From Halichondria panicea (lineage: Eukaryota > Porifera > Demospongiae > Suberitida > Halichondriidae): a stretch of 64,000 nucleotides of DNA. The notes under the pieces are model-generated. The model saw nothing but the letters and a program-made list of their open reading frames with translations, did no database searches and was not told the DNA's origin. Of this stretch, positions 1 to 64,000 are shown piece after piece. The position numbers were made by a program, and so were the translations under genes. The DNA lies in NCBI RefSeq assembly GCF_963675165.1, contig NC_087379.1, forward strand, positions 1,001,001 to 1,065,000, in the 5' to 3' direction. Position 1 is the stretch's first letter; every line of letters starts with the position of its first letter.

Positions 1-475
1 GGAATGTGATTTCTCTTTTTAATCATTCAATGGTTCAGGGACTCTTTCAGGTGCCATAACTTGAATTCTGTGTATTCAATTTCAACGGTTTTAGGATTTT
101 AGAAAGAGGCCATCTAGCAAAGATTGTGATGTCATACAATATAGGTCTTTGCAATCTTATTTGTGAAGCCATTAGCATTCGCAAACTTACATAATTCTGT
201 GGAAACATTGTAGAAATACGGTACATGTTAGTGTGTGTATGGTAGATGTGTTGACTGATAGTTGTGTATGGTTAGTGTGTGATGGTAATGGTGGTCACTG
301 TAGGTTATTCCAGTGACCAAGATTCCATCTGATGCTCTGAGACAAGCCTTCATAGATTATGGGCGGAGTATAGGGGTGTGGCTTGATACTGTACCCAGGG
401 AAACACCACCCTCAGAGGTAACACACACACATCATAGCTGTACCATGTTCTACGTACCATTCTCTAAGCCTTTTA

Positions 476-507
476 TAGCCTCGATTCCAGGCCGATTAAA
501 ATACGGC
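476..507 (+). mobile_element. Remnant of a TAGCC-TIR MITE end
   Basis: These 32 bp match the left terminus of the MITE found whole at 13798, 35845 and 44929 (TAGCCTCGATTCCAGGCCG) and sit after the same flank, agcctttta. The rest of the element and one flank copy are gone and the sequence continues directly into ttttagtgatc. At 22548-22556 the equivalent site has no insert. Confidence 0.65.
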
Positions 508-1840
508 CTTTTAGTGATCAATACTTGGTTTTGCTACACACACACACACACACACACCTCTCCTCCCACACCACATGCACACACACACACACACACTGAT
601 ACTTATTTATTTTGACTAATGCCTAATGCTAACTCTAAGAACATAATGCTATCTACTCCCAATAGAAGACCAACATGTACACACACACTGACACCGGAAT
701 ATTTAGCTAATAGTATATGAACCAGCTACCAGAGTCATGGTCATGCAACCTGTAATTAATTAATGAGCCTTTCCCACCCATAGGCCGATTTAATACCTAA
801 ATGTAGATAACGAACAGCCTGACCCTACCCCAACACATTATGCATAATATATACACTAGAACCAAGCTATGGTACATACTATAGGTCAAGTTATAGGAAC
901 CAAAAAAGCTGTTGTGATTTCACCCACCCACACACACAGACAACTAGAACTCTGTGGTAAAAAAAAAATAATGGTACATGTACATAACCCTCAGTAGTAA
1001 CACCTTGAGGGAGCCTTAAATTAAAGCTCACATGATCCAAGCATGCCATATAGAAACAAATGGATAAAATGGAGTGTAACCAAAAAAAGTCATCTGAAGC
1101 CATCCAGTAAGTAACGCAATATCTGGCCTTTATGATATTATTATGCTGCACTTGTATGAATACATAAAACTAATTATATAGCACATGTCAAAATCCTTAA
1201 TTCTGTATGCCCAAGAAATCAGCAGCAACTTAGCTCACGTGAATCATCGTAATGACAACGTATAGACCACCCCCACTAACAAGTTTACCCATAACTACTG
1301 CTAGAATAGGAAATAATGTAGTAATGAATGTTACATGATAATTATAGTAATGCCATTTGTTGGCATTATAGCAAATCCGGACTCCATAGGGAGTGGTTCC
1401 GCCTATTCTGTAGTCGACCACGGGTCGGGAAATTAAAGGAACCGAAACCCGTGGCCTGACGAGGATCAGATTAGGTTCTCCCCTGATGACCGGTGCATTC
1501 AATAAACCGAGAGCAGAAGGCATAAGCCTACTAACCTCGCACTTACGATAGATACTATAGCTCTTCCTGTGTTCACATAATAATCATGTACTATTGGGTA
1601 GCTTAGGGTCATTCGCAACACTCACGTGCATTTTATAAACAGTCACCATGTGACTTAACCTTAGCACAGCAAGCTAAGCTACCTATTTTATACCTACACA
1701 GCACTTTAAATTAAAACCTGCTATACCAGAACAATAATTAGATAGATAGACTATAAGATCGGATTACGCGGGACCTGTTACAAGTGAGTGTTTCTCTCTT
1801 TTCTACTCTTAGGCTGAGTCAGTAATTATGTGTCGGAAAG
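508..1840. other. Spacer of copy 0, no supported gene
   Basis: This is intron-like spacer between CWF19L1 exons, with AC runs near 537-558 and 581-596. Open frames on the minus strand at 891-1151 and 1230-1523 recur at 22939-23199 and 23278-23571, but the second copy lies inside a near-identical duplication, so conservation proves nothing. A small hairpin at 1418-1454 pairs CCACGGGT with ACCCGTGG. I see no recognised protein. Confidence 0.5.
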
Positions 1841-1878
1841 CCCGATCCCACCTCCTATACTTCTGTATATACCATTCT

Positions 1879-1879
<1 letters not shown>

Positions 1880-1915
<36 letters not shown>

Positions 1916-1950
1916 CTCCCACACATACACATACACACACATACACTGGT
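1880..1950 (+). repeat. AC microsatellite next to a CWF19L1 exon
   Basis: A CA/AC dinucleotide run, interrupted by ctctcccacac, lies immediately before the YFLAEFDGG exon. All copies with this exon carry AC repeats at the same place, with different lengths, so the repeat predates the duplications. Reading frames through it give His-Thr runs that are not evidence of coding. Confidence 0.85.
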
Positions 1951-2236
1951 GCCCATACTTCCTGGCAGAGTTTGATGGGGGAAATGTGTTCACAAGACCA
2001 TTTTCTCACCAACTCACGCAGACAAACAACCAGATCACTGAATATAGGTTATAGTATGTTTCTACTACTGTGAGCTCATGAGGTAAACAGCACTCTCAAG
2101 TGAGTAGGTAAGAACATATCCATGAGTCTCGTCACACCGACAATGCACACCTCTAACCTTTCTATTGCATACTCAGCAAATGTCTCTTCCACAAATCTGT
2201 CATCCTACCTATCGAGTGAGCACACAAACTGTTCTA

Positions 2237-2571
2237 ACCACCAGCCAAAATATCTACTCCACCAATACCAACGGCAGTACCAACAACAATACTGGTAAGT
2301 TAATAGTCTCTATCTCTTCTCCTGCTTCTTAAAGCTGCTCGTATTAATACAGTATCTAGTACAATGTATCAGCAGCTACTATACGTGTGTATAGCGTGCT
2401 CAACTAACCCCCCCCCACACACACACAGTGGCATATGAGAGCAGGACTCCCTCTGCTGCCACTGTTGCCCACAGCCTGCTCCCACCTTCCTCAGCGACGC
2501 CCTCACAGTCCTCTGACAGTACAAAGGTCAAGAAGTACGAGAGCATGAAGGTGGAGGACATTGAGAACTAA
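2237..2571 (+). pseudogene. Orphan 3' end of an unknown gene (two exons)
   Basis: Right after the point where CWF19L1 homology ends, an open segment to 2294 (TTSQNIYSTNTNGSTNNNT) meets a gtaagt donor. A final exon at 2429-2571, behind a cacacacag acceptor, completes the split codon in phase and runs AYESRTPSAATVAHSL to MKVEDIEN and TAA. The joined tail is rich in Ser, Thr, Asn and Pro and ends in a Lys/Glu-rich motif (KVKKYESMKVEDIEN). I do not recognise the family. Its 5' part is absent, so this looks like a gene end cut by a rearrangement. It might still be spliced from upstream CWF19L1 exons as a chimera. Confidence 0.5.
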
Positions 2572-3061
2572 ATCACTGACACTTGCAAAAAAAAAAACAT
2601 TAGTAGTGTACTCTATTTATTCTTGTATGAAAGAGCAATGTTGTTTTGTCGTAGCGATTATCTTTAGAATCCGATAGTCTAATTTAATGTATAATAATAT
2701 TATTATTAAACATTCAATAATAATTATTTGTGTGTAAATTAATGTCTCAAGTTGCATGATTGTATAATAATGCGTACTGTGTGCAAGATTCATAAGCAGT
2801 TCGACTGGTACATGCATGCACACTATTTATATACAGCTAGCTATAATTATACGTGTTTTTCAACGTACACATGTATATACTCAACTCTTATTAAATTAAT
2901 CCTATAATTATTATTAATGGATGATAATAATTAATTATAAGAAACTTTTTTAAAACATTAATTTGCTATTAAAAAAAAATTGTAAAAATAAAACTACTAA
3001 GTGATTGTGAAGAAGAGATTGAGTGAGGTCGGTCCGAATTAAGTGATTCAACAAAAGTGTT

Positions 3062-3796
3062 CTATTTGAATGTGAGAGCTCCTACTAGGGCAACTCCTAA
3101 GCTGATTGCAGCCACTGTACATGTGAGCCAGCGAGTAGGGTGGCGGTTCTCAGCTCTCTGGTTTTCAGTTCTCTCTTTGGCTTTCTCAGAGGCATCAATA
3201 CTCACTGCTCCCTTGATGGCACCCTGGATGTGGAGAAATAAAAGTCAACAAAAAATATAAAACATGCAGTCAAATACAGTAGTCAAATACTTAATCTACA
3301 CATGCATACAACAATCTCTTACCCAACCGCCATGCTCGAGAATCCACTGAGTGAAGTTGTGAAGAAATGTTGTCTGCCATCCAACGATACTGTCTATCAA
3401 GGGAGTCTTGTTCTCTTCATACAATCGTTTCGCTAGTACGCTCGTGAAGAAGAGCAGCACTGCAATCTTGCCCCACTTGATGTCGTCTACCATGAGCCTG
3501 GAACAAGAGTTTTGATATTCAGCATAGAGTTGTTGGTGAGATATGTCCAGCGTCTTCACTCTGCCCTCAATTTCTTGTTGATGCTTCAGTTTCAGGTCTT
3601 TACAGCAAGTTTCCAGCGTCAAAATCCCATCTTTAAAGCCTTTATTCTTCGCAAGGAGACCCCTCATAAGCTTGTCGTGGCTGTAGATGCATTTCAGTTG
3701 TATTCTGTCTTCTTTCAGCATAAAATCCACGAGGTGATGGCTGATGGCACTGCTTTGGGTTTTGATTTGGTGAAGGTCATCTCTTGAATGGGCCAT
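3062..3796 (-). CDS. Bcl-2 family protein, Bax/Bak-like, tail-anchored (copy 1)
   Basis: Two coding exons (3796-3323 and 3223-3062) joined by a GTAAGAG donor and CCAG acceptor give 211 residues. A BH1-like motif is visible at about residues 107-122 (WGKIAVLLFFTSVLAKR) and a BH2-like motif at about 150-158 (WILEHGGW). The C-terminus is a hydrophobic anchor, WLTCTVAAISLGVALVGAL, followed by a short TFK tail, typical of proteins inserted in the outer mitochondrial or ER membrane. The intron falls directly after the BH2 GGW, a position I recall as conserved in animal Bcl-2 genes, which supports the model. No convincing BH3 was seen, so pro- or anti-death action is open. The start is the first ATG of an otherwise open exon. 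A near-identical copy lies at 25109. Confidence 0.82.
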
Positions 3797-4038
3797 AGTT
3801 GAAGGAGACTGGAGTGGAGACTGGAGAGAGTGGAGGAGCGAGTTAGATTGGAGCGGAAGTTGGTTGGTCGGGATAACATTGATACACTAATACAAAGAGC
3901 CCCTCCTTATATAGTACACCCATAACCAAAGAATTTGTGATTTTCTCAACGTCCGGTGTTATAATTGAAATATGAATATCATTAAATATACCACTAAGGA
4001 ATGTGCTTGAAATTGCAGCTCTGCACGTGCAGGCTCTA

Positions 4039-4050
4039 TGCGCATGCGCC
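4039..4050. promoter_or_regulatory. NRF1-like palindrome upstream of Bcl-2-like gene
   Basis: TGCGCATGCGCC lies about 245 bp upstream of the Bcl-2-like start codon and matches the NRF1 consensus (GCGCATGCGC). It is repeated at 26086-26097 in the duplicate. Binding is inferred from motif only. Confidence 0.4.
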
Positions 4051-5349
4051 TTAATTGCATGCAAAATAAAATTGACAAACACAAAATTAATTATTACTGC
4101 AAGATTCCTTTAAACTGAACCAATGATAAATATGCTTTCATACAAAATGTTATTGTCCCTAACAGTTTGTGGTGACTCTTTTCTGACCAGTGCTCTCATG
4201 TATCTCCTGTGAGGGTGGGGTATTGTAATCATGGTGACTTTATTAATCACTTACTCACTGTACTTGGTATTGTCTAGCCTCCTTCACTGGCCTCACTCTC
4301 ACACATTTACTCACTCACTTGTACTTCTTGTACTTGGCATTGGCTGTCTTTCTTTCCTCTCCTCCTTGTACTTCGCAACATAGGTTTACTGTATCTGCCA
4401 GAACAATGCTTGAACTTGTGAGTAGACCAACCTACCCCCCTCAACTTCAATTGTAAACAAAAGATAAACAAAAGTTCCTATCAAAATAATGGCACAATAT
4501 AAGACTAGCTGGTTACATTATCGACTCACAGAATGTTGAGGTTCTCCTCCATAATTCTCCGTAGCACAGTCTCTTCGTCGTTCTTTACTTCCTCCCTTGA
4601 GTCTGTCTCTGACCCTCCTTCAACAACCCCTTCTCCACTGCCAGCTCCTCAGCCTTACCACAATATCTGGGGACATAAATAACTACATGTCTACAGAGGA
4701 TTTTATATGCTACTTAAATACAGCCACTGTTAACACCTCATTCACACACTGTGGGTATGTGTTTACTTGCCGTTGATATAAAATGTGTATCAATCAATCT
4801 GAAGTCTTCTGTATGGGCTTAAAAAGAGGCCTGATTCTGAAAAAGCACCACTTATAAAATATAGATAGCCAACGCTTTTTCCTAAAAACAGAAATGGACA
4901 ATGTGGACCGGAAACTAATTGCTGATTTATACACACCGTATGGTAGCACACCAACAGCTACTAAATGCATCTTTTAGGTTCCTAACTTCAATAATGGCCT
5001 CTGTTTTGATATACCTTGCCAACTATCCTGACCTTGGCATTCTGAGAGAGCTGCAGTGATGGCTGTATTGTACGAGTGCCACCAGCCGAGGTACTGGACC
5101 AGAGAGATGACGCTGATGGCCACACCCACAACCACTCGGATATCCAACTGGGGGGGTCACTCGATGACGGTCGTAGTGATAGTAGTGACGGTACACTTGC
5201 TCTGTGGGGGGGCAGTAACTTATTGTGTGAGTGTGTGTGGTGGGCGTACGATGCGAATGATGCTATTATAGCAACTATTTACTTCCTAAGAATGCATCTC
5301 TCTATTTATTTACTGATTCACTCCGTATCCTAGGTGATTTCCAGTGATT

Positions 5350-5396
5350 ATGAGCCATATTTTACTTCCCCCAGGGAAGTATGGAATATGGCTCAT
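5350..5396. repeat. Short perfect-arm hairpin (ATGAGCCATATT)
   Basis: Arms ATGAGCCATATT and AATATGGCTCAT enclose TTACTTCCCCCAGGGAAGTATGG, itself partly palindromic (ACTTCCC/GGGAAGT). It looks like a tiny foldback element in a DNAJC25 intron. The duplicate is at 27397-27443. Confidence 0.6.
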
Positions 5397-5893
5397 ATTT
5401 TTACTTCCTACAAGCACTATTCAACTTTTGAATCATCTTGACAATTTGTACACAGTAAAATAGCAATATAGCACGCACAAAGTTTTTGTAGACTAGATGT
5501 ATGTTGTGCTATTGTCATATTGACCTGAGCTAGCTAGCAGTCTAAGCTCATGAGGCTTGAAACACTGCAGTTAAATCCTTGCTCTGTGTTTCTAGCCAAG
5601 GCTGTGGCGCAGAGGTACTGTACTAGGTAGAGGAGTACAGTGCATGCAGTGTTGGTAGACTTGTGCAATGCAAATTGAAAACGGCAGCTGCTGATATTGG
5701 TGGGCGGGTCTGGTCAAAGTTTATGGCTTCCAGTAGAACCTAGCTGCTTGGAGAAGTAGCTAGCTCTCATACTTGACAGCTATAACTGTTCTAACTGCAT
5801 ATTCTGAGGCACAAAAGTGACTGTGAGAGCAAGCTTGACTGTCTCTACTGATGTTCAAATGACTGTTTTGCTGTTTTATCAGTAAATAAATCA

Positions 5894-5985
5894 GTTGTTG
5901 ACTGGTTGCCTAGTAATTATGGTTTATAAACGCCCTCGGCATTGGTTGGTTATAAGCCATAATTACTAGTCAACCAGTCAATAAC
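5894..5985. mobile_element. Foldback MITE, about 92 bp
   Basis: Arms of about 38 bp (GTTGTTGACTGGTTGCCTAG and its reverse complement near 5948-5985) flank a short loop, so nearly the whole element can fold on itself. It sits in a DNAJC25 intron. The duplicate lies at 27941-28032. No coding capacity. Confidence 0.65.
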
Positions 5986-7054
5986 TATAACATAACAACT
6001 CCATTAGTATAACTATCCAATTAACAGGCAAACAGAGAACTGCCATTAGAGTAAAGTTATCACCAATTGCAGGGGAAGTGTCTCTAGTTACTAGTAGGTA
6101 GTGAGTAATAACTACCCCCTAGCCCTGTACCTACCAGGGTTCTCAAGCATGTAGTCATAGTTTGCTCTCTCCTCCTCATCCTTCAGTATCTCGTAGGTCG
6201 TGCTGATGAGCTAGAACCTCTCCCTAGCGGAGCCCTCAGCCTGGAGGGGGGAGTGAGGTATTAGGGGCACACAAAGAAATGGAGAGTATAGTATTCATTT
6301 CATGAGGGGAGGAGGTACATACAATGTGTCTACACTGTGCAATTCACTTTACTATCATTAGATAAAGTTGCAAAGCATTTTGTGATGGTTTAGGACTAGC
6401 TGTATATCTACTGAGACTATTTAACCAACTCTCCCTCTTCTGTGACCTTGTTCTTGTCAGGATGGTACTCCAGTGTCAGGTGTCGATAGGCTCTCCTCAT
6501 CTCAGCCTGTAACCAAGCAACAGTGTGTGAGCACAGTCAATAGCTCCACATGTACTTACAGCTGTGACATCTTTGTCCACTTGAAGAACTGCATGTAGGG
6601 AACGAGAATAATTATCAGCTAGTCAGGTGTTGGCCTGGATAATAGGTAGAAACGGCTCATACAGATAATTATACTGATACACCTGTTTCTACAAATCACA
6701 GCATCTCTAGTCAGCTCTAAAATGATTTACATGTATTGAACTAGCTGCATGGCCAGATCTAATAATCCACAACTCCAACCCCACACACTCTGTCAATAGT
6801 GAGTGTAGGGACTGACCGTCATAGCAGCTCTCTCTGCCACAGTAGAGTCCCTCCAGGAGACCAGCAGCACTGGAGAACAACGCTGACAGAGCTAGAGCAC
6901 AGGACACCAGGAGGAGAACTGTCCATGAGCTGGAGGAGGGTCGTTTATGCTGACATTGCAAAAGTCTATAAGGGGGAGGGGCTGGTTGCACTATTTCACT
7001 CAAAAATCAACATTAACTTTTAGCCATACAAAATATTATTATCCACAACAATAA

Positions 7055-10000
7055 TCAAGAAATAGTTGTTGCACTTTTAATTTTGATACTAATTTTATGC
7101 ACGGTAGATTGTGTTTCTCTTTCTTTGTTCCATCCCCCAATCATAAGGCACTCTGTTGGAGACAGTGACACAGAGGCAGCGTCTGCTATAGGAGATGGTA
7201 GATCACCAACGTAGAGCCAGGAGTCCATCGAGGACGAGTAGGAGTAGATCCTTTGAGTGACTTCACCTTCACTATCCTCTCCACCAACAGCAAAGAGGGT
7301 GTCGAATATCGTTACAGGGGAGGAACAGTAAGACGGTGTGTTGGATATTGTATTCCAGACAGAGTCGGCTTTGTTGGCACTCCCATCATCCTGTCGGTCT
7401 GCTGAGATGAGCTTGTCGACTTGAGCAGCACACACCTTGTTTAGAAAATTGCCGTCACTTCCCCCCATTAGGTACACTGTTTTGTTGTAGACAATTCCTC
7501 TTTGGTCATAACAAGCATACGGTAGTCTGTCTGTCTCGCTCCACTGGGAGGTGCTGATGTTGTAGATCTCAACGTTATCAGTGAAGTCGCCATCGTCCAA
7601 CACACCTCCTGCTACGACCAGATGTGTTTGGAGACTAACGACTGCTGGTGAATACCTCGCTGTGGGCATCGGTGGGATCGTCCGTTTCCAGTTCCTTCCT
7701 TTGTTAAACACATGTACCACGTTGGATTTAGAGAAGGATGAATCCAAACCACCAACTGCTGCCAGTTCACCTTTGACCTCTCCTAGACCAAAATAGCGTA
7801 CAGGAAGTCTGGGCAGAGTTGACCAAACATCTTGTGGCGGATCGTAACAGTGGACACAGTACTCGTCATCATCGTCATAACACATTCCTCCACCATAGTA
7901 GACCTTGCCATTGATGGTTATCGCTTGCCCACTAGACATCTTCACTGGAGCCTCAGAGCACTGACTGTAGGACAACTGAACCTGTAGGGACTGGAGAATA
8001 TACAGAGAGTCAATAACTTGTGTGTTGCATGTGATGAATGATGGTTTATTAATTAAGGGAATTTGGAATATAACACTAACCACATGTTAATGCCAGACGA
8101 TAAGGTTACAAGGTTACCATAGCAACAAAACCAGTATCGATACTGTGGGACACAAACTATTCTAATTTGACTCTTATATTGGAGTGGTGATTAGTATACT
8201 GTAACAGAATGATCACAATTGGGTACACGGCTAATTAGCTATAGAATTAATTGTACACATAGACATACATGTACGGATAGCTTCGAGGCTGAGATTGTAC
8301 ACATAGATTACAAGCCACACTATAATACACAACAACTGTCATTCTAATTATCGAGGCATCGCAAAAAAATGAGTTGGCGTTCAATAACAGTAAGCTTTAG
8401 ACTTGGCACTAGCTTCTATTAGGGTGGCAATAGGAGATATGCCTGTGGCTCACTACAATGGGAACAGTAAGTAAGTGACGTACTAACTAAAGGTAGAATC
8501 AATTGAACACATAGCCTGGATTACACGCTGCATTACAACACAGTTTTTCATGCATGACCATCAATTCAATATAAGCTTTAGACTTGGCACTTCTATTGAG
8601 GTAGCGTTATAATAAGAGATATGAGGGTATCATATTTTAGATGTGTGCACTTAGTGGTACAGTGTTGATGAGCTCACCTGTGGTTTGCTGGTCAGGTAGT
8701 CTCTGGTTTTGGTGAGTTGGCCGTTTAAACTCTGAATGGTGGCTTCTTTCTTCTGAAGGGAAGAGTCCTTGGAGGCAAGCATCGAATCTCTGTGAGCGAT
8801 AATAGAGTTTTTGTCAACTAAACAGGCTTGCTCTTGTTCCAGATTTGTTTCCAGTTGAGCTATTTTTGTAGCTTTAGATACAAGCTCGTTGTGAGTGTAG
8901 TTGACGTTGGCAATTTGTTGCTCCACCTCTTCAGTGAGTTGCTTACATTGAGTTTCTAATTCCACTATCCTAGCATTTCTTGAAATAATAAATTCATCTT
9001 TCATGTTAACAATTGTCTCTTTAGCTTCGAGTTGACCTTTAAGATCTTCGTTTTCCAATTTAAATTGATCAGTTTCCACAGAGTGTACCAACTGCATACG
9101 CTCGACAATGTTTTTACTTTCTTCCTCTTGTCGTCTTTTCTCCTCCGCCAGTACCTCGTTTTCTCCAGCTTTCTCCTGGATTGCCGAGTCCTTCCTCACA
9201 ACCTTCTCCTCAAGCTCCCTCTTCTCTGTCAGTAGGGCACTCACTCGCTGGAGCATCTCCACTCTGTTCTCAAAGGAGGGAGGGTGTTCAAGTACCACAC
9301 CCACCATCCGACCAACTATCTCCGCTGCTCTAGGCCTTTGCTGAGGGTTGTTGCTGAGACAGCGCATGATGAGGTCCATCAGAGGGTGGTCTGGGGAAAT
9401 TTTTCGAAGAAACTCTTCACGTCGTTCAGCTTCTGTCATTGGTATCAAACCATTAGGATTAGCAGGATCGATTCTGGTGGGGCCAATACTTGGTAGTGGC
9501 CACTCTGCTGTGAAGGTGTGAATCATCATGATCCCAAAGGAGAACACATCCACACTGGTGTCATAGTGGGGGTTGGCAACCATCACTTCGGGGGGCATGT
9601 ACGCTGGGGTACCAGGGGTCTCCGTCATTCGACTCACTTGAAGGGGGGTCAGGTTCAATATTCGAGCAACCCCTAGATCGGATATCTTGGCAGTCATGTT
9701 GGTGGACAAGAGGACATTGTTGGCTGAGAGATCTCTGTGCACAATGACTGGTGTTTGGCCATGGAGGTAGACCAGGCCCAGTGAGACGTCATGGAGGATA
9801 GAGAAGTTTATCTCATCGGGGAGAATACCGTAGCGCTCGAGACAGCTGGTCAAGTTGGTGGGGAGAAACTCCATGACTAGGATGGGGAACTGAGAGCCTT
9901 CCTCAAAACAGACTCCCAGAAACTGGACAATGTTGGGGTGCCTAGTTTGACTGAGCAGGTGACACTCCTCCAGATACCTTCGTGCTGCATGCCCGATTCC

Positions 10001-10159
10001 AGTCTCGTAGAGAACTCGGTAAAGCTTCTTGCCGGCACATTTCAGTCCTCGATACTCTAGCTCCATGACAACAGCGTAGGAACCATGTCCTAACTCATTC
10101 TCAGTGATGCGAATTTGTCTCAGAGTGAACTGCTCAAAAGCTTGTGGATTTACAGCCAT
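7055..10159 (-). CDS. TKL-like kinase, coiled coil, kelch propeller (KK-A)
   Basis: Exon 10159-8678 (494 codons) splices through CACAG/GTGAGC to exon 7990-7055 in phase, giving about 805 residues. The kinase domain is at about 18-290: Gly loop GHGSYAVV 24-31, Lys44, HRDLSANN 141-148, DLG 161-163 in place of DFG, PPE 189-191. A charged coiled coil covers about 300-490. Six kelch-type repeats follow (YYGGG, AAVGG, VVAGG, YLMGG, FAVGG, LMIGG, each with a later Trp or aromatic). No signal peptide or membrane span is seen, so it is probably cytosolic. I chose the ATG of MAVNPQAF because a TTCACACAG acceptor lies 11 bases before it; the upstream open frame is intronic. A noncoding exon begins at about 10433. 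An alternative acceptor 9 bp downstream would drop Ser-Leu-Gln. Substrate unknown. Confidence 0.85.
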
Positions 10160-10432
10160 TGTCTTGGTTACTGTGTGAATAGAAAAGCATGCAATATGAA
10201 AAAGGTAATCCAGCTGGATATTAAAAAGTGAAGTTATAAAGATTATGTCTTCTTTTAATAGATACTGTGGAATAATAATAGGCAATCCAATTGAAATAGA
10301 AGCAAGTAACAAAAAAAATCCTTTGGCTATGACCTGTGTTATATTGCCAATGTATAGGCCCAGGCTTTAATACAAGAACACATCTGACATGCAGTTATGG
10401 TATGTATATAAAAGCTATTCAGTTGATCTCAC

Positions 10433-10628
10433 CTGTACTGTATAGAAAGCTTGATAGAGGTGAAGTTATGGAGAGAGCTCGTAGCTAGCTAGCTGTAGCT
10501 GTAGCGGCAACAGAAGAAAAAGAGGTCAAGAACGAGATACCCCCCTTCTTTGATGTACATGTAAGCCAAAGGGGGCGTGGCTACTTACAAGGTTTTGTGC
10601 ATTATTTAGAATACCAACTAAGTCAAGG
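10433..10628. promoter_or_regulatory. Shared bidirectional promoter, KK-A / CWF-A
   Basis: The KK-A 5' noncoding exon (donor at 10432/10433) and the CWF-A start codon (10629) face away from each other less than 200 bp apart. AGGGGGCGTGGC at about 10569 is a GC/CACCC-type box. In KK-B and KK-C an opposing box (ACGCCCCC) makes the region palindromic; here that box is degraded to ACCCCCC. Confidence 0.6.
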
Positions 10629-13600
10629 ATGAAAATGTAAGGAGCTAGCTAGGTCTAGTGCAAGTGTACTCACCTAGATCTCCTTCTCCCACTCACTCAG
10701 TCTGGTGTGTGGAGATGTGGAGGGTCACTTCAAGCAACTATTTAGCAGAGTCCAGAGCATCCTCTCCAAGAACAAAGACTTTGAGGTAGCTACATACAAT
10801 GGATGCACACACTCACTGCAGTGCCAGTGCATTTATTGTCCCTTTATGTAGCTGCTGTTGTGTGTTGGATCTTTCTTTAGCTCTGACTGCCAGGAGGAGT
10901 GGAGCAAGTATCGGGAGGGGGTGGAAACAGGTAATTAAACGATATTAAATCACCTTCCTCTGACATTTATTACACCCCCATGCACAGTACCTCTACCAAC
11001 GTTCATCCTTGGCCTGTGTTGAACTGAGCATGGCCAGTTCTATGGAGACTTGTCACGTGATGGAGGAGAGCTTTGCCCCAATGTCACATGTCTAGGTACA
11101 GTGTATGCATGTTGTTAACCACTCTATCAGTACACACATGAGTCACACTCCATTACAGGTCAGCGTGGAGTGTACAGTGCGTCCAGTGGTCTGAGGGTGG
11201 CCTATCTCAGTGGGAGCTACCAGGGGAGGACCTATCAGCATCAAGACAAGGGAGATAATCTATTGGTCAGTTCTCTTCCCAATCACCTGGAGAAGTTGTT
11301 GAACTAGTTTTTGTTTCTCCCTCTAGCGACCATATTTCACTGACTCTGATGTGTCCTGGCTGGAGGGTCAGTGCAGTGGAGAGGGCTACCGTGGAGTGGA
11401 CATTCTCCTCACCTCTGATTGGCCCGGGGCAGTGGACAAGTTCACAGTGGCTCCTGTGAGACCTAGCTCCCAGTTATTGTAGGATGGACCAGTACCTTAA
11501 TAATACCTTATGCTCATGCAGGACGGACTGGACCTGAGTGCAGTGGGGGCAAAGCCTCTGAGTAAACTGGCCATGTGTCTCAAGCCACGCTACCATTTTG
11601 CAGCTCTACACCAAACCTTCTATGAGAGAATACCGTACAGGTACAGTACGTCCATCCCTGTATATTTAGAGTCTGCTAATAACAGGCTGAAAATAAGTAT
11701 ACACTTACGATTTAACATAATTATAATCTGAAAGGCATCTTTCTAAACATTCAGAAAATCAGAAAATGAATGTAATTGACCAACGGAGCTAAAGTTTTGA
11801 CCGTTCAAAAATACTTCATCAAAAATACTTCATTATAATTATACGCACATCTTACATGTCCTCATCTTTATATCCCTACACAGTAATACCTCCACAACTT
11901 TTGATGCTAACTGTATTGTGCTTCATTTCATGCAGGAATCATAAAATCCTCCAAGGCAAGCCACATCATGTGACACGGTTCTTAGCTTTGGCTCAAGTGG
12001 GAAATCCAGACAAGAAGAAAAGAGTGAGTTGAAATCATTCTAGTCCCATTAGTATTACATGTTATTAATGATGACATCATCTTCATACCTGCAGTACCTG
12101 TATGCATTCTCTGTCACACCCATGAGCTCCATGGACGAGAAAGAGCTGACTCAGCAACCACCCACTGCCACCAACTGTCCCTATAGGGATATATAGTTGA
12201 TACACTCAACTAGTCAAATCTTTGGTAAGGAAAACTATTATCCCATAATGTCTAGCTATCGTTGAAGGACCAATATACACATTTTCCTAACAAAACTTGC
12301 GTTATGTAGCACTCTGAGAGTCCTATCTCTAGATATCACCATCTGTGTTGTAGTTCAAATCCTCCATGTTTGCAGAGGTCAAAGTTTATTGTGTACCTAC
12401 TCCCACACACTGTGCAGAGGGAGTCTCAAGAGGAGGCTGGGCCTAACTTCTTCTTTGATCAGAGGGCTCTTGATTCTGCTCATCGCAAACAGAAGAGACA
12501 ACAGGACGGAAGACCCCCTGCAAAGAGACGACCTCCTCCCCAGCCCAGGGGGCCGTGCTGGTTCTGTCTGGGGGGCAAGGAGGTGGAGAAACATATCGTG
12601 GTCTCCATCGGAGATCATGTGAGATAGAGTGTGTTGTACTTGCTAATACTGCACATACAAAATACAATGTAGCTCACAAATAGCAGACCACTAACAGTTT
12701 GTATTGTATACCCTATATAGATGTACCTGGCTTTATCCAAGGGTGGGATGGTACCAGGGCATGTGCTGGTCCTACCCATCGGTCACTATGCAGCCTCCAC
12801 TGACGCACCACCAGTGAGTTCATGTGCTGTGTGTGCCACTGCTGTGTGTGTATAGTCATTGTTTGTATTGTGGAGAGTATGTTTCCATGCTCTGTGTGTA
12901 CTATTTAGCAGTCTGTAGTGGTCAGCCTGTAAGCAGGCCACCCTCTATAATACAGCCAGGTTAATGGGCCCCAAAGTCTCCATAGCATGTGTTTGGACCT
13001 GTGTTAGCAGACCACCTCTTTAGTACAGCCACTGTTGGTCTGCCCACTGTGTAAGCAGAGATCACTATACCATATATCATGCATGTACACTGTATGACCT
13101 GTGCTCTATTACTGTAAGAGGTTTTGGAGGAGCTTGGACAGTTTAAGAGTGCTCTGAGGAAGTGCTTCAACAGCAAAGATCAGTCGTGTGTCATCTTCGA
13201 GAGAAACTACAAATCACAGCATCTTCAACTACAGGTCAGTACCGTCAAGGCCGTATTATCATGTGATGTGATTGATACTGTATGGTTGGTGTGTTGAGAT
13301 TAGGCTACAAGGTTTTGAGGGCAAACAGAGGAATGTGATTTCTCTTGTTAATCATTGAATGGTTCAGGGACTCTTTCAGCTGCCATAACTTGAATTCTGT
13401 GTATTCAATTTCAACGGTTTTATGATTTTAGAAAGAGGCCATCTAGCAAAGATCGTGATATCGGTCTTTGCAATCTTATTTGTGAAGCCATTAGCATTCG
13501 CAAACTTACATAATTATGTTGAAACATTGTATAAATACGGTACATGTTAGTGTGTGTATGGTAGATGTGTTGACTGATAGTTGTGTATGGTTAGTGTGTG

Positions 13601-13797
13601 ATGGTAATGGTGGTCACTGTAGGTTATTCCAGTGACCAAGATTCCATCTGATGCTCTGAGACAAGAAGCCTTCATAGATTATGGGTGGAGTATGGGGGTG
13701 TGGCTTGAGACTGTGCCCAGGGAAACACCACCCTCAGAGGTAACACACACACATCATAGCTGTACCATGTTCTACGTACCATTCTCTAAGCCTTTTA

Positions 13798-14241
13798 TAA
13801 CCTCGATTCCAGGCCGATTAAAATACGGCCTGGTACCTATTGCATGGTGATAGTGCGCATGCGCTAGTTTATTCTCCAGAATCCTTTCTCTCATCTATTT
13901 TCTATCTATGTACATCAGCTTAGTATTGCGTTGTTTCAGAAGGCTTTCACACTAGTCTAAAGTCAGAAGAGGCTCTCATCTACCTCTATGACGGTTGTAT
14001 GGTCAGGCCTTCTAGACCAACACAATAGATGACATAAGCCACAGCTTCACAGAACTCAGTCATGGAGATAAAGTATTACGGAACATTATTATTCTTAGTA
14101 AATGGTATAATTTACGTTCGTAGTACGATTACCCATATTCTGAGTAATTTGAAGGGCATGCACACTATCACCCATGCAATACCAGGCCATATTTTAATGC
14201 GGCCTGTAATCGATGCTAATAAGCGTATAGAATAGTGGCTA
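13798..14241. mobile_element. MITE with TAGCC termini and 9-bp target duplication
   Basis: 444 bp in the intron after exon 13. Imperfect inverted termini of about 60 bp (TAACCTCGATTCCAGGCCG at left, reading TAGCC in other copies; right end ...AGTGGCTA) flank a noncoding core. The 9-bp direct repeat agcctttta lies outside both ends. The termini contain TGCGCATGCGC at 13854. A 9-bp duplication fits Mutator-like elements, but no transposase is present. Related copies: 21836, 35845, 44929, 60532. Confidence 0.8.
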
Positions 14242-14292
14242 AGCCTTTTAGTTATCAATACTTCTCTTTACCAGAATCTATTAGTTTTGCTA

Positions 14293-14448
14293 CACACACA
14301 CCGTCCCTGAGGGCCTCCCACCCACCCCCCCACACACACACACACCCTTCTGAGGGCCTCCCACCCACCTACACACACACACACACCCTTCTGAGGGCCT
14401 CCCACCCACACACACACACACACACACACAGATTGCGTACACTGGTGT

Positions 14449-14510
<62 letters not shown>

Positions 14511-14556
14511 CACACACACACACATATACCCTCCTCCCACACATACACACACAGAT
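14293..14556 (+). repeat. AC microsatellite with 3x gagggcctcccaccca minisatellite
   Basis: Long CA runs are interrupted by three copies of ctgagggcctcccacccac and by a partial duplicate of the next exon's start (cagattgcgtacactggtg at about 14430). It differs by 18 bp of CA repeat from its twin at 36340-36621, the only large difference between the two 15-kb duplicates. Confidence 0.85.
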
Positions 14557-15267
14557 TGCGTACACTGGTGTCCCATAAATTCTGGCAGAGTTTGATGATG
14601 GGGGAAATGTGTTCACAAGACCATTTTCTCACCAACTCACGCAGACAAACAACCAGATCACTGAATATAGGTTATAGTATGTTTCTACTACTGTGAGCTC
14701 ATGAGGTAAACAGCACTCTCAAGTGAGTAGGTAAGAACATATTCGTGAGTCTCGTCACACCGACAATGCACACCTCTAACCTTTCTATTGCATACTCAGC
14801 AAATGTCTCTTCCACAAATCTGTCATCATACCTATCGAGTGAACACACAAACTGTTCTAGTTCCTGGAACAATACGTACGGACGTTTCTCTCTCCAATTT
14901 GGAAGGTAATTAAAAACCAATTAATGACATGTTGAATGCTTTTATTGGTTGCAATATCGGCTGCAGGGAGGTGTTGGCTGCTCCTCTCGTTCTGAATCTG
15001 CCCAATCAGATCAACTGGAAGTCGTGTCTGGCAACAAAGGACGAGGAGACAAAAGCTGCTCTAGAAATAAGGAAAAACTTTGAACCATATTATTTTGATT
15101 TCATATGCAACTGACAACGATGATATTTTCACTTTTACAATTGTTTTGTGTATTAGCTAGTTGTCCAATAATAATTATGGTTGGCCATATATAATATAGT
15201 TATAGGAGTGCAGATCAATATCAGTGGGCAATTATTTTCCTTGTCCCAATGTTGTATTAGAATGCTG

Positions 15268-15345
15268 TCCATGAGCTGGAGGAGGGTAGTTATGCTGACA
15301 TTGCAATAGTCAATAAGGGGGAGGGGCTGGTTGCATGCTATACAC
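15268..15345 (-). pseudogene. 5' scrap of a lost DNAJC25 copy
   Basis: gctgtccatgagctggagga through gaggggctggttgca repeats the sequence just upstream of DNAJC25 copy 1 (about 6921-6992). It sits between a CWF19L1 3' end and a KK 3' end, just where a DNAJC25 gene would be expected in the ancestral unit. The body of the gene is gone. Similar scraps are at 37330 and 61456. Confidence 0.55.
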
Positions 15346-15484
15346 ACATTATATATACCTCTACTTATACTGTAACCTCTACTAGTAATTAGTACCATGC
15401 AAGCTAGTATAACATGTTTCACTCTAGAAAACAATTATCATGAAAATTTGGGTTATTTATAATTTTATAATTATACCAAAACAA

Positions 15485-18338
15485 TTAAGAAATAGTTGTT
15501 GCAGTTCTAATTTTATACACAGTAGATTGTCTTCCTTTGTTACTTCCCCCAATCATGAGGCACTCTGTTGGAGACAGTGACACAGTGGCAAGGTATGCTA
15601 TAGGAGATGGTAGATCACCAACATAGAGCCAGGAGTCCATCGAGGATGAGTAGGCGTAGATCCTTTGAGTGGTTTCACCTTCACTATCCTTACCACCAAC
15701 AGCAAATAGGGTGTCGGATATCGTTACAGGGGAGGGCCGGTAAGACGGTGTGTTGGATATTGTATTCCAGACAGAGTCGGCTTTGTTGGCACTCCCATCA
15801 TCCTGTCGGTCTGCTGAGATGAGCTTGTCGACTTGAGCAGCACACACCTTGTTTAGAAAATTGCCGTCACTTCCCCCCATTAGGTACACTGTTTTGTTGT
15901 AGACAATTCCTCTTTGGTCATAACAAGCATACGGTAGTCTGTCTGTCTCGCTCCACTGGGAGGTGCTGATGTTGTAGATCTCAACATTATTAGTGTATTC
16001 ACCAGAGTCCGCATCTCCTGCTACGATCAGATGTGTTGAGAGACTAACGACTGCTGGTGAATACCTCGCTGTGGGCATGGGTGGGATCGTCCGTTTCCAG
16101 TTCCTTCCTTTGTTAAACACATGTACCACGTTGGATTTAGAGAAGGATGAATCCAAACCACCAACTGCTGCCAGTTCACCTTTGACCTCTCCTAGACCAA
16201 AATAGCGTACAGGAAGTCTGGGCAGAGTTGACCAAACATCTTGTGGCGGATCGTAACAGTGGACACAGTACTCATCATCGTCATCACAGTATCCTCCACC
16301 ATAGTAGACCTTGCCATTGATGGTTACCGCTCGCCCAGTAGACATCTTCACTGGAGCCTCAGAGCACTGACTGTAGGACAACTGAACCTGTAGGGACTGG
16401 AGAATACAGAGAGTCAATAACTTGTGTGTTGCATGTAATGAATTTAAATAAGGGAATGTAATCACATGCAGGTTAACAATGTTATAAGGTTACCATGGCA
16501 ACAAAATTATTATAACAGTATCGATCCTGTGGAACATAATTTTCTGCTATTTAATTTGGCTCTTATATAGGAGTGGTGAATATAGCAGAATATATTCACA
16601 TGCTATAGCTAGCCATTATAATTACAAGCCACACTATAATACACACAGCTACTTTGACGAATTACTGAGCATAGCAAAACAGAATTATAAATTTGAGTTC
16701 AATTGGAACATTAAATAGACTAGGCACATTAGGTTGACTATACAATAAGAGATACGACGGTACAGATGTGTGCACTTAGTGGTGCAGTGTTGATGAGCTC
16801 ACCTGTGGTTTGCTGGTCAGGTAGTCTCTAGTTTTGGTGAGCTGGTCGTTCAAACTCTGAATGGTGGCTTCTTTCTTTTGAAGGGAAGTGTCCTTGGAGG
16901 CAAGCATCAACTCTTGGTGAGCAATAGTCGAATCTTTGTGAGCAATTGTTGAATCTTTGACAGCAATAGTGGAATCTTTTTGAGCGATAATAGAGTTTTT
17001 GTCAGCTTGTTCCTGTTCTAGATGTGTTTCCAGTTGAGCTATTTTCGTAGCTTTAGATACAAGCTCGTTTTGAGTGTAGTTGACGTTGGCAATTTGTTGC
17101 TCCACCTCTTCAGTGAGTTGCTTACATCGAGTTTCTACCTCAGTAATCCTAGCATCTTTGGAGAAAATAAATGCATCTTTCATGTTAACAATTGTCTCTT
17201 TATCTTCGAGTTGACCTTTAAGATCTTCATTCTCCAATTTAAACTGATCAGTTTCCACAGAGTGCACCAACTGCATACGCTCGACAGCATTTTCACTTTC
17301 TTCTTCTTGTCGTCTTTTCTCCTCCGCCAGTGCCTCGTTCTCTCCTGCTTTCTCCTGGATTGCCGAGTCCTTCCTCACAACCTCCTCCTCAAGCTCCCTC
17401 TTCTCTGTCAGTAGGGCACTCACTCGCTGGAGCATCTCCACTCTGTTCTCAAAGGAGGGAGGGTGTTCAAGTACCACACCCACCATCCGACCCACTATCT
17501 CCGCTGCTCTAGGCCTTTGCTGAGGGTTGTTGCTGAGACAGCGCATGATTAGGTCCATCAGAGGGTGGTCTGGGGAAATCTTTAGAAGAAACTCTTCACG
17601 TCGTTCAGCTTCCGTCACTGGTATCAGACCATTGGGATTGGTAGGATCGATTCGTGTCTGGCCGATACTTGGTAGTGGCCACTCTGCTGTGAAGGTGTGA
17701 ATCATCATGATCCCAAAGGAGAACACATCCACACTGGTGTCGTAGTGGGGGTTGGCAACCATCACTTCGGGGGGCATGTACGCTGGGGTACCAGGGGTCT
17801 CCGTCATTCGACTCACTTGAAGGGGGGTCAGGTTCAATATTCGAGCAACCCCCAGATCGGATATCTTGGCCGTCATGTTGGTGGACAAGAGGACATTGTT
17901 GGCTGAGAGGTCTCTGTGCACAATGACTGGTGTTTGGCCATGGAGGTAGACCAGGCCCAGTGAGACGTCATGGAGGATGGAGAAGTTGATCTCATCGGGG
18001 AGAATACCGTAGCGCTCGAGACAGCTGGTCAAGTTGGTGGGGAGGAATTCCATGACTAGGATGGGGAACTGAGAGCCTTCCTCAAAACAGACTCCCAGAA
18101 ACTGGACAATGTTGGGATGCTTAGTTTGACTGAGCAGGTGACACTCCTCCAGATACCTTCGTGCTGCATGCCCGATTCCAGTCTCGTAGAGAACTCGGTA
18201 AAGCTTCTTGCCAGCACATTTCAGTCCTCGATACTCTAGCTCCATGACAACAGCGTAGGAACCATGTCCAAACTCATTCTCAGTGATGCGAACTTGTCTC
18301 AGAGTGAACTGCTCGAAAGCTTGTGGATTTACAGCCAT
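15485..18338 (-). CDS. TKL-like kinase, coiled coil, kelch propeller (KK-B)
   Basis: Exon 18338-16803 (512 codons) joins exon 16396-15485 in phase for about 815 residues. The kinase region is nearly identical to KK-A and keeps the Gly loop (GHGSYAVV), AGKK, HRDLSANN, DLG and PPE. The coiled coil has three extra heptads of the form KDSTIAx. The kelch part shares long blocks with KK-A, but the loops after Gly-Gly differ: YYGGGYCDDDDE against YYGGGMCYDDDDE, VAGDADSGEYTNN against VAGGVLDDGDFTDN, AVGGKDSEGETT against AVGGEDSEGEVT. No stop or frameshift seen. The start is at MAVNPQAF as in KK-A, behind TTCCCACAG. Confidence 0.85.
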
Positions 18339-18400
18339 TGTCTTCGTTACTGTGGGAATAGAAAAGCACGCAATATTAAAAATGCAATCCAGCTGGATAT

Positions 18401-18676
18401 ATAACAAAAAAGAATCCTTTCACTATGTACGTCTAGATATATTAAAATTAATAATTATTGCCAAGACTTGAAAAACAAAGCCTTACAGACAGTGAGGCTC
18501 AGGTTTACAGGACAGCTATTCAGTTGAATAGTTGTTTAATTATAATTATAACAAAAAAGAATCCTTTCACTATGTACGTCTAGATATATTAAAATTAATC
18601 ATTATTGCCAAGACTTGAAAAACAAGGCCTTACAGACAGTGAGGCTCAGGTTTACAGGACAGCTATTCAGTTGATC
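18401..18676. repeat. 147-bp tandem duplication in the KK-B 5' intron
   Basis: ataacaaaaaagaatccttt through gacagctattcagttga occurs at about 18401-18535 and again at about 18548-18676 with few differences. KK-C has only one copy (40499-40620). The duplication lengthens the intron between the noncoding exon and the kinase exon. Confidence 0.8.
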
Positions 18677-18679
18677 TTA

Positions 18680-18854
18680 CCTGTACTGTAGAGAAACCTT
18701 GGTAGAGGTGAAGTTACAGAGAGATAGAGAACTGTAGCGGCCAACACAAGGAAAAAGTCAAGAGAACGAGATACGCCCCCTTCTTTGTGCAAGCAAAAGG
18801 GGGCGTGGCTACTTGCAAGGTTTTGTGCATTATTTAGAATACCACCAAGTCAAG
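18680..18854. promoter_or_regulatory. Palindromic bidirectional promoter, KK-B / CWF-B
   Basis: ACGCCCCC at about 18773 and AGGGGGCGTGGC at about 18798 are opposing GC boxes separated by about 17 bp, one facing each gene. The CWF-B ATG is at 18855. This arrangement is shared with KK-C/CWF-C. Confidence 0.55.
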
Positions 18855-21835
18855 ATGAAAATGTAAGGAGCTAGCTAGCTCTAGTGCAAGTGTACTCACC
18901 TAGATCTCCTTCTCCCCCTCACTCAGTCTGGTGTGTGGAGATGTGGAGGGTCATTTCAAGCAACTGTTTACCAGAGTCCAGAGCATCCTCTCCAAGAACA
19001 AAGACTTTGAGGTAGCTACATACAATGGATGCACACACTCACTGCAGTGCCAGTGCATTTATTGTCCCTTTATGTAGCTGCTGTTGTGTGTTGGATCTTT
19101 CTTTAGCTCTGACTGCCAGGAGGAGTGGAGTAAGTATCGGGAGGGGGTGGAAACAGGTAATTAAACGATATTAAATCACCTTCCTCTGACATTTATTACA
19201 CCCTCATGCACAGTGCCTCTACCGACGTTCATCCTTGGCCCGTGTTGGACTGAGCATGGCCAGTTCTATGGAGACTTGTCACGTGATGGAGGAGAGCTTT
19301 GCCCCAATGTCACATGTCTAGGTACAGTGTATGCATGTTGTTAACCACTCTATCAGTACACACATGAGTCACACTCCATTACAGGTCAGCGTGGAGTGTA
19401 CAGTGTGTCCAGTGGTCTGAGGGTGGCCTATCTCAGTGGGAGCTACCAGGGGAGGACCTATCAGCATCAAGACAAGGGAGATAATATATTGGTCAGTTCT
19501 CTTCCCAATCACCTGGACAAGTTGTTGAACTAGTTTTTGTTTCTCCCTCTAGCGACCATATTTCACTGACTCTGATGTGTCCTGGCTGGAGGGTGAGTGC
19601 AGCGGAGAGGGCTACCGTGGAGTGGACATTCTCCTCACCTCTGATTGGCCCGGGGCAGTGGACAAGTTCACAGTGGCTCCTGTGAGACCTAGCTCCCAGT
19701 TATTGTAGGATGGACCAGTACCTTAATAATACCTTATGCTCATGCAGGACGGACTGGACCTGAGTGCAGTGGGGGCAAAGCCTCCGAGTAAACTGGCCAT
19801 GTGTCTCAAGCCACGCTACCATTTTGCAGCTCTACACCAAACCTTCTATGAGAGAATACCGTACAGGTACAGTACAACCATCCCTGTATTATTAGAGTAC
19901 TAGAGTCTGCTTCTGTTGATTTTCTGAGTTCGTTCAAGTCCCAAATTTAGAACAGGAAATCAGGCTGAAAATAAGTATACATTTTTTATTCACAGAAATC
20001 AGAATTATGATTTGACCAACGGAACTAAAGTTTTGACCGTTCATTATAATTATACGTACATCTTACATGTCCTCATCTTTATATCCCTACACAGTAATAC
20101 CTCCACAACTTTTGATGCTAACTGTATTGTGCTTCATTTCATGCAGGAATCACAAAATCCTCCAAGGCAAGCCACATCATGTGACACGGTTCTTAGCTTT
20201 GGCTCAAGTGGGAAATCCAGACAAGAAGAAAAGAGTGAGTTGAAATCATTCTAGTCCCATTAGTATTACATGTTATTAATGATGACATCATCTTCATACC
20301 TGCAGTACCTGTATGCATTCTCTGTCACACCCATGAGCTCCATGGACGAGAAAGAGCTGACTCAGCAACCACCCACTGCCACCAACTGTCCCTACACTGA
20401 ACTAGTCAAATCTTTGGTAAGGAAAACTATTATCCCATAACGTCTAGCTATTGTTGAAGGGCCAATTAATATACTAATTTTCCAAACAAAAACTTGCGTT
20501 ATGTAGCACTCTGAGAGTCCTATCTCCATTTGTGTTGTAGTTTAAATCCACCCATGTTTTCGGAGGTCAAAGTTTATTGTGTACCTACCCCACACACTGT
20601 GCAGAGGGAGTCTCAAGAGGAGGCTGGGCCTAACTTCTTCTTTGATCAGAGGGCTCTTGATTCTGCTCATCGTAAACAGAAGAGACAACAGGACGGAGGA
20701 CCCCCTGCAAAGAGACGACCCCCTCCCCAGCCCAGGGGGCCGTGCTGGTTCTGTCTGGGGGGCAAGGAGGTGGAGAAACATCTCGTGGTCTCCATTGGAG
20801 ATCATGTGAGATAGAGTGTGTTGTACTTGCTAATACTGCACATACAAAATACAATGTAGCTCACAAATAGCAGACCACTAACAGTTTGTATTGTATACCC
20901 TATATAGACGTACCTGGCTTTATCCAAGGGTGGGATGGTACCAGAGCATGTGCTGGTCCTACCCATCGGTCACTATGCAGCCTCCACTGACGCACCACCA
21001 GTGAGTTCATGTGCTGTGTGTACCACTGCTGTGTGTGTATAGTCATTGTTTGTATTGTGGAGAGTATGTTTCCATGCTCTGTGTGTACTATTTAGCAGTC
21101 TGTAGTGGTCAGCCTGTAAGCAGGCCACCCTCTATAATACAGCCAGGTTAATGGGCCCCAAAGTCTCCATAGCATGTGTTTGGACCTGTGTTAGCAGACC
21201 ACCTCTTTAGTACAGCCACTGTTGGTCTGCCCACTGTGTAAGCAGAGATCACTATACCATATATCATGCATGTACACTGTATGACCTGTGCTCTATTACT
21301 GTAGGAGGTTTTAGAGGAGCTTGGACAGTTTAAGAGTGCTCTGAGGAAGTACTTCAACAGCAAAGATCAGTCGTGTGTCATCTTTGAAAGAAACTATAAA
21401 TCACAGCATCTTCAACTACAGGTCAGTACCGTCAAGGCCGTATTATCATGTCATGTGATTGATACTGTATGGTTGGTGTGTTGAGATTAGGCTACAAGGT
21501 TTTGAGGGCAAACAGAGGAATGTGATTTCTCTTTTTAATCATTCAATGGTTCAGGGACTCTTTCAACTGCCATAACTTGAATTCAATTTCAACGGTTTTA
21601 TGATTTTAGAAAGAGGCCATCTATCAAAGATCGTGATGTCATACAATATAGGTCTTTGCAATCTTATTTGTGAAGCCATTAGCATTCGCAAACTTACATA
21701 ATTCTGTGGAAACATTGTATAAATACGGTACATGTTAGTGTGTGTATGGTAGATGTGTTGACTGATAGTTGTGTATGGTTAGTGTGTGATGGTAATGATG
21801 GTCACTGTAGGTTATTCCAGTGACCAAGATTCCAT

Positions 21836-22406
21836 TAGCCTCGATCCCAGGCCGCACTTCCCGCTAGGGAAGTATCGACTGCTTGCGCATGCGCTAATAT
21901 CCCCCCGGTATCTGGGGGCTTTGGATAACATCGTTTATGCTCAGTAAAACTATGACATCACAACGAAAGGAAGTGGATTGAAGGAAGTAGATAGAAAGTT
22001 CGATTGAAGGTTTCTAGCCCATCGGATAGCATTCTCTGATAGCTACCCTTAGCCTGCTATGTTAACAAAAGACTCACAGCCTGCAACAGTGTGGATGACG
22101 ATCGTCTGAAAGGAGTGACGGCTGATAAGAGCCTATATGGACAGGCCACGCCCATTTAACACTAACTTTGGTGAAAGTCTACTATACTACTGCTACTGAT
22201 TCTATCAGAAGAAAATAGCAGTACAACAAACCTACACAGCTCTGTTTCTAGCTAGCTAGCTATATAGCTCTGTGTATGACTTTTAGGATATTTTCTCTGA
22301 TGTATCCAGTATTATAGGAATATTTACGGGGAAAAAATCCAATAATTTGGCGCATGCGCAAGCAGTCGATAGCAGGCCTTCTTTCAAAGGCCGGTGAAGG
22401 AGGCTA
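21836..22406. mobile_element. 571-bp MITE inserted in a CWF19L1 exon
   Basis: Ends TAGCCTCGATCCCAGGCCG and ...GAAGGAGGCTA are inverted. Inner arms share TATCGACTGCTTGCGCATGCG in inverted orientation. The 9-bp duplication agattccat is perfect on both sides (21827-21835, 22407-22415), and the uninterrupted exon in other copies shows the empty site. No transposase. Same superfamily as the 13798 element, but the core differs. Confidence 0.88.
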
Positions 22407-22584
22407 AGATTCCATCTGATGCTCTGAGACAAGCCTTCATAGATTATGGGTGGAGTATGGGGTGTGGCTTGAGACTGTGCCCAGGGAAACACCACCCTCA
22501 GAGGTAACACACTCACATCATACCTGTACCATGTTCTACGTACCATTCTCTAGGCCTTTTAGTGATCAATACTTGGTTTTGCTA

Positions 22585-22645
22585 CACACACACACACACA
22601 CACCTCTCCTCCCACACCACATGCACACACACACACACACACACT
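22585..22645 (+). repeat. AC microsatellites
   Basis: Two CA/AC runs separated by ctctcctcccacaccacatg, equivalent to those at 537-596. The rest of 22646-23870 repeats the gene-free spacer described for 508-1840. Confidence 0.8.
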
Positions 22646-23925
22646 GATACTTATTTATTTTGACTAATGCCTAATGCTAACTCTAAGAACATAATGCTAT
22701 CTACTCCCAATAGAAGACCAACATGTACACACACACTGACACCGGAATATTTAGCTAATAGTATATGAACCAGCTACCAGAGTCATGGTCATGCAACCTG
22801 TAATTAATTAATGAGCCTTTCCCACCCATAGGCCGATTTAATACCTAAATGTAGATAACGAACAGCCTGACCCTACCCCAACACATTATGCATAATATAT
22901 ACACTAGAACCAAGCTATGGTACATACTATAGGTCAAGTTATAGGAACCAAAAAAGCTGTTGTGATTTCACCCACCCACACACACAGACAACTAGAACTC
23001 TGTGGTAAAAAAAAAATAATGGTACATGTACATAACCCTCAGTAGTAACACCTTGAGGGAGCCTTAAATTAAAGCTCACATGATCCAAGCATGCCATATA
23101 GAAACAAATGGATAAAATGGAGTGTAACCAAAAAAAGTCATCTGAAGCCATCCAGTAAGTAAAGCAATATTTGGCCTTTATAATATTATTATGCTGCACT
23201 TGTATGAATACATAAAACTAATTATATAGCACATGTCAAAATCCTTAATTCTGTATGCCCAAGAAACCAGCAGCAACTTAGCTCACGTGAATCATCGTAA
23301 TGACAACGTATAGACCACCCCCACTAACAAGTTTACCCATAACTACTGCTAGAATAGGAAATAATGTAGTAATGAATGTTACATGATAATTATAGTAATG
23401 CCATTTGTTGGCATTATAGCAAATCCGGACTCCATAGGGAGTGGTTCCGCCTATTCTGTAGTCGACCACGGGTCGGGAAATTAAGGGAACCGAAACCCGT
23501 GGCCTGACGAGGATCAGATTAGGTTCTCCCCTGATGACCGGTGCATTCAATAAACCAAGAGCAGAAGGCATAAGCCTACTAACCTCGCACTACAATAGAT
23601 ACTATAGCTCTTCCTGTGTTCACATAATAATCATGTACTATTGGGTAGCTTAGGGTCATTCGCAACACTCACGTGCATTTTATAAACAGTCACCATGTGA
23701 CTTAACCTTAGCACAGCAAGCTAAGCTACCTATTTTATACCTACACAGCACTTTAAATTAAAACCTGTTATACCAGAACAATAATTATATAGATAGACTA
23801 TAAGATCGGATTACGCGGGACCTGTTACAAGTGAGTGTTTCTCTCTTTTCTACTCTTAGGCTGAGTCAGTAATTATGTGTCGGAAAGCCCGATCCCACCT
23901 CCTATACTTCTGTATATACCATTCT

Positions 23926-23962
<37 letters not shown>

Positions 23963-24283
23963 CTCCCACACATACACATACACACACATACACTGGTGCC
24001 CATACTTCCTGGCAGAGTTTGATGGGGGAAATGTGTTCACAAGACCATTTTCTCACCAACTCACGCAGACAAACAACCAGATCACTGAATATAGGTTATA
24101 GTATGTTTCTACTACTGTGAGCTCATGAGGTAAACAGCACTCTCAAGTGAGTAGGTAAGAACATATCCATGAGTCTCGTCACACCGACAATGCACACCTC
24201 TAACCTTTCTATTGCATACTCAGCAAATGTCTCTTCCACAAATCTGTCATCCTACCTATCGAGTGAGCACACAAACTGTTCTA

Positions 24284-24618
24284 ACCACCAGCCAAAATAT
24301 CTACTCCACCAATACCAACGGCAGTACCAACAACAATACTGGTAAGTTAATAGTCTCTATCTCTTCTCCTGCTTCTTAAAGCTGCTCGTATTAATACAGT
24401 ATCTAGTACAATGTATCAGCAGCTACTATACGTGTGTATAGCGTGCTCAACTAACCCCCCCCCACACACACACAGTGGCATATGAGAGCAGGACTCCCTC
24501 TGCTGCCACTGTTGCCCACAGCCTGCTCCCACCTTCCTCAGCGACGCCCTCACAGTCCTCTGACAGTACAAAGGTCAAGAAGTACGAGAGCATGAAGGTG
24601 GAGGACATTGAGAACTAA
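24284..24618 (+). pseudogene. Orphan 3' end of an unknown gene, second copy
   Basis: Identical to 2237-2571: one partial exon ending in NNNT with a gtaagt donor and a final exon ending KVKKYESMKVEDIEN. It again follows a broken CWF19L1 end directly, so the fusion point predates the 15-kb duplication. Confidence 0.5.
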
Positions 24619-25108
24619 ATCACTGACACTTGCAAAAAAAAAAACATTAGTAGTGTACTCTATTTATTCTTGTATGAAAGAGCAATGTTGTTTTGTCGTA
24701 GCGATTATCTTTAGAATCCGATAGTCTAATTTAATGTATAATAATATTATTATTAAACATTCAATAATAATTATTTGTGTGTAAATTAATGTCTCAAGTT
24801 GCATGATTGTATAATAATGCGTACTGTGTGCAAGATTCATAAGCAGTTCGACTGGTACATGCATGCACACTATTTATATACAGCTAGCTATAATTATACG
24901 TGTTTTTCAACGTACACATGTATATACTCAACTCTTATTAAATTAATCCTATAATTATTATTAATGGATGATAATAATTAATTATAAGAAACTTTTTTAA
25001 AACATTAATTTGCTATTAAAAAAAAATTGTAAAAATAAAACTACTAAGTGATTGTGAAGAAGAGATTGAGTGAGGTCGGTCCGAATTAAGTGATTCAACA
25101 AAAGTGTT

Positions 25109-25843
25109 CTATTTGAATGTGAGAGCTCCTACTAGGGCAACTCCTAAGCTGATTGCAGCCACTGTACATGTGAGCCAGCGAGTAGGGTGGCGGTTCTCAG
25201 CTCTCTGGTTTTCAGTTCTCTCTTTGGCTTTCTCAGAGGCATCAATACTCACTGCTCCCTTGATGGCACCCTGGATGTGGAGAAATAAAAGTCAACAAAA
25301 AATATAAAACATGCAGTCAAATACAGTAGTCAAATACTTAATCTACACATGCATACAACAATCTCTTACCCAACCGCCATGCTCGAGAATCCACTGAGTG
25401 AAGTTGTGAAGAAATGTTGTCTGCCATCCAACGATACTGTCTATCAAGGGAGTCTTGTTCTCTTCATACAATCGTTTCGCTAGTACGCTCGTGAAGAAGA
25501 GCAGCACTGCAATCTTGCCCCACTTGATGTCGTCTACCATGAGCCTGGAACAAGAGTTTTGATATTCAGCATAGAGTTGTTGGTGAGATATGTCCAGCGT
25601 CTTCACTCTGCCCTCAATTTCTTGTTGATGCTTCAGTTTCAGGTCTTTACAGCAAGTTTCCAGCGTCAAAATCGCATCTTTAAAGCCTTTATTCTTCGCA
25701 AGGAGACCCCTCATAAGCTTGTCGTGGCTGTAGATGCATTTCAGTTGTATTCTGTCTTCTTTCAGCATAAAATCCACGAGGTGATGGCTGATGGCACTGC
25801 TTTGGGTTTTGATTTGGTGAAGGTCATCTCTTGAATGGGCCAT
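25109..25843 (-). CDS. Bcl-2 family protein, Bax/Bak-like, tail-anchored (copy 2)
   Basis: Exons 25843-25370 and 25270-25109 match copy 1 with a single residue change noticed (Gly to Ala in FKDAILTLE). The BH1-like WGKIAVLLFF, BH2-like WILEHGGW, the intron after GGW, and the hydrophobic tail WLTCTVAAISLGVALVGAL are all kept. If the duplication is real, the sponge carries two nearly equal doses here. Confidence 0.82.
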
Positions 25844-26356
25844 AGTTGAAGGAGACTGGAGTGGAGACTGGAGAGAGTGGAGGAGCGAGTTAGATTGGAG
25901 CGGAAGTTGGTTGGTCGGGATAACATTGATACACTAATACAAAGAGCCCCTCCTTATATAGTACACCCATAACCAAAGAATTTGTGATTTTCTCAACGTC
26001 CGGTGTTATAATTGAAATATGAATATCATTAAATATACCACTAAGGAATGTGCTTGAAATTGCAGCTCTGCACGTGCAGGCTCTATGCGCATGCGCCTTA
26101 ATTGCATGCAAAATAAAATTGACAAACACAAAATTAATTATTACTGCAAGATTCCTTTAAACTGAACCAATGATAAATATGCTTTCATACAAAATGTTAT
26201 TGTCCCTAACAGTTTGTGGTGACTCTTTTCTGACCAGTGCTCTCATGTATCTCCTGTGAGGGTGGGGTATTGTAATCATGGTGACTTTATTAATCACTTA
26301 CTCACTGTACTTGGTATCGTCTAGCCTCCTTCACTGGCCTCACTCTCACACATTTA

Positions 26357-29007
26357 CTCACTCACTTGTACTTCTTGTACTTGGCATTGGCTGTCTTTCT
26401 TTCCTCTCCTCCTTGTACTTCGCAACATAGGTTTACTGTATCTGCCAGAACAATGCTTGAACTTGTGAGTAGACCAACCTACCCCCCTCAACTTCAATTG
26501 TAAACAAAAGATAAACAAAAGTTCCTATCAAAATAATGGCACAATATAAGACTAGCTGGTTACATTATCGACTCACAGAATGTTGAGGTTCTCCTCCATA
26601 ATTCTCCGTAGCACAGTCTCTTCGTCGTTCTTTACTTCCTCCCTTGAGTCTGTCTCTGACCCTCCTTCAACAACCCCTTCTCCACTGCCAGCTCCTCAGC
26701 CTTACCACAATATCTGGGGACATAAATAACTACATGTCTACAGAGGATTTTATATGCTACTTAAATACAGCCACTGTTAACACCTCATTCACACACTGTG
26801 GGTATGTGTTTACTTGCCGTTGATATAAAATGTGTATCAATCAATCTGAAGTCTTCTGTATGGGCTTAAAAAGAGGCCTGATTCTGAAAAAGCACCACTT
26901 ATAAAATATAGATAGCCAACGCTTTTTCCTAAAAACAGAAATGGACAATGTGGACCGGAAACTAATTGCTGATTTATACACACCGTATGGTAGCACACCA
27001 ACAGCTACTAAATGCATCTTTTAGGTTCCTAACTTCAATAATGGCCTCTGTTTTGATATACCTTGCCAACTATCCTGACCTTGGCATTCTGAGAGAGCTG
27101 CAGTGATGGCTGTATTGTACGAGTGCCACCAGCCGAGGTACTGGACCAGAGAGATGACGCTGATGGCCACACCCACAACCACTCGGATATCCAACTGGGG
27201 GGGTCACTCGATGACGGTCGTAGTGATAGTAGTGACGGTACACTTGCTCTGTGGGGGGGCAGTAACTTATTGTGTGAGTGTGTGTGGTGGGCGTACGATG
27301 CGAATGATGCTATTATAGCAACTATTTACTTCCTAAGAATGCATCTCTCTATTTATTTACTGATTCACTCCGTATCCTAGGTGATTTCCAGTGATTATGA
27401 GCCATATTTTACTTCCCCCAGGGAAGTATGGAATATGGCTCATATTTTTACTTCCTACAAGCACTATTCAACTTTTGAATCATCTTGACAATTTGTACAC
27501 AGTAAAATAGCAATATAGCACGCACAAAGTTTTTGTAGACTAGATGTATGTTGTGCTATTGTCATATTGACCTGAGCTAGCTAGCAGTCTAAGCTCATGA
27601 GGCTTGAAACACTGCAGTTAAATCCTTGCTCTGTGTTTCTAGTCAAGGCTGTGGCGCAGAGGTACTGTACTAGGTAGAGGAGTACAGTGCATGCAGTGTT
27701 GGTAGACTTGTGCAATGCAAATTGAAAACGGCAGCTGCTGATATTGGTGGGCGGGTCTGGTCAAAGTTTATGGCTTCCAGTAGAACCTAGCTGCTTGGAG
27801 AAGTAGCTAGCTCTCATACTTGACAGCTATAACTGTTCTAACTGCATATTCTGAGGCACAAAAGTGACTGTGAGAGCAAGCTTGACTGTCTCTACTGATG
27901 TTCAAATGACTGTTTTGCTGTTTTATCAGTAAATAAATCAGTTGTTGACTGGTTGCCTAGTAATTATGGTTTATAAACGCCCTCGGCATTGGTTGGTTAT
28001 AAGCCATAATTACTAGTCAACCAGTCAATAACTATAACATAACAACTCCATTAGTATAACTATCCAATTAACAGGCAAACAGAGAACTGCCATTAGAGTA
28101 AAGTTATCACCAATTGCAGGGGAAGTGTCTCTAGTTACTAGTAGGTAGTGAGTAATAACTACCCCCTAGCCCTGTACCTACCAGGGTTCTCAAGCATGTA
28201 GTCATAGTTTGCTCTCTCCTCCTCATCCTTCAGTATCTCGTAGGTCGTGCTGATGAGCTAGAACCTCTCCCTAGCGGAGCCCTCAGCCTGGAGGGGGGAG
28301 TGAGGTATTAGGGGCACACAAAGAAATGGAGAGTATAGTATTCATTTCATGAGGGGAGGAGGTACATACAATGTGTCTACACTGTGCAATTCACTTTACT
28401 ATCATTAGATAAAGTTGCAAAGCATTTTGTGATGGTTTAGGACTAGCTGTATATCTACTGAGACTATTTAACCAACTCTCCCTCTTCTGTGACCTTGTTC
28501 TTGTCAGGATGGTACTCCAGTGTCAGGTGTCGATAGGCTCTCCTCATCTCAGCCTGTAACCAAGCAACAGTGTGTGAGCACAGTCAATAGCTCCACATGT
28601 ACTTACAGCTGTGACATCTTTGTCCACTTGAAGAACTGCATGTAGGGAACGAGAATAATTATCAGCTAGTCAGGTGTTGGCCTGGATAATAGGTAGAAAC
28701 GGCTCATACAGATAATTATACTGATACACCTGTTTCTACAAATCACAGCATCTCTAGTCAGCTCTAAAATGATTTACATGTATTGAACTAGCTGCATGGC
28801 CAGATCTAATAATCCACAACTCCAACCCCACACACTCTGTCAATAGTGAGTGTAGGGACTGACCGTCATAGCAGCTCTCTCTGCCACAGTAGAGTCCCTC
28901 CAGGAGACCAGCAGCACTGGAGAACAACGCTGACAGAGCTAGAGCACAGGACACCAGGAGGAGAACTGTCCATGAGCTGGAGGAGGGTCGTTTATGCTGA
29001 CATTGCA
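26357..29007 (-). pseudogene. DNAJC25: DNAJC25-like J-protein, damaged (copy 2)
   Basis: Copy of 4310-6960 with the same exon blocks, including HPD in YRHLTLEYHPDKNK and the stop TAG at 28258-28260 in the ISTTYEILKDEE block. The shared lesions show the gene was already broken before the duplication. Foldback elements at 27397 and 27941 are carried along. Confidence 0.72.
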
Positions 29008-29101
29008 AAAGTCTATAAGGGGGAGGGGCTGGTTGCACTATTTCACTCAAAAATCAACATTAACTTTTAGCCATACAAAATATTATTATCCACAACAATA
29101 A

Positions 29102-32100
29102 TCAAGAAATAGTTGTTGCACTTTTAATTTTGATACTAATTTTATGCACGGTAGATTGTGTTTCTCTTTCTTTGTTCCATCCCCCAATCATAAGGCACTC
29201 TGTTGGAGACAGTGACACAGAGGCAGCGTCTGCTATAGGAGATGGTAGATCACCAACGTAGAGCCAGGAGTCCATCGAGGACGAGTAGGAGTAGATCCTT
29301 TGAGTGACTTCACCTTCACTATCCTCTCCACCAACAGCAAAGAGGGTGTCGAATATCGTTACAGGGGAGGAACAGTAAGACGGTGTGTTGGATATTGTAT
29401 TCCAGACAGAGTCGGCTTTGTTGGCACTCCCATCATCCTGTCGGTCTGCTGAGATGAGCTTGTCGACTTGAGCAGCACACACCTTGTTTAGAAAATTGCC
29501 GTCACTTCCCCCCATTAGGTACACTGTTTTGTTGTAGACAATTCCTCTTTGGTCATAACAAGCATACGGTAGTCTGTCTGTCTCGCTCCACTGGGAGGTG
29601 CTGATGTTGTAGATCTCAACGTTATCAGTGAAGTCGCCATCGTCCAACACACCTCCTGCTACGACCAGATGTGTTTGGAGACTAACGACTGCTGGTGAAT
29701 ACCTCGCTGTGGGCATCGGTGGGATCGTCCGTTTCCAGTTCCTTCCTTTGTTAAACACATGTACCACGTTGGATTTAGAGAAGGATGAATCCAAACCACC
29801 AACTGCTGCCAGTTCACCTTTGACCTCTCCTAGACCAAAATAGCGTACAGGAAGTCTGGGCAGAGTTGACCAAACATCTTGTGGCGGATCGTAACAGTGG
29901 ACACAGTACTCGTCATCATCGTCATAACACATTCCTCCACCATAGTAGACCTTGCCATTGATGGTTATCGCTTGCCCACTAGACATCTTCACTGGAGCCT
30001 CAGAGCACTGACTGTAGGACAACTGAACCTGTAGGGACTGGAGAATATACAGAGAGTCAATAACTTGTGTGTTGCATGTGATGAATGATGGTTTATTAAT
30101 TAAGGGAATTTGGAATATAACACTAACCACATGTTAATGCCAGACGATAAGGTTACAAGGTTACCATAGCAACAAAACCAGTATCGATACTGTGGGACAC
30201 AAACTATTCTAATTTGACTCTTATATTGGAGTGGTGATTAGTATACTGTAACAGAATGATCACAATTGGGTACACGGCTAATTAGCTATAGAATTAATTG
30301 TACACATAGACATACATGTACGGATAGCTTCGAGGCTGAGATTGTACACATAGATTACAAGCCACACTATAATACACAACAACTGTCATTCTAATTATCG
30401 AGGCATCGCAAAAAAATGAGTTGGCGTTCAATAACAGTAAGCTTTAGACTTGGCACTAGCTTCTATTAGGGTGGCAATAGGAGATATGCCTGTGGCTCAC
30501 TACAATGGGAACAGTAAGTAAGTGACGTACTAACTAAAGGTAGAATCAATTGAACACATAGCCTGGATTACACGCTGCATTACAACACAGTTTTTCATGC
30601 ATGACCATCAATTCAATATAAGCTTTAGACTTGGCACTTCTATTGAGGTAGCGTTATAATAAGAGATATGAGGGTATCATATTTTAGATGTGTGCACTTA
30701 GTGGTACAGTGTTGATGAGCTCACCTGTGGTTTGCTGGTCAGGTAGTCTCTGGTTTTGGTGAGTTGGCCGTTTAAACTCTGAATGGTGGCTTCTTTCTTC
30801 TGAAGGGAAGAGTCCTTGGAGGCAAGCATCGAATCTCTGTGAGCGATAATAGAGTTTTTGTCAACTAAACAGGCTTGCTCTTGTTCCAGATTTGTTTCCA
30901 GTTGAGCTATTTTTGTAGCTTTAGATACAAGCTCGTTGTGAGTGTAGTTGACGTTGGCAATTTGTTGCTCCACCTCTTCAGTGAGTTGCTTACATTGAGT
31001 TTCTAATTCCACTATCCTAGCATTTCTTGAAATAATAAATTCATCTTTCATGTTAACAATTGTCTCTTTAGCTTCGAGTTGACCTTTAAGATCTTCGTTT
31101 TCCAATTTAAATTGATCAGTTTCCACAGAGTGTACCAACTGCATACGCTCGACAATGTTTTTACTTTCTTCCTCTTGTCGTCTTTTCTCCTCCGCCAGTA
31201 CCTCGTTTTCTCCAGCTTTCTCCTGGATTGCCGAGTCCTTCCTCACAACCTTCTCCTCAAGCTCCCTCTTCTCTGTCAGTAGGGCACTCACTCGCTGGAG
31301 CATCTCCACTCTGTTCTCAAAGGAGGGAGGGTGTTCAAGTACCACACCCACCATCCGACCAACTATCTCCGCTGCTCTAGGCCTTTGCTGAGGGTTGTTG
31401 CTGAGACAGCGCATGATGAGGTCCATCAGAGGGTGGTCTGGGGAAATTTTTCGAAGAAACTCTTCACGTCGTTCAGCTTCTGTCATTGGTATCAAACCAT
31501 TAGGATTAGCAGGATCGATTCTGGTGGGGCCAATACTTGGTAGTGGCCACTCTGCTGTGAAGGTGTGAATCATCATGATCCCAAAGGAGAACACATCCAC
31601 ACTGGTGTCATAGTGGGGGTTGGCAACCATCACTTCGGGGGGCATGTACGCTGGGGTACCAGGGGTCTCCGTCATTCGACTCACTTGAAGGGGGGTCAGG
31701 TTCAATATTCGAGCAACCCCTAGATCGGATATCTTGGCAGTCATGTTGGTGGACAAGAGGACATTGTTGGCTGAGAGATCTCTGTGCACAATGACTGGTG
31801 TTTGGCCATGGAGGTAGACCAGGCCCAGTGAGACGTCATGGAGGATAGAGAAGTTTATCTCATCGGGGAGAATACCGTAGCGCTCGAGACAGCTGGTCAA
31901 GTTGGTGGGGAGAAACTCCATGACTAGGATGGGGAACTGAGAGCCTTCCTCAAAACAGACTCCCAGAAACTGGACAATGTTGGGGTGCCTAGTTTGACTG
32001 AGCAGGTGACACTCCTCCAGATACCTTCGTGCTGCATGCCCGATTCCAGTCTCGTAGAGAACTCGGTAAAGCTTCTTGCCGGCACATTTCAGTCCTCGAT

Positions 32101-32206
32101 ACTCTAGCTCCATGACAACAGCGTAGGAACCATGTCCTAACTCATTCTCAGTGATGCGAATTTGTCTCAGAGTGAACTGCTCAAAAGCTTGTGGATTTAC
32201 AGCCAT
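29102..32206 (-). CDS. TKL-like kinase, coiled coil, kelch propeller (KK-A')
   Basis: Exons 32206-30725 and 30037-29102 encode a protein identical to KK-A in every residue compared: kinase with GHGSYAVV, AGKK, HRDLSANN, DLG and PPE, then a coiled coil, then six kelch-type repeats. Unlike its neighbours DNAJC25 and CWF19L1 in the same duplicated block, it has no visible lesion. A noncoding exon starts at about 32480. Confidence 0.85.
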
Positions 32207-32479
32207 TGTCTTGGTTACTGTGTGAATAGAAAAGCATGCAATATGAAAAAGGTAATCCAGCTGGATATTAAAAAGTGAAGTTATAAAGATTATGTCTTCT
32301 TTTAATAGATACTGTGGAATAATAATAGGCAATCCAATTGAAATAGAAGCAAGTAACAAAAAAAATCCTTTGGCTATGACCTGTGTTATATTGCCAATGT
32401 ATAGGCCCAGGCTTTAATACAAGAACACATCTGACATGCAGTTATGGTATGTATATAAAAGCTATTCAGTTGATCTCAC

Positions 32480-32675
32480 CTGTACTGTATAGAAAGCTTG
32501 ATAGAGGTGAAGTTATGGAGAGAGCTCGTAGCTAGCTAGCTGTAGCTGTAGCGGCAACAGAAGAAAAAGAGGTCAAGAACGAGATACCCCCCTTCTTTGA
32601 TGTACATGTAAGCCAAAGGGGGCGTGGCTACTTACAAGGTTTTGTGCATTATTTAGAATACCAACTAAGTCAAGG
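32480..32675. promoter_or_regulatory. Shared bidirectional promoter, KK-A' / CWF-A'
   Basis: Copy of 10433-10628, with the CWF-facing box AGGGGGCGTGGC intact and the opposite box reduced to ACCCCCC. Confidence 0.55.
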
Positions 32676-35600
32676 ATGAAAATGTAAGGAGCTAGCTAGG
32701 TCTAGTGCAAGTGTACTCACCTAGATCTCCTTCTCCCACTCACTCAGTCTGGTGTGTGGAGATGTGGAGGGTCACTTCAAGCAACTATTTAGCAGAGTCC
32801 AGAGCATCCTCTCCAAGAACAAAGACTTTGAGGTAGCTACATACAATGGATGCACACACTCACTGCAGTGCCAGTGCATTTATTGTCCCTTTATGTAGCT
32901 GCTGTTGTGTGTTGGATCTTTCTTTAGCTCTGACTGCCAGGAGGAGTGGAGCAAGTATCGGGAGGGGGTGGAAACAGGTAATTAAACGATATTAAATCAC
33001 CTTCCTCTGACATTTATTACACCCCCATGCACAGTACCTCTACCAACGTTCATCCTTGGCCTGTGTTGAACTGAGCATGGCCAGTTCTATGGAGACTTGT
33101 CACGTGATGGAGGAGAGCTTTGCCCCAATGTCACATGTCTAGGTACAGTGTATGCATGTTGTTAACCACTCTATCAGTACACACATGAGTCACACTCCAT
33201 TACAGGTCAGCGTGGAGTGTACAGTGCGTCCAGTGGTCTGAGGGTGGCCTATCTCAGTGGGAGCTACCAGGGGAGGACCTATCAGCATCAAGACAAGGGA
33301 GATAATCTATTGGTCAGTTCTCTTCCCAATCACCTGGAGAAGTTGTTGAACTAGTTTTTGTTTCTCCCTCTAGCGACCATATTTCACTGACTCTGATGTG
33401 TCCTGGCTGGAGGGTCAGTGCAGTGGAGAGGGCTACCGTGGAGTGGACATTCTCCTCACCTCTGATTGGCCCGGGGCAGTGGACAAGTTCACAGTGGCTC
33501 CTGTGAGACCTAGCTCCCAGTTATTGTAGGATGGACCAGTACCTTAATAATACCTTATGCTCATGCAGGACGGACTGGACCTGAGTGCAGTGGGGGCAAA
33601 GCCTCTGAGTAAACTGGCCATGTGTCTCAAGCCACGCTACCATTTTGCAGCTCTACACCAAACCTTCTATGAGAGAATACCGTACAGGTACAGTACGTCC
33701 ATCCCTGTATATTTAGAGTCTGCTAATAACAGGCTGAAAATAAGTATACACTTACGATTTAACATAATTATAATCTGAAAGGCATCTTTCTAAACATTCA
33801 GAAAATCAGAAAATGAATGTAATTGACCAACGGAGCTAAAGTTTTGACCGTTCAAAAATACTTCATCAAAAATACTTCATTATAATTATACGCACATCTT
33901 ACATGTCCTCATCTTTATATCCCTACACAGTAATACCTCCACAACTTTTGATGCTAACTGTATTGTGCTTCATTTCATGCAGGAATCATAAAATCCTCCA
34001 AGGCAAGCCACATCATGTGACACGGTTCTTAGCTTTGGCTCAAGTGGGAAATCCAGACAAGAAGAAAAGAGTGAGTTGAAATCATTCTAGTCCCATTAGT
34101 ATTACATGTTATTAATGATGACATCATCTTCATACCTGCAGTACCTGTATGCATTCTCTGTCACACCCATGAGCTCCATGGACGAGAAAGAGCTGACTCA
34201 GCAACCACCCACTGCCACCAACTGTCCCTATAGGGATATATAGTTGATACACTCAACTAGTCAAATCTTTGGTAAGGAAAACTATTATCCCATAATGTCT
34301 AGCTATCGTTGAAGGACCAATATACACATTTTCCTAACAAAACTTGCGTTATGTAGCACTCTGAGAGTCCTATCTCTAGATATCACCATCTGTGTTGTAG
34401 TTCAAATCCTCCATGTTTGCAGAGGTCAAAGTTTATTGTGTACCTACTCCCACACACTGTGCAGAGGGAGTCTCAAGAGGAGGCTGGGCCTAACTTCTTC
34501 TTTGATCAGAGGGCTCTTGATTCTGCTCATCGCAAACAGAAGAGACAACAGGACGGAAGACCCCCTGCAAAGAGACGACCTCCTCCCCAGCCCAGGGGGC
34601 CGTGCTGGTTCTGTCTGGGGGGCAAGGAGGTGGAGAAACATATCGTGGTCTCCATCGGAGATCATGTGAGATAGAGTGTGTTGTACTTGCTAATACTGCA
34701 CATACAAAATACAATGTAGCTCACAAATAGCAGACCACTAACAGTTTGTATTGTATACCCTATATAGATGTACCTGGCTTTATCCAAGGGTGGGATGGTA
34801 CCAGGGCATGTGCTGGTCCTACCCATCGGTCACTATGCAGCCTCCACTGACGCACCACCAGTGAGTTCATGTGCTGTGTGTGCCACTGCTGTGTGTGTAT
34901 AGTCATTGTTTGTATTGTGGAGAGTATGTTTCCATGCTCTGTGTGTACTATTTAGCAGTCTGTAGTGGTCAGCCTGTAAGCAGGCCACCCTCTATAATAC
35001 AGCCAGGTTAATGGGCCCCAAAGTCTCCATAGCATGTGTTTGGACCTGTGTTAGCAGACCACCTCTTTAGTACAGCCACTGTTGGTCTGCCCACTGTGTA
35101 AGCAGAGATCACTATACCATATATCATGCATGTACACTGTATGACCTGTGCTCTATTACTGTAAGAGGTTTTGGAGGAGCTTGGACAGTTTAAGAGTGCT
35201 CTGAGGAAGTGCTTCAACAGCAAAGATCAGTCGTGTGTCATCTTCGAGAGAAACTACAAATCACAGCATCTTCAACTACAGGTCAGTACCGTCAAGGCCG
35301 TATTATCATGTGATGTGATTGATACTGTATGGTTGGTGTGTTGAGATTAGGCTACAAGGTTTTGAGGGCAAACAGAGGAATGTGATTTCTCTTGTTAATC
35401 ATTGAATGGTTCAGGGACTCTTTCAGCTGCCATAACTTGAATTCTGTGTATTCAATTTCAACGGTTTTATGATTTTAGAAAGAGGCCATCTAGCAAAGAT
35501 CGTGATATCGGTCTTTGCAATCTTATTTGTGAAGCCATTAGCATTCGCAAACTTACATAATTATGTTGAAACATTGTATAAATACGGTACATGTTAGTGT

Positions 35601-35844
35601 GTGTATGGTAGATGTGTTGACTGATAGTTGTGTATGGTTAGTGTGTGATGGTAATGGTGGTCACTGTAGGTTATTCCAGTGACCAAGATTCCATCTGATG
35701 CTCTGAGACAAGAAGCCTTCATAGATTATGGGTGGAGTATGGGGGTGTGGCTTGAGACTGTGCCCAGGGAAACACCACCCTCAGAGGTAACACACACACA
35801 TCATAGCTGTACCATGTTCTACGTACCATTCTCTAAGCCTTTTA

Positions 35845-36288
35845 TAACCTCGATTCCAGGCCGATTAAAATACGGCCTGGTACCTATTGCATGGTGATAG
35901 TGCGCATGCGCTAGTTTATTCTCCAGAATCCTTTCTCTCATCTATTTTCTATCTATGTACATCAGCTTAGTATTGCGTTGTTTCAGAAGGCTTTCACACT
36001 AGTCTAAAGTCAGAAGAGGCTCTCATCTACCTCTATGACGGTTGTATGGTCAGGCCTTCTAGACCAACACAATAGATGACATAAGCCACAGCTTCACAGA
36101 ACTCAGTCATGGAGATAAAGTATTACGGAACATTATTATTCTTAGTAAATGGTATAATTTACGTTCGTAGTACCATTATCCATATTCTGAGTAATTTGAA
36201 GGGCATGCACACTATCACCCATGCAATACCAGGCCATATTTTAATGCGGCCTGTAATCGATGCTAATAAGCGTATAGAATAGTGGCTA
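35845..36288. mobile_element. MITE with TAGCC-type termini (copy at A')
   Basis: Twin of 13798-14241 with the same 9-bp flanks agcctttta; only a few changes (agtaccattatcc against agtacgattaccc) were noticed. Confidence 0.8.
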
Positions 36289-36339
36289 AGCCTTTTAGTT
36301 ATCAATACTTCTCTTTACCAGAATCTATTAGTTTTGCTA

Positions 36340-36495
36340 CACACACACCGTCCCTGAGGGCCTCCCACCCACCCCCCCACACACACACACACCCTTCTGA
36401 GGGCCTCCCACCCACCTACACACACACACACACCCTTCTGAGGGCCTCCCACCCACACACACACACACACACACACAGATTGCGTACACTGGTGT

Positions 36496-36575
<80 letters not shown>

Positions 36576-36621
36576 CACACACACACACATATACCCTCCT
36601 CCCACACATACACACACAGAT
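36340..36621 (+). repeat. AC microsatellite and minisatellite (A' copy)
   Basis: Same structure as 14293-14556 but 18 bp longer in the main CA run. It again includes the duplicated exon start cagattgcgtacactggtg ahead of the real one. Confidence 0.85.
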
Positions 36622-37329
36622 TGCGTACACTGGTGTCCCATAAATTCTGGCAGAGTTTGATGATGGGGGAAATGTGTTCACAAGACCATTTTCTCACCAA
36701 CTCACGCAGACAAACAACCAGATCACTGAATATAGGTTATAGTATGTTTCTACTACTGTGAGCTCATGAGGTAAACAGCACTCTCAAGTGAGTAGGTAAG
36801 AACATATTCGTGAGTCTCGTCACACCGACAATGCACACCTCTAACCTTTCTATTGCATACTCAGCAAATGTCTCTTCCACAAATCTGTCATCATACCTAT
36901 CGAGTGAACACACAAACTGTTCTAGTTCCTGGAACAATACGTACGGACGTTTCTCTCTCCAATTTGGAAGGTAATTAAAAACCAATTAATGACATGTTGA
37001 ATGCTTTTATTGGTTGCAATATCGGCTGCAGGGAGGTGTTGGCTGCTCCTCTCGTTCTGAATCTGCCCAATCAGATCAACTGGAAGTCGTGTCTGGCAAC
37101 AAAGGACGAGGAGACAAAAGCTGCTCTAGAAATAAGGAAAAACTTTGAACCATATTATTTTGATTTCATATGCAACTGACAACGATGATATTTTCACTTT
37201 TACAATTGTTTTGTGTATTAGCTAGTTGTCCAATAATAATTATGGTTGGCCATATATTATATAGTTATAGGAGTGCAGATCAATATCAGTGGGCAATTAT
37301 TTTCCTTGTCCCAATGTTGTATTAGAATG

Positions 37330-37405
37330 CTGTCCATGAGCTGGAGGAGGGTAGTTATGCTGACATTGCAATAGTCAATAAGGGGGAGGGGCTGGTTGCA
37401 TGCTA
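37330..37405 (-). pseudogene. 5' scrap of a lost DNAJC25 copy
   Basis: Twin of 15268-15345, lying between the CWF-A' 3' end and the KK-C 3' end. Confidence 0.5.
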
Positions 37406-37547
37406 TACACACATTATATACCTCTACTTATACTGTAACCTCTACTAGTAATTAGTACCATGCAAGCTAGTATAACATGTTTCACTCTAGAAAACAATTA
37501 TCATGAAAATTTGGGTTATTTATAATTTTATAATTATACCAAAACAA

Positions 37548-40435
37548 TTAAGAAATAGTTGTTGCAGTTCTAATTTTATACACAGTAGATTGTCTTACAT
37601 TGTTCCATCCCCCAATCATAAGGCACTGTGATGGAGACAGTGACACAGTGGCAGCTCCTGCTATAGGAGATGGTAGATCACCAACGTAGAGCCAGGAGTC
37701 CATCGAGGATGAGTAGGCGTAGATCCTTTGAGTGGCTTCACGTTCACTAACCGCTCCACCAGCAGCAAAGAGGGTGTCGGATATCGTTACAGGGGAGGGA
37801 AGGTAAGACGGTGTGTTGGATATTGTATTCCAGATAGAGTCGGCTTTGTTGGCACTCCCATCATCCTGTCGGTCTGCTGAAATGAGCTTGTCGACTTGAG
37901 CAGCACACACCTTGTTTAGATAATTGCCGTCATATCCCCCCATTAGGTACACTGTGTTGTTGTAGACAATTCCTCTTTGGTAGTAACAAGCATATGGTAG
38001 TCTGTCTGTCTCGCTCCACTGGGAGGTGCTGATGTTGTAGATCTCAACAATATCAATAAAGTTACCAGGGCTCAGCGAACCTCCTGCTACGACCAGATGT
38101 GTTGGGAGACTAACGACTGCTGATAAATGCCTCGCTGTGGGCATGAGTGGGATCGTCTGTTTCCAGTTCCTTCCTTTGTTAAACACATGTACCACGTTGG
38201 ATGTAGAGATGGATGAAATCATACCGCCAACTGCTACCAGTTCAGCTTTGACCTCCCCCAGACCAAAACAGCGTACAGGAAGTCTGGGCAGAGTTGACCA
38301 GACGTCTTGTGGCGGATCGTAACAGTGGACACAGTAATCGTCATCATCGTAATCACAGATTCCTCCACCATAGTAGACCTTGCCATTGATGGTTATCGCT
38401 TGCCCACTAGACATCTTCACTGGAGCCTCAGAGCACTGACTGTAGGACAACTGAACCTGTAGGGACTGGAGAATATACAGAGAGTCAATAACTTGTGTGT
38501 TGCATGTGATGAATGATTGTCTATTAATTAAGGGAATGTAATCACATGCAGGTTAACAATGTTATAAGGTTACCATGGCAACACAATTATTATAACAGTA
38601 TCGATCCTGTGGAACATAATTTTCCGCTTATTATTATATAATTTGGCTCTTATATAGGAGTCGTGATTATAGCAGAATATATTCACATGCTATAGCTAGC
38701 CATTATAATTACAAGCCACACTATAATACACACAGCTACTTTGACGAATTACCGAGCATAGCAAAAACAGAATTATAACTTTGAGTTCAATTGGAACATT
38801 AAATGGACTAGGCACATTAGGTTGACTATACAATAAGAGATACGACGGTACAGATGTGTGCACTTAGTGGTACAGTGTTGATGAGCTCACCTGTGGTTTG
38901 CTGGTCAGGTAGTCTCTAGTTTTGGTGAGCTGGTTGTTCAAACTCTGAATGGTGGCTTCTTTCTTTTGAAGGGAAGTGTCCTTGGAGGCAAGCATCAAAT
39001 CTTTGTGAGCAATAGTCGAATCTTTGTGAGCAATTGTTGAATCTTTGACAGCAATAGTGGAATCTTTTTGAGCGATAATAGAGTTTTTGTCAGCTAAACA
39101 AGCTTGCTCTTGTTCCACTTGTGCAGTGAGATTGGTGACATCTGTTTCCAGTTGAGCTATTTTTGTAGCTTTAGATACAAGCTCGTTGTGAGTGTAGTTG
39201 ACGTTGGCAATTTGTTGCTCCACCTCTTCAGTGAGTTGCTTACATTGAGTTTCTACCTCAGTAATTCTAGCATCTTTCATGTTAACAATTGTCTCATTAT
39301 CTTCGAGTTGACCTTTAAGATTTTCGTTTTCCAATTTCAACTGATCAGTTTCCACGGAGTGCACCAACTGCATACAATCGACAGTGTTTTCACTTTCTTC
39401 CTCTTGTCGTCTTTTCTCCTCCGCCAGTGCCTCGTTCTCTCCTGCTTTCTCCTGGATTGCCGAGTCCTTCCTCACAACCTCCTCCTCAAGCTCCCTCTTC
39501 TCTGTCAGTAGGGCACTCACTCGCTGGAGCATCTCCACTCTGTTCTCAAAGGAGGGAGGGTGTTCAAGTACCACACCCACCATCCGACCCACTATCTCCA
39601 CTGCTCTAGGCCTTCGCTGAGGGTTGTTGCTGAGACAGCGCATGATGAGGTCCATCAGAGGGTGGTCTGGGGTAATCTTTCGAAGAAAATGTTCACGTCG
39701 TTCAGCTTCCGTCACTGGTATCAGTCTGTCAGGATTAGCAGGATCGATTCTGTTGGGGCCGATCTTTGGTAGTGGCCACTCTGCTGTGAAGGTGTGAATC
39801 ATCATGACCCCAAAGGAGAACACATCCACACTGGTGTCGTAGTGGGGGTCGGCAACCATCACTTCGGGGGGCATGTACGCTGGGGTGCCAGGGGTCTCAG
39901 TCATTCGACTCGCTTGAAGGGGGGTGAGGTTCAATATTCGAGCAACCCCCAGATCAGATATCTTGGCCGTCATGTTGGTGGACAAGAGGACATTGTTGGC
40001 TGAGAGGTCTCTGTGCACAATGATTGGTGTTTGGCCATGGAGGTAGACCAGGCCCAGTGAGACGTCATGGAGGATGGAGAAGTTGATCTCATCGGGGAGA
40101 ATACCGTAGCGCTCGAGACAGCTGGTCAAGTTGGTGGGGAGGAACTCCATGACTAGGATGGGGAACTGAGAGCCTTCCTCAAAACAGACTCCCAGAAACT
40201 GGACAATGTTGGGGTGTCTAGTTTGACTGAGCAGGTGACACTCCTCCAGATACCTTCGTGCTGCATGCCCGATTCCAGTATCGTAGAGAACTCGGTAAAG
40301 CTTCTTGCCGGCACATTTCAGTCCTCGATACTCTAGCTCCATGACAACAGCGTAGGAACCTCGTCCAAACTCATTCTCAGTGATGCGAACTTGTCTCAGA
40401 GTGAACTGCTCGAAAGCTTGTGGATTTACAGCCAT
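37548..40435 (-). CDS. TKL-like kinase, coiled coil, kelch propeller (KK-C)
   Basis: Exons 40435-38891 (515 codons) and 38465-37548 give about 820 residues. The kinase is intact: Gly loop GRGSYAVV (His to Arg), AGKK, HRDLSANN, DLG, PPE. The coiled coil keeps three KDSTIAx heptads and adds TDVTNLTAQVEQ. Kelch loops are again distinct: YYGGGICDYDDDDY, AVGGMISSISTSN, VAGGSLSPGNFIDI, MGGYDGNYLN, AAGGAVSEREAT. Pre-blade loops also differ (TARHLSAVV, ACYYQRG, PIAGAAT). The frames around them are the same as in KK-A and B. Start chosen at MAVNPQAF as elsewhere. Confidence 0.85.
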
Positions 40436-40624
40436 TGTCTTCGTTACTGTGTGAATAGAAAAGCACGCAATATTAGAAACGCAATCCAGCTGGATATATA
40501 ACAAAAAAGAATCCTTTCACTATGTACGTCTAGATATAAAGTAATAATTATTGCCAAGACTTGAAAAACAAAGCCATACAGAGAGTGAGGCTCAGGTTTA
40601 CAGGACAGCTATTCAGTTGATCTT

Positions 40625-40799
40625 ACCTGTACTGTATAGAAAGCTTGGTAGAGGTTAAGTTACAGAGAGATAGAGAACTGTAGCGGCAAACACAACGAAA
40701 AAGTCAAGAACGAGATACGCCCCCTTCTTTGTGCAAGCAAAAGGGGGCGTGGCTACTTGCAAGGTTTTGTGCATTATTTAGAATACCACCAAGTCAAGG
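40625..40799. promoter_or_regulatory. Palindromic bidirectional promoter, KK-C / CWF-C
   Basis: ACGCCCCC (about 40717) and AGGGGGCGTGGC (about 40742) face each other across about 17 bp, just as at KK-B. The KK-C noncoding exon lies left and the CWF-C ATG at 40800 lies right. Confidence 0.55.
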
Positions 40800-42184
40800 A
40801 TGAAAATGTAAGGAGCTAGCTAGCTCTAGTGCAAGTGTACTCACCTAGATCTCCTTCTCCCCCTCACTCAGTCTGGTGTGTGGAGATGTGGAGGGTCACT
40901 TCAAGCAACTGTTTAGCAGAGTCCAGAGCATCCTCTCCAAGAACAAAGACTTTGAGGTAGCTACATACAATGGATGCACACACTCACTGCAGTGCCAGTG
41001 CATTTATTGTCCCTTTATGTAGCTGCTGTTGTGTGTTGGATCTTTCTTTAGCTCTGACTGCCAGGAGGAGTGGAGCAAGTATCGGGAGGGGGTGGAAACA
41101 GGTAATTAAACGATATTAAATCACCTTCCTCTGACATTTATTACACCCCCATGCACAGTGCCTCTACCGACGTTCATCCTTGGCCCGTGTTCGATTGAGC
41201 ATGGCCAGTTCTATGGAGACTTGTCACGTGATGGAGGAGAGCTTTGCCCCAATGTCACATGTCTAGGTACAGTGTATGCATGTTGTTAACCACTCTATCA
41301 GTACACACATGAGTCACACTCCATTACAGGTCAGCGTGGAGTGTACAGTGCGTCCAGTGGTCTGAGGGTGGCCTATCTCAGTGGGAGCTACCAGGGGAGG
41401 ACCTATCAGCATCAAGACAAGGGAGATAATCTATTGGTCAGTTCTCTTCCCAATCACCTGGAAAAGTTGTTGAACTAGTTTTTGTTTCTCCCTCTAGCGA
41501 CCATATTTCACTGACTCTGATGTGTCCTGGTTGGAGGGTCAGTGCAGTGGAGAGGGCTACCGTGGAGTGGACATTCTCCTCACCTCTGATTGGCCCGGGG
41601 CAGTGGACAAGTTCACAGTGGCTCCTGTGAGACCTAGCTCCCAGTTATTGTAGGATGGACCAGTACCTTAATAATATCTTATGCTCATGCAGGACGGACT
41701 GGACCTGAGTGCAGTGGGGGCAAAGCCTCTGAGTAAACTGGCCATGTGTCTCAAGCCACGCTACCATTTTGCAGCTCTACACCAAACCTTCTATGAGAGA
41801 ATACCGTACAGGTACAGTACGACCATCCCTGTATTTTGAAGTATTAGAGTCTGCTCTTTAAATTGAGTTCTGATGTTCTAGAAGCCTGTTTAGATGGTAT
41901 TCTAAAAACATTTTTTTTTGAAACGAGCGATGATTTCTTTTTTTCAGAAAAAGGCCTTAACTTGAAAGGCTTTTTTGGGATTCAAAATAACTCTGTCCCT
42001 GAGTTTTGGGTGAGATCCAGATATGAGTGAGGGGGGATTTTTGCTGTTTTCGATCCAACCCTACTATTAGCACTACATAATTACGATTGAACGTATTGAA
42101 AGGCGTTTTTCTAAATATCAGAAAATGAATGTGCATGATTTGACCAACACAACTAAAGTTTCGACCCTTTAAAATATAACTAGG

Positions 42185-42535
42185 GCATACGTATACATAT
42201 ACTGGTTCTTCGGTCCCTGTCCTGTTGTCTGTTTCTTTCTCTCTGCTCTGCAGAGAGACCTGCACGGCGGTTTGCACTACGAGATCGGGTGTTCATATCT
42301 AGTATCTCTTGCTCTAGAAGCTGTAGTCTCTTTCTTCGGGCCTGCATGCTATACGATGGCCACGAGAGCTGTACTGTGCATGCTAACGCTAACGATGGCC
42401 ACGCCTCTTTGTCTGCATGCATGCCCCCCGGGGGAACCCAACCCACATCCGTTGCAGACATATATACAAATATACGAATATATCCACATGGGCCAGAATC
42501 AGGTAGTACGATTATTCGCTTCCCGCTCGGCAATT
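42185..42535. mobile_element. Insertion in CWF-C intron 7 with a basic open frame
   Basis: About 350 bp absent from CWF-A and CWF-B interrupts the intron and is flanked by atacgta on both sides. On the minus strand it holds a frame with QARRKRLQLLEQEILDMN and LSAEQRERNRQQDRDRR, a basic repeat-rich stretch like the N-termini of some DNA-transposon proteins. I cannot assign a family. Confidence 0.35.
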
Positions 42536-42925
42536 ATACGTACATCCCATCTTTAAATCCCTACACAGTAATACCTCCACAACTTTTGATGCTAACTGTA
42601 TTGTGCTTCATTTCATGCAGGAATCACAAAATCCTCCAAGGCAAGCCACATCATGTGACACGATTCTTGGCTTTGGCTCAAGTGGGAAATCCAGACAAGA
42701 AGAAAAGAGTGAGTTGAAATCATTCTAGTTATTAATGATGTCATCATCTTCATACCTGCAGTATCTGTATGCATTCTCTGTCACACCCATGAGCTCCATG
42801 GACGAGAAAGAGCTGACTCAGCAACCACCCACTGCCACCAACTGTCCCTACACTGAACTAGTCAAATCTTTGGTAAGAAAACTATTATCCTATAATGTCT
42901 AGCTATCGTTGAAGGGCCAATATAC

Positions 42926-43376
42926 ATGTACATTGCAGTGTAGTAGTAACAGTTAAAAGGTTGAAGGGGCCACTTGGTTGGTGCAAAACACCACCCAAGT
43001 GGGACTGCCCCTGGCCTGGAGTGCAGGTAATTTGAGGCAGGAAGCCACACCTTCTCATTGTGACATCATAATTAGCTGCGGCCTAGCTACAAGCTTATTA
43101 GCTCTGAACAAGAACTAAAGTCTATATAATAATTATTTTGCACTCTCAAAACCCACACACACACACACACACACATCCACCCACACACACACTGAAGTTT
43201 ATTATACATTCAAAATGTATAATATATACAGCAGTTCAAAATAAAACATGTATTATCATTCAGAAACGTCCAAAAACTTCTTTCATTCTGATTACAACTT
43301 TCTCCTTGTCAATAATTATTGGTTATTTAGAACACCTATCCAACTCAGGAAGCTCGGAAGTTAAGGGGGCCACTGC
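42926..43376. mobile_element. Insertion in CWF-C intron 9
   Basis: About 450 bp between aatatacat and aattttcc, absent from the other copies, starts near CATTGCAGTG and ends near CACTGCATTG, which are inverted. It contains a CA run at about 43152-43190. No coding signal seen. Confidence 0.45.
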
Positions 43377-44928
43377 ATTGTCCAATTTTCCAAGCAAAAA
43401 CTTGCGTTATGTAGCACTCTGAGAGTCCTATACATGTATCTCTAGATATCACCATTATTTTGTGTTGTAGTTCAAATCTACCATGTTTGCAGAGGTCAAA
43501 GTTTATTGTGTACCTACTCCCACACACTGTGCAGAGGGAGTCTCAAGAGGAGGCTGGGCCTAACTTCTTCTTTGACCAGAGGGCTCTTGATTCCGCTCAT
43601 CGCAAACAGAAGAGACAACAGGACGGAGGACCCCCTGCAAAGAGACGACCCCCTCCCCAGCCCAGGGGGCCGTGCTGGTTCTGTCTGGGAGGCAAGGAAG
43701 TGGAGAAACATCTCGTGGTCTCCATCGGAGATCATGTGAGATAGAGTGTGTTGTACTTGCTAATACTGCACATACAAAATACAATGTAGCTCACAAATAG
43801 CAGACCACTAACAGTTTGTATTGTATACCCTATATAGACGTACCTGGCTTTATCCAAGGGTGGGATGGTACCAGAGCATGTGCTGGTCCTACCCATCGGT
43901 CACTATGCAGCCTCCACTGACGCACCACCAGTGAGTTCATGTGCTGTGTGTACCACTGCTGTGTGTGTATAGTCATTGTTTGTATTGTGGAGAGTATGTT
44001 TCCATGCTCTGTGTGTACTATTTAGCAGTCTGTAGTGGTCAGCCTGTAAGCAGGCCACCCTCTATAATACAGCCAGGTTAATGGGCCCCAAAGTCTCCAT
44101 AGCATGTGTTTGGACCTGTGTTAGCAGACCACCTCTTTAGTACAGCCACTGTTGGTCTGCCCACTGTGTAAGCAGAGATCACTATACCATATATCATGCA
44201 TGTACACTGTATGACCTGTGCTCTATTACTGTAGGAGGTTTTGGAGGAGCTTGGAAAGTTTAAGAGTGCTCTGAGGAAGTACTTCAACAGCAAAGATCAG
44301 TCGTGTGTCATCTTCAAGAGAAACTACAAATTACAGCATCTTCAACTACAGGTCAGTACCGTTAAGGCCGTATTATCATGTGATGTGATTGATACTGTAT
44401 GGTTGGTGTGTTGAATGGTTGGTGTGTTGAGATTAGGCTACAAGGTTTTGAGGGCAAACAGAGGAATGTGATTTCTCATTCAATGGGTCAGGGACTCTTT
44501 CAGCTGCCATAACTTGAATTCTGTGTATTCAATTTCAACGGTTTTATGATTTTAGAAAGAGGCCATCTAGCAAAGATCGTGATGTCATACAATATAGGTC
44601 TTTGCAATCTTGTTTGTGAAGCCATTAGCATTCGCAAACTTACATAATTATGTGGAAACATTGTAGAAATACGGTACATGTTAGTGTGTGTATGGTAGAT
44701 GTGTTGACTGATAGTTGTGTATGGTTAGTGTGTGATGGTAATGGTGGTCACTGTAGGTTATTCCAGTGACCAAGATTCCATCTGATGCTCTGAGACAAGC
44801 CTTCATAGAGTATGGGTGGAGTATGGGGGTGTGGCTTGAGACACTGCCCAGGGAAACACCACCCTCAGAGGTAACACACACACATCATAGCTGTACCATG
44901 TTCTACGTACCATTCTCTAAGCCTTTTA

Positions 44929-45509
44929 TAGCCTCGATTCCAGGCCGATTAAAATACGGCCTGGTACCTATTGCATGGTGATAGTGCACATTCGCTAGTT
45001 TATTCACCAGAATCCTTTCTCTCGTCTATTTTCTATCTATGTACATCAGCTTAGTATTGCGTTGTTTCAGAAGGCTTTCACACTAGTCTAAAGTCAGAAG
45101 AGGCTCTCATCTACTCTATGACGGTTGTATGGTCAGGATGTCTTACCTTGGATCTGTACAGTCTATGGGAAGTGTATGGTGCCTCTTGACTTCTACTTGT
45201 GAAGACAACCCGGCTATAAGACCATCCTAGATATAGTAGATGAGAGCCTCTTCTGTCTTAAAATTAGTGTTCAAGCCTTCTAGACCAACGCAATAGATGA
45301 CATAAGCCACAGCTTCACAGAACTCAGTCATGGAGATAAAGTATTACGGAACATTATTATTCTTAGTAAACGGTATAATTTACGTTCGTAGTACCATTAC
45401 CCATATTCTGAGTAATTTGAAGGGCATGCACACTATCACCCATGCAATACCAGGCCATATTTTAATGCGGCCTGTAATCGATGCTAATAAGCGTATAGAA
45501 TAGGGGCTA
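44929..45509. mobile_element. Longer MITE with TAGCC termini and inner hairpin
   Basis: 581 bp, same left end (TAGCCTCGATTCCAGGCCG) and right end (...GGGGCTA) as the 13798 element. An extra internal inverted repeat (AGTCAGAAGAGGCTCTCATC near 45090 and its partner near 45250) is deleted in the A copies. The left flank agcctttta is intact; the right flank has decayed. Confidence 0.75.
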
Positions 45510-45552
45510 TAAGTTATCAATACTTCTCTTTACCAGAATCTATTAGTTTTGC

Positions 45553-45580
45553 TACACACACACCCTCCCTGAGGGCCCCC

Positions 45581-45611
<31 letters not shown>

Positions 45612-45795
45612 CCTCTCTGAGGGCCTCCCACCCACCCACCCACACACACACACACACACCCTCTCTGAGGACCACCCACCCACACACACACCCACCCACA
45701 CACACCCTTTTTAAGGGCCTCCCACCCACCCACACACACACATACACAGATTGCGTACACTGGTGTCCCACACACACACACACACACACACACAG
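45553..45795 (+). repeat. AC microsatellite and gagggcctcccaccca minisatellite (C copy)
   Basis: CA runs alternate with variants of ctgagggcctcccaccca. As in A, the start of exon 14 (cagattgcgtacactggtgt) occurs twice, at about 45746 and about 45793, each with its own acceptor. Confidence 0.85.
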
Positions 45796-46484
45796 ATTGC
45801 GTACACTGGTGTCCCATAAATCCTGGCAGAGTTTGATGATGGGGGAAATGTGTTCACAAGACGATTTTCTCACCAACTCACGCAGACAAACAACCAGATC
45901 ACTGAATATAGGTTATAGTATGTTTCTACTACTGTGAGCTCATGAGGTAAACAGCACTCTCAAGAGTGAGTAGGTAAGAACATATCCGTGAGTCTCGTCA
46001 CACCGACAATGCACACCTCTAACCTTTTTATTGCATACTCAGCAAATGTCTCTTCCACAAATCTGTCATCATACCTATCGAGTGAACACAAAAACTGTTC
46101 TAGTTCCTGGAACAATACGTACGGACATTTCTCTCTCCAATTTGGAAGGTAATTAAAAACCAATTAATGACATGTTGAATGCTTTTATTGGTTGCAATAT
46201 CGGCTGTAGGGAGGTGTTGGCTGCTCCTCTTGTTCTGAATCTGCCCAATTGGATCTACTGGAAGTCGTGTCTGGCAACAAATGACGAGGAGATGAAAGCT
46301 GCTCTAGAAATGATATAAAGAAATTGACCCATTAATATTTTTTCACCATAATTATTTTATTGACAATGATGATCACATTTTTGTACGCGTTGTAATTATA
46401 ATGTTGATAAAAAATTTTATGTTTTCATACATTGTAATCGGATTATAATTGTCGAGCAATTAATGGGCAATGATTTTGAATATA

Positions 46485-46679
46485 CAGTGGAATCCCTCTA
46501 ACTACATGTATAACGGACACATTTGGGGAACAATAATTATGTTTTGGCCTTTATATACAGAGGTGGCCTTTGTTGAGAGGTTGTTTTGTACACAAACTGT
46601 TCATTTGGGACCTAGGTGCCTGGCCGTTATATAGCAACTGGCCTTTATTCGGAGGTGGTTGTTAACAGAGGTTCCACTG
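46485..46679. mobile_element. Tc1/mariner-type MITE (CAGTGGAA termini)
   Basis: 195 bp bounded by TA dinucleotides, beginning CAGTGGAATCCCTCTAAC and ending GTTAACAGAGGTTCCACTG. Termini of about 19 bp are inverted. The TA flanks fit a Tc1/mariner target duplication. No open frame. Confidence 0.75.
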
Positions 46680-46725
46680 TAACATCAATTTGCATGGAGT
46701 AAAGTAGATAGATGGTCAATTATGA

Positions 46726-46884
46726 CTATAATAGGACTGGGGAGATAAAAATTAATAATGAATGAAGATCAGTGACAGCAGGAATCATGTGCATAGACAC
46801 TGAGTGTTTGCTGAAAGTTAATGATCTCTCCCATTTCTCCTTGTAGAGCTGGTACACTTTCATAGTTGCACGCGCATCTTGTAC
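46726..46884 (-). pseudogene. Orphan last exon of a REXO4/ISG20-like exonuclease
   Basis: On the minus strand a ccacacag acceptor opens a frame VQDARATMKVYQLYKEKWERS, which matches the end of DEDDh exonucleases (REXO4 ends its domain with SIQDAQAAMRLYVMVKKEWE as I recall; the Asp is the last catalytic acid). The frame continues HSVSMHMIPAVTDLHSLL to TAG. No earlier exons of this gene are visible toward 48000; a DNAJC25 fragment sits there instead. A long upstream intron reaching outside the read region is possible but not supported. Confidence 0.5.
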
Positions 46885-47055
46885 CTGTGTGGGGAGGGGA
46901 GTCATGATCAGTTAACAAACTACAGTGTATGCATGACATGGTGTGTGTCGATCACATTCTTAGAAATCGTATAGTCAGCAATATTCCTACTCAAAGTGTA
47001 TCAGAATGGAACAGCCACTGCAACATTACGAGGATGCACAACTAACAATGCTCTG

Positions 47056-47699
47056 TTATAAATGAGGCTGTAGTTTTAGGGTGGACACAGTAACAATCCT
47101 ACTAACACTGTAACCTGAATACACCGCCCACTCATAACATTCAGTACACAAGCATTGCAAACTAGTCTGACCTTGGCATTCTGAGAGAGCTGCAGTGATG
47201 GCTGTATTGTACGAGTGCCACCAGCCGAGGTACTGGACCAGACAGATGACGCTGATGGCCACACCCACAATCACTCGGATGTCCACCTGGGAGGTCCCTC
47301 GACGATGGTCGTAGTGATAGTAGTGACGGTACACTTGCTCTGTGGGGGGGCAGTAACTTATTGTGTGAGTGTGTGTGGTGGGCGTACGATGTGAATGATG
47401 CTATTATAGCAACTATTTACTTCCTAAGAATGCATCTCTCTATATAACAACTCCATTAGCATAACTATCCAATTAACAGGCAAACAGAGAACTGCCATTA
47501 GAGTAGCCATGGTAAAGTTATCACCAATTGCAGGGGAACTGTCTCTAGTTACTAGTAGGTAGTGAGTAATAATTACCCCCTAGCCCTGTACCTACCAGGG
47601 TTTTCAAGAATGTATAGTCATAGTTTGCTCTCTCCTCCTCATCCTTCAGTATCTCATAGGTCGTGCTGATGAGCTGGAACCTCTCCCTAGAGCCCTCAG
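47056..47699 (-). pseudogene. DNAJC25: DNAJC25-like fragment (copy 3)
   Basis: Only two exon blocks remain: VYRHYYHYDHRRGTSQVDIR with the membrane segment VGVAISVICLVQYLGWW and SYNTAITAAL, and AEGSRERFQLISTTYEILK. The first is better kept than in copies 1 and 2 (no extra C), and the second has Gln where they have TAG, but a 2-base insertion shifts it at NYDY. Signal and J-domain exons are missing; homology ends at about 47873. Confidence 0.7.
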
Positions 47700-47879
47700 C
47701 CTGGAGGGGGGAGTGAGGTATTAGGGGCACACAAAGAAATGGAGAGTATAGTATTCATTTCATGAGGGGAGGGGGTACATACAATGTGTCTACACTGTGC
47801 AATTCACTTTACTATGGCACCATTACATTAGATAAAGTTACAAAGCATTTTGTGATGGTTTAGGACTACACAGAGAAAA

Positions 47880-48050
47880 AAGACGTGCTGATTTAGCACA
47901 GAAAACCGTGCTAAACAATGTCTCCATCCAGTTTTAGCACGTTTGCACATGTGCTAAACAACCTGATGTGCTAAACAACCTGATGTGCTAAACCGGCACA
48001 TGTGCTGAATTCTAATGTGCTGAAACAGTTGTGCTAAATCAATTTCAAAC
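47880..48050. repeat. Cluster of gtgctaaa / tttagcac motifs
   Basis: About ten copies of GTGCTAAA, GTGCTGAA or their reverse complement occur in 170 bp, partly as near-tandem units (gtgctaaacaacctgat twice). Direct and inverted copies are mixed, so the strand can form several alternative hairpins. It begins exactly where DNAJC25 homology stops. 48051-48320 holds nothing else I can support. Confidence 0.6.
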
Positions 48051-48320
48051 ATTAGAAACAATAATACATCAATACAGTATTAAAATTGTATTAATTAAAC
48101 AAACGATGATCGAGGATATAAAAGTGAAAGGTTTTTTTAAACATAGTTAGTTAAACATAGCAAGTCTGCACTCAGTTCACTGCAATTGTAAGATACTGCC
48201 TTTGACTTCTCAGTATCACCTGCATGCGTGAAGTAGAAAAATATGTCACATAAAGCCAGTAGAATTATAACCAAGTATAAGAATAATTAAAGTGCGTATA
48301 GATTAGGTACATAACATCAG

Positions 48321-49230
48321 TCATAGCATGAACAAAGTAAGGTTGTTCCACCCCCCCCCCCTCTCCACTGATAGCATTCACTAGTCTGTTGACAGGAGGT
48401 GGGGTTATTCACAGCATTGCAATGAAACTTATAATTATTATGGGGTGAAATAAGACATCACTAATGTTTATTCATCCATTCATAGCATAAACAAAGTAAG
48501 GTTGTTCCACCCCCCCTCCCCCCCCTCTCCACTGATAGCATTCACTAGTCTGTTGACAGGAGGTGGGGTTATTCACAGCATTGGAATGAAACTTATAATT
48601 ATTATGGGGCGAAATAAGACATCACTAACGTTTATTCATCCATTCATAGCATGAACAAAGTAAGGTTGTTCCACCCCCCCCCCCCACCTCTCCACTGATA
48701 GCATTCACTAGTCTGTTGACAGGAGGTGGGGTTATTCACAGCATTGGAATGAAACTTATAATTATTATGGGGCGAAATAAGACATCACTAACGTTTATTC
48801 ATCCATTCATAGCATGAACAAAGTAAGGTTGTTCCACCCCCCCCCACCTCTCCACTGATAGCATTCACTAGTCTGTTGACAGGAGGTGGGGTTATTCACA
48901 GCATTGCAATGAAACTTATAATTATTATGGGGCGAAATAAGAAAAGCCTTTGCTGTGATCCATGACAAATGCCGAGTGCATAAAAAAGTACATGAGCCAA
49001 AAGCAAAGAATTGTAGCTACAGAAAGAGTCATATAACACTAGGACCAAGAGGAAGAGTACGCTACTCCAATAGACTGTACACAGGAGGCAAACTCACTAT
49101 TGCATGTAACCACAGCCACTTGAGATACAACAATAACAATATAACAATGCTGATAAGGAAAAGCAATGAATAAAATTAGTGGTAATCATCACTAACGTTT
49201 ATTCATCCATTCATCGCAGATTAATTTTAA
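48321..49230. repeat. Minisatellite, about 160-bp unit, 4 copies plus remnant
   Basis: catagcatgaacaaagtaag starts units near 48321, 48481, 48646 and 48805. Each contains a variable C-run and ccactgatagcattcactag. The fifth unit is split by about 245 unrelated bases (48943-49188) and ends near 49230. An open frame at 48955-49173 lies in that insert; not recognised. Confidence 0.85.
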
Positions 49231-49309
49231 GATTTTACAGTTTCTACAACAGCATGTGGTTGTGATGTAAGTTAGACAGAATGCTTACTACGGTTAGTGG
49301 AGTTGCATA

Positions 49310-49415
49310 CTCTTCCTAATGAACTCTTATTATAGTCGTTTTTACGCACAATTAAGTTTGCGAGACTATAATAATGCAAATGAGTTCTTGTTGTGCTATT
49401 ATAGAGCAGCATCAA
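49310..49415. repeat. Imperfect inverted repeat around gaactcttattatagtc
   Basis: GAACTCTTATTATAGTC near 49320 pairs with GACTATAATAATGCAAATGAGTTC near 49372. Probably a small decayed foldback element. Confidence 0.5.
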
Positions 49416-49429
49416 TATTCGGGCCCATC

Positions 49430-51626
49430 AATTATCTCATATAGAGAGTAGATTGAGAAGTTGTCTTCCACCGACAATACTCGTTGTAAGGGCTAAACAA
49501 CAAAGCTTAATACGAAAGTTTAATTAAACTGCGTTGTCCTATATAATATATCGATAGAACTGTTAGCTGAATAGGAACAGCTATACAGCTGCAAGGCCGG
49601 CAGAGACAATATGCTACAGGTGGCAGTATTGATTTGCATTAATTTGGACGTGTGGCAATCGAAAATCGTTTTGTGCACAAGGAAATTTGGGATTTCCATA
49701 GCAGCAATTTTTAACTTGCAAAGTGGTAAATATAAAGTCCCCGTTCCATTTACGTAGTAAGTGCATAATACACTGATACAGCGCAAATTAAACACTAAAA
49801 AGGACGCTCAAGATAAGAGCTTTTTTCTGTTGTTAAATTTACTTTGGCCACCCATGCAGCTATAGTAATCACGACATTTTGCAGCTTGCTAGCTTTGCTA
49901 CATGTAAGTTAGCTATAGCAGTTATGCTAAGTAGTACAGTGAATGGTGCGTTCTATTTCTTGTTAGATCTATGTAGAACTATAGGCTAAGCATAATTTAG
50001 CTGGGTATAACCATAATTATATATGTTACTAGAGGATTGTCACTTTGCATTCATAAACACAGCACACCACATTTATAAAGTGCAATGGTATAATAGCAAC
50101 AGTACAGTAAAATACGCTTTTAATACAGTATCAAAATGAAAATGCTTTAAACGTACTACGTAAACGGAATGGGATAATTTATTATATTGACCGATATATA
50201 CGTATATAGGCAGATAACTATACTTGAAAGGGAACTATACTTGAGAGGGGCTTTAAGTCAAAGTATGGTATACTGTTGGAATTGTTTTTTTGGGCGAAGC
50301 CACTATACCATTAAATTAAAACATTGTGGCAATACAGCAGCATAATAATACATACCTCCAATTGTGTCGATACTTTACAGTGGTCTGGTCATACAAGGGT
50401 GTCCAGTATAATGCTCTCTCCAACACGTGTCACTTTCAACATCATCCTGCAATATGTTTTTTCACATCAATTCTTACAACAATAATTATAGTACCTTCAA
50501 AAAAGTACCATTTTGAAAGAACTTTAGATGTGAGAGGGAATTAGGGGAAATTTTGCGAATGGCGTGGTTTCCCTCTGGGCAGTTGGCGTCTCACAACTAT
50601 AATGTACACGTGAAAAGCAGTAGATCTAGTATGTACAATAATTATAAATGTACAATGTACAATATAATTATATTGAAACATAATATCAAGTATGTACAGC
50701 ATATAGCTAAGTAACTAGTCTAGCTACGATACACAAGGTGACTAGCATTGTCTCTTTGTTTGTTTTTTTTTCAAAACGTATACTTGCAACGTGCAACGGT
50801 AAATTGCAACGCTTTTAATACAGTGTAAACGTACTGGCGTACTACATAAACGGAACTTATATTGACCGCTTACTGCATCTATACAATAATAGTGCAATGT
50901 ACGCTATGACAAGTACAGTCGAAAACGGCAGTGGTTCTTGGTCAGACATGCGTGCAATGGAACTAAGCTTTATGTGTTAACGAATAGCTATAGCGCTCCG
51001 GACATTCACCGGGACCAGAGTAGTCTCACAGTAAAGAAGCCAGAACTCAAGCGTGGCTGTATAGTGCGCATTTGATGTATCAAGCTTCAAAATGAAACTG
51101 TATTTAGCTAGCTTCAATGCAAGTGTGTACAAGGTTTAATTTATACTTCTTAGCTTTTACCCAACTAAGCTTTTTACCATTTGAAAATCTGTCAAAACAA
51201 ATCACATTTTTTGCTGAGGCTATCTATCCTAGCTAGCTGTAAACGCAGTGCCATGGCATCCAAGTGAAAATACACACACAAACAAACATACTTACTATAC
51301 CGTCTTTCTTCTAATTACAGCGCTGCTAAAGATTTTCAGTGGCACACAAATAGAACAAGAAAACCATAATTCCAGTTTGGCACTTATAATAATTATTAGA
51401 GTGGTGCTTAGCAACATAGAGTACTATAGTATAGCTGTTTCCACGAGGCTATCAGATCAGTTGTACATGTAGCCTCGAATTAAGGATGCGTTATTTCTAA
51501 TTATGTAAGCGCTAGCAACTTGGCGCTTAATTGGATAATCTATTTTGTGAATTTGGCCCTTCAATTAGAGTGGCGCTGTAATTATGTCTCGCGGTGCGCA
51601 TGCGCAAGCAAGGTATACGGTTCCGT

Positions 51627-51666
<40 letters not shown>

Positions 51667-52280
51667 TAGACTATTTCAGCTGCTCAAGGAAGTGCAAGTA
51701 AGAGTTTCTATAGGCTTCTAGTCATGTTTTCTTGGCTTGCTATTTGTGGATTTGCAACATAAGGCTTCGTTCTCGAGTTATGCCTAGTTTTGCTTACTTG
51801 GAATGCCATTGCAGCCTTTTCAGAAGAGTCCGTAGCAAAACTCGTTCACCGAGTGTTGCTACTCTACTTAGTAGTTAGTTCTGCACTAGAACGCTAGCTA
51901 TTGGTAGCTGCAAGAGTGAGAAGAGAGCTGCAAGGCTCTGCTGACTTGCAGCCAGACTTGAACTTTAGGCATTAACAACAATCATGGTCGATCACTACCC
52001 ACTATTTGAGTTTCCCTGCGATTGCATGCGCAGCAATAATAATTATCATCAATCAATGTGTGTATAAAAGCTAGCTATTAGTAGTTTTATGTTATGTAGC
52101 TTTGGCACCTCCACCGAGGCATCAGCACCCGCGGTGCTTTCATTAGAAGAAGTAAATAACTCACTTATTGTGCTATGAAACTTGGGCAATATAAGCTTCA
52201 ATTGGTCTCCACTTTGTTGAGCCCCATTCAACCTTTTACTTGCTTGTCCTTCCTGCATAATTATTATATTGTAGAGTTAT
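49430..52280. other. AT-rich intergenic stretch, no gene recognised
   Basis: Short open frames only. Related segments containing acgtactacgtaaacggaat occur at about 50150 and about 50835 (direct) and near 49740 (inverted), suggesting an old dispersed repeat. A TG microsatellite lies at about 51625-51662, next to TGCGCATGCGC at 51595. A minus frame at 52049-52258 (GAQQSGDQLKLILPKFHS) looks protein-like but I cannot place it. Confidence 0.5.
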
Positions 52281-52282
52281 TA

Positions 52283-52487
52283 CAGGGTGTCATACAGGAT
52301 TTTAAAGTAGAGGGGGGAAATATAAGGCATTCTAAAAAGTCAACTGCATGTTATTTCAATACCCTGGTTAGTATACAGGCTATGGATACTCAGTCATACA
52401 CCATTACTAATACCTGAATGCAAATTTTAGGGGGGGGGGGGTTGGAGCCAGAGGGGATACTCCCCCTGTGTACTGTATGACACCCTG
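52283..52487. mobile_element. MITE with perfect 15-bp termini CAGGGTGTCATACAG
   Basis: 205 bp beginning CAGGGTGTCATACAG and ending CTGTATGACACCCTG. The interior has a run of G near 52431. The CAGG start and size resemble non-autonomous hAT-type elements; no clean target duplication is visible. Confidence 0.7.
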
Positions 52488-52855
52488 GTACAATTGGCAC
52501 AATAACAATAGCTGTTGCAATTACATTGTACAGATGCTCCCCTGTGTACTGTATGACACCTGGTACAATACAATAGCTGTGCAATTCATTGTACAGATGC
52601 TCCCCTGTGTACTGTATGACACCTGGTACAATACAATAGCTGTGCAATTACATTGTACAGATGCTCCCCTGTGTACTGTATGACACCTGGTACAATACAA
52701 TAGCTGTGCAATTCATTGTACAGATGCTCCCCTGTGTACTGTACGACACCTGGTACAATACAATAGCTGTGCAATTACATTGTACAGATGCTCCCTTGTG
52801 TACTGTATGACACCTGGTACAATACAATAGCTGTGTAATTAGATTGTACAGCATT
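52464..52855. repeat. Tandem repeat of 62-64 bp, 6 copies, seeded by the MITE end
   Basis: Each unit has ctcccctgtgtactgtatga then cacctggtacaat and attgtacag. Unit starts are near 52464, 52534, 52597, 52661, 52724 and 52788. The first unit overlaps the right terminus of the 52283 MITE. GTACAAT and ATTGTAC make each unit a hairpin. Confidence 0.88.
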
Positions 52856-52984
52856 GTTCAGCATGTTGAGGGAAACTTACCTAGTTCCACAGTTTTGTCA
52901 AACAGCTCTCAAACCATGTCTAAACTCAACTTCTTTTCTTCTTTGCAAGAACAGCAAATAAAAAAAAAAGTCTTTGTTGCTATG

Positions 52985-54673
52985 CAGCTGCACAATTATC
53001 CGTAGCACAGTCTCTTCGTCGTTCTTTACTTCCTCCCTTGAGTCTGTCTCTGACCCTCCTTCAACAACCCCTTCTCCACTGCCAGCTCCTCAGCCTTACC
53101 ACAATATCTGGGGACATAAATAACTACATGTCTACAGAGGATTTTATATGCTATACTTAAATACAGCCACTGTGAACACCTCATTCACACACTGTGGGTA
53201 TGTGTTTACTTGCCATGATATAAAATGTGTATCAATCAATCTGAAGTCTTCTGTATGGGCTTAAAAAGAGGCCTGATTCTGAAAAAGCACCACTTATAAT
53301 CATAGATAGCCAACGCTTTTTCCATAAAAATAGAAATGGACAATGTGGACTGGAAACTAATTGCTGATTTATACACACCGTATGGTAGCACACCAACAGC
53401 TACTAAATGCATCTTTTAGGTTCCTAACTTCAATAATGGCCTCTGTTTTGAGATGCCTTGCAAACTAGTCTGACCTTGGCATTCTGAAAGCTGCAGTGAT
53501 GGCTGTATTGTACGAGTGCCACCAGCCGAGATGACGCTGATGGCCACACCCACAACCACTCGGATGTTCACCTGGGGGGCCACTCGACGACGGTCGTAGT
53601 GATAATAGTGACGGTACACTTGCTCTGTGGGGGGGGGCAGTAACTTATTGTGTGAGTGTGTGTGGTGGGCGTACGATGTGAATGATGCTATTATAGCAAC
53701 TATTTACTTCCTAAGAATGCATCTCTCTATATAACAACTCCATTAGCATAACTATCCAATTAACAGGCAAACAGAGAACTGCCATTAGAGTAGCCATGGT
53801 AAAGTTATCACCAATTGCAGGGGAACTGTCTCTAGTTACTAGTATAGGTAGTGAGTAATAACTACCCCCTAGCCCTGTACCTACCAGGGTTCTCAAGCAT
53901 GTAGTCATAGTTTGCTCTCTCCTCCTCATCCTTCAGTATCTCGTAGGTCGTGCTGATGAGCTGGAACCTCTCCCTAGAGCCCTCAGCCTGGAGGGGGGAG
54001 TGAGGTATTAGGGGCACACAAAGAAATGGAGAGTATAGTATTCATTTCATGAGGGGAGGGGGTACATACAATGTGTCTACACTGTGCAATTCACTTTACT
54101 ATGGCACCATTACATTAGAAAAAGTTACAAAGATCATTAGATAAGCATTTTGAGATGGTTTAGGACTCGACTAGCTGTATATCTACTGAGACTAACCAAC
54201 TCTCCCTCTGTTACCTTGTTCTTGTCAGGATGGTACTCCAGTGCCAGGTGTCGATAGGCTCTCATCATCTCAGCCTGTAACCAAGCAACAGTGTGTGAGC
54301 ACAGTCAATAGCTCCACCACGTACTTACAGCTGTGACATCTTTGTCCACTTGAAGAACTGCATGTAGGGAACGAGAATAATTATCAGCTAGTCAGGTGTT
54401 GGCCTGAATGATAGGTAGAAACAGCTCATACAGATAATTATACTGATACACCTGTTTCTACAATCACAGCATCTCTGGTCAGCTCTAAAATGAGCTAGCC
54501 AGATCTAATATAATCCACAACTCCAACCACACACACTCTGTCAATAGTGAGTGTAGGGACTGACCGTCATAGCAGCTCTCTCTGCCACAGTAGAGTCCCT
54601 CCAGGAGACCAGCAGCACTGGAGAATAACGCTGACAGAGCACAGGACACCAGGAGAACAGTTAGTGTCTTCAT
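52985..54673 (-). pseudogene. DNAJC25: DNAJC25-like J-protein, least damaged (copy 4)
   Basis: This copy has a proper start exon (54673-54565, MKTLTVLLVSCALSALF then LLEGLYCGRESCYD), i.e. a signal peptide followed by the luminal start of the J-domain, then VLQVDKDVTA, YRHLALEYHPDKNK with HPD, and ISTTYEILKDEERANYDYML without the stop of copies 1-2. In the YRHYYHYDRRR exon about 16 bp are missing compared with copy 3 inside the membrane segment, and the EELAVEKGLLKEG exon shares the frame change of copy 1. The basic last exon was not found. Confidence 0.7.
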
Positions 54674-55340
54674 CAGGATTCAAGGGTCGTTTATGCTGAC
54701 ATTGCAATAGTCTATAAGGGGAAGGGGCTGGTTACACTTAGATCATGTTTGTCATAAATACTGCAATCTGATTGGTTAGAGGAAATGTTCTATCCAATTT
54801 AGAAAATCATGTACTTCAATAGAAAATCATGTACTTCACTTAGAAAATGCTTGTAGTAATACTGCAATCTGATAGGTCACTGAGAGGTCCATTATTTCAC
54901 TTATGGACCTGAGGTCTTCTAAGTAGGTCTATTATACTGATTATGCCTACAGGCAAGATGATGTCAAGATTAACTTGTATGGAACATGGCAACATCACAC
55001 AGTTTATATTGAAGTCATAGTAACATGATACAGTGCATCATTAAAAATTAATTTTTTTTAAAGTTTTGCGTTCTGCAGTGCCGCTTTGCAGCTTTTATCT
55101 CTCTCTTGCAGCTACAATAGCTAGTGCTCTAGTGCAGAGCTATAACTACTATGACAATAGCAACTTTTTATTTGCAATGCGTGATTCTCAAGAAACAGAA
55201 ACTGCCTTCATCAATGTGAGTTTTTTTATGTAGACTAGCCAGAGCAAAGCTTTAACGTTGCTTGAGGCTTGTAGAAACTCTTGGTTTCAGAGTCTTCTTT
55301 GTGCTAATATAGCCTAGCTTGCTTAGCACTATTCTAAACC

Positions 55341-55485
55341 AGTTATAGGCCTCGTCAACGGTCACTATGGAGTTTTGAGACCCTCAGGCCCTTAGTAGCA
55401 CCCTCGCTACGCTCGAGATGCTACAGCCTCGGGCCTTCAGGTCTCAAAACCCCATAGAGACCTTGGACTCAGTCTATAACTATTA
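55341..55485. mobile_element. Foldback MITE around CGCTACGCTCG
   Basis: Arms cactatggagttttgagacc and ggtctcaaaaccccatagag flank ccctcaggccc...gggccttcag. Nearly the whole 100-bp core is self-complementary, with a cgctacgctcg centre. Confidence 0.65.
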
Positions 55486-55571
55486 TTTAGAAAATCATGT
55501 AGCAAAGATTAGATAAGAACATTCAAATCTGATTGGCTAAATACTCATGGTTGCTATGATCTAAAATGCTT

Positions 55572-55700
55572 AGACACTGTTTAGGAAGTTTCCACATGAT
55601 TTAGAAGTCCTCAGGGCTAGTAGAACCCTCACTGCGTTCGGGATACTACAACCAGCCCTTTGGGCTTCTAAATTATGTAGAAACTTCCTAAACAGTGTCT
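55572..55700. mobile_element. Second foldback MITE, related design
   Basis: Outer arms agacactgtttaggaagttt and aaacttcctaaacagtgtct are a perfect 20-bp inverted pair; inner arms pair agggct with agccct. The layout (long arms, inner Gly/Ala-like aggcct block, cactgcgttcg centre) resembles the 55341 element. Confidence 0.75.
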
Positions 55701-56404
55701 AACTATTATATAGATACTTAGTAGAAGAGGAAGGGGATTGGAAACAAATCACGTGTGCCGAACACTCCTTGTCTGCCGGAAGCATAGATCGAAGAGGGAA
55801 GTGATCACTATACTTATACTTCCTCAAAATAAAAATTGTGTTCCAGCCAGCTGATTTCGAGTATATGGCTTTCTAGTTCTCAAGAATGGCTTTCTAGCTC
55901 AGGTCTACATTTGCACTGTACAATGGAAAGTAGTGCTCCGGCTCCATTTCAGAGTAAGTGATGTTGAACTGTTTGTTAATAATAAATAATAATTAATTAC
56001 TTTCCATTTACTTTCTTTCCTTTTCATGTTAATGCAGGTAGGTTTAAGGAAGCTTTTAAGACTGTTTTGACAGAGAGTATATAGATTCAAAGCTTCATCA
56101 CCAGAGGAAGCAGTTGCCCTCAACACATGCAGCTTCTGCATTGATAGTTTCGTTGGAGGGTTCTGAACATAGTGTGATGGTTCGGGCTTTTACTGTGATC
56201 AGAATTGAAGTCGTGACACTCTGCAGCATCATTTAATTATCATGCACAGTTAAATTTATAGAATTGAAAAATTATTTATCACAGTTAAGAATTGAACATG
56301 TGAATGTGATTGAACATGTGAATGTGATTGAACATGTTATGCTTGTGCCTTCTTTTGGGAAGGGGTTATTCTCATCACCTAGCTGCAATGGTCGCCTTCT
56401 ATTG

Positions 56405-56655
56405 TCTTTCAGCAGTTGCCTCTAATTGTTGCACATGTGCTGTTGATCACCCGAAGAGCCTGTGCATGTGTTCTTAGCAAATTCACTAACATTCGGGTTC
56501 TCGTTGGATTTACCCCTCTGTCTTTGTTGGCCAATTTAACGGGGTCCTGACACAACCTGTTGCTGATGACTCCAGGTATCGTGAACAGATATCTAACATC
56601 TCCACAAATGACCTCACTGCAGGTATTGTTATAAAAGTATAGTGTGGGCAATAAT
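56405..56655 (-). pseudogene. Relic of a DNA-transposon (P/THAP-like) transposase C-terminus
   Basis: On the minus strand one frame reads VISNRLCQDPVK and later TQALRVINS-like HAQALRVINSTCATIRGNC, while a neighbouring frame reads IGQQRQRGKSNENPNVSEF. Together these match a pattern I recall from P-element-like transposases of invertebrates (QDPxExxFGxQRQRG..NENPNV..F..NTQALRV). The match needs a frame change, so this is a decayed fragment. Confidence 0.45.
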
Positions 56656-56659
56656 CAGT

Positions 56660-57417
56660 ATAGCATGCTTACCAGCAATCCTAAATTCATTCTTTCGTGA
56701 ATGACGATTCAAAATTTTCACGGCATTTCTGTATGTGCAAACAAAGACAATGCAAAACTTCAAATACTCCTCTAACAGTATATTAGCAGAATATATTCAA
56801 CTAGCCCTTTTTAGAGATGAAAAAAGGAGACAAAAAACACTCCTGAAATACTTTATTTATTGATATAGTATGAAAGTTTCACTTGTATCATTCAAAAAGT
56901 AATACTTACGCAAAGCACTAGGACCCAAGTATACAGTTTGACACAAGTATAAACTGCAAATCAGCTTTACATATGTGCTAGAGGGAGACATAATTTTGAC
57001 TATCACCTTACCCTACAAAACTGGCCTATTATTCTGCTTCAACTCTACTGAAGTGAGTTTATATGACGCTCTAACTTACCAGGTATGAATACAGTTAAGC
57101 CACGGGCATCTGGCCTAACCCAGAAGTCTAAGTCAACGTCTGCAAGAACTGAGTCAGAGAAAATCTTTGTTACAATCCCGCCAGAATGTGATTACGTAAC
57201 AAGACGAGGAGTGTTTCAATGGATATCATTGAAACTGTTGTTCGTTTCCAATCCCTCCCTTTTCTATCTATGGGTTACACTACTTCATGTTCACTCAAAT
57301 TTTCAACCTCTGGCTTCGTAATTATTAAAAACTGTCGCTTTAAATCGAGGTCTTATGGTACTTACTTCTATTAGAGTGGTAATACAATAAGAGATATGAC
57401 AGTCATGTTTAGGTGCA
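56660..57417. other. Spacer with a truncated MITE end
   Basis: No supported gene. The frame at 57085-57321 is unrecognised. At about 57300-57352 cttcgtaattattaaaaact and gtcgctttaaatcgaggtct match the right end of the MITE at 62929-63601. Confidence 0.45.
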
Positions 57418-57556
57418 GTGGCGTAGGAAGCAATTTCTCAATGGGGGAGGGGGTGTAGTTTTTTTAATGGATAAGTGTAAGGCTATCTACATAGTACAGC
57501 TTGGATAAGTCATCTCTACTTAGAAATATGGGGGGGGGTCTCGATCCAGCCACTGC
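57418..57556. mobile_element. Small hAT-like MITE (CAGTGGC termini)
   Basis: Begins CAGTGGCGTAGGAAGC and ends TCGATCCAGCCACTG, with a G-run inside. It lies in the intron remnant of the KK-D fragment. The left half recurs at 63657. Confidence 0.6.
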
Positions 57557-57587
57557 ACTTATAGTGGTACAGTGTTGATGAGCTCAC

Positions 57588-57868
57588 CTGTGGTTTGCTG
57601 GTCAGGTAGTCCCTGGTTTTGGTGAGTTGGTTGTTTAAACTCTGAATGGTGGTTTTATTCTTCTGAAGGGAAGTGTCCTTGGAGGCAAGCATCGAATCTT
57701 TGGAAAAAATAGTTGATACTTTATCAGCAATGGTCAAATCTTTTTCAGCAATAACTCTTTGCTCTTGTTCCACTTGTGCAGTGAGATTGGTGACATCTGT
57801 TTCCAGTTCAGCTATTTTCGTAGCTTTAGATACAAGCTCGTTGTGAGTGTTGGCAATTTGTTGCTCCA
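57588..57868 (-). pseudogene. Coiled-coil fragment of a kinase-kelch gene (KK-D)
   Basis: Encodes QQIANTHNELVSKATK through NNQLTKTRDYLTSKPQ and ends at the same CACAG/GTGAGC donor as other KK genes. The kinase domain, promoter and kelch exon are all missing. Its upstream edge is fused in the middle of the coiled coil to CWF19L1 exon 5 at about 57868. Confidence 0.85.
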
Positions 57869-60800
57869 GCGTGGAGTGTACAGTGCGTCTAGTGGTCTGA
57901 GGGTGGCCTATCTCAGTGGGAGCTACCAGGGGAGGACCTATCAGCATCAAGACAAAGGAGATAATCTATTGGTCAGTTCTCTTCCCAATCACCTGGAGAA
58001 GTTGTTGAACTAGTTTTTGTTTCTCCCTCTAGCGACCATATTTCACTGACTCTGATGTGTCCTGGCTGGAGGGTCAGTGCAGTGGAGAGGGCTACCGTGG
58101 AGTGGACATTCTCCTCACCTCTGATTGGCCCGGGGCAGTGGACAAGTTCACAGTGGCTCCTGTGAGACCTAGCTCCCAGTTATTGTAGGATGGACCAGTA
58201 CCTTAATAATACCTTATGCTCATGCAGGACGGACTGGACCTGAGTGCAGTGGGGGCAAAGCCTCTGAGTAAACTGGCCATGTGTCTCAAGCCACGCTACC
58301 ATTTTGCAGCTCTACACCAAACCTTCTATGAGAGAATACCGTACAGGTACGTTCAGTATGCTCACCTGCATTATTAGTGTCAGCTCTTTAAATAGAGTTC
58401 TGTTGGTACAATTTCTTGATTTTTTGAGTCCGTTCAGGCCATTGTCAAAACTGGTTGAAAATAATTAACACATCATCTGAAAGGCATCTCTCTACATGTA
58501 TGTCTGAAAATGAATGTGATTGGACCAACAGAACTTAAAGTTTTGACTGTTCGAAGATACTTCATTTAACGCTTGTAATTATACGTACATGTTACATGTC
58601 CTCATCTTTAAATCCCTACACAGTAATACCTCCACAACTTTTGATGCTAACTGTATTGTGCTTCATTTCATGCAGGAATCACAAAATCCTCCAAGGCAAG
58701 CCACATCATGTGACACGATTCTTAGCTTTGGCTCAAGTGGGAAATCCAGACAAGAAGAAAAGAGTGAGTTGAAATCATTCTAGTCCCATTAGTATTACAT
58801 GTTATTAATGATGACATCATCTTCATACCTGCAGTACCTGTATGCATTCTCTGTCACACCCATGAGCTCCATGGACGAGAAAGAGCTGACTCAGCAACCA
58901 CCCACTGCCACCAACTGTCCCTACACTGAACTAGTCAAATTTTTGGTAAGGAAAACTATTATCCCATAATGTCTATGTAGCTATCGTTGAAGGGCCAATA
59001 TACCAATTTTCCAAACAAGACTTGCGTTATGTAGCACTCTGAGAGTCCTATCTCTAGATATCACCATTTGTGTTGTAGTTCAAATCCACCATGTTTGCAG
59101 AGGTCAAAGTTTATTGTGTACCTACCCCACACACTGTGCAGAGGGAGTCTCAAGAGGAGGCTGGGCCTAACTTCTTCTTTGACAAGAGGGCTCTTGATTT
59201 TGCTCATCGCAAACAGAAGAGACAACAGGACGGAGGACCCCCTGCAAAGAGACGACCCCCTCCCCAGCCCAGGGGACCGTGCTGGTTCTGTCTGGGGGGC
59301 AAGGAGGTGGAGAAACATCTCGTGGTCTCCATCGGAGATCATGTGAGATAGAGTGTGTTGTACTTGCTAATACTGCACATACAAAATACAATGTAGCTCA
59401 CAAATAGCAGACCACTAACAGTTTGTATTGTATACCCTATATAGACGTACCTGGCTTTATCCAAGGGTGGGATGGTACCAGAGCATGTGCTGGTCCTACC
59501 CATCGGTCACTATGCAGCCTCCACTGACGCACCACCAGTGAGTTCATGTGCTGTGTGTACCACTGCTGTGTGTGTATAGTCATTGTTTGTATTGTGGAGA
59601 GTATGTTTCCATGCTCTGTGTGTACTATTTAGCAGTCTGTAGTGGTCAGCCTGTAAGCAGGCCACCCTCTATAATACAGCCAGGTTAATGGGCCCCAAAG
59701 TCTCCATAGCATGTGTTTGGACCTGTGTTAGCAGACCACCTCTTTAGTACAGCCACTGTTGGTCTGCCCACTGTGTAAGCAGAGATCACTATACCATATA
59801 TCATGCATGTACACTGTATGACCTGTGCTCTATTACTGTAGGAGGTTTTGGAGGAGCTTGGAAAGTTTAAGAGTGCTCTGAGGAAGTACTTCAACAGCAA
59901 AGATCAGTCGTGTGTCATCTTCGAGAGAAACTACAAATCACAGCATCTTCAACTACAGGTCAGTACCGTCAAGGCCGTATTATCATGTGATGTGATTGAT
60001 ACTGTATGGTTGGTGTGTTGAGATTAGGCTACAAGGTTTTGAGGGCAAACAGAGGAATGTGATTTCTCTTTTTATGGTTCAGGGACTCTTTCAGCTGCCA
60101 TAACTTGAATTCTGTGTATTCAATTTCAACGGTTTTATGATTAATTTTCATCTAAAAGAGATCATGATGTCATTCCAAGAACCAATATAGATCTTTGAAA
60201 TCTTATTTGTGAAGCCATTAGCATTCGCAAACTTACATAATTATGTGGAAACATTGTATAAATACGGTACATGTTAGTGTGTGTATGGTAGATGTGTTGA
60301 CTGATAGTTGTGTATGGTTAGTGTGTGATGGTAATGGTGGTCACTGTAGGTTATTCCAGTGACCAAGATTCCATCTGATGCTCTGAGACAAGCCTTCATA
60401 GATTATGGGTGGAGTATGGGGGTGTGGCTTGAGACTGTGCCCAGGGAAACACCACCCTCAGAGGTAACACACACACATCATAGCTGTACCATGTTCTACG
60501 TACCATTCTCTAAGCCTTTTATAGCCTCGATTCTAGGCCGATTAAAATACGGCCTGGTACCTATTGCATGGTGATAGTGCGCATGCGCTAGTTTATTCAC
60601 CAGAATCCTTTCTCTCATCTATGTTCTATCTATGTACATCAGCTTAGTATTGCGTTGTTTCAGAAGGCTTTCACACTAGTCTAAAGTCAGAAGAGGCTCT
60701 CATCTACCTCTATGACGGTTGTATGGTCAGGATGTCTTACCTTAGATCTGTACAGTCTATGGGAAGTGTATGGTGCCTCTTGACTTCTACTTGCGAAGAC

Positions 60801-61281
60801 AACCCAGCTATAGGACCATCCTAGACTTACATGTAGATGAGAGCCTTAAAATTAGTGTTCAAGCCTTCTAGACCAACGCAATAGATGACATAAGCCACAG
60901 CTTCACAGAACTCAGTCATGGAGATAAAATATTACGGAACATTATTATTCTTATTAAACGGTATAATTTACGTTCGTAGTACGATTACCCATATTCTGAG
61001 TAATTTGAAGCGCATGCGCACTATCACTCCTACAATAGGTATGTACCAGGCCGTACGTTTCTCTCTCCAATTTGGAAGGTAATTAAAAACCAATTAATGA
61101 CATGTTGAATGCTTTTATTGGTTGCAATATCGTCTGCAGGGAGTTGTTGGCTGATCCTCTCGTTCTGATTCTGCCCAATTGGATCAACTGGAAGTCGTGT
61201 GTGGCAACAAAGGACGAGGAGACGAAAGCTGCTCTAGAAATGAGGAAGAACTTTGAACCATATTATTTTGATTTCACATGA
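57869..61281 (+). pseudogene. CWF19L1: CWF19L1-like gene lacking exons 1-4 and 14 (CWF-D)
   Basis: Starts inside exon 5 (RGVYSASSGLRVAYLSG) at the fusion with KK-D. Exons 6-13 are open, including [49 protein letters not shown] and VIPVTKIPS. Exon 14 and the AC repeat are deleted: the MITE's right part (about 61054) runs straight into tttctctctccaatttggaa of exon 15. The last exon, ELLADPLVLILPNW to DFT and TGA, is present. No promoter or start remains. Confidence 0.85.
60532..61054. mobile_element. MITE with TAGCC left end, right end deleted
   Basis: Left flank agcctttta and TAGCCTCGATTCTAGGCCG as in the other copies, with the internal hairpin partly kept. The right terminus is cut off by the deletion that joins exon 15. 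Confidence 0.7.
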
Positions 61282-61455
61282 ACTGACAACGATGATTAAT
61301 TTCTTTATTTTCACTTTTACTTTTGTATAATTGACGTTTTGTGTATTAGCTAGTTGTCCAATAATAATTATGGTTGGCCATATATATTATATAGTTATAG
61401 GAGTGCAGATCAATATCAGTGGGCAATTATTTTCCTTGTCCCAATGTTGTATTAG

Positions 61456-61530
61456 AATGCTGTCCATGAGGGTAGTTATGCTGACATTGCAATAGTCAAT
61501 AAGGGGGAGGGGCTGGTTGCATGCTATACA
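61456..61530 (-). pseudogene. 5' scrap of a lost DNAJC25 copy
   Basis: gctgtccatgagggtagtta with gaggggctggttgcatgcta again sits between a CWF19L1 3' end and a kelch 3' end. Confidence 0.5.
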
Positions 61531-61668
61531 CACATTATATACCTCTACTTATACTGTAACCTCTACTAGTAATTAGTACCATGCAAGCTAGTATAACATG
61601 TTTCACTCTAGAAAACAATTATCATGAAAATTTGGGTTATTTATAATTTTATAATTATACCAAAACAA

Positions 61669-62586
61669 TTAAGAAATAGTTGTTGCAGTTCTAATTTTAT
61701 ACACAGTAGATTGTCTTCTTTTGTTACTTCCCCCAATCATAAGGCACTGTGATGGAGACAGTGACACAGTGGCAGCGTATGCTATAGGAGATGGTAGATC
61801 ACCAACGTAGAGCCAGGAGTCCATCGAGGATGAGTAGGCGTAGATCCTTTGAGTGGCTTTATGTTCACTATTCACTCCACCAACAGCAAAGAGGGTGTCG
61901 GATATCGTTACAGGGGAGGGCCGGTAAGACGGTGTGTTGGATATTGTATTCCAGACAGAGTCGGCTTTGTTGGCACTCCCATCATCCTGTCGGTCTGCTG
62001 AGATGAGCTTGTCGACTTGAGCAGCACACACCTTGTTTAGATTCTTGTCGTCATATCCCCCCATTAGGTACACTGTGTTGTTGTAGACAATTCCTCTTTG
62101 GTCACGACAAGCATACGGTAGTCTGCCTGTTTCGCTCCACTGGGAGGTGCTGATGTTGTAGATCTCAACATTATCAGTGCAGTCACGAGAGCCCAACACA
62201 CCTCCTGCTACGACTAGATGTGTTGGGAGACTAACGACTGCTGGCCACATCCTCGCTGTGGGCATGGGTGGGATCGTCTGTTTCCATGTCTTTCTTTTGT
62301 TAAACACATGTACCACGTTGGATGTAGAGAAGGGTAAATCCAGACCACCAACTGCTACCAGTTCACCTTTGACCTCCCCTAGACCAAAATATCGTACAGG
62401 AAGTCTGGGCAGAGTTGACCAGACGTCTTGTGGCGGATCGTAACAGTAGACACAGTGCTTGTCATCATCGTCATAACAGAATCCTGCACCATAGTAGACC
62501 TTGCCATTGATGGTTACCGCTAGTCCCTCAGACATCTTCACTGGAGCCTCAGAGCACTGACTGTAGGACAACTGAACCTGTAGGGA
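61669..62586 (-). pseudogene. Orphan kelch exon of a kinase-kelch gene (KK-E)
   Basis: One open exon of 306 codons including stop, starting at the usual CTCCAG acceptor (SLQVQLSYSQCSEAPVKM) and ending ATTIS. Kelch repeats are complete with a fourth loop set: YYGAGFCYDDDDKH, AVGGLDLPFSTSN, VAGGVLGSRDCTDN, MGGYDDKNLN, AVGGVNSEHKAT; TARMWPAVV and ACRDQRG before blades. No kinase exon appears up to 64000; homology of the upstream intron ends at about 63760 inside a MITE. It may continue beyond the window, but a plus-strand exon at 63867 argues against it. Confidence 0.7.
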
Positions 62587-62928
62587 CTGGAGAATACAGA
62601 GAGTCAATAACTTGTGTGTTGCATGATTGTGTAGCTTGTAATTAAGAGCATTTGGAATGTATTACCATAGCAACAAAAAATATTATCAGTAATCGATCCT
62701 GTGGGACACAAATTATTCTAATTTGAGGGTTATTTATATAATAGTGATTATCATACTGCAACATAATATATTCACAGATTATACGGTAGCCGATTGATTC
62801 TTATTGCCGAGGCATCGCAAACAGAATTTTCAGAATACCTTGGTGGAACGTTAATATACACAACAACTTCCATTCTAAACCTAGGCACTGCATAATGTAC
62901 TTGGCGATCAATTGGAACATTAAACAGT

Positions 62929-63601
62929 TACCGTAAAAAGACCTCGATTTACAGCGACCCTCTAAAATATGCGACACCCAATTATTATTTTTTTAATGTC
63001 GTATTCTGTGTAAAGGTAAATGTAGCCACTCCCTAGCAGTGGCGGATCTAGGATTCTTGAAAGGGGGGTTCCAGGGCTCTGAGCGGGTCAAGGACTGTTA
63101 TTTTACCTAGTTCATCACTTCTTTGAAACAGTGAGCATGCGCATTAACACACGGAATTTTTTCCTAAAAAAAGGTCATGACTTTTCATAAGCAATCTGCA
63201 TGCACTACGCTGGAGAGTTTTTAGCTTTCATAGTCACTGAAACTGCACAGACAAAGCTTCGCAGGACTAACAAGGACTAAAGGTAAGTGAGAAGTGCATG
63301 TGAAAGCTAGTAAGAAAGGAACAACTTGCTAACTAGTTGCTTGAGCCTCCCACTCATTTCTTTCCCAAAGGGGGGTTCAATTGAACCCAAAGAACCCCCT
63401 CTGGATCCACCACTGCCTAGCATCGATTGTAGCCCACTGGAAAATCAGTGTTTTTAAGCGGCCTGAAATCAAGGCAAGTAGACTCTGTAAAGTTACCTCC
63501 AATTCCCTCTAAATATGCGACACCAGGACTTCAATATAAATGTTCAACCTCTGGCTTCGTAATTATTAAAAAGTGTCGCTTTAAATCGAGGTCTTACGGT
63601 A
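62929..63601. mobile_element. MITE with TACCGTAA termini, carrying a nested insertion
   Basis: Ends TACCGTAAAAAGACCTCG and CGAGGTCTTACGGTA are inverted, with inner arms gatttacagcgac / gtcgctttaaatc. A second element (63037-63415) sits inside. Noncoding. Confidence 0.75.
63037..63415. mobile_element. hAT-like MITE nested in the 62929 element
   Basis: Starts CAGTGGCGGATCTAGGATT and ends CTGGATCCACCACTG, inverted over about 15 bp, flanked by cctag on both sides. Near its right end aaggggggttcaattgaacc forms a small palindrome. Confidence 0.65.
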
Positions 63602-63656
63602 CTTACTTCTATTAGAGTGGTGATACAATAAGAGATATGACAGTCATGTTTAGGTG

Positions 63657-63760
63657 CAGTGGCGTACGAAGCAATTTCTCAATGGGGGGGGGGGGGGGGG
63701 GCTGTAGTTTTTTTAGTGTAAGGCTATTTACATAGTATAGCTTGGATAAGTCATCTCTAC
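63657..63760. mobile_element. Truncated hAT-like MITE with long G-run
   Basis: CAGTGGCGTACGAAGC matches the 57418 element; a run of about 16 G follows. Homology to the 57.4-kb copy stops at catctctac (63760), so the right end is missing. Confidence 0.6.
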
Positions 63761-63866
63761 CCGATTATACGCCGCAGACGCATTTATGCGTCATGTCGGT
63801 ATGACGCCATAGACGCATTTTTGCGTCAACCGCAGTAATCCGGCTTCTCTCTGCTCTAAAGAAACC
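63761..63866 (+). promoter_or_regulatory. Putative promoter with CRE-like TGCGTCA/TGACGCC cluster
   Basis: Within about 60 bp there are two TGCGTCA and one TGACGCC, with paired GACGCA...TGCGTC that can fold. These resemble ATF/CREB-type half sites and end about 40 bp before an ATG with the context gaaaccATG. Confidence 0.4.
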
Positions 63867-63926
63867 ATGTACCAGGGAGCGGCTGCTGCTATTTTAACGC
63901 TACTACTACGTCCAGTTACTGTTCAG
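63867..63926 (+). CDS. First coding exon of an unknown secreted or membrane protein
   Basis: ATG at 63867 in a good context opens MYQGAAAAILTLLLRPVTVQ, 20 codons ending exactly at a CAG/GTAAGT donor in phase 0. The hydrophobic AAAAILTLLL core looks like a signal peptide. The rest lies beyond the window. Short, so it could be chance. Confidence 0.4.
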
Positions 63927-64000
63927 GTAAGTATATATGTAGTCAAAACTTTGTACTGTGCAGAAAATATTTTGGCAATACACGCTTGAATATGTAGCTA

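Follow-up and report, generated by a model that had tools for sequence, protein, structure and literature searches.

The kinase-kelch genes of the sponge Halichondria panicea combine a conserved propeller scaffold and a kinase under purifying selection with a b-c/d-a propeller face that is under diversifying selection in two families. Counted from the Gly-Gly of each blade, the diversified positions lie at registers -15, -14 and +1 and in the interval from about +3 to +7. Each gene codes for one apparently cytosolic protein in which a TKL-like kinase is followed by a long coiled coil and, at the C terminus, by a kelch propeller of six blades.

The stretch of DNA analysed, here called the window, spans 64,000 nucleotides of contig NC_087379.1 (positions 1,001,001 to 1,065,000) and contains five kelch exons, in genes A to E, four of which are distinct at the protein level. 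All features given below lie on the minus strand (-). The kelch exon of gene A (7055..7990, 311 codons, a six-bladed propeller) has its acceptor, ...TTCTCCAG/TCC, at 7990. The 494-codon kinase and coiled-coil exon of this gene (8678..10159) has a probable start ATG at 10159 and a phase 0 donor, CAG/GTGAGC, at 8678. Gene B is made of a kelch exon (15485..16396) and a kinase and coiled-coil open frame with an ATG at 18338 (16776..18338), the low end of which is the stop of the open frame and so extends past the donor. Gene C (kelch exon 29102..30037, kinase and coiled-coil open frame 30698..32206) is a tandem copy of A coding for the same protein in both parts, and near-identity within this tandem duplication reaches up to 15.5 kb. 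Gene D, named KK-C in an earlier sequence-only reading, has its kelch exon at 37548..38465 and a kinase and coiled-coil open frame with an ATG at 40435 (38864..40435). For gene E (kelch exon 61669..62586) the closest upstream kinase exon lies beyond the window, at C3:1067684-1068526. An orphan piece of the coiled-coil part of the kinase exon was found at 57516..57965, with no adjoining kelch exon within the window.

Genome-wide, in this single assembly, the first family comprises at least 51 kelch exons of full length (identity ≥75%) and a second kelch family, about 32% identical to it, at least 134 copies; an in-frame stop was found in 2 of the 185 copies of both families together. Removal of rows L023 (partial), L024 (50% identity), L027 (in-frame stop) and L049 and L050 (distant) left 50 first-family exons, and removal of C as a duplicate of A left the 49 distinct exons tested, a set that leaves out partial, split and more distant matches. 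The kinase set, drawn from 37 long matches and not from loci where the kinase match is shorter or interrupted, holds 32 distinct sequences, four matches having been removed because they lack the start motif and one because it is a duplicate. The second family was tested on 20 of its at least 134 copies (19 on C1 and one on C6). Of 77 cathepsin matches in the assembly, the 8 loci retrieved showed no silicatein-type site.

The exons of gene A matched the Pfam models Pkinase and Kelch. An AF2 model of the kelch exon, built from four sequences with one of five models being good, gave a six-bladed propeller (pLDDT 69, pTM 0.76) whose nearest structures were NS1-BP, the designed SAKe and the Keap1 kelch domain; six blades with a Gly-Gly in each, as in a kelch propeller, were borne out by Pfam Kelch, AF2 and PDB matches. 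No BTB or BACK domain was found N-terminal to the kelch, the upstream exon of A matching only kinase models at E≤0.001. No NACHT or LRR was found in the exons tested, and inspection by eye revealed no signal peptide or transmembrane segment downstream of the conserved ATG. Catalytic motifs are retained in 31-32 of the 32 first-family kinases, and DLG replaces DFG in all 32. These motifs and the TKL-like sequence are those of a TKL kinase, the group being assigned by best matches and not by a kinase tree; the best solved relatives in the PDB are CTR1 and TNNI3K. In the second family the kinase linkage rests on the one gene read, in which a kinase and a coil-like exon lie upstream of the kelch.

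The sequence-only reading had reported that these paralogues differ in short clusters just after each Gly-Gly and just before each new blade. All the strings it quoted are present: VLDDGDFTDN, EDSEGEV, YSP, YDQ and DAA in A; DADSGEYTNN, KDSEGET, YSP, YDQ and YLA in B; SLSPGNFIDI, AVSEREA, HLS, YYQ and GAA in D; and VLGSRDCTDN, VNSEHKA, MWP, RDQ and YAA in E. When the four distinct paralogues of the window are compared, 44 of the 70 amino-acid-variable codons sit on the b-c/d-a face, to which 106 of the 301 propeller codons belong. Since 13 of the 27 silent-variable codons cluster there too (Fisher p=0.25, replacement versus silent), the window alone fails to show selection, and the window-only test was dropped, four paralogues being too few. 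The signal is present in the genome-wide set of 49 sequences.

In a site-wise codon test of these 49 exons, P(dN>dS) exceeded 0.9 at 38 of the 311 codons, of which 28 lie in b-c/d-a loops, six at strand ends edging the same face, two in a-b/c-d loops and two in the tail. With strict loop classes taken from DSSP of the AF2 model, 28 of the 82 b-c/d-a codons were positive against 2 of the 54 a-b/c-d codons (p=1e-5), as had been predicted for the paralogues. In the second family, 32 of 296 codons were positive (23/81 b-c/d-a versus 2/49 a-b/c-d), and 23 of the 30 alignable positive codons were common to the first family. The ligand contacts of Keap1 map to registers -15, -14, +1, +3 and +6, with the exception of S602, which could not be assigned a register. 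This register set was picked after the first site result, yet from Keap1 contacts and not from variability here; the extended face, which includes strand ends, was also defined once that result was known. Diversification of the putative ligand face was likewise borne out, with positive codons at Keap1 ligand-contact registers in the two separately tested families, and in both families each of the six blades is hit at +1 and at one or both of -15 and -14. In blade 1 of A, the hypervariable pair of codons 19-20 (7931..7936, registers -15/-14) lies in the d-a loop, and hypervariable codon 36 (7883..7885, register +1), the first after the Gly-Gly, shows 13 amino acids across the 49 paralogues. The omega of the 18 codons at -15, -14 and +1 was 4.5, compared with 2.07 for the face, 0.79 for the opposite face, 0.53 for strands and 0.65 for the coil. 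Kinase domains had an omega of 0.34 and kinase codons never more than four residues, in keeping with the constant kinase output that had been proposed. Overall, dN>dS is confined to a putative ligand face of a constant scaffold, the pattern that a diversified recognition repertoire should show.

Exchange of sequence between paralogues is so frequent that the trees cannot be relied on. Kelch sites of the first family approach linkage equilibrium, with a mean r2 of 0.02-0.04 whatever the distance and four gametes in 897 of 1540 site pairs. The kinase exon, used as an internal control, gave 15 'positive' codons of 497, and the tree test thus yields false positives. Ten of these were inspected: eight of the eleven in the kinase domain have two or three states, and two in the coil have five and about eight. 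A kinase P-loop codon with a beta of 11 was dropped as a selected site, being a two-state His/Arg dimorphism. Since exchange among paralogues and the control positives made us distrust the tree test alone, pairwise, per-blade and number-of-states tests were added.

Using per-blade trees in the first family, positives amounted to 37 of 106 face, 4 of 54 opposite-face and 7 of 126 strand codons; the per-blade omegas were discarded as the optimiser never left its start value of 1. Pairwise pN/pS, from sister pairs (18 and 6) picked from trees, was 1.77 (95% 1.36-2.49) at the Keap1-contact registers of the first family and 2.65 (1.85-5.36) at those of the second. Taken across the entire face, the minimum-step count, a conservative measure, gave a ratio of only 0.90 in the first family (1.15 without codons seen once) and 1.41 in the second. 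Eight or more amino acids were found at 22 first-family codons, all in or edging the face, and at face registers as many as 15 residues occur at a single site. The 99.9th percentile of residue number at simulated neutral sites was exceeded by 18 (rate 1) and 10 (rate 2) of the 311 first-family codons, and by only 9 and 2, respectively, of the 296 codons in the smaller second set.

The idea that the statistical signal is an artefact of placing recombining sequences on one tree draws on the kinase-exon positives, with the two or three states of the eight inspected in the kinase domain. We find it scarcely credible that such an artefact produced the face signal: pairwise counts are tree-free except for the choice of pairs, and all 1176 first-family pairs agree with the selected-pair counts; per-blade trees agree as well; and two-state shuffling cannot give 8-15 residues per site, and among 311 simulated codons that were shuffled just 2 reached 8. 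Relaxed constraint, by which exposed loops would merely drift, fits the tolerance of propeller loops to change and the location of the variable codons in loops. Nevertheless, the opposite-face a-b/c-d loops gave pairwise pN/pS values of 0.53 and 0.63 in the two families while the lower limits at the face registers exceed 1 in both, and simulated neutral codons gave 0/91 positives (6/91 under extreme shuffling) versus the 28/82 observed in face loops, which makes drift exceedingly improbable. Local hypermutation or targeted gene conversion could instead write the face variation with little selection, as the near linkage equilibrium and silent change would allow: in the first family pS was 0.129 at registers versus 0.066 in strands, an elevation of about 2-fold (1.6-fold in the second family), and some of the excess may therefore come from local mutation, multiple hits or older divergence retained there. 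An even spread of variable sites over the structure, or equal clustering of silent changes, would have spoken against the earlier claim, and neither was seen: variable sites are not evenly spread, and beside the rise of about 2-fold in silent change the corresponding pN values are 0.228 versus 0.028 (about 8-fold). Mutation or conversion alone should give a pN/pS of about 1 or lower, not 1.8-2.7, and the positive codons occur singly or in short stretches, dispersed over structural registers that recur in two families about 32% identical; we regard this explanation as very unlikely.

Selection may also have served endogenous wiring, with each face recruiting a different host substrate and post-duplication selection separating specificities, the protein being an adaptor and not a non-self sensor. 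Such wiring would yield the same molecular anatomy, and PMC6891428 describes Keap1 as recruiting its endogenous partner Nrf2 via this b-c/d-a face. Against it, 48 distinct 18-residue signatures occur among 49 first-family exons, even in the six youngest pairs most replacements fall on the face (26 of 41 versus 34% expected, p=1e-4), and a total of at least 185 copies, showing as many as 15 residues at one site, seems beyond the need of stable wiring, which leaves this possibility rather unlikely.

We infer, as the sequence-only reading did, that the kinase-kelch family is a sensor or recognition system. From its sequences, the family is quite probably a germline-encoded recognition repertoire, joining a hypervariable kelch face to a constant TKL-like kinase output. 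We propose that the b-c/d-a face would bind a ligand, which would probably be a short protein motif like that bound by Keap1, that the coiled coil would dimerise or cluster the protein, and that ligand binding or clustering would turn on the kinase, giving many specificities and one output. The likeliest pressure would be the recognition of changing targets, such as microbial proteins or self/non-self determinants, and the raw variation would come from tandem duplication, point substitution and frequent exchange among paralogues. Our confidence is evenly divided on a bolder reading, that of an innate counterpart of the antibody repertoire: at least 185 germline copies for pathogen or self/non-self sensing, feeding one type of intracellular kinase and shared by two deeply separated families, nearly every copy of which would carry a private ring of about 18-30 residues at the propeller mouth (three to five per blade over six blades), reshuffled by exchange.

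To our knowledge, repertoires in which a binding face varies while its scaffold stays the same are few (antibodies, VLRs, NLRs, SRCRs and MATH/F-box adaptors), and no account of such a kinase-kelch family was found among the papers that our literature search listed. If the proposal holds, the kelch propeller fused to a kinase would be an added scaffold for recognition repertoires. KEAP1 has already revealed how a ligand is placed on this scaffold, so it is possible to say beforehand which residues would determine specificity. Such a scaffold would open to testing the intracellular recognition of microbes or kin in an animal inferred to lack adaptive immunity.

The TKL kinases include RIPK and IRAK alongside CTR1/RAF-like enzymes; the family described here shares Pfam Pkinase with them and has CTR1 and TNNI3K as best solved relatives, but differs in its fusion to a coiled coil and kelch and in having DLG for DFG. 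KEAP1/KLHL proteins, which carry BTB-BACK domains and act with Cul3, have the same six-bladed kelch fold, and the ligand-contact registers of KEAP1 coincide with the hypervariable registers of this family; here, however, the propeller is joined to a kinase and a coiled coil, and hypervariability of its face extends over scores of paralogues. Animal NLRs form a large germline repertoire joining a recognition part to a signalling part, and in this they resemble the kinase-kelch family. Amphimedon has 135 NLR genes, as quoted in PMC6208332. The kinase-kelch family differs from NLRs in its propeller scaffold and kinase domain output. The F-box and MATH adaptors of C. elegans are described in PMC5392922, citing earlier work, as families that have expanded strongly and whose substrate-binding domain carries positively selected sites. 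Expansion and binding-domain selection are thus common to these adaptors and the kinase-kelch family, but the former are ubiquitin-ligase adaptors that use other binding domains and have no kelch-kinase fusion.

Five kelch exons, A to E, were found in the window, all on the minus strand. Gene A gave a clean two-exon model in phase 0 (494 + 311 codons), in which a kinase/coil exon with a Pfam Pkinase match (8678-10159, minus strand) runs from an ATG at 10159 to the donor CAG|GTGAGC at 8678, and a kelch exon matching several Pfam Kelch models (7055-7990, minus strand) follows the acceptor TTCTCCAG|TCC at 7990. No signal peptide or transmembrane stretch was evident by eye after the start. As the best solved relatives of this kinase are CTR1 and TNNI3K, we consider it TKL-like. 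The remaining kelch exons lie at 15485-16396 (B), 29102-30037 (C), 37548-38465 (D, the KK-C of the sequence-only reading) and 61669-62586 (E). Gene C, which sits in a tandem duplication at an offset of ~22 kb, encodes a protein identical to that of A, and the kinase exon nearest to E lies beyond the window, at C3:1067684. At 57516-57965 (minus strand) lies an isolated piece of the coiled-coil part of a kinase exon, for which no adjoining kelch partner was found.

A survey of the genome (131 Mb, 39 contigs) revealed 51 full-length kelch exons with at least 75% identity to A, here called the first family. Contig C3, on which the window occupies 1001001-1065000, carries 50 of these, with 45 in its 0.87-1.72 Mb interval; the remaining one is on C16. 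An in-frame stop was seen in one of the 51, and in two of the 52 full-length kinase exons found at ≥88% identity. A second family, ~32% identical to the first, occupies C1, C6, C28 and C12 and has at least 134 copies, one with an in-frame stop; of 462 candidates, 134 were scored and every one of these matched at ≥79%. In the single second-family gene interval read, the kinase exon shared 45% identity with that of A across 183 residues; a coil-like exon was also recognised by eye. Further kinase families, ~37-46% identical to the first-family kinase, occur on C11, C16, C10 and C1:3-5 Mb, and kelch exons adjoin kinases at C11:6.16, C11:6.29, C10:2.21 and C17:2.19 Mb.

Alignment of 50 first-family kelch exons (49 distinct) showed an almost invariant framework with a few highly variable positions per blade, accepting up to 15 residues each. 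Using a home-made, FUBAR-like codon test (positive at a posterior over 0.9), dN exceeded dS at 38 of the 311 codons and fell below it at 105. AlphaFold, given four window sequences, returned one good model of five, a six-bladed propeller (mean pLDDT 69, pTM 0.76) matching NS1-BP, designed SAKe propellers and the KEAP1 kelch domain. With strands taken from this model, positive codons made up 28/82 in the b-c and d-a loops versus 2/54 in the a-b and c-d loops of the opposite face (Fisher p=1.2e-5), bearing out the earlier proposal that variation is concentrated on one kelch face. A further six bordered the b-c/d-a face, no more than two residues from where strand a starts or strand b ends, and the last two were in the tail. 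When the pattern was shifted circularly 300 times, no shift placed 28 positives in the face loops (maximum 27). All 22 codons with at least eight amino acids were in or bordering the face; three coil codons had at least six.

With the KEAP1 sequence confirmed, ligand contacts were expressed as codon offsets from the Gly-Gly of each blade: S363, N414, S508 and S555 fall at -15, R415 and A556 at -14, R380, Y525 and Y572 at +1, N382 at +3, and R483, Q530 and F577 at +6; S602 could not be placed in a register. Apart from R380 and N382, these contacts come mostly from PMC6891428. In each family, all six blades were positive at register +1, and likewise at -15 and/or -14. A separate test on 20 second-family copies found 32/296 positive codons (23/81 in b-c and d-a loops, 2/49 in a-b and c-d loops); of the 30 alignable to the first family, 23 coincided with first-family positive codons (p=4e-19). 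The sites of diversification are shared between two families that have about one third of their residues in common. The three main registers (-15, -14 and +1) carry, among other residues, Tyr (17%), Ser (12%) and Arg (10-11%), a Tyr/Ser/Arg-rich mix being typical of antibody paratopes.

Selection was assessed by pairwise counts, in which trees enter only in the choice of pairs. The 30 Keap1-register codons gave pN/pS of 1.77 in the first family (95% 1.36-2.49; 18 sister pairs) and 2.65 in the second (1.85-5.36; 6 pairs), with respective values of 0.53 and 0.63 for opposite-face loops and 0.42 and 0.49 for strands. Over all 1176 first-family pairs, values were 1.34 for b-c loops, 1.27 for d-a loops with strand starts, 0.66 for a-b/c-d loops and 0.48 for other strand codons. 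In the six youngest pairs the face took 26 of 41 replacements (expected 34%, p=1e-4). Region omegas were 4.5 for the 18 codons at -15/-14/+1, 2.07 for the face, 0.79 for the opposite face, 0.53 for strands, 0.65 for the coil and 0.34 for the kinase. The kinase, whose output was supposed constant in the sequence-only reading, proved constrained in sequence: no codon had more than four amino acids and catalytic motifs were kept in 31-32 of 32 copies. Simulations at purifying or neutral rates yielded 0/311 false positives, and extreme block shuffling yielded 6/91 at neutral and 0/220 at constrained codons.

The signal is tempered by silent divergence, itself higher in the registers than in strands (0.129 versus 0.066 in the first family, 0.109 versus 0.070 in the second); with the four window paralogues alone, replacement could not be separated from silent clustering (p=0.25). 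A conservative minimum-step count gave 0.90 for the whole first-family face (1.15 omitting codons seen once) and 1.41 for the second, against 0.40-0.56 for strands and opposite loops. Residue number exceeded the 99.9th percentile of neutral sites simulated at rates 1, 1.5 and 2 in 18, 12 and 10 of 311 first-family codons; for the second-family set of 20 copies the corresponding counts were 9, 3 and 2 of 296. Single-tree results are only indicative because paralogues exchange sequence heavily. Specifically, two-state sites in first-family kelch exons show almost no linkage disequilibrium, even when no more than 30 bases apart (mean r2 0.04), which suggests intense exchange between paralogues; r2 in the kinase falls off with distance, and second-family sites were too few to judge.

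The tandem duplication pairs 505-18527 with 22553-40620. Between 505-15499 and its copy only 15 aligned bases differ, with 25 gap columns, versus 149 bases (~5%) across 15500-18499, an interval that holds both exons, kelch and kinase, of gene B (gene D in the copy). This break is abrupt and falls at the 3' end of the B/D kelch exon, from which we infer that crossover or conversion there gave the two units different kelch genes; the duplication would represent recent array growth with such an event at the kelch gene. An intergenic stretch of up to ~2.3 kb (~95% identity) recurs between genes at 11723-14007, 20040-21835, 33770-36054, 43382-45449 and 58472-60731. At codon 20 of the trimmed kinase alignment, in the glycine-rich loop, the 32 copies are split between His and Arg (17 versus 15), with these two states scattered among them.

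The scaffold is constant, the kinase constrained and the ligand face hypervariable. We propose that this face may bind varied ligands, probably peptide motifs, that the coil would cluster the protein and that clustering would switch on the kinase. Bcl-2-like genes (Pfam Bcl-2) lie at 3296-3886 and 25343-25933 (minus strand), several more copies and fragments are interleaved in the cluster (C3:0.86-1.64 Mb) and a more distant copy is on C13; the interleaved copies would fit a cell-death output, without showing one.

No description of such a kinase-kelch family was found in the titles and abstract openings of the matches listed from open-licence PubMed Central full text. A two-sponge study reports two kelch-motif genes with negative fold values after exposure to microbial patterns (PMC6208332). 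The nearest evolutionary parallel is with the F-box and MATH adaptor families of C. elegans, for which PMC5392922 describes positive selection in the substrate-binding domain. The structural parallel is with KEAP1, whose ligand-contact registers coincide with the hypervariable registers of both kinase-kelch families.
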